Shown piece after piece: positions 1-64,000 of a stretch of 64,000 bases of DNA (position 1 is its first letter; every line of letters begins with the position of its first letter). The notes beneath the pieces were generated by a model, which was not told where the DNA came from, made no database searches, and saw only the letters and a program-made list of their open reading frames with translations. This DNA is from Echinarachnius parma. Lineage: Eukaryota; Echinodermata; Echinoidea; Clypeasteroida; Echinarachniidae. The stretch spans positions 42,572-106,571 of the forward strand of contig JBAMJV010003309.1 in NCBI GenBank assembly GCA_037951105.1. Direction: 5' to 3'. Both the position numbers and the translations under genes were made by a program.

Positions 1-718
1 GCAAAACGAAGTTCAAATTTGAAAATTCTAAAAATAGATGTTTATGACATTGATGACATCACACTTCCCCACTCTATACAGTTTTGGTCAAACTGAATTT
101 TAGCAAGCAAAACCTGCACCAATTTATTACAAACTAATAGTTATAACTCCATCCTGCTGCAAAGGGAGTACACAATTGCGATTGACTAAGTAAAAGTCCT
201 GCTATCATTCAAAATAAGTCGTTTAAGCTCAAGAGGGCGCCTTCTAAACACTCATCGGTTGCAGCCATTTAAAAAAATATATTGGAAATTTATTGTTTTG
301 TTGAAATAGTGATTAGATAGAGGGATAATCACAACTATCTAAAACTTATTTCGTATGTTTCTGAGAAGCGGAAGCATTTTTGTTTTAAAGATTTGAACGG
401 CTAGTTCAAAATAAACGAATAATTGTGAGGTCCCACATCTATTTCAAATGGTTATGTTTATAGGTATTTCAGCCATTTCTAAACCGATTTAGATCAAATA
501 AATGTATTCCGTCATTACAAATGTTTGCTTTTTCGATTTGACACTGAGTTTTTCTTTATCTCACAACAAATTATTTTGAGTGGCGCCCTCTATACCAAAA
601 CTCTTCTATCCCTTTAACAGTTAGATTGCAAATCGTACTGCAATAATTTGATGCATAGTAGCTATAATATGGTATATCCCTATTTGACTTGTTTTGTATT
701 CCCGATCAACATACATAG

Positions 719-835
719 TCGACTGCTCCTCTGGTTCACCCTGTCTAAATGGTGGATCATGTAACGATGTGCCCGATCCCGACGAATGCGATTGTGTGAA
801 TGGATATAGTGGAGATATCTGTGAAACAACTTCAA
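719..835 (+). CDS. EGF-like exon E1
   Basis: A 117-base exon encoding one EGF-like domain with cysteine spacing C-x5-C-x5-C-x8-C-x-C-x8-C. The core reads DCSSGSPC, LNGGSC, a VPDPDE linker, CDC and GYSGDIC, ending ETTS. The acceptor is the TAG at 716-718 and the donor is GTGAGT at 836. Both borders are phase 1, so the exon can be added or skipped without a frame change. It lacks the D-x-D-E calcium motif and the aromatic residue of the hydroxylation motif, so it is a non-calcium-binding EGF type. Such domains occur in extracellular or membrane proteins and act in adhesion or ligand binding. The parent gene cannot be named from one domain. Confidence 0.87.
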
Positions 836-2100
836 GTGAGTATCATATCATTTTGTTGGCTTAACAAATTGTAATCGTGAACATTAAAAAGGTTTATGCA
901 TTTTGTTTTACATTTATTGATATAGTTCTGATTATTTCCCTCTGATCAGGCATTGTTTATTATATTAGCATATCAACATATTATCGCTAGTAGGTGTTTC
1001 TAAAAAATTGTATTGATGTTTTAGTAGTTATCTTTATACAAAATGAACAATTGTTTGCATTCAAATTTAATGTTACAGACATTGTTTGATGTTACTGTTC
1101 GAAAATATGTTATGCTGTTTTAAAGAAATATTTCATCACAATGTAATTAGCTTTGTTAAATCAGCATATTGTTTTCCACGTCGTATGTCTTTAAAATATG
1201 TTCAGGTAACGTGTCCTTGAATAACTAGGGCTTATGTTTATATCACGTTATGTTTACACTTCAAAATTTGAATGAAAATCTTCCAGCAAGTGTTTGATTC
1301 ACACTATCTGTAATCGGCTGTAAAAAGGCCAATACCAGTTTGGGGAATCGCCCCCTCTCAAAAAATGAAATGGACGCTCTTATTACTAATCATGTGAAAT
1401 AATATGTTTTAACTATTAAATACGGGATGATACACATTTTGCCTGGAATCTGCCTACTAATTGATGTATTTGGTAAATTATAAAGTCATCTGTTGTGGAT
1501 TGATATCTCACAGATAATTGTATGTTGATATACAGCCTCGTGCGATGCGTGTTAATCATATGGCAAATGTGCACACTAAAATTCGCACGAGCGAATCGCT
1601 CGAACGAGCCTATATAATGTGGCCAACGTAGATGGGCCAAGCTGGCGGTGAACTTAGGCTCAATGTCAGCGACTGTCATAAATGTTTTAACTGATATTTC
1701 TGCATTTGACGATAATAAGGTTTGGGTTTTTCCACACACGCTCTTTTTTATGTTATTTCAATAATACTAATCAATTAGTTTGTCAATAAAGTTATTTCAC
1801 ACTACTGGCATTTCCCAAGGGATAGCCCCTCTTTTGCAAGCCAAATTTCAAAAGTTGCGAGATTATTGTCTTATATGAAAGAATATGTCATTTAATAGCA
1901 TGCCTGAAAAAATTAGGGCTTGAAATCTCCTTTTCGTGGAGTTTTAATATAGAGCTAAAACTAATAAACCATCGTCCCACGGTTAATTGTGCACTATATG
2001 TATATTCACCCAGTGAGAAAGTTCGTACACGGATTCCACGGAGTACCAAGACGCTATGCGTGACCCCTACGTGACCCGCGCTAGCTACGTGACCCGCGCA

Positions 2101-2106
2101 TATATA
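2101..2106. other. Empty insertion site of the MITE found in U2, U4 and U6
   Basis: U1 reads gcgcatatataacaatgg here with nothing inserted. The same flanks in U2, U4 and U6 are split by a 555-556 bp element with a TA duplication. This paralogous empty site fixes the exact ends of that element and its TA target. Confidence 0.9.
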
Positions 2107-3635
2107 ACAATGGCATGACCGAATACTGTACAAAATAACCAAACCTCGCTTAAACAGACTACATGTTATTATGTATTCTTAATTTTGAGATTTTTTCCCG
2201 TGACATACCTTTACAAATATCGGCTTCACAATACCTTTACAGGAATAAGTACAATAGTATTGTAACATTATGCTATTAAAATCAGTTAAACTCTTTTCTT
2301 GACCGATATATAGTTTGATGGAGAGACGCATTTATTTTTCATTCGTAGAATCCAAATTACAGGGCTGTTCGATCTGATTGTTTGTGTGTGTTACATACAT
2401 CCTCATCCGTCAACTGGAAACTGTTCAGACGTTTAAGCTGTATGGGACATAACATGCAATCACATTCATATTGGCTGTGTGATATCAGAATACTGTTTCA
2501 CAATATATCTAACTAAAAATCTATTCAAGATGTGTCCTTTGGTTTCATGCTGTAGTCTATAGAGATGGAATGTTATATTTAAATGAAGTTGTCTTGAAGG
2601 GATAGTTGAGTTCTGGTAAAGATAATAGAGTACATAAGCTATGACGTCATGAACATGTTTTTTTAATAGAATTTTTAAATTTGAACTTCATTTTCCGAAA
2701 GAGTATCAAAACAATGCCCAAATACCAAAAGCTGTATTGGCAAACGGCAAAGAAAATCAATGTTATAGTGCTCTAGTACATAACTTTATGAACCAGAGCT
2801 GCACAAAAACAGTGACTACCCATTGAAGTAAAATACATTTGGATTGGCATATCTCAGCCAATACTAAACATATTCAATTGATTTTTGGTATTAAGACATT
2901 ACTGTTGACGCTCTTTCGCAAAACGAAGTTCAAATTTGAAAATTCTAAAAATAGATGTTTATGACATTGATGACATCACACTTCCCCACTCTATACAGTT
3001 TTGGTCAAACTGAATTTTAGCAAGCAAAACCTGCACCAATTTATTACAAACTAATAGTTATAACTCCATCCTGCTGCAAGGGAGTACACAATTGCGATTG
3101 ACTAAGTAAAAGTCCTGCTATCATTCAAAATAAGTCGTTTAAGCTCAAGAGGGCGCCTTCTAAACACTCATCGGTTGCAGCCATTTAAAAAAATATATTG
3201 GACATTTATTGTTTTGTTGAAATAGTGATTATATAGAGGGATAATCAACAACTATCTAAAACTTATTTCGTATGTTTCTGAGAAGCGGAAGCATTTTTGT
3301 TTTAAAGATTTGAACGGCTAGTTCAAAATAAACGAATAATTGTGAGGTCCCACATCTATTTCAAATGGTTATGTTTATAGGTATTTCAGCCATTTATAAA
3401 CCGATTTAAATCAAATAAATATATTCCGTCATTACAAATGTTTGCTTTTTCGATTTGACACTGAGTTTTTCTTTATCTCACAACAAATTATTTTGAGTGG
3501 CGCCCTCTAGACCAAAACTCTTCTATCCCTTTAACAGTTAGATTGCAAATCGTACTGCAAGAATTTGATGCATAGTAGCTATAATATGGTATATCCCTAT
3601 TTGACTTGTTTTATATTCCCGATCAACATACATAG

Positions 3636-3752
3636 TCGACTGCTCCTCTGGTTCGCCCTGTCTAAATGGTGGATCATGTAACGATGTGCCCGATCCCGAC
3701 GAATGCGATTGTGTGAATGGATATAGTGGAGATATCTGTGAAACAACTTCAA
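3636..3752 (+). CDS. EGF-like exon E2
   Basis: 117 bases, phase 1-1, acceptor AG at 3634-3635 and donor GTGAGT at 3753. The protein is identical to E1; the visible difference is a silent TCA to TCG change in the first serine-proline segment. All six cysteines are present. The flanking introns are of A type. It is probably a functional exon, since frame and both splice sites are intact. Confidence 0.87.
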
Positions 3753-4972
3753 GTGAGTAACATATCATTTTGTTGGCTTAACAAATTGTAATCGTGAACA
3801 TTAAAATGGTTTATGCATTTTGTTTTACATTTATTGATATAGTTTTGATTTTTTCCCTCTGATCGGGCATTGTTTATCATATTAGCATATCAACATTCTA
3901 TCGCTAGTAGGTGTTTATAAAAAAATTGTATTGATGTGTTAGTAGTAATATTTATACAAAATGAACAATTGTTTGCATTTAAATTTAATGTTACAGACAT
4001 TGTTTGATTTTACTGTTCGAAAATATGTTATGCTGTTTTAAAGAAATATTACATCACAATTTAATTAGCTTTGTTAAATCAGCATATTGTCTTCCACGTC
4101 GTATATCTTTACAATATGTTCAACTAACGTGACCTTGAATATTTAGGGTTTATGTTTATATCACGTTATGTTTACACTTAAAAATTTGAATGTAAAAAGG
4201 CCAATACCAGTTTTTGAAATCGCCTCCTCTCAAAAAATGAAATGAACGCTCTTATTACCAATCATGTGAAAGAATATGTTTTAACTATTAAATACGGGAT
4301 GATACAAATTTTGCCTGGAATCTGCCTACTAATTGATATATTTGGTAAATTATAAAGTCATCTGTTGCGGATTGATATCTCACAGATAATTGTATGTTGA
4401 TATACAGCCTCGTGCGATGCGTGTTAATCCTATGGCAAATGCGCACATGGTAATTCGCACGAGCGAATCGCTCGAACGAGCCTATAGAATGTGGCCAACG
4501 TAGATGGGCCAAGCTGGCGGTGAACTTAGGCTCAATGTCAGCGGCTGTCATAAATGTTTGAACTGATATTTCTGCATTTGACGATAATAAGGTTTGGGTT
4601 TTCCACACACGCTCTTTTTTATGTTATTTCAATAGTACTTATCAATTGGTTTGACAAAGTTATTTCCCACTACTGGCATTTCCCAAGGGATAGCCCCTCT
4701 TTTGTAAGCCAAATTTCAAAAGTTGCGAGATTATTGTCTTATATGAAAGAATATGTCATTTAATAGCATGCCTGAAAAAATTAGGGCTTAAAATCTCTTT
4801 TTCGTGGAGTTTTAATATAGAGCTAAAACTAATAAACCATCGTCCCACGGTTACTTGTGCACTATATGTATATTCACCCAGTGAGGAAGTTCGTACACGG
4901 ATTCCACGGAGTACCAAGACGCTATGCGTGACCCCTACGTGACCCGCGCTAGCTACGTGACCTGCGCATATA

Positions 4973-5528
4973 TAGGGTGGCCCAGAAATAACGGAACGGG
5001 GCACTTCCCAAAATAAAGCAACAAAAGGAACATGTCCATTGGATAGGGTGTCCTTTCCAATGAACAACGATACCAAGAAAAGTAATTTTGGACGTGTAGT
5101 TTTTGTTGTAGGGCGCGTTGAGTGGGACCATGTCAGGTTCCTATTTTTTTCAATTTTTACTAAGTCAGTGTCTGATAAATTATACTTACTGCCCGCCATA
5201 CTATTCACCAATTATGTCCATTCTCTCGGCACCACTCGGCACACAGCTGACTGCACAAAAACAATGGTGTGTGGAATACTAGTACTCGCGTGTTCAGTCG
5301 TATGTAGGGCAATCAGTCTCATTTATCAGGCACTGACTTGGTAAAACTTGACAAAAATAGGAACCTGACATGGTCTCACTCAAAGCGCCCTAAACCAAAA
5401 ACTACACGTCCAAAATTACTTTTCTTGGTATCGTTGTTCATTGGAAAGGACACCCTAACCGATGGACATATTCATTTTGTTACTTTATTTTGGGAAGTGC
5501 CCCGTTCCGTTATTTCTGGGCCACCCTG
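4973..5528. mobile_element. Foldback MITE, mariner-type, copy 1
   Basis: A 556-bp insertion bounded by inverted ends that begin [C/T]AGGGTGGCCCAGAAATAA, with TA duplicated on each side. The ends extend into inverted arms of about 200 bp around a central segment of roughly 120 bp, so the transcript would fold into a long hairpin. The TA target and CAGGG-type end fit the Tc1/mariner superfamily. It has no transposase frame, so it is non-autonomous. Short frames reading GPP..CRSRS in this element are by-products of the inverted arms. Confidence 0.88.
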
Positions 5529-7094
5529 TATAACAATGGCATGACCGAATACTGTACAAAATAACCAAACCTCGCTTAAACTGACTACATGTTATTATGT
5601 ATTCTTAATTTTTGAGATTTTTTCCCGTGACATACCTTTACAAATATCGGCTTCACAATACCTTTACTGGACTAAGTACAATAGTATTGTAACATTATGC
5701 TATTAAAATCAGTTAAACTCTTTTCTTGACCGATATATAGTTTGATGGAGAGACGCATTCATTTTTCATTCGTAGAATCCAAATTACAGGGCTGTTCGAT
5801 CTGATTTGTTTTTGTGTGTGTTACAGACATCCGTCAACTGGAAACTGTTCAGACGTTTTGTAAAATAGGGACTGTCCCTTGAAAACATTGTTAAGCTGTA
5901 TGGGACATACCATGCAATCACATTCATATTGGCTGTGTGATATCAGAATACTGTTTCATAATATATCTAACTAAAATCTATTCAAGATGTGTCCTTTGGT
6001 TTTATGCTGTAGTCTATAGAGATGGAATGTTATATTTAAATGAAGTTAGTCTTGAAAGGATAGTTGAGTTCTGGTAAAGAGAATATAGTACAGAAGCTAT
6101 GACGTCATGAACATGTTTTTTTAATAGAATTTTTAAATTTGAACTTCGTTTTCCGAAATAGTATCAAAACAATGCCCAAATACCAAAAGCTGTATTGACA
6201 AACGGCAAAGAAAATCAATGTTATAGTGCTCTAGTACATAACTTTATGAACCAGAGCTGCACTAAAACAGTGACTACCCATTGAAGTAAAATACATTTGG
6301 ATTGGCATATCTCAGCCAATACTAAACATATTCAATTGATTTTTGGTATTAAGACATTACTGTTGACGCTCCTTCGCAAAACGAAGTTCAAATTTGAAAA
6401 TTCTAAAAATAGATGTTTATGACATCATTGATGACATCACACTTCCCCACTCTATACAGTTTTGGTCAAACTGAGTTTTAGCAAGCATAACCTGCACCAA
6501 TTTATTACAAACTAATAGTTATAACTCCATCCTGCTGCAAGGGAGTACACAATTACGATTGACTAAGTAAAAGTCCTGCTATCATTCAAAATAAGTCGTT
6601 TAAGCTCAAGAGGGCGCCTTCTAAACACTCATCGGTTGCAGCCATTTAAATAAAATGTGGGGATTTATTGTTTTGTTGAAATAGTGATTGGATAGAGGGA
6701 TAATCAACAACTATCTAAAACTTATTTCGTAGGTTTCTGAGAAGCGGAAGCATTTTTTGTTTTAAAGATTTGAACGGCTGGTTCAAAATAAACGAATAAT
6801 TGTGGGGTCCCACATCTATTACAAATGGTTATGTTTGTAGGTATTTCAGCCATTTCTAAACCGATTTAGATCAAATAAATGTATTCCGGCATTACAAATG
6901 TATGCTTTTTCGATTTGACACTGAGTTTTCTTTATCTCACAAAAAATAATTTTGAGTGGCGCCCTCTATACCAAAACTCTTCTATCCCTTTAACAGTTAG
7001 ATAGCAAATCGTACTGCAAGAATTTGATGCACAGTAGCTATAATATGGTATATCCCTATTTGACTTGTTTTGTATTCCCGATCAACATACATAG

Positions 7095-7205
7095 TCGACT
7101 GCTCCTCTGGTTCACCCTGTCTAAATGGTGGATCGTGTAACGATGTGCCCGATCCCGACGAATGCGATTGTGTGCCTGGATATAGTGGAGATATCTGTGA
7201 AACAA
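7095..7205 (+). CDS. EGF-like exon E3 (short VPG form)
   Basis: 111 bases, phase 1-1, acceptor TAG at 7092-7094, donor GTGAGT at 7206. All six cysteines are kept with the E1 spacing. It differs from E1 in having VPG instead of VNG before the last loop and in lacking the six bases before the donor, so it ends ETx rather than ETTS. Only E9 shares this form, although E5 and E7 sit in the same B-type intron context. Confidence 0.86.
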
Positions 7206-7854
7206 GTGAGTATCATATCATTTTGTTGGCTTAACAAATTGTAATCGTCAAAACTAAAATGAATCATGCATTTTGTTTTACATTTATTGATATAGTTTTG
7301 ATTTTACCCCTCTGATCGGGCATTGTTTATCATATTAGCATATCAACATTCTATCGCTAGTAGGTGTTTCTAAAAAAAAATTGTATTGATGTGTTAGTAG
7401 TAATTTTATAAAAAATTAACGATTGTTTGCATTCATATTTCATGTTACAGACATTCTTTGATTTTTCTGTTCGAAAAAATGTTATGCTGTTTAAAGGAAA
7501 TATGTCATGATAATTTAATTTGCCTTGTTAAATCAGTATATAGTTCTCCACCGTTCGTATGTCTTTAAAATATGTTCAAGTAACGTGTCCTTGAATAACT
7601 ACGGTTTATGTTTATATCACATTATGTTTACACTTACAAGTTTGAATGAAAATCGTGCAGCAAGTATTTGATTCACACTATATGTAAAAGATATTTCCCC
7701 TCTGCAAGTTAGATGTAAATCTTAATCTAAATATTACCGACATATACGATTGCCCCATTGATAACCTGCAAAAAGAGTGGAACATGTACCTTAAAACGAA
7801 CCATTTCTTACCCGAGTTCATGTGTGGCTGGTTATCAAGGAGTTTAAGGGAAAG

Positions 7855-7970
7855 TAACCATGTCCGACAAGCTAGCTTGCCGGACTTAGTTACTATTGTT
7901 AGGCTTGACGACGGGGAGTCTGACGTCATACGCATATTATTTGCACACATTACCGAAGCGGTCTATTGTT
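7855..7970. repeat. Partial palindromic element in U3
   Basis: Contains a hairpin around GACAAGCTAGCTTGCCGG and a right arm with ACGGGGAGTCTGACGTCATA and GCATATTATTTGC, ending near the GCGGTCTATTG motif. The same arm, with its inverted partner, occurs at about 51,545-51,708. It is repeated in U5 (about 13,420-13,535) and U7 (about 18,955-19,070), so it was present before the dimer was amplified. Confidence 0.7.
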
Positions 7971-9192
7971 TGCATTAAAGATTTTATGTTAGAGATATTC
8001 TTTGATCTGATCGTTTAAAACATTGATATGCTGTATGCGACATACCGTGCAATCACAATTATATTAGCTATGTGATATTAGAATACTGTTTCACAATATT
8101 ATAACTAAAATCTATTCAAGATGTGTCCTTTGATTTTATGATGTGGTCTATAGAGATGGCATGTTATATTTAAATAAAGTCGTCTTAAAGGGATAGTTGA
8201 GTTCTGGTAAAGAGAATAGAGTACAGAAGCTATGATGTCATGAACATGTTTTTGTTTTTTTGTTTTTTCAAATTTGAACCTCATTTTCCGAAAGAGTATC
8301 AAAATAATGCTCAAATACCGAAAACCGTATTGGCAATCGGCAATAGGCAATCAGTGTTATACTGCTCTAGTACATAACTTTATGAACCAGAGCTGCACTA
8401 TAACACTGATTGCCCATTGAAGTAAAAAATTCATTTGGATGGGCATATCATCCAATACTAAACATAATATTAATTTTACGGTTGACGCTCTTTCGGAAAA
8501 TGAAGATCAAATTTGAACGTTCTAAAAATAGATATTTATGACATCATAGATGACATCACACTTCACCACTCTATAGTTTTGGTCAAACTGAATCTTAGCA
8601 AGCAAAACCTGCACCAATCAATTGCAAACTAATAGTTATAACTCCACCCTGCTCCAAAGGAGTACAAAATTACAAATGACTTAGTAAAAGTACTGCTATA
8701 ATTCAAAATAAGCCGTTTAAGCTCAAGAGGGCGCTTTATAAACACTCATCGGTTGCAGCCATTTAAAATAAAATATTGTAAATGTATTGTTTTGTTAAAA
8801 AGGTGATTAGATAGAGGGATAATCAACAACTATGGTTTCTGAGAAGCGGAAGCATTTTTTTACGATTTGAACGGCTGGTTCAAAATAAACGAATACTTGT
8901 GGGGTCCCACATCTATTACAAATGGTTATGTCTATAGATATTTCAGCCATTTCTAAACCGATTTAGATCAAATAAATTTATTCTGTCATTACAAATGTAT
9001 GCTTTTTCGATTTGACACTCAGTTTTTCTTTATCTCACAACAAATTATTTTGAGTGGCGCCCTCTATACCAAAACTTTTCTATCCCTTTAACAGTTAGAT
9101 TGCAAATCGTACTGCAAGAATTTGATGCATAGTAGCTATAATATGGTATATCCCTATTTGACTTGTTTTGTATTCCCGATCAACATACATAG

Positions 9193-9309
9193 TCGACTGC
9201 TCCTCTGGTTCGCCCTGTCTAAATGGTGGATCATGTAACGATGTGCCCGATCCCGACGAATGCGATTGTGTGAATGGATATAGTGGAGATATCTGTGAAA
9301 CAACTTCAA
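9193..9309 (+). CDS. EGF-like exon E4
   Basis: 117 bases, phase 1-1, acceptor AG at 9191-9192, donor GTGAGT at 9310. The encoded domain is the same as E1 and E2 and has six cysteines. It lies 5557 bp after E2, the period of the A+B dimer. Confidence 0.87.
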
Positions 9310-10531
9310 GTGAGTAACATATCATTTTGTTGGCTTAACAAATTGTAATCGTGAACATTAAAATGGTTTATGCATTTTGTTTTACATTTATTGATATAGT
9401 TTTGATTTTTTCCCTCTGATCGGGCATTGTTTATCATATTAGCATATCAACATTCTATCGCTAGTAGGTGTTTCTAAAAAAATTGTATTGATGTGTTAGT
9501 AGTAATCTTTATACAAAATGAACAATTGTTTGCATTTAAATTTAATGTTACAGACATTGTTTGATTTTACTGTTCGAAAATATGTTATGCTGTTTTAAAG
9601 AAATATTACATCACAATTTAATTACCTTTGTTAAATCAGCATATTGTCTTCCACGTCGTATATCTTTAAAATATGTTCAACTAACGTGACCTTGAATATC
9701 TAGGGTTTATGTTTATATCACGTTATGTTTACACTTAAAAATTTGAATGTAAAAAGGCCAATACCAGTTTTTGAAATCGCCTCCTCTCAAAAAATGAAAT
9801 GAACGCTCTTATTACCAATCATGTGAAAAAATATGTTTTAACTATTAAATACTGGATGATACAAATTTTGCCTGGAATCTGCCTACTAATTGATATATTT
9901 GGTAAATTATAAAGTCATCTGTTGCGGATTGATATCTCACAGATAATTGTATGTTGATATACAGCCTCGTGCGATGCGTGTTAATCATATGGCAAATGTG
10001 CACACTAAAATTCGCACGAGCGAATCGCTCGAACGAGCCTATATAATGTGGCCAACGTAGATGGGCCAAGCTGGCGGTGAACTTAGGCTCAATGTCAGCG
10101 GCTGTCATAAATGTTTGAACTGATATTTCTGCATTTGACGATAATAAGGTTTGGGTTTTTCCACACACGCTCTTTTTTTATGTTATTTCAATAGTACTAA
10201 TCAATTGGTTTGACAAAGTTATTTCCCACTACTGGCATTTCCCAAGGGATAGCCCCTCTTTTGTAAGCCAAATTTCAAAAGTTGCGAGATTATTGTCTGA
10301 TATGAAAGAATATGTCATTTAATAGCATGCCTGAAAAAATTAGGGCTTAAAATCTCTTTTTCGTGGAGTTTTAATATAGAGCTAAAACTAATAAACCATC
10401 GTCCCACGGTTACTTGTGCACTATATGTATATTCACCCAGTGAGGAAGTTCGTACACGGATTCCACGGAGTACCAAGACGCTATGCGTGACCCCTACGTG
10501 ACCCGCGCTAGCTACGTGACCCGCGCATATA

Positions 10532-11086
10532 TAGGGTGGCCCAGAAATAACGGAACGGGGCACTTCCCAAAATAAAGCAACAAAATGAACATGTCCATTG
10601 GATAGGGTGTCCTTTCCAATGAACAACGATACCAAGAAAAGTAATTTTGGACGTGTAGTTTTTGTTGTAGGGCGCGTTGAGTGGGACCATGTCAGGTTCC
10701 TATTTTTTCAATTTTTACTAAGTCAGTGTCTGATAAATGATACTTACTGCCCGCCATACTATTCACCAATTATGTCCATTCTCTCGGCACCACTCGGCAC
10801 ACAGCTGACTGCACAAAAACAATGGCGCGCGGAATACTAGTACTCGCGTGTTCAGTCGTATGTAGGGCAATCAGTCTCATTTATCAGGCACTGACTTGGT
10901 AAAACTTGACAAAAATAGGAACCTGACATGGTCTCACTCAAAGCGCCCTAAACCAAAAACTACACGTCCAAAATTACTTTTCTTGGTATCGTTGTTCATT
11001 GGAAAGGACACCCTATCCGATGGACATATTCATTTTGTTACTTTATTTTGGGAAGTGCCCCGTTCCGTTATTTCTGGGCCACCCTG
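10532..11086. mobile_element. Foldback MITE, mariner-type, copy 2
   Basis: Orthologous to the insertion in U2: same TA site, same inverted ends, same internal hairpin arms, 555 bp. It was copied with the unit and is not an independent insertion. Confidence 0.87.
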
Positions 11087-11933
11087 TATAACAATGGCAT
11101 GACCGAATACTGTACAAAATAACCAAACCTCGCTTAAACTGACTACATGTTATTATGTATTCTTAATTTTTGAGATTTTTTCCCGCGACATACCTTTACA
11201 AATATCGGCTTCACAATACCTTTACTGGACTAAGTACAATAGTTTTGTAACATTATGCTATTAAAATCAGTTAAACTCTTTTCTTGACCGATATATAGTT
11301 TGATGGAGAGACGCATTAATTTTTCATTCGTAGAATCCAAATTACAGGGCTGTTCGATCTGATTTGTTTTTGTGTGTGTTACAGACATCCGTCAACTGGA
11401 AACTGTTCAGACGTTTTGTAAAATAGGGACTGTCCCTTGAAAACATTGTTAAGCTGTATGGGACATACCATGCAATCACATTCATATTGGCTGTGTGATA
11501 TCAGAATACTGTTTCATAATATATCTAACTAAAATCTATTCAAGATGTGTCCTTTGGTTTTATGCTGTAGTCTATAGAGATGGAATGTTATATTTAAATG
11601 AAGTTAGTCTTGAAAGGATAGTTGAGTTCTGGTAAAGAGAATATAGTACAGAAGCTATGACGTCATGAACATGTTTTTTTAAAAGAATTTTTAAATTTGA
11701 ACTTCGTTTTCCGAAATAGTATCAAAACAATGCCCAAATACCAAAAGCTGTATTGACAAACGGCAAAGAAAATCAATGTTATAGTGCTCTAGTACATAAC
11801 TTTATGAACCAGAGCTGCACTAAAACAGTGACTACCCATTGAAGTAAAATACATTTGGATTGGCATATCTCAGCCAATACTAAACATATTCAATTGATTT
11901 TTGGTATTAAGACATTACTGTTGACGCTCTTTC

Positions 11934-14075
11934 GCAAAACGAAGTTCAAATTTGAAAATTCTAAAAATAGATGTTTATGACATCATTGATGACATCACAC
12001 TTCCCCACTCTATACAGTTTTGGTCAAACTGAGTTTTAGCAAGCATAATCTGCACCAATTTATTACAAACTAATAGTTATAACTCCATCCTGCTGCAAGG
12101 GAGTACACAATTACGATTGACTAAGTAAAAGTCCTGCTATCATTCAAAATAAGTCGTTTAAGCTCAAGAGGGCGCCTTCTAAACACTCATCGGTTGCAGC
12201 CATTTAAAATAAAATGTTGGGAATTTATTGTTTTATTGAAATAGTGATTGGATAGAGAGATAATCAACAACTATCTAAAACTTATTTCGTATATTTCTGA
12301 GAAGCGGAAGCATTTTTTGTTTTAAAGATTTGAACGGCTGGTTCAAAATAAACGAATAATTGTGGGGTCCCACATCTATTACAAATGGTTATGTTTATAG
12401 GTATTTCAGCCATTTCTAAACCGATTTAGATCAAATAAATGTATTCCGGCATTACAAATGTATGCTTTTTCGATTTGACACTGAGTTTTCTTTATCTCAC
12501 AAAAAATTATTTTGAGTGGCGCCCTCTATACCAAAACTCTTCTATCCCTTTAACAGTTAGATTGCAAATCGTACTGCAAGAATTTGATGCATAGTAGCTA
12601 TAATATGGTATATCCCTATTTGACTTGTTTTGTATTCCCGATCAACATATATAGTCGACTGCTCCTCTGGTTCGCCCTGTCTAAATGGTGGATCATGTAA
12701 CGATGTGCCCGATCCCGACGAATGCGATTGTGCGAATGGATATAGTGGAGATATCTGTGAAACAACTTCAAGTGAGTATCATATCATTTTGTTGGCTTAA
12801 CAAATTGTAATCGTCAAAACTAAAATGAATCATGCATTTTGTTTTACATTTATTGATATAGTTTTGATTTTCCCCCTCTGATCGGGCATTGTTTATCATT
12901 ATTAGCATATCAACATTCTATCGCTAGTAGGTGTTTCTAAAAAAAATTGTATTGATGTGTTAGTAGTAGTTTTATTAAAAAATTAACGATTGTTTGCATT
13001 CATATTTCATGTTACAGACATTCTTTGATTTTTCTGTTCGAAAAAATGTTATGCTGTTTAAAGGAAATATTTCATGATAATTTAATTTGCCTTGTTAAAT
13101 CAGTATATAGTTCTCCACCGTTCGTATGTCTTTAAAATATGTTCAAGTAACGTGTCCTTGAATAACTACGGTTTATGTTTATATCACATTATGTTTACAC
13201 TTACAAGTTTGAATGAAAATCGTGCAGCAAGTATTTGATTCACACTATATGTAAAAGCTATTTCCCCTCTGCAAGTTAAATGTAAATCTTAATCTAAATA
13301 TTGCCGACATATACGATTGCCCCATTGATAACCTGCAAAAAGAGTGGAACATGTACTTAAAACGAACCATTTCTTACCCGAGTTCATGTGTGGCTGGTTA
13401 TCAAGGAGTTTAAGGGAAATTAACCATGTCCGACAAGCTAGCTTGCCGGACTTAGTTACTATTGTTAAGCTTGACGACGGGGAGTCTGACGTCATACGCA
13501 TATTATTTGCACACATTACCGAAGCGGTCTATTGTTTGCATTCAAGATTTTATGTTAGAGATATTCTTTGATCTGATCGTTTGAAACATTGATATGCTGT
13601 ATGCGACATACCGTGCAATCAAAATTATATTAGCTATGTGATATTAGAATACTGTTTCACAATATTATAACTAAAATCTATTCAAGATGTGTCCTTTGAT
13701 TTTATGATGTGGTCTATAGAGATGGCATGTTATATTTAAATAAAGTCGTCTTAAAGGGATAGTTGAGTTCTGGTAAAGAGAATAGAGTACAGAAGCTATG
13801 ATGTCATGAACATGTTTTTGTTTTTTTGTTTTTTCAAATTTGAACCTCATTTTCCGAAAGAGTATCAAAATAATGCCCAAATACCGAAAACCGTATTGGC
13901 AATCGGCAATAGGCAATCAGTGTTATACTGCTCTAGTACATAACTTTATGAACCAGAGCTGCACTATAACACTGATTGCCCATTGAAGTAAAAAATTCAT
14001 TTGGATGGGCATATCATCCAATACTAAACATAATATTAATTTTCGATATTTAGACATTACGGTTGACGCTCTTTC
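11934..14075 (+). repeat. Array unit U5 (B type)
   Basis: B-type unit carrying E5. The introns match U3 (for example the CGTCAAAACTAAAATG stretch after the exon), but the exon itself has the A-type ending. Confidence 0.86.
12655..12771 (+). CDS. EGF-like exon E5 (A-type exon in a B unit)
   Basis: 117 bases, phase 1-1, acceptor TAG at 12652-12654, donor GTGAGT at 12772. It encodes the E1 domain with one substitution, DCVNG to DCANG. It has the ETTS ending and the NG of A exons, although the following intron is B type, which suggests gene conversion across the exon. Confidence 0.86.
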
Positions 14076-14773
14076 GGAAAATGAAGATCAAATTTGAACG
14101 TTCTAAAAATAGATATTTATGACATCATAGATGACATCACACTTCACCACTCTATAGTTTTGGTCAAACTGAATCTTAGCAAGCAAAACCTGCACCAATC
14201 AATTGCAAACTAATAGTTATAACTCCACCCTGCTCCAAAGGAGTACAAAATTACAAATGACTTAGTAAAAGTACTGCTATAATTCAAAATAAGCCGTTTA
14301 AGCTCAAGATGGCGCTTTATAAACACTCATCGGTTGCAGCCATTTAAAATAAAATATTGTAAATGTATTGTTTTGTTAAAAAGGTGATTAGATAGAGGGA
14401 TAATCAACAACTAAGGTTTCTGAGAAGCGGAAGCATTTTTTAACGATTTGAACGGCTGGTTCAAAATAAACGAATACTTGTGGGGTCCCACATCTATCAC
14501 AAATGGTTATGTCTATAGATATTTCAGCCATTTCTAAACCGATTTAGATCAAATAAATTTATTCTGTCATTACAAATGTATGCTTTTTCGATTTGACACT
14601 CAGTTTTTCTTTATCTCACAACAAATTATTTTGAGTGGCGCCCTCTATACCAAAACTCTTCTATCCCTTTAACAGTTAGATTGCAAATCGTACTGCAAGA
14701 ATTTGATGCATAGTAGCTATAATATGGTATATCCCTATTTGACTTGTTTTGTATTCCCGATCAACATACATAG

Positions 14774-14890
14774 TCGACTGCTCCTCTGGTTCGCCCTGTC
14801 TAAATGGTGGATCATGTAACGATGTGCCCGATCCCGACGAATGCGATTGTGTGAATGGATATAGTGGAGATATCTGTGAAACAACTTCAA
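14774..14890 (+). CDS. EGF-like exon E6
   Basis: 117 bases, phase 1-1, acceptor TAG at 14771-14773, donor GTGAGT at 14891. The encoded domain is identical to E1, E2 and E4. Identity of both exon and introns points to very recent copying. Confidence 0.87.
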
Positions 14891-16084
14891 GTGAGTAACA
14901 TATCATTTTGTTGGCTTAACAAATTGTAATCGTGAACATTAAAATGGTTTATGCATTTTGTTTTACATTTATTGATATAGTTTTGATTTTTTCCCTCTGA
15001 TCGGGCATTGTTTATCATATTAGCATATCAACATTCTATCGCTAGTAGGTGTTTCTAAAAAAATTGTAATGATGTGTTAGTAGTAATCTTTATACAAAAT
15101 GAACAATTGTTTGCATTTAAATTTAATGTTACAGACATTGTTTGATTTTACTGTTCGAAAATATGTTATGCTGTTTTAAAGAAATATTACATCACAATTT
15201 AATTAGCTTTGTTAAATCAGCATATTGTCTTCCACGTCGTATATCTTTAAAATATGTTCAACTAACGTGACCTTGAATATCTAGGGTTTATGTTTATATC
15301 ACGTTATGTTTACACTTAGAAAATTTGAATGTAAAAAGGCCAATACCAGTTTTGGAAATCGCCTCCTCTCAAAAAATGAAATGAACGCTCTTATTACCAA
15401 TCATGTGAAAGAATATGTTTTAACTATTAAATACTGGATGATACAAATTTTGCCTGGAATCTGCCTACTAATTGATATATTTGGTAAATTATAAAGTCAT
15501 CTGTTGCGGATTGATATCTCACAGATAATTGTATGTTGATATACAGCCTCGTGCGATGCGTGTTAATCATATGGCAAATGTGCACACTAAAATTCGCACG
15601 AGCGAATCGCTCGAACGAGCCTATAGAATGTGGCCAACGTAGATGGGCCAAGCTGGCGGTGAACTTAGGCTCAATGTCAGCGGCTGTCATAAATGTTTGA
15701 ACTGATATTTCTGCATTTGACGATAATAAGGTTTGGGTTTTTCCACACACGCTCTTTTTTATGTTATTTCAATAGTACTAATCAATTGGTTTGACAAAGT
15801 TATTTCCCACCACTGGCATTTCCCAAGGGATAGCCCCTCTTTTGTAAGCCAAATTTCAAAAGTTGCGAGATTATTGTCTTATATGAAAGAATATGTCATT
15901 TAATAGCATGCCTGAAAAAATTAGGGCTTAAAATCTCTTTTTCGTGGAGTTTTAATCCACGGTTACTTGTGCACTATATGTATATTCACCCAGTGAGGAA
16001 GTTCGTACACGGATTCCACGGAGTACCAAGACGCTATGCGTGACCCCTACGTGACCCGCGCTAGCTACGTGACCCGCGCATATA

Positions 16085-16640
16085 TAGGGTGGCCCAGAAA
16101 GAACGGAACGGGGCACTTCCCAAAATAAAGCAACAAAATGAACATGTCCATTGGATAGGGTGTCCTTTCCAATGAACAACGATACCAAGAAAAGTAATTT
16201 TGGACGTGTAGTTTTTGTTGTAGGGCGCGTTGAGTGGGACCATGTCAGGTTCCTATTTTTTTCAATTTTTACTAAGTCAGTGTCTGATAAATGATACTTA
16301 CTGCCCGCCATACTATTCACCAATTATGTCCATTCTCTCGGCACCACTCGGCACACAGCTGACTGCACAAAAACAATGGCGCGCGGAATACTAGTACTCG
16401 CGTGTTCAGTCGTATGTAGGGCAATCAGTCTCATTTATCAGGCACTGACTTGGTAAAACTTGACAAAAATAGGAACCTGACATGGTCTCACTCAAAGCGC
16501 CCTAAACCAAAAACTACACGTCCAAAATTACTTTTCTTGGTATCGTTGTTCATTGGAAAGGACACCCTATCCGATGGACATATTCATTTTGTTACTTTAT
16601 TTTGGGAAGTGCCCCGTTCCGTTATTTCTGGGCCACCCTG
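16085..16640. mobile_element. Foldback MITE, mariner-type, copy 3
   Basis: Orthologous to the copies in U2 and U4, 556 bp, in the same TA site. One end base differs (CCCAGAAAGAAC instead of CCCAGAAATAAC). Confidence 0.87.
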
Positions 16641-17487
16641 TATAACAATGGCATGACCGAATACTGTACAAAATAACCAAACCTCGCTTAAACTGACTAC
16701 ATGTTATTATGTATTCTTAATTTTTGAGATTTTTTCCCGCGACATACCTTTACAAATATCGGCTTCACAATACCTTTACTGGACTAGGTACAATAGTTTT
16801 GTAACATTATGCTATTAAAATCAGTTAAACTCTTTTCTTGACCGATATATAGTTTGATGGAGAGACGCATTCATTTTTCATTCGTAGAATCCAAATTACA
16901 GGGCTGTTCGATCTGATTTGTTTTTGTGTGTGTTACAGACATCCGTCAACTGGAAACTGTTCAGACGTTTTGTAAAATAGGGACTGTCCCTTGAAAACAT
17001 TGTTAAGCTGTATGGGACATACCATGCAATCACATTCATATTGGCTGTGTGATATCAGAATACTGTTTCATAATATATCTAACTAAAATCTATTCAAGAT
17101 GTGTCCTTTGGTTTTATGCTGTAGTCTATAGAGATGGAATGTTATATTTAAATGAAGTTAGTCTTGAAAGGATAGTTGAGTTCTGGTAAAGAGAATATAG
17201 TACAGAAGCTATGACGTCATGAACATGTTTTTTTAATAGAATTTTTAAATTTGAACTTCGTTTTCCGAAATAGTATCAAAACAATGCCCAAATACCAAAA
17301 GCTGTATTGACAAACGGCAAAGAAAATCAATGTTATAGTGCTCTAGTACATAACTTTATGAACCAGAGCTGCACTAAAACAGTGACTACCCATTGAAGTA
17401 AAATACATTTGGATTGGCATATCTCAGCCAATGCTAAACATATTCAATTGATTTTTGGTATTAAGACATTACTGTTGACGCTCTTTC

Positions 17488-19611
17488 GCAAAACGAAGTT
17501 CAAATTTGAAAATTCTAAAAATAGATGTTTATGACATCATTGATGACATCACACTTCCCCACTCTATACAGTTTTGGTCAAACTGAGTTTTAGCAAGCAT
17601 AACCTGCACCAATTTATTACAAACTAATAGTTATAACTCCATCCTGCTGCAAGGGAGTACACAATTACGATTGACTAAGTAAAAGTCCTGCTATCATTCA
17701 AAATAAGTCGTTTAAGCTCAAGAGGGCGCCTTCTAAACACTCATCGGTTGCAGCCATTTAAAATAAAATGTTGGGAATTTATTGTTTTGTTGAAATAGTG
17801 ATTGGATAGAGGGATAATCAACAACTATCTAAAACTTATTTCGTAGGTTTCTGAGAAGCGGAAGCATTTTTTGTTTTAAAGATTTGAACGGCTGGTTCAA
17901 AATAAACGAATAATTGTGGGGTCCCACATCTATTACAAATGGTTATGTTTATAGGTATTTCAGCCATTTCAAAACTGATTTAGATCAAATAAATGTATTC
18001 CGGCATTACAAATGTATGCTTTTTCGATTTGACACTGAGTTTTCTTTATCTCACAAAAAATTATTTTGAGTGGCGCCCTCTATACCAAAACTCTTCTATC
18101 CCTTTAACAGTTAGATTGCAAATCGTACTGCAAGAATTTGATGCATAGTAGCTATAATATGGTATATCCCTATTTGACTTGTTTTGTATTCCCGATCAAC
18201 ATATATAGTCGACTGCTCCTCTGGTTCGCCCTGTCTAAATGGTGGATCATGTAACGATGTGCCCGATCCCGAGGAATGCGATTGTGTGAATGGATATAGT
18301 GGAGATATCTGTGAAACAACTTCAAGTGAGTATCATATCATTTTGTTGGCTTAACAAATTGTAATCGTCAAAACTAAAATGAATCATGCATTTTGTTTTA
18401 CATTTATTGATATAGTTTTGATTTTCCCCCTCTGATAGGGCATTGTTTATCATATTAGCATATCAACATTCTATCGCTAGTAGGTGTTTCTAAAAAAAAT
18501 TGTATTGATGTGTTAGTAGTAATTTTATAAAAAAATTAACGATTGTTTGCATTCATATTTCATGTTACAGACATTCTTTGATTTTTCTGTTCGAAAAAAT
18601 GTTATGCTGTTTAAAGGAAATATTTCATGATAATTTAATTTGCCTTGTTAAATCAGTATATAGTTCTCCACCGTTCGTATGTCTTTAAAATATGTTCAAG
18701 TAACGTGTCCTTGAATAACTACGGTTTATGTTTATATCACATTATGTTTACACTTACAAGTTTGAATGAAAATCGTGCAGCAAGTATTTGATTCACACTA
18801 TATGTAAAAGCTATTTCCCCTCTGCAAGTTAAATATTGCCGACATATACGATTGCCCCATTGATAACCTGCAAAAAGAGTGGAACATGTACTTAAAACGA
18901 ACCATTTCTTACCCGAGTTCATGTGTGGCTGGTTATCAAGGAGTTTAAGGGAAATTAACCATGTCCGACAAGCTAGCTTGCCGGACTTAGTTACTATTGT
19001 TAAGCTTGACGACGGGGAGTCTGACGTCATACGCATATTATTTGCACACATTACCGAAGCGGTCTATTGTTTGCATTAAAGATTTTATGTTAGAGATATT
19101 CTTTGATCTGATCGTTTAAAACATTGATATGCTGTATGCGACATACCGTGCAATCACAATTATATTGGCTATGTGATATTAGAATACTGTTTCACAATAT
19201 TATAACTAAAATCTATTCAAGATGTGTCCTTTGATTTTATGATGTGGTCTATATAGATGGCATGTTATATTTAAATGAAGTCGTCTTAAAGGGATAGTTG
19301 AGTTCTGGTAAAGAGAATAGAGTACAGAAGCTATGATGTCATGAACATGTTTTTGTTTTTTTGTTTTTTTCAAATTTGAACCTCATTTTCCGAAAGAGTA
19401 TCAAAATAATGCCCAAATACCGAAAACCGTATTGGCAATCGGCAATAGGCAATCAGTGTTATACTTCTCTAGTACATAACTTTATGAACCAGAGCTGCAC
19501 TATAACACTGATTGCCCATTGAAGTAAAAAATTCATTTGGACGGGCATTTAATCCAATACTAAACATAATATTAATTTTCGATATTTAGACATTACGGTT
19601 GACGCTCTTTC
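17488..19611 (+). repeat. Array unit U7 (B type)
   Basis: Third B unit, carrying E7. Its B-type introns and partial palindromic element (about 18,955-19,070) match U3 and U5, apart from a short deletion at about 18,832 in the AAATATTGCC stretch. Confidence 0.86.
18209..18325 (+). CDS. EGF-like exon E7 (A-type exon in a B unit)
   Basis: 117 bases, phase 1-1, acceptor TAG at 18206-18208, donor GTGAGT at 18326. One conservative change from E1: DPDEC becomes DPEEC. Like E5, it combines an A-type exon ending with a B-type intron. Confidence 0.86.
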
Positions 19612-20255
19612 GGAAAATGAAGTTCAAATTTGAACGTTCTAAAAATAGATATTTATGACATCATAGATGACATCACACTTCACCACTCTATAGTTTTGGT
19701 CAAACTGAATCTTAGGAAGCAAAACCTGCACCAATCAATTGCAAACTAATAGTTATAACTCCACCCTGCTCCAAAGGAGTACAAAATTACAAATGACTTA
19801 GTAAAAGTACTGCTATAATTCAAAATAAGCCGTTTAAGCTCAAGAGGGCGCTTTAACACTCATCGGTTGCAGCCATTTAAAATAAAATATTGTAAATGTA
19901 TTGTTTTGTTAAAAAGGTGATTAGATAGAGGGATAATCAACAACTATGGTTTCTGAGAAGCGGAAGCATTTGTTTACGATTTGAACGGCTGGTTCAAAAT
20001 AAACGAATACTTGTGGGGTCCCACATCTATTACAAATGGTTATTTCTATAGATATTTCAGCCATTTCTAAACCGATTTAGATCAAATAAATTTATGCTGT
20101 CATTTCAAATGTATGCTTTTTCGATTTGACACTCAGTTTTTCTTTATCTCACAACAAATTATTTTGAGTGGCGCCCTCTATACCAAAACTCTTCTATACC
20201 TTAACAGTTAGATTGCAAATCGTACTGCAAGAATTTGATGCATAGTAGCTATAAT

Positions 20256-20610
20256 AGGGTTTATCACCTGACTTTAATAGTAAATACAGTACATGCCGAT
20301 GCAGGGTTATAATTTGGTTTATCACATGACTTAGTAAATACAGTACATGCCGCTGCGGTGTTATATTTTTGGATATACCATGGCAATATTACACCCCTTG
20401 TGTTTGACAGTCAGACGATAAAACAGTTGTTCAATTTGTTGTCGGGAAAATCACGGAATATTCCTACCCTCGGGATTTCAAATGCTATTTCGTGAAGAAA
20501 ATAAGTCCCTCGACTTCGTCTCGGGACTTATTTACTCTTCCCTCAATAGCATTTTAAATCCCTCGGATATAATATTCCGTGCTATAACCTCCAACGCCAT
20601 TTAACAACAG
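20256..20610. mobile_element. Insertion with tandem repeat and palindrome, just upstream of E8
   Basis: The sister units run straight through this point, so about 355 bp has been inserted about 50 bp before the E8 acceptor. It holds two roughly 60-bp direct repeats (TAAATACAGTACATGCCG in each) and then an inverted repeat at 20,452-20,582, from CGGAATATTCC and AATGCTATTT to AATAGCATTTTAAAT and AATATTCCG, with a CTCGACTTCGTCTCGGGAC tip. No coding frame. The family is unknown to me. It may disturb the E8 branch-point region. Confidence 0.7.
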
Positions 20611-20659
20611 TATAATATCCCTATTTGACTTGTTTTGTATTCCCGATCATAATACATAG

Positions 20660-20776
20660 TCGACTGCTCCTCTGGTTCGCCCTGTCTAAATGGTGGATCA
20701 TGTAACGATGTGCCCGATCCCGATGAATGCGATTGTGTGAATGGATATAGTGGATATATCTGTGAAACAACTTCAA
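20660..20776 (+). CDS. EGF-like exon E8
   Basis: 117 bases, phase 1-1, acceptor TAG at 20657-20659, donor GTGAGT at 20777. All six cysteines are present; one substitution against E1 (YSGDIC to YSGYIC). The acceptor context CATAATACATAG resembles E12 more than the other array exons. Confidence 0.85.
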
Positions 20777-21894
20777 GTGAGTATCATATCATCTTGTTGG
20801 CTTCATAAATTGTAATCGTGAACATTAAAATGGTTTATGCATTTTGTTTTACATTTATTGATATAGTTTTGATTATTTCCCTCTGATCAGGCATTGTTTA
20901 TTATATTAGCATATCAACATTCTATCGCTAGTAGGTGTTTATAAAAAAATTGTATTGATGTGTTAGTAGTAATCTCTATACAAAATGAACGATTGTTTGC
21001 ATTCATATTTCATGTTAGAGACATTGTTTGATTTTAATGTTCGAAAATATGTTATGCTGTTTTAAAGAAATATTTTATAACAATTTAATTAGCTTTATTA
21101 AATCAGCATATTGTTTTCCACGTCGTATGTCTTTAGAATATGTTCAACTTAACGTGACCTTGAATAACTAGGATTTATGTTTATATCACGTTATGTTTAC
21201 ACTTAACAATTTGAATGAAAATCTTCCAACAAGTGTTTGATTCACACTATCTGTAATCGGCTGTAAAAAGGCCAATACCAGTTTTGGGAAACGCCCCCTC
21301 TCAAAAAATGAAATGGACGCTCTTATTACCAATCATGTGAAGAATATGTTTTTACTAATACGGGATGATACAAATTTTGCCTGAAAATATGTTCAGGTAA
21401 CGTGACCTTGAATATATAGGGTTTATGTTTATATCGCGTTATGTTTACACTTTGAATGAAAATCGTCCAGCAAGTATTTGATTCACACTATATGTAAAAT
21501 CTATTTCCCCTCTGCAAGTTAAATGTAAATCTTAATCTAAATATTACCGACATATACGATTGCCCCATTGATAACCTGCAAAAAGAGTGGAACATGTACT
21601 TAAAACGAACCATTTCTTACCCGAGATCATGTGTGGCTGCATAGGCGTACCCAGGGGGGGGGGGGGTTGGGGGGTTGAAACCCCCCCCCCCCCCCCCCCC
21701 ATTTGGCCCCAAAATGGCTGTTTTGGGGGGTTTGAACCCCCCCTTTTCAAATTTTAGCCGGTCTCGAGACCACTTACAAGTGGTCTCGAGACCACTTACA
21801 AGCGGTCTCGACCCTCATTAACCTGGTCTCGGCCTCGAAAATTTGCGAAGAAACCCGGTCTCGGGCTCGAAAATGTTGACATTTCTTGGTCTCG

Positions 21895-22915
21895 GCTATC
21901 ATAACACGAATATACCCTTCCAATAATATTGAAACAAATGGCAATTTCCGATGTTAAATTGCTAAAATGTTCAAGCTCGCTTCGCTCGGATTCTTACAAC
22001 CTCGGGTGTTTATATACTCCCTTCAAAACGAAATATCATAACACGAATATACCCATATAATAATATTGAAACAAATGGCAATTTCAGATGTTAAATTGCT
22101 AAAATTGTCAAGCTCGCTTCTCTCGCATTCTTCTATATATAATATTCTACAACCTCGGGTGTTTATATGCTCCCTTCAAAACGAAATATCATAACACGAA
22201 TATACCCATACAATAATATTGAAACAAATGGCAATTTCAGATGTTAAATTGCTAAAATTGTCAAGCTCGCTTCGCTCGCATTCTTCTATATATAATATTC
22301 TACAACCTCGGGTGTTTATATGCTCCCTTCAAAACGAAATATCATAACACGAATATACCCTTCCAATAATATTGAAACAAATGGCAATTTCCGATGTTAA
22401 ATTGCTAAAATTTTCAAGCTCGCTTCGCTCGGATTCTTACAACCTCGGGTGTTTATATACTCCCTTCAAAACGAAATATCATAACACGAATATACCCATA
22501 TAATAATATTGAAACAAATGGCAATTTCAGATGTTAAATTGCTAAAATTGTCAAGCTCGCTTCTCTCGCATTCTTCTATATATAATATTCTACAACCTCG
22601 GGTGTTTATATGCTCCCTTCAAAACGAAATATCATAACACGAATATACCCATACAATAATATTGAAACAAATGGCAATTTCAGATGTTAAATTGCTAAAA
22701 TTGTCAAGCTCGCTTCGCTCGCATTCTTCTATATATAATATTCTACAACATCGGGTGTTTATATGCTCCCTTCAAAACGAAATATCATAACACGAATATA
22801 CCCATACAATAATATTGAAACAAATGGCAATTTTCGATGTTAAATTGCAAAAAATTTCAAGCTCGCTTCGCTCGCACTCCGTATATATAATATTCTACAA
22901 CCTCGTGTGTTTATA
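21895..22915. repeat. Satellite with 443-bp higher-order period
   Basis: Monomers marked by CAAGCTCGCTTC[G/T]CTCG start at 21972, 22109, 22262, 22415, 22552, 22705 and 22858. Spacings are 137, 153, 153, 137, 153 and 153 bp, so a three-monomer block of 443 bp is repeated exactly. The two blocks share variants such as TTCCGATG and TCTCTCGCATTC at the same positions. More diverged monomers continue at 23,455-23,760 after a nested insertion. Confidence 0.9.
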
Positions 22916-23443
22916 CAGGGTGGCCCAAAAAAACGGAACGGGGCACTTCCTAAAATATAATAACACAATGTTTATGTTCATCGGATAGGGTGTCCTTTCC
23001 AATGAAAAACGATACCAAGAACAGTAATTTGGGTCAGGTCGTTTTTGTTTAAGGACGCAGTGAGTGAGACCATGTCAGGTGCCGATTTATGTCGATTTCG
23101 ACCTAGTCAATGCCGGTTTAACCGCACTCCTTGCCCGTAATATAATTCAGCGACCATGTCCATTCTCTCGGCACACGGCTGAGTGCACACTAACAATAGT
23201 GCGCGATGCTCAACGATATGAACGGCGGTTAGTGCGATTCATCAAGCGCTGGCTCAATACAAATTGACAAAAAAGAGAACCTGACATGGTGTCACTCACA
23301 GCGCCATAAAACAAAAACTACACGACCAAATTGACTGTTCATGGTATCGTTGTTCATTTGAAAAGACACTCTATCCGATGGACATAATACATTTGTTACT
23401 ATATTTTGGGAAGTGCCCCGTTCCGTTTTTTGGGGCCACCCTG
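22916..23443. mobile_element. Foldback MITE, mariner-type, copy 4 (diverged), nested in satellite
   Basis: 528 bp, ends CAGGGTGGCCCAAAAAAACG and its complement, TA on both sides. Uninterrupted satellite monomers read GTGTTTATATATTACCC at this point, which confirms the TA insertion site. It is related to copies 1-3 but clearly diverged, so it is a separate insertion. Confidence 0.87.
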
Positions 23444-24027
23444 TATATTACCCTTCAAAACGCAATAACATAACACGAATATACCCATACAATAATATCA
23501 AAACAATTGGCAATTTCCGATGTTAAATTTCTAAAATGTTCAAGCTCGATTCGCTCGCCTTAATTACGCCATATCATAAGTCATAAACGAATATACCCAT
23601 ACAATAATATTGAAACAAATGGCAATTTTCCGATGTTAAATTGCTAAAATTTTCAAGCTCGCTTCGCTCGAATACAACCTCGGGTGTTTATATATTACCC
23701 TTCAAAACGCAATTATATAACACGAACATACCCATACAATTATATATTCAGCTCGCTCCGCTCGCTTCCCCCTCCCCCCACTAAGAGGGGTTCTCAACCA
23801 ATGGTCTTGGTCTCGGCCTCGAAAAATGTTGACGGACCGTAGTCTCGGTCTTGAAAATGTTGAAGGTACTTGGTCTCGGCTTCGAAAATTTTACAAAATA
23901 ACCCCCCCCCCCCCCTTGAAAAAATCCTGGATACGCCACTGTGTGGCTGGTTATCAAGGAGTTAAAGTGCGCTCGTCGTTTCCATACTGGGAAGCCTCAT
24001 ATCAACATGCTGCTTCCTCTAAGCCAT

Positions 24028-24895
24028 GATTAGATAGAGGGATAATCAGCAACTATCTAAAAACTCATTTCGTAGGTTTCAGAGAAGCGGAAGCATTTAA
24101 AAAAACAAATTTGAACGGCTGGTTCAAAATAAACGAATAATTGTGGGGTCCCACATCTATTACAAATGTTATGTCTATAGATATTTCAGCCATTTCTAAA
24201 CCGATTTAGATCAAATACATTTATTCTGTCATTACAAATGTATGCTTTTTCGATTTGACACTCAGTTTTTCTTTATCTCACAAAAAGTTATTTTGAGTGG
24301 CGCCCTCTACACCAAAACTCAACTATCCCTTTAACAGTTAGATTGAAAATCGTACTGCAAGAATTTGATGCATAGTAGCTATAATAGGGTATCCCTATTT
24401 GACTTGTTTTGTATTCCCGATCACCATACATAGTCGACTGCTCCTCTGGTTCGCCCTGTCTAAATGGTGGATCATGTAACGATGTGCCCGATCCCGACGA
24501 ATGCGATTGTGTGCCTGGATATAGTGGAGATATCTGTGAAACAAGTGAGTATCATATCATTTTGTTGGCTTAACAAATTGTAATCGTCAAAACTAAAATG
24601 GTTTATGCATTTTGTTTTACATTTATTGATATAGTTTTGATTATTTCCCTCTAATCGGGCATTGTTTATCATATTAGCATATCTACATACTATCGCTAAT
24701 AATTATGTGTTTCTAAAAAATTGTATTGATGTTTTCGAAAAAATGCTATGCTGTTTGAAAGAAATATTTCATCACAATTGAATTAGTTTTGTTAAATCAG
24801 TTTATTGCTTTTCACGTCGTATGTCTTTAAAATATGTTCAAGTAACGTGTCCTTGAATAACTAGGGTTTATGTATATATCACGCTGTGTTCACAC
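24028..24895 (+). repeat. Array unit U9 (partial)
   Basis: Begins inside the unit at the GATTAGATAGAGGG stretch, carries E9 and continues into the downstream intron until CACTTAA at 24,899, where unrelated sequence starts. Confidence 0.82.
24434..24544 (+). CDS. EGF-like exon E9 (short VPG form)
   Basis: 111 bases, phase 1-1, acceptor TAG at 24431-24433, donor GTGAGT at 24545. Six cysteines. It shares VPG and the short ETx ending with E3 only. It is the last EGF exon I can see before a 29-kb stretch without any. Confidence 0.86.
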
Positions 24896-24899
24896 TTAA

Positions 24900-26191
24900 A
24901 GGGACTTATTAACATTGTCCAAATCCTCAAAATAAAATTTTAATTCTAGGGGTTCCCTTATACATTGTTGTATTCGTATTAACAATAACATCATGAGACA
25001 GGTTTCGGTTTTTCAAATTTTCCTTTCGTTACAAAGATATGTATGATTGAAGTATTCAGATAAGAAAAACTCCGGGCGAGTTTTTCTTCCGTGTACAAAG
25101 TGAGTGCAGTGAGTTACTGAATATCACTTTGCATTTTCGCTCATTACTTGGCCATACAATGTCCATTTGACAATTTCCACACAATAAGCCAGTTCGTAGT
25201 TACAATCTGCGCATGCGCGAAATTACCGATCTAGACTTCCGGGTTCCATCGATCGTGAGAATTGATGGTGCTACACGTGCAATTGAATGCAACTTGTTTG
25301 TTTACGTTTTTAAGAAATGGATCTGGATCAAAATCAGCCCATCGTTTTTGTATTCAATATGTACTATTTCATAGACCAAGAACCGGTTTGATAGAATGTG
25401 TTATTCATGTGTAATGATGATATTTATTGATCAATAATTTCACCGAGCCTTGCTTGGCCTGGCTAGAACGTACGTACATAGCATTGTGCGGAGATTATTG
25501 TCTTCCGCTTGCTGCACTATATCCAACGCAAAAACAGTTTTTGCCGGCTGATTTCTCTCTCCATTTATTAGCAAATGCAAGCAAAATTTTGTTTATGTGA
25601 TCCACAATTTATATAAATTGATAATGATTACCGACTTTCTTGTTTTGAATACCGCAACATGTAGAAAGAAATATTATATCCCGTCTGTTTTCCTTGCCGA
25701 TGGCGTCCTAAAACATAGCGTTCAATTTTGAACGGTACATAATACGAATGGGCGGTATGCTTATCGCCCGCCTTGTAGCATTATTGCGTGTGAATGATTC
25801 ACCTGGATCATTCACAAGAAAGATGATTACAAGAAAGTTGATATGGAGAAAAATCGGTAAATTCTTGAATATACTTTACATCAAATGTGTTCTTTATGGG
25901 TTTATGCAGCTCGTATAATTTCCACTTTGATTTTAAGCATCTAATGTTTGTTTTATGCTGTCAAACTAAAATTATCCGGTAATATGACATGATACCATAC
26001 ACTTTACTGTACGTTGATGGCCCGTTGATCAGTGTTGATGGAGCATCGGACTACGCCCTCTGACGTCACCCAAGCTCCGTGGTCTAATTACGAACTGGCT
26101 TATACCCTGTGGACATATGAGATAACAACAATATACATTGCATCAACCATTCATCACTTTTTGCACATGTCAACAAAGTTACTAGATCCCT
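24900..26191. mobile_element. Possible TTAA-flanked insertion
   Basis: Flanked by TTAA at 24,896-24,899 and 26,192-26,195. The ends are imperfect inverted repeats, AGGGACTTATTAAC and AGGGATCTAGTAAC read inward. A second inner inverted repeat (AAGCCAGTTCGTAGTTAC near 25,190 and its complement near 26,090) lies inside. TTAA targets are used by piggyBac-type elements. No transposase is visible. The right flank is not array sequence, so the insertion is not proven by an empty site. Confidence 0.42.
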
Positions 26192-26195
26192 TTAA

Positions 26196-26510
26196 CCCTA
26201 AACAGACCATGGGCTATTTTGAACTTTAATTAAAAACCTGTATCGGGTTATTGTGGTGTGTGATAGATTGTATCGGTTGCGTGTGTGTTGTTGTTGTTGT
26301 GGTTGATGTCGACGACGACGGATGATTGATAAACACACACGGCAGTCACCTGCACCCAATACTAGTTTACTTATTAAATATACACAAGTTTGACGCTGGC
26401 TTCAGGCTGGCGTTTTCTAGAGTTAGGAAGGGGGTAGTTTTGATTGTTGCCCGAGAGCACTGATAACCGCATACAGTGTGCCGAGCAGGATTAGGCCGTT
26501 AGGATAATGT
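26196..26510. other. Unassigned sequence
   Basis: Contains short TG-rich and GAC-rich runs near 26,290-26,330. I see no gene, repeat end or RNA here. Confidence 0.5.
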
Positions 26511-26513
26511 TAA

Positions 26514-26725
26514 GCACGGTGCAGACAGAGCCGACTCGCCCTGATCCGACTGGATTTCAGTCAGGCTAGAGCCAGTTTCGCTCAGTCAGAGCTGATTCAA
26601 CATGTTCAGCATCGAATGACCTCTGACTGTCAGTTGACTGACTAAACCGGAGTCCTGAGCTGAGGCAACGTACTCAGTTAATCAGGCTGAAAACCAGTCG
26701 GATCGGGTCGAGTCAAAGTTTTATA
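26514..26725. mobile_element. Diverged MITE related to the element at 26,818
   Basis: Starts near GTGCAGACAGAGCCGACTC and ends near CCAGTCGGATCGGGTCGAGT, the same inverted-end words as the next element, but with many differences inside and weaker ends. An older copy of the same family. Confidence 0.68.
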
Positions 26726-26817
26726 GCAAATGCTGTATACATGCAGCTGCATGGGTGATATTTTTTTCAATTGACACTTGTGTATAATGTTAATGCAATG
26801 CAGAGCATGTCTGTGGT

Positions 26818-27048
26818 CTAAAGCCCTCTGCAGACAGAGCCGACTCAACCCGATCCGACTGGTTTCAACTCAGGCTAGAGTCGGACCCGGTCGGTCGGAT
26901 CCGATTCATCGTGTTGAATCGGCCCCAACTGGCATCCGACTGTCTCTCGACTGGCAAAATGTGTAACGCGAGGCAATATAAACTGAACCGATCCGATAGA
27001 AAACCAGTCGGATCGGGTCGAGTCGGCTCTGTCTGCAGAGGGCTTTAG
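26818..27048. mobile_element. MITE with long terminal inverted repeats
   Basis: 231 bp. The ends are inverted repeats of at least 46 bp, starting CTAAAGCCCTCTGCAGACAG and continuing with CGATCCGACTGG. No coding capacity. The target duplication is not clear, so the superfamily is not assigned. Confidence 0.82.
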
Positions 27049-27469
27049 TTGTGTGTCTGCGCCGGGCTTTTATTTCTGACTATTGATTTGTACCTGTGAG
27101 CTGTGAGTGTGTGCAGACGAAATTGGCCTTCAGGCTTCACGCAGCTCGCCTCGGTCCAGTCGATCACGGCGGCCGGGGGCGGCGTTGGCTTGCTGTTTGG
27201 CGCGTCGTTTGCTCGATGTCTATGGAAAAACCAGGGGGGAAAAGGGATCAATATATTGTAGAAATGTGTATGCACTGCATTTATGCCTGGTGCTGTTATT
27301 TGTTCTAAAAAGCAAGCATTCTTCTCACCTCTAAATTTTGTATGATGTAGTCATGCAAATTAAGGCTCAAAGGCAGCTAAACCTGGCCGGCTGTGAATCG
27401 AAACATGTGCATCGCATGCATATATATGTACGCGTACGTACACAGCATACAATTAGTTGTTATTAATGG
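27049..27469. other. Unassigned sequence
   Basis: Two overlapping short frames read across a GC-richer patch (27,100-27,300), but neither shows a family motif or a plausible splice context. I call no gene here. Confidence 0.5.
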
Positions 27470-28115
27470 GAAATTCCTCTTTTGCTAGCCAGATTTCAAA
27501 AGTTGCGAGGTTATTGTCTTATATGAAAGAAAATGTCATTTAGTAGCATGTCTGAACAAATTAGGGCTTGAAATCTCCTTTTCGTGGAGTTATAGACCTA
27601 AAACTAATAAACCGTCGTCCAACAATTAATTGTGCATTATATGTATATTCACCCAGTGAGGAAGTTCCTATACTGATTCCACGAAGTACCACAACGCTAT
27701 GCGTGACCCATACGTGACCCATACGTGACCCGCGCTAGCTACGTGACCCGCGCACAAGTAAGAATAGCATGACCGCACACTAGGCAAAATCACCAAACCT
27801 CGCTTAAACTGACTACATGTAATTACATATTCTTAATTTTTGAGATTTTTTTCGTGACATACCTTTACAAATGTCGGCTTCACAATACCTTTACAAGAAT
27901 AAGTACAATGTAGTTGTAATATTATGCTAAATCAGTTAAACTCTTTTATTGACCGATATATAGTCTGATGGATGGACGCATTCGTTTTTCATTCGTAGAA
28001 TCCAAATTATAGGGCTGTTCGATCTGATTTCTTTTTGTGTGTGTTTCATTCATCCCCATCCGTCAACTGGAAACTGTTCAGACGTTTTGTCAAAGAGGGA
28101 CTGTCCCTTTAAAGA
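27470..28115 (+). repeat. Isolated fragment of an A-type array unit
   Basis: Closely follows U1 from CCTCTTTTG at about 1829 through the GGGACTGTCCC stretch, without an EGF exon. The MITE site near 27,750 is empty (CGCGCACAAGTAAGAATAGC), and the CATACGTGACC word is duplicated. It is more diverged from the array than the units are from each other, so it separated earlier. Confidence 0.82.
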
Positions 28116-28415
28116 CGCATTAAGTTTATATTTACCATTTAGACTTTGAAACACACTAAAGATCTATTGCTAAATTAGAATTCTCACATAGATTTGTTCT
28201 AATTTGTGAATGGGTCTTTCTGTCATGGCATATATCTACATAAAGATTGAAAATAAAATCGGTGCAGAAAACATTAATAAAATGTGCTTCAAACAGAGAC
28301 TAGCCTTTCACTTCAATAGCTGATCGAGAGCTGCTGCAATGCAGGGCTGCATAATTAGAAAGAGATACAATCGAGTGTATGTTATAATTAATTGTAAGTC
28401 AGATCATGTGTTCTA
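28116..28415. other. Unassigned AT-rich sequence
   Basis: No gene, repeat end or RNA recognised. Confidence 0.5.
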
Positions 28416-29422
28416 CAGAGTGAGTCAGAAAAAATGTCCCATCTTTTAAAAGTTGTCTTGTTTGAAGTATGAACATTTAATCATGGGTTTTATGATATGT
28501 CTTGGTAGAGTTATCCTCCCAGCATATTTTGATACCCTTTTCATTTAAATCTCTGCACGCATGACTGAGCAAAAGGTAATCTTTAACAAAATGCAAAATC
28601 TCACTTGCGCCAAGTGGTTGGGTGAGGAATAAAACAGTGTTTTGAACAAAGACAGTCAGACAGACAGAAACACACACAGACATACACCCACGCACAGTAA
28701 CAATTGTTTCATAATGCAGTGTTAACATTTCTCCTTTTCTGATTAAGCATTGATTTTTAACAAGATCGCTGAATATTTAAGCGGCAATTCCCTGACAATC
28801 TTTCCCCTAACACATTCACCACCACCACCACCAACATCATCATCATGTGCACATAAATCCAATGTGCTATCTCAATACGTTGGTACAATAACACTAAAAA
28901 TGAATCTCGTTTATGTCTTTTGTTGGTTAACAATGGCAATGTACAATGGATGTCTGTGCTTTTGTTGTACTTGCCACCAAAGGCCTTGCCTGATTTGGCA
29001 GCAATTAATTATGTTGAGCCCTGTTTGAGTAGGACAAGTACTGGAATTATGGTTCGTCCTCAGTTCACCCCGCAACAGAGTTCATTTTTGGTCACCAAGT
29101 ATGCAATAACTTAGAGTGTAACATAAGTTTTGCAAGGGTTATACCGCCGTTATCCCAGTGTCCGGTGTCCCAGCAGTAAAAGTTATACATTCTTTCACAA
29201 TTTGTTTTAATCCTCACCCAGCCACTTGGCGCAAGTGTGATTTTGCAGTCTTCTACAGATTGTCTGATGTTCAGTGATGCGTGCAGAGATTCAAATGAAA
29301 AGGGTACCGAAATATGCTGGGAGGATAAATTTACCAAGACATATCATAAAACCATGATTAAATGTTCATACTTCAAACAAGACAACTTTTAAAAGATGGA
29401 ACATTTTTTCTGACTCACTCTG
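28416..29422. mobile_element. Mariner-type foldback element, 1 kb
   Basis: 1007 bp between TA duplications (28,414-28,415 and 29,423-29,424). Ends CAGAGTGAGTCAGAAAAAAT and complement. The inverted arms are about 220 bp each (28,416-28,645 and 29,200-29,422), including the CACTTGCGCCAAGTGG word. The middle holds CAC and CAT trinucleotide runs and no transposase frame. Non-autonomous. Confidence 0.86.
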
Positions 29423-29519
29423 TATATGTTTCTATATGTGCAAATATTCTTATTTTAAACACGCAAATGGTCTGACTTATAGTAAAATTGAAACTTACAA
29501 TCGATTGTAAAAGCCACAA

Positions 29520-29645
29520 ACCCCCTCCCCCCCCCCCCCCCCCGTGCCCCCACAAAACAAAACAAAAACAAGATATAGGCCTATAAAGTGGAAAACATCT
29601 CTATCATAAGGTAATAGAAAGCAGCAATGGGGGGGGGGGAGAGAG
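29520..29645. repeat. C-run and G-run pair
   Basis: A run of about 17 C at 29,527 and about 10 G at 29,629 with roughly 90 bp between. They may be inverted ends of a small element or low-complexity noise. Confidence 0.4.
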
Positions 29646-29822
29646 ACTAGAGTCTTTTTAGCTAAATAGCCTATGTCATACCGGCAAAATAAGACGGACT
29701 TGTGCTAATGATTAGTTACAGGCATAATCTGTCTTTCTGGAACGCGCAAATAAATGCCAGGTCATCTCATTGGTCTTGCCTGAGACTTCTCTTTAACAAG
29801 CCTCACAATATCCCCTATTAAT

Positions 29823-29990
29823 AGTATACAGTCAAACCTGTGTATACTGACCACCAAATGACCAAGGGGAAGTACGAAAAGTGGCAACTGTATCCATTGT
29901 TTTTCTCTGCAGGGGATCAATTACGGTTTATATGGCCACTAAGGCAGGTTGGCTGCTTTATAAACAGGTGGCCACTAAGACAGACTAGTT
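29823..29990. repeat. Dispersed repeat with GGCCACTAAG words
   Basis: Starts CAGTCAAACCTGTGTATACTG and contains two copies of GTGGCCACTAAG-like words. From memory, this type of sequence is common in marine invertebrate genomes; I could not check that here. No coding frame. Confidence 0.45.
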
Positions 29991-30112
29991 CCATAAACTG
30001 CACGGATATTTAGATTGACAAAGCAAACAAGAAGATACGGGAAGTAGCGAAATACTTCATTATATCATCACTTATAAGGAAATCACGTTTGTAGTTTGTA
30101 TAATTAGCCATA

Positions 30113-30121
30113 CATCCATCC

Positions 30122-30171
<50 letters not shown>

Positions 30172-30172
30172 A
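30113..30172. repeat. (ATCT)n microsatellite
   Basis: About 14 uninterrupted TATC repeats. Confidence 0.95.
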
Positions 30173-30204
30173 TTTATCTCTATCCTTACATCACTAAACG
30201 ACCA

Positions 30205-33200
30205 CTAGTAGAGCAGATAAGTGTAAATATCATGGAAATCGTTCAAAGTTTGATACAAGCAATATACTCCGTATGCAGACTACCTTAGGGACACTTTTTA
30301 GAAAAAACATTTTGACAAGCAAAAATCCAAGATGGCGGCCACTTTCCAAGATGGCCGCCAAAAAGCTATTTTTTGATATAAAAATTGACTGAGTTGGCCG
30401 ATTTTAATAATCTTGGTGTCGTTTTATATGTTTATTGACACGCTGAACACGATGGTGATACATTCGGACCATTTTCCCAAGATTGCCCCAAAAAGCTACT
30501 TTTTGATATAAAAATTGACTGAGTTCGTCGATTTTAATTATGTTGGTGTCAATTTCGATGTGTACTGATATGCTAAACCGATAATGACACATACGGACCC
30601 ATATGATGGCGAAACATCGACATGGCAGCCATTTTCCACGATGGCCACCCCAAAACTAATTGTTGATGTAAAAAATTAACGATTTTGCCAATTTTAATAA
30701 TCTTGGTGTCGAACTTTGCTTCTTGGAATGCTGGAAACGATTGTGATACATTTAACTAATTTACGTAATGGCTAAAATCCCTAATAGCCGCCCACTTCCA
30801 ATGTAACCGTCAACAATTTACTTTTGATATATACAAATTGACTGGGTTGATCGATTTTGATTAGATCCCGGTGCCTTTTGATGTTTCTTGATGTGCTGAA
30901 AACATTTGTGTTACACAAGGACCAAAACAATGGCGTAGCTAAGGGATATATGGCTATATAAACCACAGGGGGGGGGGGGGGGCACTCATGTATAATGTAA
31001 GACGGGTACGTGCCGCTTACAAAACCCCCGTTTTCACACCCGATTGCCACTCTCAAGATACCAGATTTTCCAAAATTGCCGCTCCATAGACCCCGGAATG
31101 ACTTGGCTAGGTAGTTGAGTAGCGTCGAGTCCATTATTCTTCTTCTAGTCAGCTCCTTGGACCACTATTTAAGGGTTTCCGTAGGTCTTTGGTAGCTCCA
31201 AGTCCATGTATTTTGTAGTTTTAGTCTGCTCCTTAGACCTCTTAACTCCCCTTTAATTGGTTTTTGTAGCTCCAAAACTCCTATAATATGTTGCTTGTAG
31301 TCAGCTCTTAAGACCCCCATATCAGAGTTCCGTGAGGCACACCCCGTCAAAATATTTGAGTGCCCCCCCCCCCCCCTACCTCGCATATAACCCCTCTTTA
31401 TGTAATGAATTCTTTTGTTCTTGATGTTTTGATAGGCTGCTCCTTTATTGCTATTTCCTATTCCGGAACGATCTCTTTACCTCATCCTGGTCCGTCCAAA
31501 CCCCTGGCCTCCTGAATATATGCCTAACATATTTATTAAGAGAATACTACGATTTTAATCATTAATAATGTATTGAGCGTTCATGTACAGTATGCATAAA
31601 ACAGCATTACACCCAGATCAATTCACATGTTCCCTTCTCAGTTGACATATGGCTTAATACTGGCTACGCCACGGACCGCTCTATATACAAAACACAACTG
31701 TATAGATTTTTGCAGCTTCCTTATTATCAGCTTTGGGTCATAGGGGCATAATATTACTGTTACAGTATCACACGTTACTATTAAATATGCCACATTGTAT
31801 AGATGGACACCGACACTGGTCACACCGGCCGTTCCTCCTTTTGATGATATCAGCCTTTATCTTTTCAGGGAACCATGGTCCAAAATATTGCTATTTCAAA
31901 TAAAAGGCAACATTTTTTGTATCCCAAAAGTTTCGAAAAATAGATTTCCATAACATTTATTAAATGTAGTGTCTACGACGTATGATATATATAAAGAACC
32001 TAATTATGCTGTCTGCATATCCATCCCCTTACCCATGCCTTTGAACCATTCCTGAAGCATGTTATGTACACATATCAGTGCAAATATAATAGTTTAGCAA
32101 CATCAAATGATGTGCATTATAGATCCTTAGTGTCTTGCATATGTACTTTATTTTAGAGGTTCATCCATTTCCTGGGATACGTTCAATTGCTTGCCCATTC
32201 TCTTATTAAAGTGGGACTGAATTTGCACTACTTTCTCATGGTGGTTGGTCAAATTAGCAGGTTTATCTTTACACCCTGAATGGTCATCATACTCGAGGAA
32301 ATGATGAGCCTGGAGTGGGCTATGACATGTTTTAGAGACTGACATACTTGGATCCATATAATGTAGGTGATATCTGGGTAACTAGTGTCCGAGTCAATGT
32401 GTTATAAATTATACTTACAACCCAAACTGAATCATTACAGAGAAGCAAATAACAGACCAAACTCTTACAAGATATGTTTGGGTATATATCGTAAAAAGGA
32501 CCATGGCGTTGCCAGTCTCAGGCTATGAGCCTAATGGGGGCTGGGAGGGTGGTGGTGGAGATTTGGACATGCTAACCGGGATGTGGGGGAAATAATTCAT
32601 TCAATGAAAAATGGACTCCAAACACGTTGAAATTAGTTTTTGCAATTGATTGATTTTATGCTGATATACACAGGTTCAGGGCAATCGTATTAAAAGTATT
32701 GGTGAACAAAAATGTATAAGGACCCTTAGTGTGTTCATAAGGATTTAAATCGTACAATTATTGTCACTCATTCATCTCAAAAGTCCAGAGGCATAACCAA
32801 AGGACTGCCAATGATGAGAGGGATGGCAAACAAAGTTTTAGGGCAATATTTCCTATAAGGTAGCAGCCTTTCCCGAAACATGAACAAGTAAAATCATGAT
32901 TCCCTAGGGAGAGATGGCTAATCCCTCCTTTATCCCCTAGCTACGCCATCTTGGAAAATGGCCGCCATGTTCGATTTTACCATTATTTAATGTAGATCTA
33001 TTAATTTGTATGAAAATAGTTTTCAGCTCATCCAAAAAACCTTTTAATCAGTACAAAGCTTATTAGAATCAGCCGACTCAGTCAGTTGAAAAATTGTAAA
33101 ATGCTTTTTGACAACCGTCTTGAAAAATGGCCGCCATGTTGGATTTTCGCCATTTTGTTTGTGGCAGCCATCTTGGATTTTCTCCATTATATTGGTCCGT

Positions 33201-33775
33201 TTGTATTACAATGGTTTTAAAAATAATTAACATTTAAATTGACACTAATAAGATTATTACAATCAGCCAACTCGGTCAATTTTTATATCAAAAAGGAGCT
33301 TTTGGCGACCATCTTGAATAAATAGCTGCCACCTTGGATTTTTGTCATCAAATGGGTCCGTATTATATCACCATCGTTTTTAGCATATCAAGAAACATAT
33401 AAATCAACACCGAGATTATCAAAACCGGCCAACTCAGTAAATTGTTATATTAAAAAGTAGCTTTTGGGGGCCATCCTGGAAAAATGGCGGCCATCTTGGA
33501 TTTTGGCCATCATATGGGTCCGTATGTATTACCATCGTATTCAGCATGTCAATAAACATAAAAAACGACACCACGATTATTAAAATCGGCCAACTCAGTC
33601 GATTTTTATATCAAAAAGTAGCTTTTTGGCGGGCATCTGGAAAATGGCCGCCATGTTGGAATTTTGTTTGTCTAAAAAAAATTTCTTTCTAAAAAGTGTC
33701 CCTAAGGTAGTCTGCATACGGAGTATGATGCTTGTATCAAACTTTGAACGATTATTACACTTATCTGCTCTACTA
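30205..33775. mobile_element. Large foldback element with mirrored tandem repeats
   Basis: The two ends are inverted: CTAGTAGAGCAGATAAGTG at 30,205 and its near complement at about 33,757-33,775, and the arms continue inward for at least 350 bp. Each arm is built from 135-160 bp tandem repeats marked by AAGATGGCGGCC, TTGATATAAAAATTGACTGA and AATCTTGGTGTCG, in opposite orientation on the two sides. The centre (about 30,930-32,950) has G and C runs and several ATGGCGTAGC words that look like hAT-type ends. No transposase is visible. Class unknown. Confidence 0.8.
30930..32948. mobile_element. Possible hAT-like insertion inside the foldback element
   Basis: Left end ATGGCGTAGCTAAGGGATA at 30,930; right end is the complement of ATGGCGTAGCTAGGGGATA at about 32,948. 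I could not find a matching 8-bp duplication. Another end of this kind (CTACGCCACGG) lies at about 31,672, so more than one element may be nested. Confidence 0.4.
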
Positions 33776-33781
33776 CACGTT

Positions 33782-36700
33782 GTGTCGCAAATTGAGTTTC
33801 TCTGTTTACCCAGGGAGCAAAGGGGGTTGTACAGACATGGAATGTTATAAAAGGTTGGGGCCCAGAATTGTCTTTTAGGACCTTGTAGAAGCACAACCTA
33901 GGTGCACAACCTCGCGAACTAGCTACTGGAAGTCCACAGATCACATATGAAGGATTTTACCTCTACTGTACGTTAAAATCGCCTTAAATCCTTAGGGTTC
34001 ATGAATGTTCTCCTCTGCTATGTTCACGATTACACCCACACGCATGCTGCTATCACCACGTTTCTTCGGATATGTCTTCCATAGATATTTGTGCATATTG
34101 TAATACAAAAATTTGGCCTTTTTATATCTTTGGTTTTTATGTCACATGTATTTATATGTCACGTGTCAGACATAGAAAATGAAATTTCACATACTCTTAT
34201 GGACAAAAACTCATGGAAATGTTTCAGATTATAGAATGACACATTTGTATATCTGTAAAACCATATAATAAATGCTTGATGGCATTTAATATGATTAAAT
34301 CACAATACACTGGCAAAACAGAATTACAAAACAATACAAAACAAAAGAATTTGAAACAAAGAAATACATAAGAATAATAGTTGTAACAACTATAATGACA
34401 ATGAGGTGGCTGCTATATATAGCGAACGTTATGTCTATTTGACGCTCGCGGCGCATCACTATTTTTACTCCCAGTCATTGGATACATACTGTAATCAATC
34501 CAGCACACAAAGGACACATTTCCACTCCCTGGGGAGTCTTCCAGCCTGGCACATTGTATGTGAATACAGTGCTAAAGAATCACATTTCATCCTTCGATCG
34601 AGCACTCTCTGGTTCTAAACTCGGGACCTCATTAGAAGGCATGTGTCATTCTAATATTACACACCACGTCAGCGAACGTGAAATATATTGTGTTATTTTC
34701 CGATGATAGCTATTTATTACAAGCAAAACCTTGATAGTATATAATTATTTCAGGCCTTTGTAAATATTTTCAGGTCTAGAAAGATACATAAAATAACCAT
34801 AAATTCAGTCATGTTTACAATGATTATAAACCATATTTGATTTCTATGGATTGTCGCATTTTACATTACAAAGCTGCATACAATTTGGTTGCGATTGGCA
34901 CTCAATATCTTAATACGGGTTAGGGATACGAGGGTGTATATCGACATCGTTTGGAAATAAAAAGTCAAAATAACAGGGTATGAAAGCTGACATATCCTTG
35001 GGATGAGTATTTTTTCACTGATTAGATGACATTCTCGTAAACCTCAACAACTACCATTCATAAGAAGAAGAAAGGCCAAGAAGTACACTTATATTCTCTC
35101 ATTGAACTAAAGGAAGGGGGTTAGTATTGTTATCAAGGCTAGCCTGATGAATATCCTAAAAGAGGGGAAAAACTACAAAATGACAATTTCAACCAACATC
35201 CTCAGGTGACATATTACATAAGGAAATCAGTTCTTGTCAGATGCCCATAGAAAATACTATATTTGTATTTTCACAAATCAGAAATACACTAGACTATAAT
35301 GTTGGATTTGTTGATTTATACTACTTAAGACTTTTGCTGAATTATATCCCTCTAAAACTAAACAGCATACAGTAATGTACATTTATGTACAGTACAACAT
35401 CCACTAAAGAGTAACAATGATGTGATTGATACAAAATGGTCAATAAGTCTAGTGTCAGTGGCCTACATACAGTCATTTCGTTTTTGAACCATAGATGTTT
35501 TGAAGTTAACAACTAACAGGAAACACTCTGAGGTTCCTCAGTGAGAGTAGTGTTTGAATAAACCGCTTAACTTGACAAAGTGAGCAATTAATGGAAGGGA
35601 ATTTCCAAGTCCGAGTCCTAGTCTTTCATCCACAAATCTGAAGACGGGTTTCTTGATTATCTGCGGTTTGGGTATTAAGTGGCTCACAGAGTTGTCACCA
35701 ATGTCAATGACGACAGTCGACATCATTACATGTGTCTGTATCATGAAGACAGTATTCTTACTCTGGTATCTACCTGAAATATGGAAGACACCACCCTAAT
35801 TTACACATCCCTGTGAAACTAGTTATTACAAGATATGGCTAGATATTCCTGGTCATTGGCAAGTAAGGCAATTGTTAATGAGTCCTAGTAAAGAGACATC
35901 TAATGTAACGATAGATGTTTAAACCATTATCCTGACCAGTTCGAGGATTCAATCTTTGAAAAGCTGCAATATACAAGCTCTTAAAGATCTTTTCTCAATA
36001 AAGGAGATGCTTCTCCAGAGGAGCTGTGACCACCATTAATAACAAGAATGAGCAATATCACGGATTCAAACAGTATCTGTAGTTTTAAATTATACGGGAT
36101 CTTTCATGATAGAAATGTATGCACGTCTAGTCGAATGAACACAACTTAATACGGCAAAATGTATTATTGTGTGGACATGTATAAAAATAATGTACCAGTA
36201 CAACCCAAAAGGGTACAATGGCTCAGAAAACAACAATAAACAAATCATAACATTGCTTAAACCATTTTTAATGTATACAGATGTAGAGTAGGCCACTATA
36301 TAACATTTCTTTGGTAGGAAATATAATTTTTTATCACGATTGTTTATTTCCATGTCCATTACTTTGTTTGATTTTATTATCTTGTACGTGAATTAAATTA
36401 ATCTTCCTGATAAACAAATTATCAATTTGACTGAGAATTGGGGTAAGCGATACTGTCTTTGCCACTGTATTTATTACCCATGAACTTTCCCTACACCTAA
36501 AAATATAGGATAAACAGTTTGCGCTTATTGCTCACTTATTAATTCAGTATTAACATTGGCAAATACAAAGCCAGGGCTCGACACTCTCACCGGCCCGCTG
36601 GCCACACAGGAAAAAAGTATTGGTACTTCTTTTTTTATTTTATCATAAGCATCATTTTATTTTTATTAATAAAACGTTTTATTAAACTGTTTATATTGTA

Positions 36701-37460
36701 ATATATTCTATACCAAGGCCTATTATACATTTGCATTCCATAGTCTATATATATTTTCTATATTCTATATTATGTGCATTTCCTTATAAAGATGTGAAAT
36801 AAAACATGTTTTGCCTCTATTGTAATAGGAAATCAAATAATAAAGATATACTATCAAGAACTCATATTCTTATGTATTTTATTGTTTTTAATTTGTTATG
36901 TGTTCTATTGTTTTATTACTTTTGGGGGTTATATCATTTTTTTAAAATTCCAAAATAACATGGAATGCCATTTGAAGACTTCCGAATAAAAAGTGTGTAA
37001 CGTTTAGATATTCTGAACATTTCAATGCGTTTTTGTACATAACTGAACATGCAATTTTATGTTGTCTGTATAGACACGTGACACAAAATGACACGTGACA
37101 TATTAAATAAAGATATGATGCGGTCACATTTGGTATCAAACGATGCACAAGACCCTACAGATCCCGAATCCAAAGCAATTTGATGGTATCATTATGCGTT
37201 TAAGTGTTATTGTGAAAATAGCAGAGACAAACCCTCATGAACCCTAAGGAATTAAGGCGCTATTTACGTACATTAGGGGTTAAATCGTTCATACGCGTTT
37301 TGTCGACTTCCAGTAGCTAGATCGCGAGGTTGTGCACCTAGGTTGTGATCCTAGAAGGTCCTAGAAGACATTTCTGGTGCACAACCTTTTATAACATTCC
37401 ATGTTTGATATCCTAAAAAAAGGGGTGTTTGCTCCCTGGGTAGTTATCAGCTGAAATAGA
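33782..37460. mobile_element. Element with about 230-bp terminal inverted repeats
   Basis: Left arm 33,785-34,010 and right arm 37,230-37,455 are inverted copies. Shared words are CCCAGGGAGCAAA, ATGGAATGTTATAAAAGGTT, CCTAGGTGCACAACCTCGCG, CTAGCTACTGGAAGTC and CCTTAGGGTTCATGA. The interior of about 3.2 kb is AT-rich. Its short frames (68-89 residues) show no transposase or other motif. It directly abuts the preceding element, so one may have inserted at the edge of the other. Confidence 0.75.
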
Positions 37461-38500
37461 CAAAAGCCTATAAGATTCAGGATGTTTGTATTTCCAAGTT
37501 GAAGGTATCTTAATCTTCTATGAAAATTTGACTGTCAGAAACCATGTTAAAGCATGTTTTGTATCGAATACAAATTATCAGATTACAGCGCTTGACACCT
37601 ATCTTTGTGGCCCGTTTCTCCCTTGTTTTAAAACTGCTTCAGCCATTTCCAGACCGTTGGCGCTCATTTTTAGAGGGTTAGCCTTGTCTGAAAATGACAA
37701 ATTATCTATCATTTTGTTTAAGGTAGTGAATTCTATGTCATGTGAAAATCTGCATAATCATTTTCCAAGACTTATTGCATTATATAATTACTTTCAGTAT
37801 TATTATCATCAGTACTCAGTCAGTACCCCGTTGTCTAACGTGAAACATCGCCATCTGCGATAGAACGATCTGATTTGATCACACCAAGACCGCTAAGTAA
37901 TAGAACTATTCATCCGCTCGACACAAACGGCCTAAATTATCCAGCAAGATTCATTCACTGTTAACATTATTCATCTCCTCTTTCCAGGACTCATTTTCAT
38001 CATCAAATTTCGATATTCAAACATCAAATTAAAGAGATACGGCTGTGTCAGGATACAAGTCTCGGCGTAAGGTAATAAGGCTGCTGCAGCTACTTGAAGG
38101 CTACCTGGCCTGCTATACTTGTTTATATTCCACATACTAAGAATCTTGCTCTGCGATTGGTCAAAAGTTAATCACGTGATGAAACATAGTTTCGCCCATC
38201 ATTGATGGGAGAAGAAAACTTTGTTACACTGTGTAGATATGTTGGGTGAAAGTGCGTTGCACTCACTAGATAATTGGTAAAGTACTATCTACACTCCGCG
38301 GTTGCATTGACTTGACTGTGGAGCTCGTACCAAATGATGTGGCGCGATAACTCTATGTGGGCGAATTACAAATTTTATTTTATTCGTTGTGCATACGTAC
38401 GGTACGTAGTATAGTACACTGCATACGCTATGCACTGTACATACGTATCGTACATTACACCGTTTGCTAGTGCTGTTAATTGCTCGTTCTGTTCCTCTAC
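37461..38500. other. Unassigned sequence upstream of the Crypton relic
   Basis: A 125-residue + strand frame at 37,486-37,863 has no recognisable domain and is probably chance. The last 400 bases before 38,505 may be the 5' region of the Crypton-like element, because its coding relic starts right after it. Confidence 0.45.
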
Positions 38501-38504
38501 TAAA

Positions 38505-39586
38505 ATGGCGGTCACAAACGTAAGGTTTGAGCTTTTGGATGAGGCTGAAATGGACGCGTTTTTACTTGAGAGTGAAAGTAAATACAAAGCGGCAACTTAA
38601 GTTCAGCCTGAAAGTGTTCCAAGATTATTGCGATGCTGGAAGCATACATTTTGACGAACTGTCTGACATGGACTTGAAATCGCTAGACCAAGTGTTGGGG
38701 AGATTTTATGCTGATGTGAAATCGCGAAATGGTGAGTCATACAGTAAGAAATCTCTACAAGCTTTGCGGTATTTTTTTTGAATTTGCGAGACATAGACAT
38801 TATCAAGGATACCAACTTTGCAAAATCTGGTCGAGTGTTCAAAACTGTTATTCGGAAACTCAAGGAACTAGACCAGGACTCTCCTTGTGGACTACAACGT
38901 AAAGTTTTCATCGACATTATGACCCATTTTGCGAACAGGGGTGAAGAAAGTTTGCATGACATGAAGGCTGACGACTTCATTCTGAGTGAACACAATGGTC
39001 GCCGTTATTGACGACAACTTGAATAGCCAAGGAGGACGTATGTTCGATATTCCTGGGAGTAGTAGGTGCCCTGTTACAACAATTCTGAAATACAAGTCTA
39101 AACTAAATCCAAAACTGCCATATCTGTGGCAAAAACCGAAAAAATGCTGCACGAGATGATGGACCATGGTATGACAATGTTCGAGTCGGCATTCACACTC
39201 TTGGAACTATGATGAAGACAATCAGCAATAATGCCGGGTGCTCGACTAAATACACGAATCGTTGCTTGAGAGCAATGTCCATCACCACACTTGATCATGC
39301 CGGATTTCCTTCAAGGGACATAATGTCTGTTTCAGGACATGAATCTGAAACCAGCATTAAAAATTATGCCCAAACGAGCGACCAACAAAAAATGAAGATG
39401 GGTGACACGATATCTTCAGCCCTTGGTCTTCAACTTCAAGAAGGACCGTCTGATCACGGACAGCTCGACCAGCAAAGTAGTACTAGTACTAGTAGGCCTA
39501 AGAGTCCTACTCAAAGATATTTCCAACAGTCAAGTGGAACGTTTGCTATCTCAAACGGGAAACGTCTCTACGTTTGTTTCTCATGA
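38505..39586 (+). pseudogene. Crypton-type tyrosine recombinase (DUF3504), broken
   Basis: Consecutive + strand segments in changing frames resemble the DUF3504 recombinase of Cryptons, which cuts and joins DNA through a tyrosine. Visible parts: a start at 38,505 (MAVTNVRFELLDEAE), an N-terminal core-binding region (LKVFQDYC, LGRFYADVKS, SLQALRYF, DIDIIKD), PCGLQRKVFIDIM with the first catalytic arginine in ANRGEESL (about 38,930), then WYDNVRVG, TNRCLRA, SVSGHES and SIKNYAQ. Second-box arginine, GH histidine and nucleophilic tyrosine are present. The histidine expected first in the H-x-x-R box is arginine (NRCLR). At least four frame changes and a short internal deletion show it is dead. The same domain also occurs in host proteins derived from Cryptons, but the breaks favour a transposon relic. 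Confidence 0.82.
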
Positions 39587-39940
39587 AAACAGAAATGTGC
39601 AGGTACAAAAGTTAAACAAGAACCAGAACCGGAACGCAACATTCCAGTTCACCAACTGCAATGTAAACATTTATAACTAGACTATATTTTCGCGTTAGTT
39701 GACTTTTGAACTGTTTTCTGGGAGTTTACATTTCGCGTTTTCACTTTGGGAATTTTAAGGAGTTGACTTTTGAACTGTTGGAGTTTGCATTTCGCGTTAC
39801 CGTTGACTTTTGAACGGTTATGGAATTGTCATGGAATAACATTATTGGTAAGTAGATCAAATCTAGTAACACAGTAACAGTAGACTACTAGATCTAGAAG
39901 AAGTCCGATGTAGAATATAAAGCAAATAATCACCTTTTGG
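39587..39940. other. 3' flank of the Crypton relic
   Basis: Holds two copies of a roughly 60-bp word (GTTGACTTTTGAACTGTT and GGAGTTT[A/G]CATTTCGCGTT) at about 39,700-39,800, a short tandem duplication. No gene. Confidence 0.55.
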
Positions 39941-39947
39941 TTTCAGG

Positions 39948-40072
39948 CGATGGCAAACTATCACTTCCTCGGCGATCTGAATGTATACGCTATCTTTCCT
40001 CAGCTTCGCTTCGGAAAGATAGCTACATCAAGCTCGCCTCGGAAGTGATAGTTTGTCCCATCACCTACACCA
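39948..40072. repeat. Nested hairpin with TCGCTTCGG tip
   Basis: Outer inverted repeat GATGGCAAACTATCACTTCC with GGAAGTGATAGTTTGTCCCATC; inner hairpin AGCTATCTTTCC-type arms around CAGCTTCGCTTCGG. The layout, though not the outer sequence, is like the palindrome at 20,452-20,582. It may mark the end of the Crypton-like element or be an independent element. Confidence 0.72.
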
Positions 40073-40303
40073 ACGGTAATTATTTGCTTAATATGCATGC
40101 TATAAATTTCCCTTCAATATCTGTGAAGTACTGTGTAGTGTATTGGATAGCGAAGTTGTCTTAGAGACTCAGGGGCATGAGTTCAACCCTCTCTCAATCT
40201 CTTTTTTTAATTTATTTTTTATCATTACAAATTTGATTATTATAATAGAAATTAAAATTGTTAAATTCTTGCATTGTTTGTTGTTGATATATTCATCATT
40301 ATA

Positions 40304-40674
40304 CCCTTGTAAAAAAGTATTTAGTACAACGGCAGTAAATTTACCGCAGTAGTACCGCAGTAGTACCACAGTACTTGTACTGCGGTACTGTACATTTACT
40401 CCGGTAAATTGGACGGTTTTTACTGCGAAAGTACTGTGGTACAAGTACTGCGGTACTACTGCGGTACTACTGCAGTAATACTGCAGTGATACTGCTGTAC
40501 TTCGGTACTACCACATGTACTACCGCAGTACTACTACGCGAATTGTGCGATAGTATTGCCAGTACTGCGTTAGTACTGCAGTACTACCGCAGTAGTAACG
40601 TGGCAGTCTGCCGTAATACCACATATACTACTGCGGTTTTTTCCGCAGTACTTGCAGTACTTTTTTTACAAGGG
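40304..40674. mobile_element. MITE built from GTACTGCGGTA palindromes
   Basis: Ends CCCTTGTAAAAA[A]GTA inverted, with TA on both sides. Nearly all of the 371-bp interior consists of degenerate copies of a 10-12 bp near-palindrome such as CAGTACTACCGCAGTA and GTACTGCGGTA. It has no coding capacity and can fold at many scales. The TA target fits a mariner-type MITE. Confidence 0.8.
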
Positions 40675-40705
40675 TATTAATTCTTGCATTTTTTGTTGTT
40701 GATAT

Positions 40706-41114
40706 CCCTGATAGCAAAAACTGGTAAAAATGACGTCTTATTTACGTCGTGTACGTCGTCTTAAAGACGTCATCAATTCACGTCAAAAAGTGAAGATTTT
40801 GCACCCGCGTTTCACGATATATAGACGTCATATTTTGACGTGGTAATGACGTCTTTTTGTCATAAAAAGACGTCTTTAAGACGTGATTTTTAAGACGTCC
40901 TTATGACAAAAATTAATTGCGAAAAAATGGTCTTTAAAAGACGTCACAATGACATCATTATGACGTCTTCTATACGACAGAAATTATCATGTAAAAATGG
41001 TCTTTAAAAGACGTCATAATGACGTCATTATGACATCTTCTATACGACATACGACGTGTTAACCAGTTTACGACCAAATTAAGACGTCTTAAAGACATCA
41101 GTCTGCTATCAGGG
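40706..41114. mobile_element. MITE built from GACGTC palindromes
   Basis: Ends CCCTGATAGCA and TGCTATCAGGG. The 409-bp interior is mostly variations on AAAGACGTC, TGACGTCATTATGACGTC and TCTTAAAGACGTC, many of them palindromic. Several contain the TGACGTCA octamer bound by CREB/ATF factors; any regulatory role is speculation. Confidence 0.78.
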
Positions 41115-41405
41115 TACATGTGAAAAGATAGGCGTAAAACTGCAACATAAAAGGTGCATGTAAAAACTCTGTAAGTTATATATGGAAGAATTAACAAAAA
41201 ACAAAAAATCGAATTTTCAGTCACACGCGATCGCAAAACGTTACATATACATAATGCATGGATCGTTGACCCGGTTTGCGCAAATTTGATATCAAAAGAT
41301 GCGCAAGACTCCAAGGAAAAAAGTCGTGAAGTGGCGTCGAAAAATATTTAAGCGTTGCGAAGTAATCGCGAAAATAGCGGAGGGGGCTAAATCAGCCCCC
41401 AGTCT
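41115..41405. other. Unassigned sequence sharing words with 37,130-37,260
   Basis: Shared words include ATCAAA-GATGC-CAAGAC and GCGAAAATAGCGGA-like strings, so a dispersed repeat is likely. No gene. Confidence 0.45.
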
Positions 41406-41407
41406 AG

Positions 41408-41858
41408 GGTTAAAAGTTTGAATGAAAATCGTTCAGCAAGTATTTGATTTACACTATCTGTAATAGTTATTTCCCCTCTGTAAGTTAAAATGTAAATCTC
41501 AATCTAAATATTACCGACAAATACGATTGCCCCACTGATATCCTGCAAAAAGAGTGGAATATGTACTTAAAACGAACCATTTCTTACCCGAGTTCTGGTC
41601 AAACTGATAGTTGAGTTCTGGTCCAACTGAATTTTAGTTACCAAATCCTGCACCATTACATTAAAAACTGATAGTTACAACTCCCTCATGCTCAAAAGAA
41701 ATAATTAATTACTAATTACTAAGTAAACAGCATGTTATTATTTAAAAAGGAGCCGTGAAAACTCATGAGGGCGCTCTGTAAACCCTCATTGGTTTCAATC
41801 ATTTTAACAATAATATTGTGCATGTGATGTTTTGTTGAAATAGTGATTAGAGTGAGAT
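41408..41858 (+). repeat. Diverged fragment of the array unit
   Basis: Follows the B-type intron (GAATGAAAATCGTTCAGCAAG, TACGATTGCC, GAGTGGAA-ATGTACTTAAAACG, CATTTCTTACCCGAGTTC), then jumps to the start-of-unit region (CTGAATTTTAG through GAAATAGTGATTAGA). No exon. More diverged than U1-U9. Confidence 0.8.
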
Positions 41859-41859
41859 A

Positions 41860-41902
<43 letters not shown>
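41860..41902. repeat. (GTA)n microsatellite, tail of the LINE
   Basis: About 14 GTA repeats on +, which is TAC repeats at the 3' end of the - strand LINE. Short tandem tails of this kind are typical of several LINE clades. Confidence 0.85.
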
Positions 41903-41904
<2 letters not shown>

Positions 41905-42544
41905 CTGTCTGTCGCGAAGCGACAATGACCGCCTTCACATTCACTTTACAGCTGATCTCCATACAGTTCGCTGTCCTGCAACAGTTGTCCATGTCTCAAT
42001 GTCAATTTGCCTCCGCTTTAGGTTCCGCTTGACCGTGTCCTTGTAGCGAAACCGTGGTCGACCAATCCCTCTTTCGCCAGCAGGTAATTGAGAACAGCAG
42101 TTGATTTGGTAACCTCACAGAGGGCATCCTGATGACATGGCCTGTCCATCGTAGGTTCTTTCTGATGAGTAGGTCCTCCATCGAAGGTAGTTTTGCTCGC
42201 TCGAGTATCTCTTTGTTGGTCACTTTGTCCTTCCATGATAATCTCATGATTGCTCGGAGGTGTCTCATCATAAATGCGTGAAGTTTGTTCACTTGACTTT
42301 TGTAGGGAGTCCAGCTTTCCGCACCGTATAAGAGAGTGGATAGGACGATAGCCATGTAGATCTTACACTTCACTCTAATTGAGACATGATGATTATTCCA
42401 TAGCCTGGTTCGCAGTCTTTCAAAGGCACTGCTGGCCTTTGACATTCGTTTAACCAGCTCAGAGTCGATGCGTCCGTCTTTGGATATAATGCTGCCGAGG
42501 TACCTGATGTCATCTACCTGTTTTAGAGCTGTCCCATCCACAAG
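41893..42544 (-). pseudogene. LINE reverse transcriptase, C-terminal part
   Basis: One open frame (42,541-42,002) reads DDIRYLGSIISKDGRID, KCKIYMAIVLSTLLYGAESW, KVTNKEILERAKLPS and LRWTGHVIRM, all usual in the thumb and C-terminal region of LINE polyproteins. A frameshift near 42,000 leads into the normal end of the protein (IDIETWTTVAGQRTVWRSA), which runs into the TAC tail at about 41,903. Confidence 0.87.
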
Positions 42545-43369
42545 GGTCTCCTCAGTGGCGTAGCTACGGGGGGGGGGGGCACGGGGGGGGGGGGGGGCAC
42601 GTGCCCCCCCCCCCCCAATCGTTTGGCAAAAAAAATGAAAAAAAATGACGACCCGACATTAGCCAAATGTGTCTATATCATTCATTATTATCATGTTTTA
42701 TTGAATGTGTGATGATAATGATGTTATCAACGATAATAAAGAAGAACATGACGGTCGTTCCCTAGTACTAGCAATAACGCACCTATATCAGTTTGAAGAA
42801 TCCTTCCAATAAAGCGCCTTATACAAATGTTCAGTCCCGTGCGCGAGGATCGACGCTCACCGCTTCAGAAGACATAGAACGCGTATAGGCCTAACAAACG
42901 TCCTAGCGCATGGTAAATCGTCCATCATACCAAGAGCCTTTTTTAGGATCTTGAATCTGCCTCCCGCTTTTATAAATAATTTTGACCATTAGACACCTTC
43001 ATGCAGGCTATAAAGGCGCAAAGCTGCACTACGTAGTCCTAAATGTCTAGGTAAAGACAAATTTCCTTTACTAATTTCTTCACTCCAAATGCACCCGTTC
43101 CATTAATTCATGATGCATATCTAGGCATATTGTTGATGATCATGATTGAAGGAGCTCCAGTCATCTTCTCCAGAGTCGACATCTGCATCAGTTGAACATA
43201 GGCCTACTGAAATTAACTCAAGGGACCCGTGTCATGGGTCTAGTCACGCGACAACAGGCAGGGGACGGGGAGGGGGGGGGGGCATGCCCCTCCCCATACA
43301 TTTGAAAGTGGAGGTGATTGTTCCTCCCACTTTTTGATATGCATACATTATGTATGTTTGATTCTATAG

Positions 43370-44332
43370 AATATGGAAAAAACTGCTGAAAACTGCTTGT
43401 CTACTAAAAAATCGCCAATGTGATAAAATGAGAGTCGTATACAGCCTAGCTTTCGATCCTAGCAGAATCTTCGTCAGGGCACAAATGACAGTAACTACAG
43501 AAAAAACACACAGAATATATACCAACATAAACACATGTATGGAAGGGGGGCTGGAAAGAGGAAAGGAGGCGGAGACACAAAACAATGAAAGCAACTGTGA
43601 GTGGGTGAGTGTCAGGACTGCTTGACCAATCAGGTAAAAACAGGCATGGGTGGGTCCTTAAGTGGCTGCAGTCAAAGAAAATGTGATGAGAGTGTAAGGC
43701 TTAGAGAAGAATAGAGGTAGGGAGGATCAAAGAAATAAATCAAGAAATGGAAAGAGACATGTGAACAAAAGACAGTTGATGAGGTGTGGGAGTGCACTGG
43801 GGCATTGAGAGGGGAGGAACAATAGAGGGGGTTATGAGTGTAGGGGATGGGAGGAGAGGATTAGGACAAAGAAAGTGAAGTGAAGTGTGTTGCAGGATCG
43901 GATGAATAGGATAGGCGAGATCAAAGGACAGGGAGTTTAAAAGAGATAGTGAACAAAAGGAAGCCTAAATAGGTAGGTGATCAGAGGGAAGGTGGAGAGA
44001 CAAATGAGGGTGGAACAATATGATCAAAATAGAGGTGGAACTATGCATGATGAGAATGTGGATGTATATGAATAAGCCCATGTCTATGGACAGTGTACCT
44101 ATAGAAAGAAATTAAATGCAAAAAGTATAAACATATTAATAAACTAACATGATTATGTGTATGAATGGTGACAGTGTATATAATGTAATCTCAAAGGAAA
44201 CTAAAATGAATATATGGGGAAAATAAAATGGGAAATAAGAATATGAATAGTATGTGGAACAAAGTAAAGTGTCGATATGGGGGGTGAAAACAAACAAATT
44301 GTGGTGCAGACGATGAAGGGGAGATGCAAAGG
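43370..44332 (-). other. 3' untranslated region of the Penelope-like element, with hairpin
   Basis: Purine-rich on +, no coding. Near its end, on the - strand, CTGACGAAGATTC is followed by a 5-bp stem (GATTC with GGATC) and CGAAAGC (43,444-43,479). CTGANGA...GAAA is the core word pair of hammerhead ribozymes, which are known from Penelope-like elements. Here there is an extra A before the stem and no good outer stem, so it is at best degenerate. Confidence 0.5.
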
Positions 44333-45177
44333 TTAATCACTGCCTTCTTGGATGTTGAGACCACGGGGATGAATGGTGCAGAGACGTCTTATCCAATACT
44401 TTTCTCTGCTGGAGCGGAGTGTGTCCGGGCGGTTACCTAGAGATTCTATTCCCTATAGAATCATGTCAGAAATGGAGTGATTAGGTAGGTTGAAGTGGTT
44501 GCCGACTGGGGCGTCATGTTTGGATGTGTGGATGGTGGATCTGTGTCCGTAAAAGCGTCTCTTGAGGGTGTTCCTGGTTTCGCCTACGTACTGCATGCCA
44601 CAGACTCTGCACGTGATAAGATATACAACATTGGTGGTGGTGCATGTGATGTGGCCCTTGGTATGGTGAGAGATGTTGTTGGAGTGGCTGGTGAAGGTTT
44701 CATCCTGATGGATATGTACCTGACACACAATGCATCTGTCGGCGGTGCACTTAAAGGTGCCTTGCTGTATGGGAGAGGGGTTGTTATTGGGGGTGGGAAG
44801 TTCAGCTCGAACAATGTGGTCCTTGAGGTTGCGAGGGCGTCTGTAGGCTAGGATGGGGGCATCAGGGACAGCCTGTTGGAGGCGATCAGAAGTGTGAAGA
44901 ATGTGGTGATTGTTAGTCAATATGCGACGGAGGGGAGGTAAGTTGGGATGAAAGGTGGTCACTAGGGGTGTGACAACAGTGGTGCTCTGTTTGGGAGTCT
45001 TCTTCTTCAGAACTTCGGATCTGGGGAGAGAACGAACTTTGTTAATGGATAGATGAACTGCTTTGGCTCTGTGGCCCCTGGCAGTGAGGTGTGTCTTGAG
45101 ATTTCTGGCATGGAGGGAAAAGTCAGAGTCCTTGGAGCAGATGCGGCGGAGTCGAAGGGCTTGGCTGTAAGCAATAC
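44333..45177 (-). pseudogene. Penelope-like polyprotein, end of RT plus GIY-YIG endonuclease
   Basis: A single - strand frame from 45,177 to a stop at 44,333-44,335, broken by one in-frame TAG at 44,456-44,458 (after SDMIL). From the N-terminal side: YSQALRLRRICS and LSINKVRSLPRSE (end of the reverse transcriptase), FHPNLPPLRRIL, a cysteine-histidine cluster (KCTADRCIVCQVHIH), then the GIY-YIG core VVYLITCRVC and QYVGETRNTLKRR, ending EKYWIRRLCTIHPRGLNIQEGSD-like. GIY-YIG nucleases nick target DNA to prime insertion. The missing 5' part means this copy cannot be active. The stop is the only break I see, so the insertion is fairly young. Confidence 0.87.
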
Positions 45178-45557
45178 CTGTTTGATTCTATAGCTTGAAC
45201 TACGAATCCAATATTTTGGTCTCGGGTATGCGCCAAATCGCACAATTTAAAGCCCCAAATTTGCAAAAGCTCCCTACAGTGGGAGGGGAACGCCCCCTCC
45301 CATATGGCGTCGATCCTGGGGGGCAGGAATGCGGTCGCCCCCCAATGACAATATTGGGGGCAAGCATATCATTTCGCCCCCCCCCCCCAATAATTCCGAA
45401 AATGGAGGAAGACAAAAAACGAGTGATATAATGCCCTCGGGCTTGGTCGCTCCGCTCCCTCGCAGTTGTGCTCCCCCCCCCCCCCCCCCAATCCGTTGAC
45501 CCTCGCTACGCCACTGGATCTCCTCCTCCTCTTCTTGGTAGTCTGTACCTGTTTGGA

Positions 45558-46521
45558 ACAGTACTTCAGTCTTCCTGATGTTTATTTGTAGACCGAACTT
45601 CTTTGATACTGATGAAAATGCATCTATGACATGTTGCATCTGCTCTGGTGTATGAGCGACAAGAGCACTGTCATCCGCAAAGAGGAGTTCCCTCACGAGA
45701 ATCTATGTAGACTTCGTCTTAGCTTTGAAGTGAGCGACATTGTGGAGAACAGCGTAGGGGTGAGCACACATCCTTGTTTTACACCGTTACTTACAGGGAA
45801 ACTTTCGGATGTTTCGCCTGCTTCCTTGACTTTAGCCATCATACCCGTGTGTAGTGTCTCAATCATTCTGGTGAACTTCACAGGGCATCCATACTTCCGG
45901 AGATAGACCTGCCCTACCAACAGTGTCAAATGCTTTGGTGAAATCCACAAAGAGCACATAGAGATATCGGTTTTGCTCGATACACTTCTCATGCAGTTGT
46001 CTGAGGCAGAAGATCATGTCTGCTGTGCTCCGGTTGTTTCAGAATCCGCATTGTGTCTCTGGCACTATACCCGGTGTTATGTGTGCATACAATCTGTTGA
46101 GAAGGATCCGGGATATTCCTATGTAGTTTCCACACTGCGCTCTGTCTCCTTTCTTAAAGATGGTGACAATATTAGCATCCTTCCATTCCTGAGGTACAGA
46201 GCCTTCTGCCCATGCTTGTTGTATCAGCATTAGTAAACTGTTGGTTAATGTGGCTCCCCCATGCTTCCATATCTCACTTGGTATCCCATCCACTCCAGGG
46301 GCCTTGCCCTCGGCCAAGGAAGCAATTGGCAGGTGTAGCTCTTCTCGTGTTGGAATATCATCGAGTGCAGTAACTACAGGTCGCTTGATGATCTTATCAC
46401 GTGTCGCAGGCTCGATATCTCCTGGCTGGTTGAGTAGTGTCTCAAAATGATGTGACCATCGTTCAAACACCCTGTTGTTGTCTGGAAAGGTTGTGGTACC
46501 ATCCAGGGACTTGAGATGCAC
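45558..46521 (-). pseudogene. LINE reverse transcriptase, palm region
   Basis: On the - strand: VFERWSHHFETLLNQP, GKAPGVDGIPSEIWKHGG, WKDANIVTIFKKGDRAQC and NYIGIS (46,521-46,039); motif A FVDFTKAFDT at about 45,925-45,957; SNGVKQGCVLTPTLF; then the catalytic FADDSAL box at 45,660-45,681 and FGLQINIRKTEVLFQTG. Catalytic aspartates of both motifs are kept. A stop after CGF and at least two frame changes make it non-functional. The LINE clade is not assigned. Confidence 0.88.
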
Positions 46522-46639
46522 TGTACTTCTTTTCTGGGGAACCCAGACTTCCTTTAGCCCAGTGTGGGAGGACTAATTCATGTCATTTTTGTCCGCGAAG
46601 CGCTGCAGATCCTCTGCCTATTCTCCCACAAGGTGGTTT

Positions 46640-46850
46640 TCAGTTGCTGTGTATACCTCTGCTAGTGTCTGCGGTACGCGGTGGTGGTGGACCTGGTGCT
46701 TCTGACACGTCTGTGTGCTTCACCCCTTTTCTTCATGAGTAGCAGAAGCTCGGGGTCTGCTGGGTCAAACCAGTCCTGGTGTTTTCGCTCTGGTTTACCG
46801 AGGGTGTTGCTCGCTGTCTCATAAACAACTTCGCTGAGGGAAATGTTTAA
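46640..46850 (-). pseudogene. LINE polyprotein, segment before the RT
   Basis: Reads YETASNTLGKPERKHQDWFD and LLLLMKKRGEAHRR, a connector usual between endonuclease and reverse transcriptase in LINEs. Frame broken before the RT. Sequence further 5' is not LINE-like. Confidence 0.72.
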
Positions 46851-46952
46851 AACTATACAAAACATATTTGGGTCAAACCGTTTACAAATATTGAATGTGT
46901 ACACTAATACAGATGAACAGAGGTCAACATGCATTTGGGTTGCAGGGCCCCT

Positions 46953-47212
46953 TTAATAACCAGAGCACTATAACACTGATTGCCCATTGAAGTAAAATTC
47001 ATTTCGATTGGCATATCCCTGCCAATACTAAACATATTCAATTGATTTTCGTTCCTGCTATCATTCAAAATAAGCCGTTAAAACTAAAAATGGACGGTTT
47101 TTAAACACTCATCGGTTTCAGCCATTTGAAATAAAATATTGTACATTTAATGTTTTGTTGAAATATTGATTAGATAGAGAGATAATCAACAACTATTTAA
47201 AGACTTATTTTG
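46953..47212 (+). repeat. Diverged fragment of the array unit
   Basis: Resembles the end-of-unit region (CAGAGCACTATAACACTGATTGCC, CAATACTAAACATATTCAATTG) joined to the start-of-unit region (TATCATTCAAAATAAGCCG to ACTTATTTTGTATGTTTG). No exon. Confidence 0.78.
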
Positions 47213-48010
47213 TATGTTTGTATGCCTCCGCCAACGAAGTGGCCTGAGGCATTATGTTTTCGGGTTGTCCGTCCGTCCGTCCGTCCGTACATACGTCCCG
47301 TTTTCGTTCTCGCGATCTCTCAAGAACCAGTTGACTGATCAATTTCAAACTTGGTATGAGTGTACATATTGGGGTGACAATGATCTGATTAGATTTTAGG
47401 GGTCATGAAGTCAAAGGTAAAGGTCACAGGACTCAATATATATGCAAAAATACCTCGTTGTCGCGATTTATGTAGAACCGGTGGACGGATCAATTTCAAA
47501 CTTGGCTTGAGTGTACATATTGGGATGACAATGATCTGATTAGATTTTGGGTTTCATGAGGTCAAAGGTCAAGGTCACAGGTCTCAATATATGTGCAAAA
47601 ATGCCTTGTTCTTGCAATATCTGAAGAACCGGTTAACAAATCAATTTCAAACTTGGTAAGAGTGTACATATTGTGGTGGCAATGATCTGCTTAGATTTTG
47701 GGTTCATGCGGTCAAAGGTCAAGGTCACAGGACTCAATATATGTGCAAAAATGCCTCGTTCTCGCGATATCTCAAGAATTAACCGGTTGATGGATCAATT
47801 TCAAACTTGGTATGAGTGTACACATCGGGTGGCAATGATCAGATTATATTGTTGGGGTCATGAGATCAAAGGTCAAGGTCACAGGACTCAATTTATATGC
47901 AAACATGGCTTGTTATGGCAAGATTTCACCAACTGAATGTCAGTTTTCAATCAAACCAATGTAGCCATCAAAGTTCGGGGTCATATGGTCAAGGTCACAG
48001 GACTCGACAT
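47213..48010. repeat. About 151-bp tandem repeat, four copies plus a remnant
   Basis: AATTTCAAACTTGG recurs at 47341, 47492, 47643 and 47798. Each monomer contains GTCAAAGGTCAAGGTCACAG and CTCGCGATATCTCAAGAACC. The left edge is GCCTCCGCCAACGAAGTGGC followed by a (CCGT)n run. From memory, this is a widespread dispersed repeat in marine invertebrates. The frames through it only reflect the repeat. Confidence 0.88.
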
Positions 48011-49285
48011 ATATTAAAAATGAACAAAAAATGAATTCAGTGAACGTTAATTTGGGCTTGATATTGAAATCGCGTGATACTTGGATGGCGACTTGGATGT
48101 CATTTTGTCCATTGATATGGCTAATATTAGAAACAAATTGAGATTGCGTTAAGTGCTCTTAATTCATAATGGCTAGGTCTTTATCTCCTAAACCTTGCCG
48201 ATACATACTACATGAGCATAAGATACAGAAAAAGTATCATGGTCATAGTTGATTGGCTTCATATAATAACGACGTCATCAAATTGCATATGAAAAATCAT
48301 GGGTATTTCCGTAAACAAAACGGGGAAAAAAATTTCGGACGAAAATTGAACAAATTAAACAAATATTGCCCGTCCGTGGAACGTTATACCAAGGGTCCAT
48401 GGTTATACGGAACACGCACTCGGGCCCCCAGAGGTTCGGCTGCCGCGCGGAGCTGGGTTATGCATTGCACTAGAAAAAGTTTGCGCCGCTGCTCCCTTGC
48501 ACAAACCAAAAAAAGAATGAAAATTAAAGGCAAATATGCGTGGGTTAAAATGGATGGTCAGCAAAATCCAACTCGCACTCCACCGTAATCTCCCGAGGTA
48601 AACTCACGATGTGTGTTAGGTCGATTTAGAGCGGTGCTTCGGAATATCTGAACTTCATATGAAATTGCATGCAGCACACAGCTGGTAGCTATAATGTACC
48701 GAGCGATAAACCGCTCGCGGCAATACAGCGCTGATAAGATTTGCAGCGGCACTATGATGACGAGTCGGTTTAGCGTGTTGTGTAATACTTTCGCTCGTAA
48801 AAATCTCTGATTGAACTCCATTCGACCATGATTCGACTAGTACAAGGAGTACCTCCTTGGCATCTTGGTAAAACAAACATTCCGAAATTGACTTTTTTTT
48901 TTTGCATTTTTTAATGCATATTCGATGTATTCTACTCGGTCGTTCGTGAACTGGGACAGTTAATTGCGAGCGCTACTTTTAATCGGGGGGGGGGGGGGGG
49001 GGGGGGTAAACTCAGCCGCCATGATCATGATGATGGTTTCCATGTATGCGATTAGAAGCAGTTTTGAAACGTCACAAAACGTCATCAAAAGTATGACAGG
49101 CTGTGTATTTCGAGATTGATCTGGAACTAAATCACATTGAGCGGTGAAATATTCACCACCTCTATATCTAGCGTAATCAATTTATGTTGCACTTTTCTAC
49201 TCCATCAATAAGACCACGTTTTTTAGTTACATTTTGTATTAAATACTGTTTATGATTGCTCTCGATTTGCAGAAGAGTCGCCCTT
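48011..49285. other. Unassigned sequence with a long G run
   Basis: The + strand frame 48,253-48,588 (111 residues) has no recognised domain. A run of about 22 G lies at 48,985-49,006. Otherwise nothing is recognised. Confidence 0.5.
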
Positions 49286-50974
49286 CATACACGGATCACT
49301 GTCTCAACCAACGAACGTTGAGGGCGTTAACACGAGACCGTGTTGAGGGCGTAAACACGAGACCGTGTTGCCTTCAGGAAGGTCAACTCGTATATTGTTA
49401 TACACGCAGTCTATGAGAAATCGCGAATTATTTTTTGTGACCATTTTGAAGGGCGCCCCGGTTGACAGTAACGTTTTTCGGTAGATTGTAGATTTGATAA
49501 ATAGACCAGAAGTCCGATTTTGTACAGATTGACACTAAATATATAATTTTGTTTGACATTTCATGAATAAGAGAATTGTTTACAAAATCGCTCATTCCAA
49601 TCATAGTCTTATTAAAATAAACCGCATTGGCATGTTCATGATACATGTATAACAATTTTTGTCGGCCAAACTGTGTGTACAAAAACCGTTTGTGAGTGAG
49701 GATGACGTATTGAGATATTACGGACTTTTCGCAAACCTGAGGACGGCGAATAGTAGGGTGGTTAATGGGTCCGTGACTGCATTTTGGGGTACGATTGTTT
49801 TACTTGACATACATACTCCTTGGATCAAAAGAAGAAAATTCGTCCAAAGAGACGATGGCGGCTGCAGGGAGATGAATGGGAGGGAGCCTCAAAAGTGACC
49901 CATTTTGAAACGCTCTGATTTCAAGGCACTATTCATGCGTTTTCAATTGAATTCCTCTCATTCATGGCCAACTCATTCAAGTCGCATTACATCCTCTACA
50001 TAATGGTATACATATACCGACACCAAATCGGAGCGTTTTGAAATGGGTCACTTTTGAGGCTCTCCCACATTCATCTCCCTGCAGCCGCCCTTTACAAAAA
50101 TCATTATAAATGTCACATTTTCATACAGAAGAGTTGTTGGGCTTTCCGTTGATATCAATTTAAATCATGAATATTTTATTTGAAATGCTAAAAAATCCTC
50201 CCAAAAGCTCTAAAAAAATGCAACGCTCTGATTTTTTGTCAACTCCATATCTTTTTGTCTGATTTCACACTCGACCCATCTCCATATTCCGGTTCGCTGC
50301 ACACACCCCATTTGCATAATCCTTACGATTAATATGCCATCGTAAGGAAGAGATAATTTCCATTAAAATGGTATCAAATTCAAAAATTTTGATGAATGGA
50401 AAGGGTGGCAGCATTCAATAGAATGTTAACCTTTAGAAAACTGGTCAACACAGTCTTGCACTCGTAAATTGAATGCATTGGGGCCATTTTGCGAGATTTC
50501 ACTTCCTGCCTCCCCCTATTCTCTGGGCTACTGCAATCGCCCCAATTGCATAATCACTACACATAATGCATCGTTTGAAAGGTATATAATGAGGCTTTAT
50601 TGTGACACCGATTTCGAGTATTCTTATTAAAAAATACAAGAGATATGATCGATGAAACTTGAGTTTCCGAACTTTTTTTGAGGGGTTTATGTAAATTAGG
50701 CCTAATTTCCATAATTGAATATGATCTCTCAAATATATCAATAAAAACACCACTTTTATAGATATCCCATATCCCAAGTAAAACAATTGTACCCCAAACT
50801 GCAGTGAACACCATATTTGTGGCCCCTACTAGAAGAAATGACGTCATTTAGGCGAGAAATTACGTCACTTACGTTCTCTCTCGTCGTTTGGCCAATCTGA
50901 GCACTAGTTCATGCCCGATTTCAGGTTCGTCGGAAAATCCAGTACACCGTCTTCAGAATTACGTAATCAGAGAA

Positions 50975-51405
50975 TTATCAACATGTATGTGTGTGTGTTT
51001 TATACGTGTGTATGTGTATGTGTGGTGGATTATGTAACTGGTGTATGCGTGTGTATTTCAATGTGTGCGTTTGTGGCTGTGTGTACGTGTGTGCGCATTT
51101 GTGCGTGTGTGTGTTTGTGAGTGTATATGTGTTTGTTTTTGTTTGTTTGAGTGCGAGTGCGTGCGTCTGTGTGGGAGTTTTATTAATGTTGTGTTTGTGT
51201 GTATACGCGTGTGTAAGGGTTTGTGTTTGTGTGTGCGCATGTGTGGGGTGTTTGTGTGCATTTGTGTTTTTTGAGTGCGAGTGCGTGCGGGAGTGGATGT
51301 TTGTGCGTGTGTGTATACGTGTGTGTAAGTGTGTTTGTGTATGTGTTTGTGTGATTGAATGTGTGTATATATGTGTGTGTGTGTGTGTCTGTGTTGGAGT
51401 TTGAC
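50975..51405. repeat. Degenerate (GT)n tract
   Basis: GTGTGT-rich with GTATAC and GTGCGT interruptions, the left inner arm of the palindrome. Confidence 0.92.
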
Positions 51406-51544
51406 TATTTAAGTGTTCGGTGCGCATGTGTATGTGTGAAAGTGTATGTATGTGCATGAGTGTTGACTAAAAGCGAAAATGGTTGAAAGGCAGCGAACAG
51501 GTAGTGAACAGGACAGGTTGACTAGATCCAATAGACCGCCTTTG

Positions 51545-51708
51545 TGATGTATGCAAATAATATGCGTATGACGTATAGACTCCCCGTTGACAAGCTTAAC
51601 AATAGTAACTAGGTCCGACAAGCTACGTATGCCGGAGCTTGACGGACCTAGTTACTATTTTTAAGCTTGCCAACGGGGAGTATTACGTCATACGCATATT
51701 ATTTGCTT
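51545..51708. repeat. Palindromic element (ATATGCGTATGACGT type)
   Basis: Arms contain GCAAATAATATGCGTATGAC, ACTCCCCGTTGACAAGCTTA and ACAATAGTAACTAGGTCCG, then their complements after a short loop at about 51,625. The right half of this element is present in array units U3, U5 and U7. Confidence 0.82.
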
Positions 51709-51711
51709 ATA

Positions 51712-51916
51712 CAGGGTGGCCCAGAAATAACGGAACGGGGTACTTTCCATTATAAAGAAACATGCAGACTAATAGATAATCTTTTAAAAAGAAATTTGAT
51801 ATCAACAACAGTAATTTGGTCAAGTAGTTTTTTGTTTGGTATCTATCCAGTGAACCTATTATGTACGTTTCTTCACAATGGCAAATACCCCGTTCCGTTA
51901 TTTCTGGGCCACCCTG
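51712..51916. mobile_element. Short mariner-type MITE, copy A
   Basis: 205 bp, ends CAGGGTGGCCCAGAAATAAC and complement, TA on both sides. Same ends as the 556-bp MITEs of the array, but with a different interior. Inserted exactly at the edge of the palindromic element. Confidence 0.85.
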
Positions 51917-51984
51917 TATACTTACAGAAACTGTCGTTTGAGGACGGGAAACTCGTTCTCGTCCACCTAGCGAAAAGACCCTAA

Positions 51985-52630
51985 TACTCAAACTTCAACA
52001 CAGACACACACACACACACACATACACGCATTCAATCACACAAACACACACACACACTTACACATACGCATACTCACACGCACAAACATCCACTCCCGCA
52101 CGCACGCACACACTCGAACTCAAACAAACACAAATGCACACAAACACCCCACACATGCGCACACACAAACACAAACCCTTACACACGCGTATACACACAA
52201 ACACAACATTAATAAAACGCCCACACATACGCATACAGATACACAACACACACCCACACAAACACAAACACATGAATGCACACTCACAAATGCACACAAA
52301 CACCCACACACGCACATCCACACACACAAACACACGCACGCACACTCACACACGCGAGCACTCAAACAAACACAAACACACGCACACACTCAAACAAAAA
52401 CCCATACCCGTATACACATACTCATATACACACACGCACGCAGGCACTCGCATTCCAACAAACAAACAAAAACAAACACATATACACTCACAAACACACA
52501 CACACGCACAAATACGCACACACGTACACAAAGCCACAAACGCACACATTCAAACACACACGCATACACCAGTTACATAATCCACCACACATACACATAC
52601 ACACGTATAAAACACACACACACACATATA
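51985..52630. repeat. Degenerate (CA)n tract
   Basis: CACACA-rich, approximately the inverted partner of the GT-rich tract at 50,975-51,405. Confidence 0.92.
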
Positions 52631-53214
52631 CATGTTGATACTTCTCTGATTACGTAATTCTGAAGACGGTGCACTGGATTTTCCGACGAACCTGAAATCG
52701 GGCATGAACTAGTGCTCAGATTGGCCAGACGACGAGAGAGAACGTAAGTGACGTAATTTCTCGCCTAAATGACGTCATTTCTTCTAGTAGGGGCCACAAA
52801 TATGGGTGTTCACTGCAGTTTGGGGTACAATCGTTTTACTTGGCATACAAACTCCTTGGATCAAAAGAAGAAAATTTATCCAAAGAGACACTCTGTATCA
52901 ATTATGGAAATTAGGCCGAATTTGCATAGATACAGAGTGTCTCTTTTGACGAATTTTCTTCTTTTGATCCAAGGAGTATGTATGCCAAGTAAAACAATCG
53001 TACCCCAAAATGCAGTCATGGACCCCTTAACCACCCCACTACTCGTCGTTCTCAGGTTTGCGAAAAGTCCGTATTTAAGTGTTCGGTGCGCATGTGTATG
53101 TGTGTATGTGAGTGTTTGACATGAGTGTTGACTAAAAGCGAAGATGGTTGAAAGGCAGCGAACAGGTAGTAAACAGGACGGGTTGACTAGATCCAATAGA
53201 CCGCTTCTGTGATG

Positions 53215-53380
53215 TATGCAAATAATATGCGTATAACGTACATACTCCCCGTTGACAAGATTAAGCTTAACAATAGTAACTAGGTCCGGCAAGCTATAAG
53301 TATGCCGGAGCTTGACGGACCTAGTTACTATTGTTAAGCTTGTTAACGGGGAGTATTACGTCATACGCATATTATTTGCT
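53215..53380. repeat. Palindromic element, second copy
   Basis: Second copy of the element at 51,545, part of the direct duplication of 51,410-51,965. Its loop differs slightly (GCTATAAGTATGCCGG). Confidence 0.8.
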
Positions 53381-53384
53381 TATA

Positions 53385-53599
53385 CAGGGTGGCCCAGAAA
53401 TAACGGAACGGGGTACTTTCCATTATAAAGAAACATACAGACTAGGTTCACTGGATAGATAATCTTTTAAAAAGAAATTTTATATCAACAACAGTAATTT
53501 GGACAAGTAGTTTTTTGTTTGGTATCTATCCAGTGAACCTATTATGTACGTTTCTTCACAATGGCAAATACCCCGTTCCGTTATTTCTGGGCCACCCTG
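53385..53599. mobile_element. Short mariner-type MITE, copy B
   Basis: 215 bp, same family as copy A. TA is kept on the left, but the right flank has lost the TATACTTAC piece seen next to copy A. It was duplicated with the surrounding block. It carries an extra internal inverted word (AGGTTCACTGGATAGAT) that copy A lacks on the left side. Confidence 0.8.
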
Positions 53600-53962
53600 A
53601 AACGGTCGTTTCAGAACGGGAAACTCGTTCTCGTCCACACTAGCGAAAAGTCTCTATTGTATTTCTGTGTGGTCACACAAAATAATACGAGTTGACCTTC
53701 CTCGAGGAACACGTAAGTGTTTGCGCCCTCAACGTTCGTTGGTTTCATCGAACCTACGCCAGACGATCTGTTAATTTACTTATTGTTTGCATGGTTTTTT
53801 AAACATACCCGAGAAGGATGTATAGGCCGGGGTGTTTGAAAATCTCATGTTTTGTCCACACAAAAAATAATCGGAATGGAAATCGTACTGCAAGTATTCG
53901 ATGCACAGTACGCTATCTGTGTACAATTGTTATTTTCAGACATTAATACAGACATACGTAAG

Positions 53963-54000
53963 CGACTGCTACTCTTCAGCTTGCCAAAATGGAGGAACCT
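53963..54000 (+). pseudogene. Truncated EGF exon
   Basis: After an AG at 53,961-53,962 the sequence reads like the first half of an EGF exon (CGACTGC, CTTCAGCTTGCCAAAATGG, AGGAACC) and then stops; the second half and donor are missing. One base at the exon start is also lost. The next intron matches those after the decayed exons at 60,788 and 62,831. Confidence 0.72.
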
Positions 54001-54084
54001 AAACTGACCGATCGCATTTTATTTACAAAATATCATGGTCATCTGTGTGAATTTTCTTCATTGTTTGAAACTGATTATTTACAG

Positions 54085-54198
54085 ATATAGACGAATGTGC
54101 TTCTTCACCCTGTCAAAATGGTGGAACATGTAATGATGAGGACAATTCTTACTCGTGTGCATGTGAGGATGGATTGGCAGGAGAACACTGTGAAACAA
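54085..54198 (+). CDS. EGF-like exon E10, calcium-binding type
   Basis: 114 bases, phase 1-1, acceptor ACAG at 54,081-54,084, donor GTTAGT at 54,199. With the split first codon it starts [10 protein letters not shown], followed by [17 protein letters not shown] and GLAGEHC; spacing C-x4-C-x5-C-x8-C-x-C-x8-C. The D-I-D-E start and the C-x-D-x4-Y-x-C motif are the marks of calcium-binding EGF domains whose Asp/Asn is hydroxylated. It differs clearly from the array exons. Confidence 0.88.
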
Positions 54199-54782
54199 GT
54201 TAGTATCATATCAGATTTTTGGCTTGAAAATTTTAAATCGTAAATAATGGTTACGGATTTTTGTTTTTACATTTACTTCATTTTTTTTTTAAATATCTCC
54301 CGTATCTCCTTTTTACTAATTATTTGCAATAGGTAAAACAACCCGAAATCAATAGAATTAGCAGACTAACAGAGGGGCTGACGTTTAACAATTGGGCATC
54401 GATTGTCGAATCAGCATATCACCAAACTAATGCTAGAAGATTTCCCTGAATATTGGAATGGATAATATAAATTTGAACAATTGTTTTAATTCAAGATGTA
54501 TGTTAGAGACATCAAATGTTCGAAAAATTGTTATGCTGTTTGCAAGAAAACATGGCATCACGATGTTATTTGGCTAGTTATATAAGTATAATGTTTTCTA
54601 CATTATAATGTCATATCTCTCAGAAAATCTATTCAAGACTTGTTCCATAATTCATAGTCTGGGGTCCATGGAGATGTCATCATTTATTCACAAAATCGCA
54701 CTGCAAGTATTCGATGCCAATATCTTTAATAGTTGATTCACCATAATTGACTTATATGTGTATTCCCAATAATAATACAAAG

Positions 54783-54890
54783 TCGACTGCTCCTCCGGTG
54801 CACCCTGTCTTAATGGTGGAACCTGTAATGATGGGGATGATAACGAGTGTACATGTGAGCCTCGATTTAAAGGAGTTATATGTGACATAA
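54783..54890 (+). CDS. EGF-like exon E11, splice donor lost
   Basis: Acceptor AAAG at 54,779-54,782. Encodes DCSSGAPC, LNGGTC, a seven-residue linker, CTC and FKGVIC; spacing C-x5-C-x5-C-x7-C-x-C-x8-C. It is of the same class as E1-E9. Where every other exon has GTGAGT the sequence is AAGAGT, so the donor is destroyed. Read-through reaches TGA at 54,947-54,949 after 18 further codons. It may be skipped, serve as an alternative last exon, or be dead. Confidence 0.78.
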   Translation, partial: STAPPVHPVLMVEPVMMGMITSVHVSLDLKELYVT

Positions 54891-55460
54891 AAGAGTATTA
54901 TATCGGGTGGTCGGCTCAACAATTGTGTAACGTTTTAGATGACTACTGATTTTATGTTGGTATGTAGTCTGTTTATTTACATCTCTCTGATCTCTCATTT
55001 AATACTTAGTTGCAGTATAAGAGAGTCTGAGCAGAGCAGCTGGCGTCTGAAAATCGAACATCGATTAACAAATCAGCATATCAATGCAATATTACTTCCA
55101 GCTTTCTTTGCATATTTGTGTTCAATTTGTGTTATTTGCAAAAATATTATTTTGTGTCATGATTGTTTGATTTGATTGGTGTGAACATTGTTATTCCGTT
55201 TGCAAGAAAACATTTAACCACACTTGTATTGGCTTTGTTATACCAGTATAATGTATTCCTCAACACATCTGTCTTAAATCTAATCAAGACTTGTCAATTA
55301 ATTTACAGGCTGTTGTTTTACTGAGATTTTATGTTTTATCCAAAGAAAATAGCCTTGGCAATTGGAATGCAAATCATTCTGCAAGTATTCGATGCACAGT
55401 ATTTATAATATTTAATCTTTATGTTTGACTTCAATGTACAATCCCAATCATAATACATAG

Positions 55461-55571
55461 TCGACTGCTCCTCCGGTGCACCCTGTCTAAATGGTGGAAC
55501 CTGTGTTGATGTGGCCGATCCTGACACGTGTACCTGTATGCAAGGATTTGAAGGAGATATCTGTGAATCAA
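55461..55571 (+). CDS. EGF-like exon E12
   Basis: 111 bases, phase 1-1, acceptor TAG at 55,458-55,460, donor GTGAGT at 55,572. Encodes DCSSGAPC, LNGGTC, VDVADPDTCTC and GFEGDIC with the same spacing as E1. Its acceptor context CATAATACATAG matches E8. It is the closest non-array relative of E1-E9, so the array may have grown from an exon like this one. Confidence 0.86.
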
Positions 55572-55695
55572 GTGAGTTGGCTTAACAATTTTAAATCGTT
55601 ATAAATCGTTTCTAATAGATATTTTTTTAAATTTATTTCAGTGATCTAATTATATTTCTCTGATCTTCCATTAAACTATAAATTGCAATATATAA

Positions 55696-56349
55696 TGCTA
55701 GGTTTACACCATGTCCCAGGCGGTCACGGCAGCCCCGTTTCAGGCCACCGTGGACAAAACGGGTTGGACTTGGGACAACGCGGGGGGCGGAATGGGCAAA
55801 CGTGACTGCCGTGTATGCCGGGCCAGATTTTTAAACTGTCAACAAATTTGCCACGGCAACCTAGCAGGCCGTAGTAAAACGGGGTGAACACAACAAAACG
55901 TGACAGGCCGTAACAAAACTGGGAGGCTGTCCGTAGTAGGACGGGAAGACATTCCCCGATACTTCACGGTCCTTTCATCCGCACCGTGAGTGCCGTGGCA
56001 AATCTGGCCAATTCGCGGCCCGGCATCCACGGCAATCGCGGCCTGTCACGTTTGCCCATTCCGTCCCCCGCGTTGTCTCACGTCCATCCCGTTTTGTCCA
56101 CGGTGGCCTGAAACGGGGCTGCCGTGGCCGCCAGGAACATGGTGTAAACGCACCATCAGTGGGGGAAGGGGCTCTTCCCCCCACGGCCCGTCACGGATAC
56201 CGTGGTAGACCTTGATAGACCGTGAGAAAACTTGGCAAGACCTAACAAAACTTGAATACAGAGGGAAAATTTGTCAAAATCTCACGGCGCACTACGTTTT
56301 GGGCAAACGGGGGTGCCGTGGCCGCTGGGGACATGGTGTAAACCTAGCA
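55696..56349. mobile_element. GC-rich element with TAA target duplication
   Basis: 654 bp, ends TGCTAGGTTTACACCATG and complement, TAA on both sides. Multiple inner repeats of CACGGCAGCCCCGTTT, GGCCACCGTGG and AAAACGGG words face each other. The base composition is far richer in G and C than the surroundings. A 3-bp TAA target would fit a PIF/Harbinger-type MITE. The frames inside come from the inverted words. Confidence 0.78.
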
Positions 56350-56883
56350 TAAGTCTGAAATCAACTGAATTAGCAGACCATCAGAGCAGCGGACGTTTAA
56401 AAATCGGGCATTGATTATCATTATCAGCATAACACCACACGATTGATACCAGGTTTTTCCGTATTGATGTGTAAGCGACAAAAGTATAAACATGAACCGT
56501 GTGAACAATCGTTCAAGATTTATAGGATAGGGCCCATGGAGATGTCATGTTATTTCACACAAAACGTCCTGATAATCATAATGCAAATATTTGATGCACA
56601 GTTACATCTGCAATAGTTACAGAAGGGTTGATCGTGCTTATGTTTTAGGTAAAATCTTTCCAACTGTAGGTCTAATGATATCTAGGAAGACTGAAACAAT
56701 TTGAGCATCTACGTATAAAGTCAGTTAGTTGTTCCATTGTGACAGTATTGATGTTACAGCCGTTTCTGAACCGATTTTGATCAAATGAACGTTATACTGC
56801 CATTAGAATTGTATTCTCATTCAAATTTTACACTCAGTCTTTCATTATCTCACAAAAATATTTCCTTTACTGACCATCCATAG

Positions 56884-57000
56884 TCAGCACAGACGAATGT
56901 GATCCAAACCCCTGTCAAAATGGTGGAATCTGTACTGATGAGGTCGACTCGTACACGTGTACATGTGGCGATGACATTACAGGAGATAACTGTGAAATAA
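56884..57000 (+). CDS. EGF-like exon E13, calcium-binding type
   Basis: 117 bases, phase 1-1, acceptor TAG at 56,881-56,883, donor GTGAGT at 57,001. Encodes STDECDPNPC, QNGGIC, TDEVDSYTCTC and ITGDNC. It has the D-E calcium residues and the C-x-D-x4-Y-x-C hydroxylation motif. Intact frame and splice sites. Confidence 0.88.
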   Translation, partial: SAQTNVIQTPVKMVESVLMRSTRTRVHVAMTLQEITVK

Positions 57001-57598
57001 GTGAGTATTACATCGGCTAGCTGGCTTAACACATTTAAATCGTTAATAATGTTTACTCTTTTTTTACATTTATTAATTTTTGTTTTATTATATCTTTCTG
57101 TTTTTTCCTGATTTCTCTGATCTCCTATAAAATAACTATTTGCAATATTTAAGAAAGCCTAAAAGCACTGGAATTAGCTGACCATCAGAGCAGCTGACGT
57201 TTGTAAATTGTGCATCGATTATCAAATCAGCATATCACCAAACTAATGCTGCCAGGTTTCTTTGTAAATTCTAAGTGATATGAAGTGTCAACATACAAAT
57301 ATTAACATTTGTTTGCCTTAAAGATTGTTTGAAACATTGTTATGCTGTTTTAATGAAACATGTCATCATGTATTTGCTTTGTTATATCAGTGTAATGTTT
57401 TCTACGTCATATCTCTCCTCTAAAAAACATAATAAGGAATTGTTCAATATAAACTGGAATGTTTGAAGATCACGTGTTATATTTACAAACAAATGTTGAA
57501 AATCGGAATGAAAATAGAACTGCAAGTATTCGATGCACAATATCTGTGTATTATAGTTATCTCCGATATTTGACTGCAATGTTTGATCCAAAATAATA
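57001..57598 (+). other. Intron DNA of the EGF locus
   Basis: AT-rich, with words shared with the other EGF introns (for example AACATTGTTATGCTGTTT and CAAGTATTCGATGCAC). No exon is visible before the transposon at 57,599. Confidence 0.6.
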
Positions 57599-58029
57599 CA
57601 GTGTGCTCCAGATAAAAAACGAAACCGGATTTCATGGCAGAAATTTTCTCTCATAATGAATAATTTCTTTGATGAGATGGCTTGGGTACGAACAGTCACG
57701 TTCACGTCACGTCACGCACGTCACGTAGTCACGTTCAGGTTCTGTACTTTTGTGAAACAGGTCACCCAAATCTACGAACAGTCACGTTCACGTCACGTTC
57801 AGGTTCTGTAACCTTTTGTTAAACAGGTCACCCAAATCTAACGAAGTGTAGGGTAACGTGACCCAACAATTTGTTGACCTGCTATATGCAATCTACGAAA
57901 GCTCACGTAAATTGCCGCTGGCGTTTTAAAAAATAACGTAAATTGTCATTGAGAAGAGACTAATGGCAAAATAGCTGGTTCAGGCGAAGGTGTCGTATAG
58001 ATTATGTGAAATGAATGAAACAAAATGTA

Positions 58030-58660
58030 CCATCATAGGGGCGTACCCATGGGGCGGGTAGGGGGGGGGGGGTGGTACCCCAAAAATACCGTTTTGGCTG
58101 TTTTTTAATTTCACTGCCAACTATCTACAGCTAACCCCCCCCCCCCCCCCACCCCCCCCCCCCTCAAAGAAATTTGGCTGACGAAATAACCCCCTCTCCT
58201 TTCCCTTTGAAAAAACAAAACAAACATGTGTGCGGCACTGCATGCTACCATTACTCAGTGTACAGCTAATGCTAGTGGAAACTAATACAATGGAATGTAC
58301 CAATATATAATGTACAATAAAATGTAAAATTATATACTAAAGTATCGGTATGGTGTAAGGAAAAGCGCATACTACTTATCAAGAGATGATAATGACACAG
58401 CTAGACAAAGGCATGCACACCCCAGACACACTTGGTAGCTAGTTATACCCTCCCATACACGCAAATTAAAAACAACAACAAATGAAAGTCCCCCTTTATA
58501 AAAATAGCGAAATTATTTAAACGAATAGGTTTTAGCAAAATAACTTTCTACACGTAATTGATAAATTGTGTGTGATAATAAAATTCAGTGGGTTAGCGTG
58601 GTCGGACTGATTGGGGGGCAACAAAATCACTAGCGAACCCACGATTTTTTCAAGGGGGTT
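58030..58660. mobile_element. hAT-like end fragments inside the 3.2-kb element
   Basis: CATAGGGGCGTACCCATGGGG at 58,035 resembles the left end of the element at 21,640. At about 58,645, ACGATTTTTTCAAGGGGG resembles that element's right end in inverted orientation. C and G runs lie between. Ends and target duplication are not clear. Confidence 0.42.
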
Positions 58661-58751
58661 TTTGTCAAAAAATGTGATGTTGGTCCAGGACCAGTCCCAA
58701 AATGTTGAACCCTAGACCCAGGACCAAGTAGGGTGAAAAAAATCCTGTCAG

Positions 58752-58898
58752 CTGCGGGGGGGGGGGGTGGGGGGGGGGGGGGGGGGGGGGGGGGGAGGGA
58801 GGTGTGGGGTAGGCTTAGTCGGTAATATTTTTTCGAAGCCTAGACCAGGACCGGTTCCAACAGGGACCAGGACCTAGCGGTTCATAAAATCCTGTCAG

Positions 58899-58992
<94 letters not shown>
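58752..58992. repeat. Very long G runs
   Basis: Two runs, about 58,757-58,798 and 58,899-58,992, with only rare A or T interruptions. The repeated text CAGGACC...AAAATCCTGTCAGC precedes each run, so the second may be a duplicate. Assembly or read error is possible. Confidence 0.85.
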
Positions 58993-58993
<1 letters not shown>

Positions 58994-59029
58994 AGTCGTA
59001 ATCGCCGCGCCTTGCACAGGTACGTTTCA

Positions 59030-59690
59030 TTGCGTGCGTGGCATATCGCATATAGTGATCTGATGCGTTCGCGACGATATCGACGAGATTCGAGGAGCGA
59101 GGCCGAGGCACAGTTTGACGACGCGGGCGATCGAGTAAATTGCAGCTAGCGCGCCGGATATTTTCGATGATATAAAGTGAGAATGTGAGTTTAGTTTGGT
59201 ATATCATTATACTTTTCCAGCTGTTACGAGGGACATTGCCATATGCCCAAAGCCCAAGGCTCGGACACTGCTATGGCCCAAAGCCTGGCAGGGACTTCGT
59301 AATCAAGGCTATTATATGCACTAGATAATCTGCCAGTGAATTCCAGAGTGCAGTGGCAGTGCTAGCCTGCATGCTATTATGGCCGGTCGTAGGCCCTAGG
59401 TAGGTCGGCTATGCAGTGGCAATCTTTGCACATGGCTCTTCAGCTAGCAGCCGTGTCGAGCCTTGGGCTTGGGCATATGGCAAAGTCCTCGTAACAGCTA
59501 GAAAAGAATAATGATATACCAAACTATAACTCACCATTCTCACTTTGTATCATCGTCATCGAAATACCGATCGGCGCCTAGCCTGCAATTTACTCGATCG
59601 CCGCGTCGTCAAACTGTGCCTCGGCCTCGCTCTCGAATCTCGTCGATATCGTCGCGACGCATCAGATCACTTACATACATTTTGTGTGTG
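59030..59690. repeat. Palindrome with about 230-bp arms
   Basis: Left arm 59,030-59,290 and right arm 59,440-59,690 are inverted copies: ATATCGACGAGATTCGAG, GCCGAGGCACAGTTTGACGA, GTATATCATTAT, CAGCTGTTACGAGG and GCCCAAGGCTCG. Both - and + frames start MIYQT for this reason and share PRRQTVPRPRS; no known domain. Confidence 0.82.
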
Positions 59691-60787
59691 CGCTGCGACA
59701 GAATCCTTAAACCAACGCAATCCCCACAGGGAACATTCCATCGCACAAAAAGGACAAGTTGTGTCGTCGAGAATATTCTGGATGACGTCATTACTAGTCT
59801 TAGTAACAAGCGCTTTCACTTTACCAAATAATGATTAAACACTCACGTCACGTTTTGGTAGACGTGACGATTCGAGTTACCCGGCATGGAAAACGACAAA
59901 TTGTTGGGGTCACTTTACCGTGACTGTTCGTAGATTTTGTGACCCTGTTTCACAAAAGGTACAAACCGTGAACGTGACGTGAACGTAACGTGAACGTGAC
60001 TGTTCGTACCAAGCCGATGAGATATACATGAATAAAAAGATTTGTTTGTCTTCTTTAATCTGATGTACAACTTATGACACATAATTCAAAGCATGACTGA
60101 ATTAAAACAATGAAAATTGGTGTTACCAAAAAGACAAACTACACCGCATACAAATTCATATTTGTATCTTTTTATATGACACCTCATGATCAAGAAATGA
60201 ATGATTTATGCCAGAGAACAAAGTGCCATGAAAACATTCTTGATTTCAGCCCAAATGAGTAATTTTCCTGATCTAACATGCTTCCCCATGTTTTCCTGAT
60301 CCCCATCTTTGTTGTAAATTCACTAATCAAGTCTATTGTCATCTGCTAAGACAGGAAATTGAGCGACTTCTTACTCAACACTATCAGGCAGGTTTTCATT
60401 GTACTTGTTCTCTGGCATAACATCGTTTATTTTTGTGTGCATTGAGGTGTCATATACAATTTTTAAAATAATGAATGTGTATGCAGTGTTTGTCATTTTT
60501 TATTTGTTTAAAAGAGACGTTTACCTATCCTAAAAACTGTCCCAACAAACTCACCCCAAACTTGCAATTTCTGCGTGCAAATGGAATTTTGGGTAACACC
60601 AATTTCCATTGTTTTAATTCAAGTCATGCCTGAATGATGTGCCATACGTGTACATCAAATGAAAGGAGAGAAACAGAGCTTTTTATACAATGTATATCTT
60701 ATCAAAGAAATTATTCATTATGACAGAACATTTTCTGCCATGAAATCCGGTTTCGTTTTTTTCTGGGACCACTCTGTATTAATACAG

Positions 60788-60909
60788 TCATAGACGACGG
60801 TTCCTCTTCAACCTGGACAAAATTGTGGAAACCTGTACTGATAGGGGTCAATTCTTACACACGACTCAGCCATGTGTGACTGGATTTGAAGGAGATAACT
60901 GTCAAACGA
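60788..60909 (+). pseudogene. Decayed EGF exon
   Basis: Acceptor CAG at 60,785-60,787. Recognisable words: ATAGACGA, TCCTCTTCAACCTGGACAAAA, GGAAACCTGTACTGAT, GGGGTCAATTCTTACAC, GTGACTGGATTTGAAGGAGA and ACTGTCAAACGA. Cysteine codons are mutated, the frame is shifted, and the donor position reads CTGACG instead of GTGAGT. Confidence 0.78.
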
Positions 60910-61043
60910 CTGACGCCATTAAACTTCATATCTGACACAATTGAAAACGTACAAACGACCATGTAATAAGTATTATAGTATTATATTACATTTGATTACA
61001 CCTGTGTGAATTCTCACAATTGTTTGATACTAACCATTCACAG

Positions 61044-61168
61044 TCGGCACAGACGAATGTGATCGACAAACCCCCCCTGTCAAAATGGAGGAAGCTGTAC
61101 TGATGGGGAGTGGGATGCTTACACATGTACATGTGCGCATTGGATTGAAAGGACTTGACTGTGAAGAA
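61044..61168 (+). pseudogene. EGF exon with frameshifts
   Basis: Acceptor CACAG ending at 61,043, donor GTGAGT at 61,169. Closely follows E13 (GGCACAGACGAATGTGATC, CTGTCAAAATGGAGG, GCTGTACTGATGGGG, ACATGTACATGTG), but a run of extra C at about 61,070 and other extra bases bring the length to 125, which is not a multiple of three. Either a pseudo-exon or an intact exon with sequence errors. Confidence 0.78.
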
Positions 61169-61169
61169 G

Positions 61170-61945
61170 TGAGTATCATTGGCAATTGTTGGCTCAATAA
61201 ATTGAATATCGTTAAGAATTCTTACGCATGTTTGTTAACAGTTATTTAGGTGTAACTTTTCTATTTCGGAATGCAAATCCCTCCCCAAGGCTAGTTGAGT
61301 CATTACGTGAAAATTTAAAAGGGGAAAAGGGCAATTCTTTGCACCAAGATGAATGAAGCTCGCGGATTATCTAATCCAAATAAGATAAGGCCTAGCTGAC
61401 AGATCGGCCTATCGGGCTTTTATGAATAATGGGCCCACTGGGGGACAACATTGTTTTACCTAATTTAATTTTGTTTTTGTTTAGTAAAAAATATTTCAAA
61501 ATTATAGTCGTATAGGCTTTTACGTTTGAAATTATAGCTGTGAGAAATATGTTTTGAAATTTAAAGACTTTACCGTGTAGAGAAAAAATGACAATTGGCT
61601 ACCCGCGTATTTTAATGTTAACGCGCGCTCAGTCCGCGTACTGTCCTTTATTAATTATGTATTACTGTACGCGCATACCCAAGTGCAGCAAAACAATATT
61701 TCACGCGCGATATGCAAATTTGGTTCATCAAACTTGATCACGTCTTCTTGAATATTATTTTAGTCAGGCGAAGTAAACATTTTATTGTGACGTCATAATA
61801 AATTAGCCTGCGTATTCAAAGTGCGTGTTAATTTTTGTACATTTTGGGTAAGAACGAGCAATAATTGGACAAAATATTATGCTGTTGGGCATAAACATGC
61901 CAGTTTGGTTTACCCATCAATGAAGGCACTTTACTCAGTATTTAA
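61170..61945. other. Unassigned AT-rich sequence
   Basis: No gene or repeat end recognised. It may be an intron of the EGF locus. Confidence 0.5.
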
Positions 61946-61949
61946 GGAT

Positions 61950-62448
61950 TGTAGGGTGTCCTTATCCAATGAACAACGATACCAAGAACAGTAATTTTGG
62001 ACGTGTATGTTTTGTTTTAGGGCGCTTTTGAGTGAGACCATGTCAGGGTTCCCCCTTTTTGTATATTTTTACCCCCAGTCAGTGTCTGATAATAAGGACT
62101 TACTGCCCCGTCATACTATTGTAACAAGTTATGTCCCATTTCCTCTCGCACCGCTCGGCACATAGCTGAATGCACACTTACAATGGCGCGCGGAATACTC
62201 GCATGCTCAATTGTATGTCGGGCAGTAAAGTCTCATTTATCAGGCACTGACTTGGTAAAACTTGACAAAAAAGGGAACCTGACATGGTGTTACTCACAGC
62301 GCCCCTAAACAAAAACTCCACGACAAAATTATTGAGTTCTGGTATCATTTTTCATTGAAAAAGACATTCTATCCTATGGACATAATAATTGTGTTACTTA
62401 ATTTGGGAAATGCCCCCCGTTCCGTTTTGGGGGGCAAACACTGTATTG
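61950..62448. mobile_element. Degraded foldback MITE, mariner-type, copy 5
   Basis: Follows the interior and right part of copies 1-3 (GGGTGTCCTTATCCAATGAA, GACGTGTATGTTTTG, GCACTGACTTGGTAAAACTT, GGGAACCTGACATGGTG), but the left end is missing and the right end is altered (CCGTTTTGGGGGGCAAACA). Many single extra bases relative to the other copies. Confidence 0.8.
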
Positions 62449-62830
62449 TCCTGCAGAACTGCAAAATGGGGGATTAAAAGCTAACTGATACACAGTAGCA
62501 TAGGCAAGCTTCCCCCCCCCCAGAATTGGTCTTTCGATCATGTATTGATTAGGGCGTTCTAGAGCATTCCACTTAACGATGGCAGTCCAGAATCAGGAGA
62601 ACGCGAAAGAGCGCCTAAGCTGAATAAATCCCTTCGCCCTACGTAAAGACTATTTAATTTAAGTAAAAGGCTGGGGTGTTTAGAGATGTAATTTAATATT
62701 CGACACAAACAAATATTTGAAAACGGAATGAAAAATCCAGTACTGCCAAGTATTCGGATGCATAGTATCTGTAATAGTTATTTCCTCTTATTTTGATAAT
62801 ACTAATAATTATTTTTTAACGAAAAAAATA

Positions 62831-62941
62831 CGACTGCTTCTCTTCAACTATGCCAAAAATGTGTGGAATCTGTACTGATGGGGTCATTTTTTACACATGG
62901 TGCATGTATGGCTGGATTGATTGGCGCTAACTGTCAAACGA
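62831..62941 (+). pseudogene. Decayed EGF exon
   Basis: CGACTGCTTCTCTTCAAC, GTGTGGAATCTGTACTGATG, GGGGTC, GCATGTATGGCTGGATTG and ACTGTCAAACGACTGA align with EGF exons, but the acceptor AG is lost (AAATA), several bases are inserted, and the donor position reads CTGAGG, as in the exon at 60,788. The two share the lost donor. Confidence 0.75.
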
Positions 62942-63094
62942 CTGAGGCAGTATTTTTCGAAATTGATATAATACAAATGAATAACCTACAATCTACCTTG
63001 TAAAAAGTATCGCAGCCCAATCGCATTTAATTACAAAAATAGTATGGTCACCTGGGTGAATTTCACTTCATCGTTTGAAACTGTTCATTTACAG

Positions 63095-63300
63095 ACACAA
63101 AGGAAAGCTTGCCTCACTTCACCCTGTCCAAAAAGTGTAGAGCATGTTTTCTTGCAAACAGCATAACTATATTCGAATAATGTAAATCTAAGATTGTCTC
63201 TAACATTTATCTTGAAATTGTTTTGCCACTTACACATCAATACCAATATTCAGGGATAGGGTCAGTTCTTATAACGTGTAAATGTGTGGCTAGTTGATTG
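63095..63300 (+). pseudogene. EGF exon split by an inverted piece of intron
   Basis: Acceptor ACAG at 63,091-63,094 followed by the first half of an EGF exon (CTTGCCTCACTTCACCCTGT to about 63,142). Bases 63,143-63,256 are the reverse complement of intron sequence like 54,443-54,554 (CATGTTTTCTTGCAAACAGC, GTCTCTAACAT, CCAATATTCAGGGA). The second half of an EGF exon follows (GGTCAGTTCTTAT, GTGTAAATGTGTGGCT). The exon cannot be used. Confidence 0.75.
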
Positions 63301-63900
63301 ACAAATTTAAATCGTAAAGAAAAGTTACTGATTTTTGTTGTACATTTACTTCATTATTATGTCCCCGATCTCCCATTTAATAATTATTTGTAATATATAT
63401 ACAGAGCTGAAAATCAAGTGCATTAGCAGACCATCAGAGCGGCCTTGACGTTAGAAAAAAAAAACTTTTGCTAGTTGCCATCTAGAGAGGGCGTACAAAC
63501 AGAACTTGGGAAATCATTAACTTTTGAAATGGAGATCTAAATTTGCTAAGCTTTCACTGTTGGTGTGTATAAAATTGCTCTCCTCATTCATTCAATCGAC
63601 ATTTAAAGGTGCACATGTAAAGTGTCGGATATTGCAATATTTGCATTATATCAAATGACATTGATACTTGAATCCTGTACAACATCATTGTAGGATATGT
63701 CCGAATGATTGTGAAAGTTTCATTGAGAAAGAACACAGCTTTCCCTGGTAAAAATGCAAAAATATTCCGTCAGCTTTAAAACGAATTACTGTTGATGTTA
63801 TAATGAGGTTTATGAACCGTCATTAACGCTCATGAGTCGAATGATAGATATCGTCATACTAAAGGGGCATTTTAAAAAAAATCTGTACTACGTGTTGTTA
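63301..63900. other. Intron-like and unassigned sequence
   Basis: Up to about 63,450 it resembles EGF introns (AAATCGTAAAGAAAAGTTACTG, GCATTAGCAGACCATCAGAG). After that nothing is recognised. Confidence 0.5.
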
Positions 63901-63904
63901 GAGG

Positions 63905-63931
63905 GGGTGGGGGGGGTGGGGGGGGGGGGGT

Positions 63932-63966
<35 letters not shown>

Positions 63967-63980
63967 GGGGGGGGGGGGGT
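63905..63980. repeat. Long G run with T interruptions
   Basis: About 75 bases of almost pure G near the window end. Its real length is doubtful. Confidence 0.85.
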
Positions 63981-64000
63981 GTCTTTCCCTATAGTTTTAT

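What the first reader, a model, noticed from the sequence alone, without database searches (positions are those of the whole stretch)
1..24895. Young tandem array of interchangeable EGF exons
Nine EGF exons, all phase 1-1 with intact acceptors and donors, lie in a tandem array whose introns are almost as similar as the exons. Any number of units can be spliced in frame, so unequal crossing-over would change the number of EGF domains in the protein without breaking it. Known parallels are EGF-repeat and immune-type gene families of marine invertebrates. That this array is expressed or varies between individuals is inference.
Basis: partly seen in the sequence, partly recalled or inferred. Interest (0 to 1): 0.78.

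Follow-up and report, generated by a model that had tools for sequence, protein, structure and literature searches.

The report
Recombining tandem array of EGF exons
In this animal genome one small protein-domain exon has been copied over and over in a row, and the copies have visibly swapped pieces while staying splice-compatible, so the locus could change how many domains its protein has; whether it is expressed or varies between individuals could not be tested.

Summary
Nine phase 1-1 EGF exons (111 or 117 nt, six cysteines, intact AG and GT) lie at 719-24544. Seven more lie upstream on the same 106.6-kb contig: 16 of 16 intact. The unit is compound: a ~5.56-kb higher-order repeat holds two live EGF exons, an EGF relic and mobile elements. 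Exchange between units is shown: exon E06 is a chimera that switches inside the exon, E12 and E14 carry one class's exon in the other's flanks, and a PHI-type test gave 0 of 2000 permutations as low as observed. Copies differ enough to make assembly duplication unlikely. Intact frames are weaker evidence of use than they look: a sister array on contig C2761 keeps open six-cysteine frames in 7 of 7 exons whose donors are missing. Relatives lie on at least 11 further contigs; one locus is followed by SEA, EGF and a probable transmembrane helix. Expression and copy-number variation were not testable. Closest parallel: the LPA kringle IV-2 coding VNTR. New member of a known kind.

The parts
719..835 (+). 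array EGF exon E08, 117 nt, phase 1-1
   Evidence: PF00008
3636..3752 (+). array EGF exon E09, 117 nt
7095..7205 (+). array EGF exon E10, 111 nt
9193..9309 (+). array EGF exon E11, 117 nt
12655..12771 (+). array EGF exon E12, 117 nt; one class's exon inside the other class's flanks (conversion-like tract)
14774..14890 (+). array EGF exon E13, 117 nt
18209..18325 (+). array EGF exon E14, 117 nt; mosaic like E12
20660..20776 (+). array EGF exon E15, 117 nt; ~350-bp insert just upstream (about 20265-20615)
24434..24544 (+). array EGF exon E16, 111 nt, last of the array
   Evidence: PF00008
7720..7854 (+). broken B-type EGF exon relic, co-amplified with the live exons
13287..13419 (+). broken B-type EGF relic
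18830..18954 (+). broken B-type EGF relic
21530..21639 (+). broken B-type EGF relic, truncated
4969..5533 (.). foldback-type element in the intron after E09; aligns to its copies in both orientations
10528..11091 (.). same element in the intron after E11
16081..16645 (.). same element in the intron after E13
15335..15824 (.). second, dispersed element inside the array intron; 27 of 46 matches to the intron query cover about this stretch on other contigs
21990..22915 (.). 153-bp tandem repeat inside the E15-E16 intron
54084..54198 (+). diverged B-type EGF exon, intact (donor GTTAGT)
54780..54892 (+). diverged A-type EGF exon without a splice donor
55461..55571 (+). diverged A-type EGF exon, intact
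56886..57000 (+). diverged B-type EGF exon, intact

Best explanation
The locus is an intragenic tandem array in a large multi-EGF gene. An ancestral unit had an A-type EGF exon (VDCSS...) and a B-type EGF exon; the B exon decayed, and the A exon with its introns was amplified to at least 16 copies, most recently as ~5.56-kb higher-order units. Recombination between units (unequal crossing-over and conversion-like exchange), at times with its end inside the exon, keeps copies similar and makes new combinations. Every exon is symmetric phase 1-1, so gain, loss or chimera formation keeps the reading frame. If all 16 exons are spliced they give 613 complete codons of nearly identical, back-to-back EGF domains. 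Shown: the copies, phases, splice signals, relics, mosaics and relatives on other contigs. Inferred: the order of events, that these exons are spliced into an mRNA, that unequal crossing-over still changes unit number, and that the gene ends in SEA-EGF-transmembrane as its relative on C9173 appears to.
For: 16 of 16 array exons keep both splice sites, six Cys and no stop. E06 matches E08 with one mismatch from 400 nt upstream to exon position 108, and matches E04 with one mismatch from exon position 83 to the alignment end about 540 nt from the exon start: the switch lies between exon positions 82 and 109. E12 and E14 carry the other class's exon sites between E10-like flanks. PHI-type statistic: 0 of 2000 permutations as low as observed, at each of two window sizes (14 of 16 units). 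Related A/B exon loci with phase-1 splice sites on other contigs, with separate tandem amplification on C2761. Family A exons: median dN/dS 0.59 over the 485 of 561 pairs kept, 34 distinct exons, donor-less ones included. Neutral simulation on the flank tree of 14 of 16 units: P(no broken copy) 0.0067.
Against: No transcript data. At half the flank rate P is 0.092, and a rate-free test gives 0.03-0.11. The exon substitution rate is not significantly below the flanks (binomial P 0.074). The simulation assumes one tree, which the recombination contradicts. The B relics vary less (2.2%) than 8 neighbouring live exons (3.9%). Donor-less A exons on C2761 stay open with six Cys in 7 of 7 copies. One neighbouring exon lacks a donor, and no start, signal-peptide or end exon was recognised on the contig, by eye on part of the + strand frames and by an AG/GT screen that was itself insensitive: it returned 1 of the 3 intact diverged exons. 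No processed copy with an exon-exon junction was found.
Confidence: 0.6

Rival explanations
1. Pseudogene array: the gene is dead or decaying, and the exon-intron unit is amplified as passive DNA; frames look intact only because the array is young and homogenised.
For: Donor-less A exons in the C2761 array are as intact in frame and about as similar (2.7% mean difference) as the live ones here (2.4%). B relics and a donor-less exon lie in the same locus. No significant excess constraint on exon rate. No other coding exons recognised on the contig, by insensitive means.
Against: 16 of 16 exons keep both splice sites, against 0 of 7 A donors on C2761. No breaking change in the array exons (simulation P 0.0067; rate-free P 0.03-0.11). 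Family dN/dS median below 1.
Confidence: 0.27
2. The exons are alternatives: one or a few are chosen per transcript, as in Dscam-type tandem exon arrays, rather than all joined.
For: Near-identical tandem exons with the same phases.
Against: Symmetric exons joined together stay in frame, so nothing in the frame enforces a choice; the copies are almost identical, so choice would bring little diversity. Selector or docking sequences were not sought.
Confidence: 0.08
3. Assembly artefact: one or a few units duplicated by the assembler.
For: Repeats are prone to it; the array is on one contig only.
Against: Flanks differ by 0.2-12% between copies, copies carry different insertions and exon lengths, and the longest similar pairs are ~97-98% over 4-12 kb; no N on the contig.
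Confidence: 0.05

Closest known systems
[quoted passage not shown]
   Same: Tandem genomic units with introns, each adding a small disulphide domain in frame; 5.6 kb per unit with two short exons (passages of PMC11462820 seen) against ~5.56 kb with two live exons here; highly similar units.
   Different: There two exons make one kringle; here each exon is a whole EGF. LPA is expressed and has 1 to ~40 units per allele; here neither is known. The units here are compound and include broken EGF exons and mobile elements. The size match is probably chance.
Other coding repeats changed by unequal crossing-over (CR1 long homologous repeats, DMBT1 SRCR exons, nebulin triplicate block; recalled, not looked up)
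   Same: Whole-exon units duplicated with introns inside a gene.
   Different: Different domains; polymorphism known there, untested here.
Multi-EGF genes such as Notch and sea urchin fibropellin (recalled; the fibropellin search returned 0 papers)
   Same: Many EGF domains on separate exons.
   Different: Domains that mark Notch or fibropellin were not looked for here; as recalled, the repeats there are old and diverged, here near-identical.
Dscam-type tandem exon arrays (recalled)
   Same: Tandem homologous exons of equal phase.
   Different: No evidence of exclusive choice; copies nearly identical.

Membership tests
EGF domain (PF00008) | Profile match above curated cut-off, six cysteines in EGF spacing | tested here: met
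   2 of 2 array exons given (30.4 and 32.1 bits, cut-off 21.5) and 4 of 4 diverged exons; 96 Cys in 16 exons
In-frame coding tandem-exon array of the LPA KIV-2 kind | Tandem units that include introns and add in-frame exons | tested here: met
   (by sequence; splicing itself not seen)
In-frame coding tandem-exon array of the LPA KIV-2 kind | Exchange between units | tested here: met
In-frame coding tandem-exon array of the LPA KIV-2 kind | Units transcribed and translated | not testable with these tools
   no RNA or protein data; no processed copy found
In-frame coding tandem-exon array of the LPA KIV-2 kind | Unit number differs between alleles | not testable with these tools
   one assembly; no near-identical second copy of the locus among scored matches
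EGF-SEA-EGF-TM arrangement seen at C9173 | SEA, membrane-proximal EGF and TM exons downstream of the EGF exons | tested here: inconclusive
   At C9173: SEA 2.1e-14 on the two exon frames joined, an EGF above the PF00008 cut-off, a hydrophobic stretch followed by KKR. On C3308 none recognised by eye or AG/GT screen, but the contig ends at the window's end; the genome search with SEA did not complete
Notch | LNR repeats, TM and ankyrin repeats with the EGFs | not tested
Dscam-type exclusive exon arrays | One exon of the cluster per transcript | not testable with these tools
   no RNA data; frames allow joining of all

The most novel reading that the evidence does not exclude
The family is a cell-surface EGF-SEA-transmembrane receptor or mucin-like set in which each locus keeps one live EGF exon type in a recombining array. 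Unequal exchange would then produce individual-specific ectodomain lengths, with intra-exon crossovers making new domain variants, as a heritable recognition or stalk-length system.
Probability: 0.1. Interest if true: 0.75.

Novelty: new member of a known kind. Interest (0 to 1): 0.42.

Why it matters
It is a clear natural example of how domain repeats in proteins grow: whole exon-intron units copied in phase, with an exchange caught inside an exon. The sister array gives a built-in warning that intact frames in young arrays do not prove use. If unit number varies between individuals, it would be an invertebrate-like counterpart of LPA KIV-2 (the species was not identified), and with long reads it is directly testable.

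Tried and rejected
Purifying selection inside the array: a neutral simulation favoured it, but two controls did not (relics, donor-less exons), so I do not claim it. Processed copies as a substitute for RNA evidence: a 22-base pattern across the exon-exon junction gave 24 matches with 1 or 2 mismatches and none exact; 24 of 24 carry AG at the junction place, as at an acceptor. An allelic contig with another unit number: none among the scored candidates (40 of 7044 scored, 40 of 270 scored); the same question for the upstream flank did not complete. Other exons of the gene on C3308: an AG/GT-flanked equal-phase screen outside the array left 5 candidates, of which the two phase-1 ones printed were one known EGF exon and one unremarkable frame; the screen missed two intact diverged exons, so it proves little. 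A calcium-binding regex matched inside the array EGF and was discarded; the O-fucose-like and O-GlcNAc-like consensus matches in 16 of 16 array EGFs rest on recalled motifs. Species was not determined: the one COX1 search did not complete. Paper searches for such arrays (3, 0, 1, 1 and 0 papers, listings only) showed none that by title or start of abstract describes this array, in an open-licence library only; some searches were side searches of which I saw listings only.
Full report
What is there. The window is bases 42572-106571 of a 106571-base contig, C3308, in a 1.20-Gb genome of 14790 contigs. Nine EGF exons lie at 719-24544 on the + strand. The same exon occurs seven more times upstream on the contig (bases 19500-40486), so the array has 16 members over 47.6 kb. 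All 16 have a TAG acceptor giving phase 1, a CAA|GTGAGTA donor giving phase 1, six cysteines and no stop; 11 are 117 nt and 5 are 111 nt. Joined in order they give 613 complete codons and 96 cysteines without a stop, and 0 of 1000 random subsets or orders broke frame or cysteine count. An AG-free stretch of 44-55 nt precedes 16 of 16 acceptors; in one array intron about 11% of AG spacings reach 54 nt. The copies are related, so this is weak support.

Anatomy of the repeat. The unit is compound. Exon spacings mostly alternate near 2.1 kb and 2.9 or 3.46 kb, with irregular ones (2.3, 2.5, 3.5, 3.8 and 7.9 kb), and the pairs E09-E10, E11-E12 and E13-E14 form ~5.56-kb higher-order repeats, about 97% alike over 12.3 kb. 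The introns after E09, E11 and E13 hold a ~565-bp element (4969-5533, 10528-11091, 16081-16645) that aligns to its copies in both orientations. A second, dispersed element lies in the introns: of 46 matches to one array intron, 18 are on C3308, 27 on other contigs cover only about query bases 431-934, and 1 on another contig covers 949-1061 (40 of 7044 candidates were scored, so counts are lower bounds). The first ~430 bases of that intron matched C3308 alone among those scored. Eight copies of a decayed B-type EGF exon lie in the array. The four in the window read broken in all three frames; the other four were not translated on their own but align at 95-100% to one of them.

Recombination. 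Unit flanks fall into classes, and the classes upstream and downstream of the exon do not agree. E06 (contig 38255, upstream of the window) matches E08 with a single mismatch from -400 to exon position 108, and matches E04 with a single mismatch from exon position 83 to the end of the alignment, about 540 nt from the exon start; the switch thus lies between exon positions 82 and 109. E12 and E14 resemble E10 in both flanks but carry the other class's exon sites between about -63 and +124. Of 2278 pairs of 68 informative sites, 786 are incompatible, and incompatibility is far lower among neighbouring sites than in 2000 site shuffles (0.077 against a mean of 0.346; none as low). E15 and E16 were left out of these analyses and because of the insert upstream of E15 and the long branches of both. 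Exchange between units, at times inside the exon, is therefore shown. Whether it changes unit number today is inference.

Is it used? Evidence is mixed. Under a neutral simulation on the flank tree of 14 of 16 units, no broken copy has P = 0.0067, or 0.092 at half the rate. About 20% of single changes would break an exon, so 11-16 harmless events have P of about 0.03-0.11. Exon events per site are 0.137 against 0.22 and 0.21 in the flanks (binomial P 0.074). Against this, the 8 B relics are no more variable than 8 neighbouring exons (2.2% against 3.9%). In a sister array on contig C2761 (about 1.77-kb A+B units) 7 of 7 A exons have no GT donor at the expected place, with a stop soon after, yet keep six cysteines and open frames (2.7% mean difference), while 6 of the 7 B exons interleaved with or next to them are intact and one is frame-shifted. 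Intact frames in young arrays are thus not proof of use. The two arrays are reciprocal: A is intact and B decayed on C3308; B is intact and A lacks donors on C2761.

Family. A protein search gave 141 matches, 18 of them on C3308; the next best elsewhere is 82% identical (150 of 4966 candidates scored). DNA of the diverged exons at 53900-55690 matches 11 further contigs at about 64-86%, introns included, and no near-identical second copy was listed (40 of 270 candidates scored, and the list was cut). Across 34 distinct A exons (11 of 45 dropped as identical DNA) the median dN/dS was 0.59 (10-90% range 0.37-0.97) over the 485 of 561 pairs inside the set divergence range; donor-less exons are among them and pairs are not independent. 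At C9173 the EGF exons are followed on the same strand by a SEA domain (2.1e-14 on two exon frames joined; 0.0025 and 5.6e-8 apart), an EGF and a hydrophobic stretch followed by KKR. That these belong to one gene is inference, and no such end was recognised on C3308, whose contig stops at the window's end.

Comparison. It works most like the LPA KIV-2 coding VNTR, which has 5.6-kb units with two short exons and 1 to ~40 units per allele (passages in the abstract and background of PMC11462820; the rest of the paper was not read). It shares tandem exon-intron units, frame neutrality and highly similar units; exchange between units is shown here. Expression and allele-to-allele variation, which make KIV-2 what it is, could not be tested. 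I file it as a new member of the known kind 'in-frame tandem exon array', with use unproven.

Noticed in passing
C2761:1-12700 (L036-L037): Separate ~1.77-kb A+B EGF array in which 7 of 7 A exons lack the GTGAGT donor while 6 of 7 B exons are intact: the reverse of the window's array.
   Followed up: yes
C9173, L046:1528-6014: SEA domain, EGF and probable transmembrane helix downstream of family EGF exons, suggesting a membrane-anchored product.
   Followed up: partly
C1474:3505-6805: Matches at 3505, 4264, 5028, 6046 and 6805, mostly ~760 bp apart, possibly a third, B-type array.
   Followed up: no
window 41497-41595: A further copy of the decayed B-type EGF relic, 94% alike, outside the array.
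   Followed up: partly
window 38600-46600: Mobile-element remnants, all three under Pfam's curated cut-off: tyrosine recombinase-like (PF00589, 39107-39583 +), GIY-YIG (44456-45187 -), reverse transcriptase piece (45277-45702 -).
   Followed up: partly
window 47304-47914: 151-bp tandem repeat, 4 copies.
   Followed up: no
window 50770-53656: Inverted and direct repeats with long CA/TG-rich stretches.
   Followed up: no
window 58135-58992 and 63903-63979: Long C and G runs, up to 93 bases (97% matches to G).
   Followed up: no
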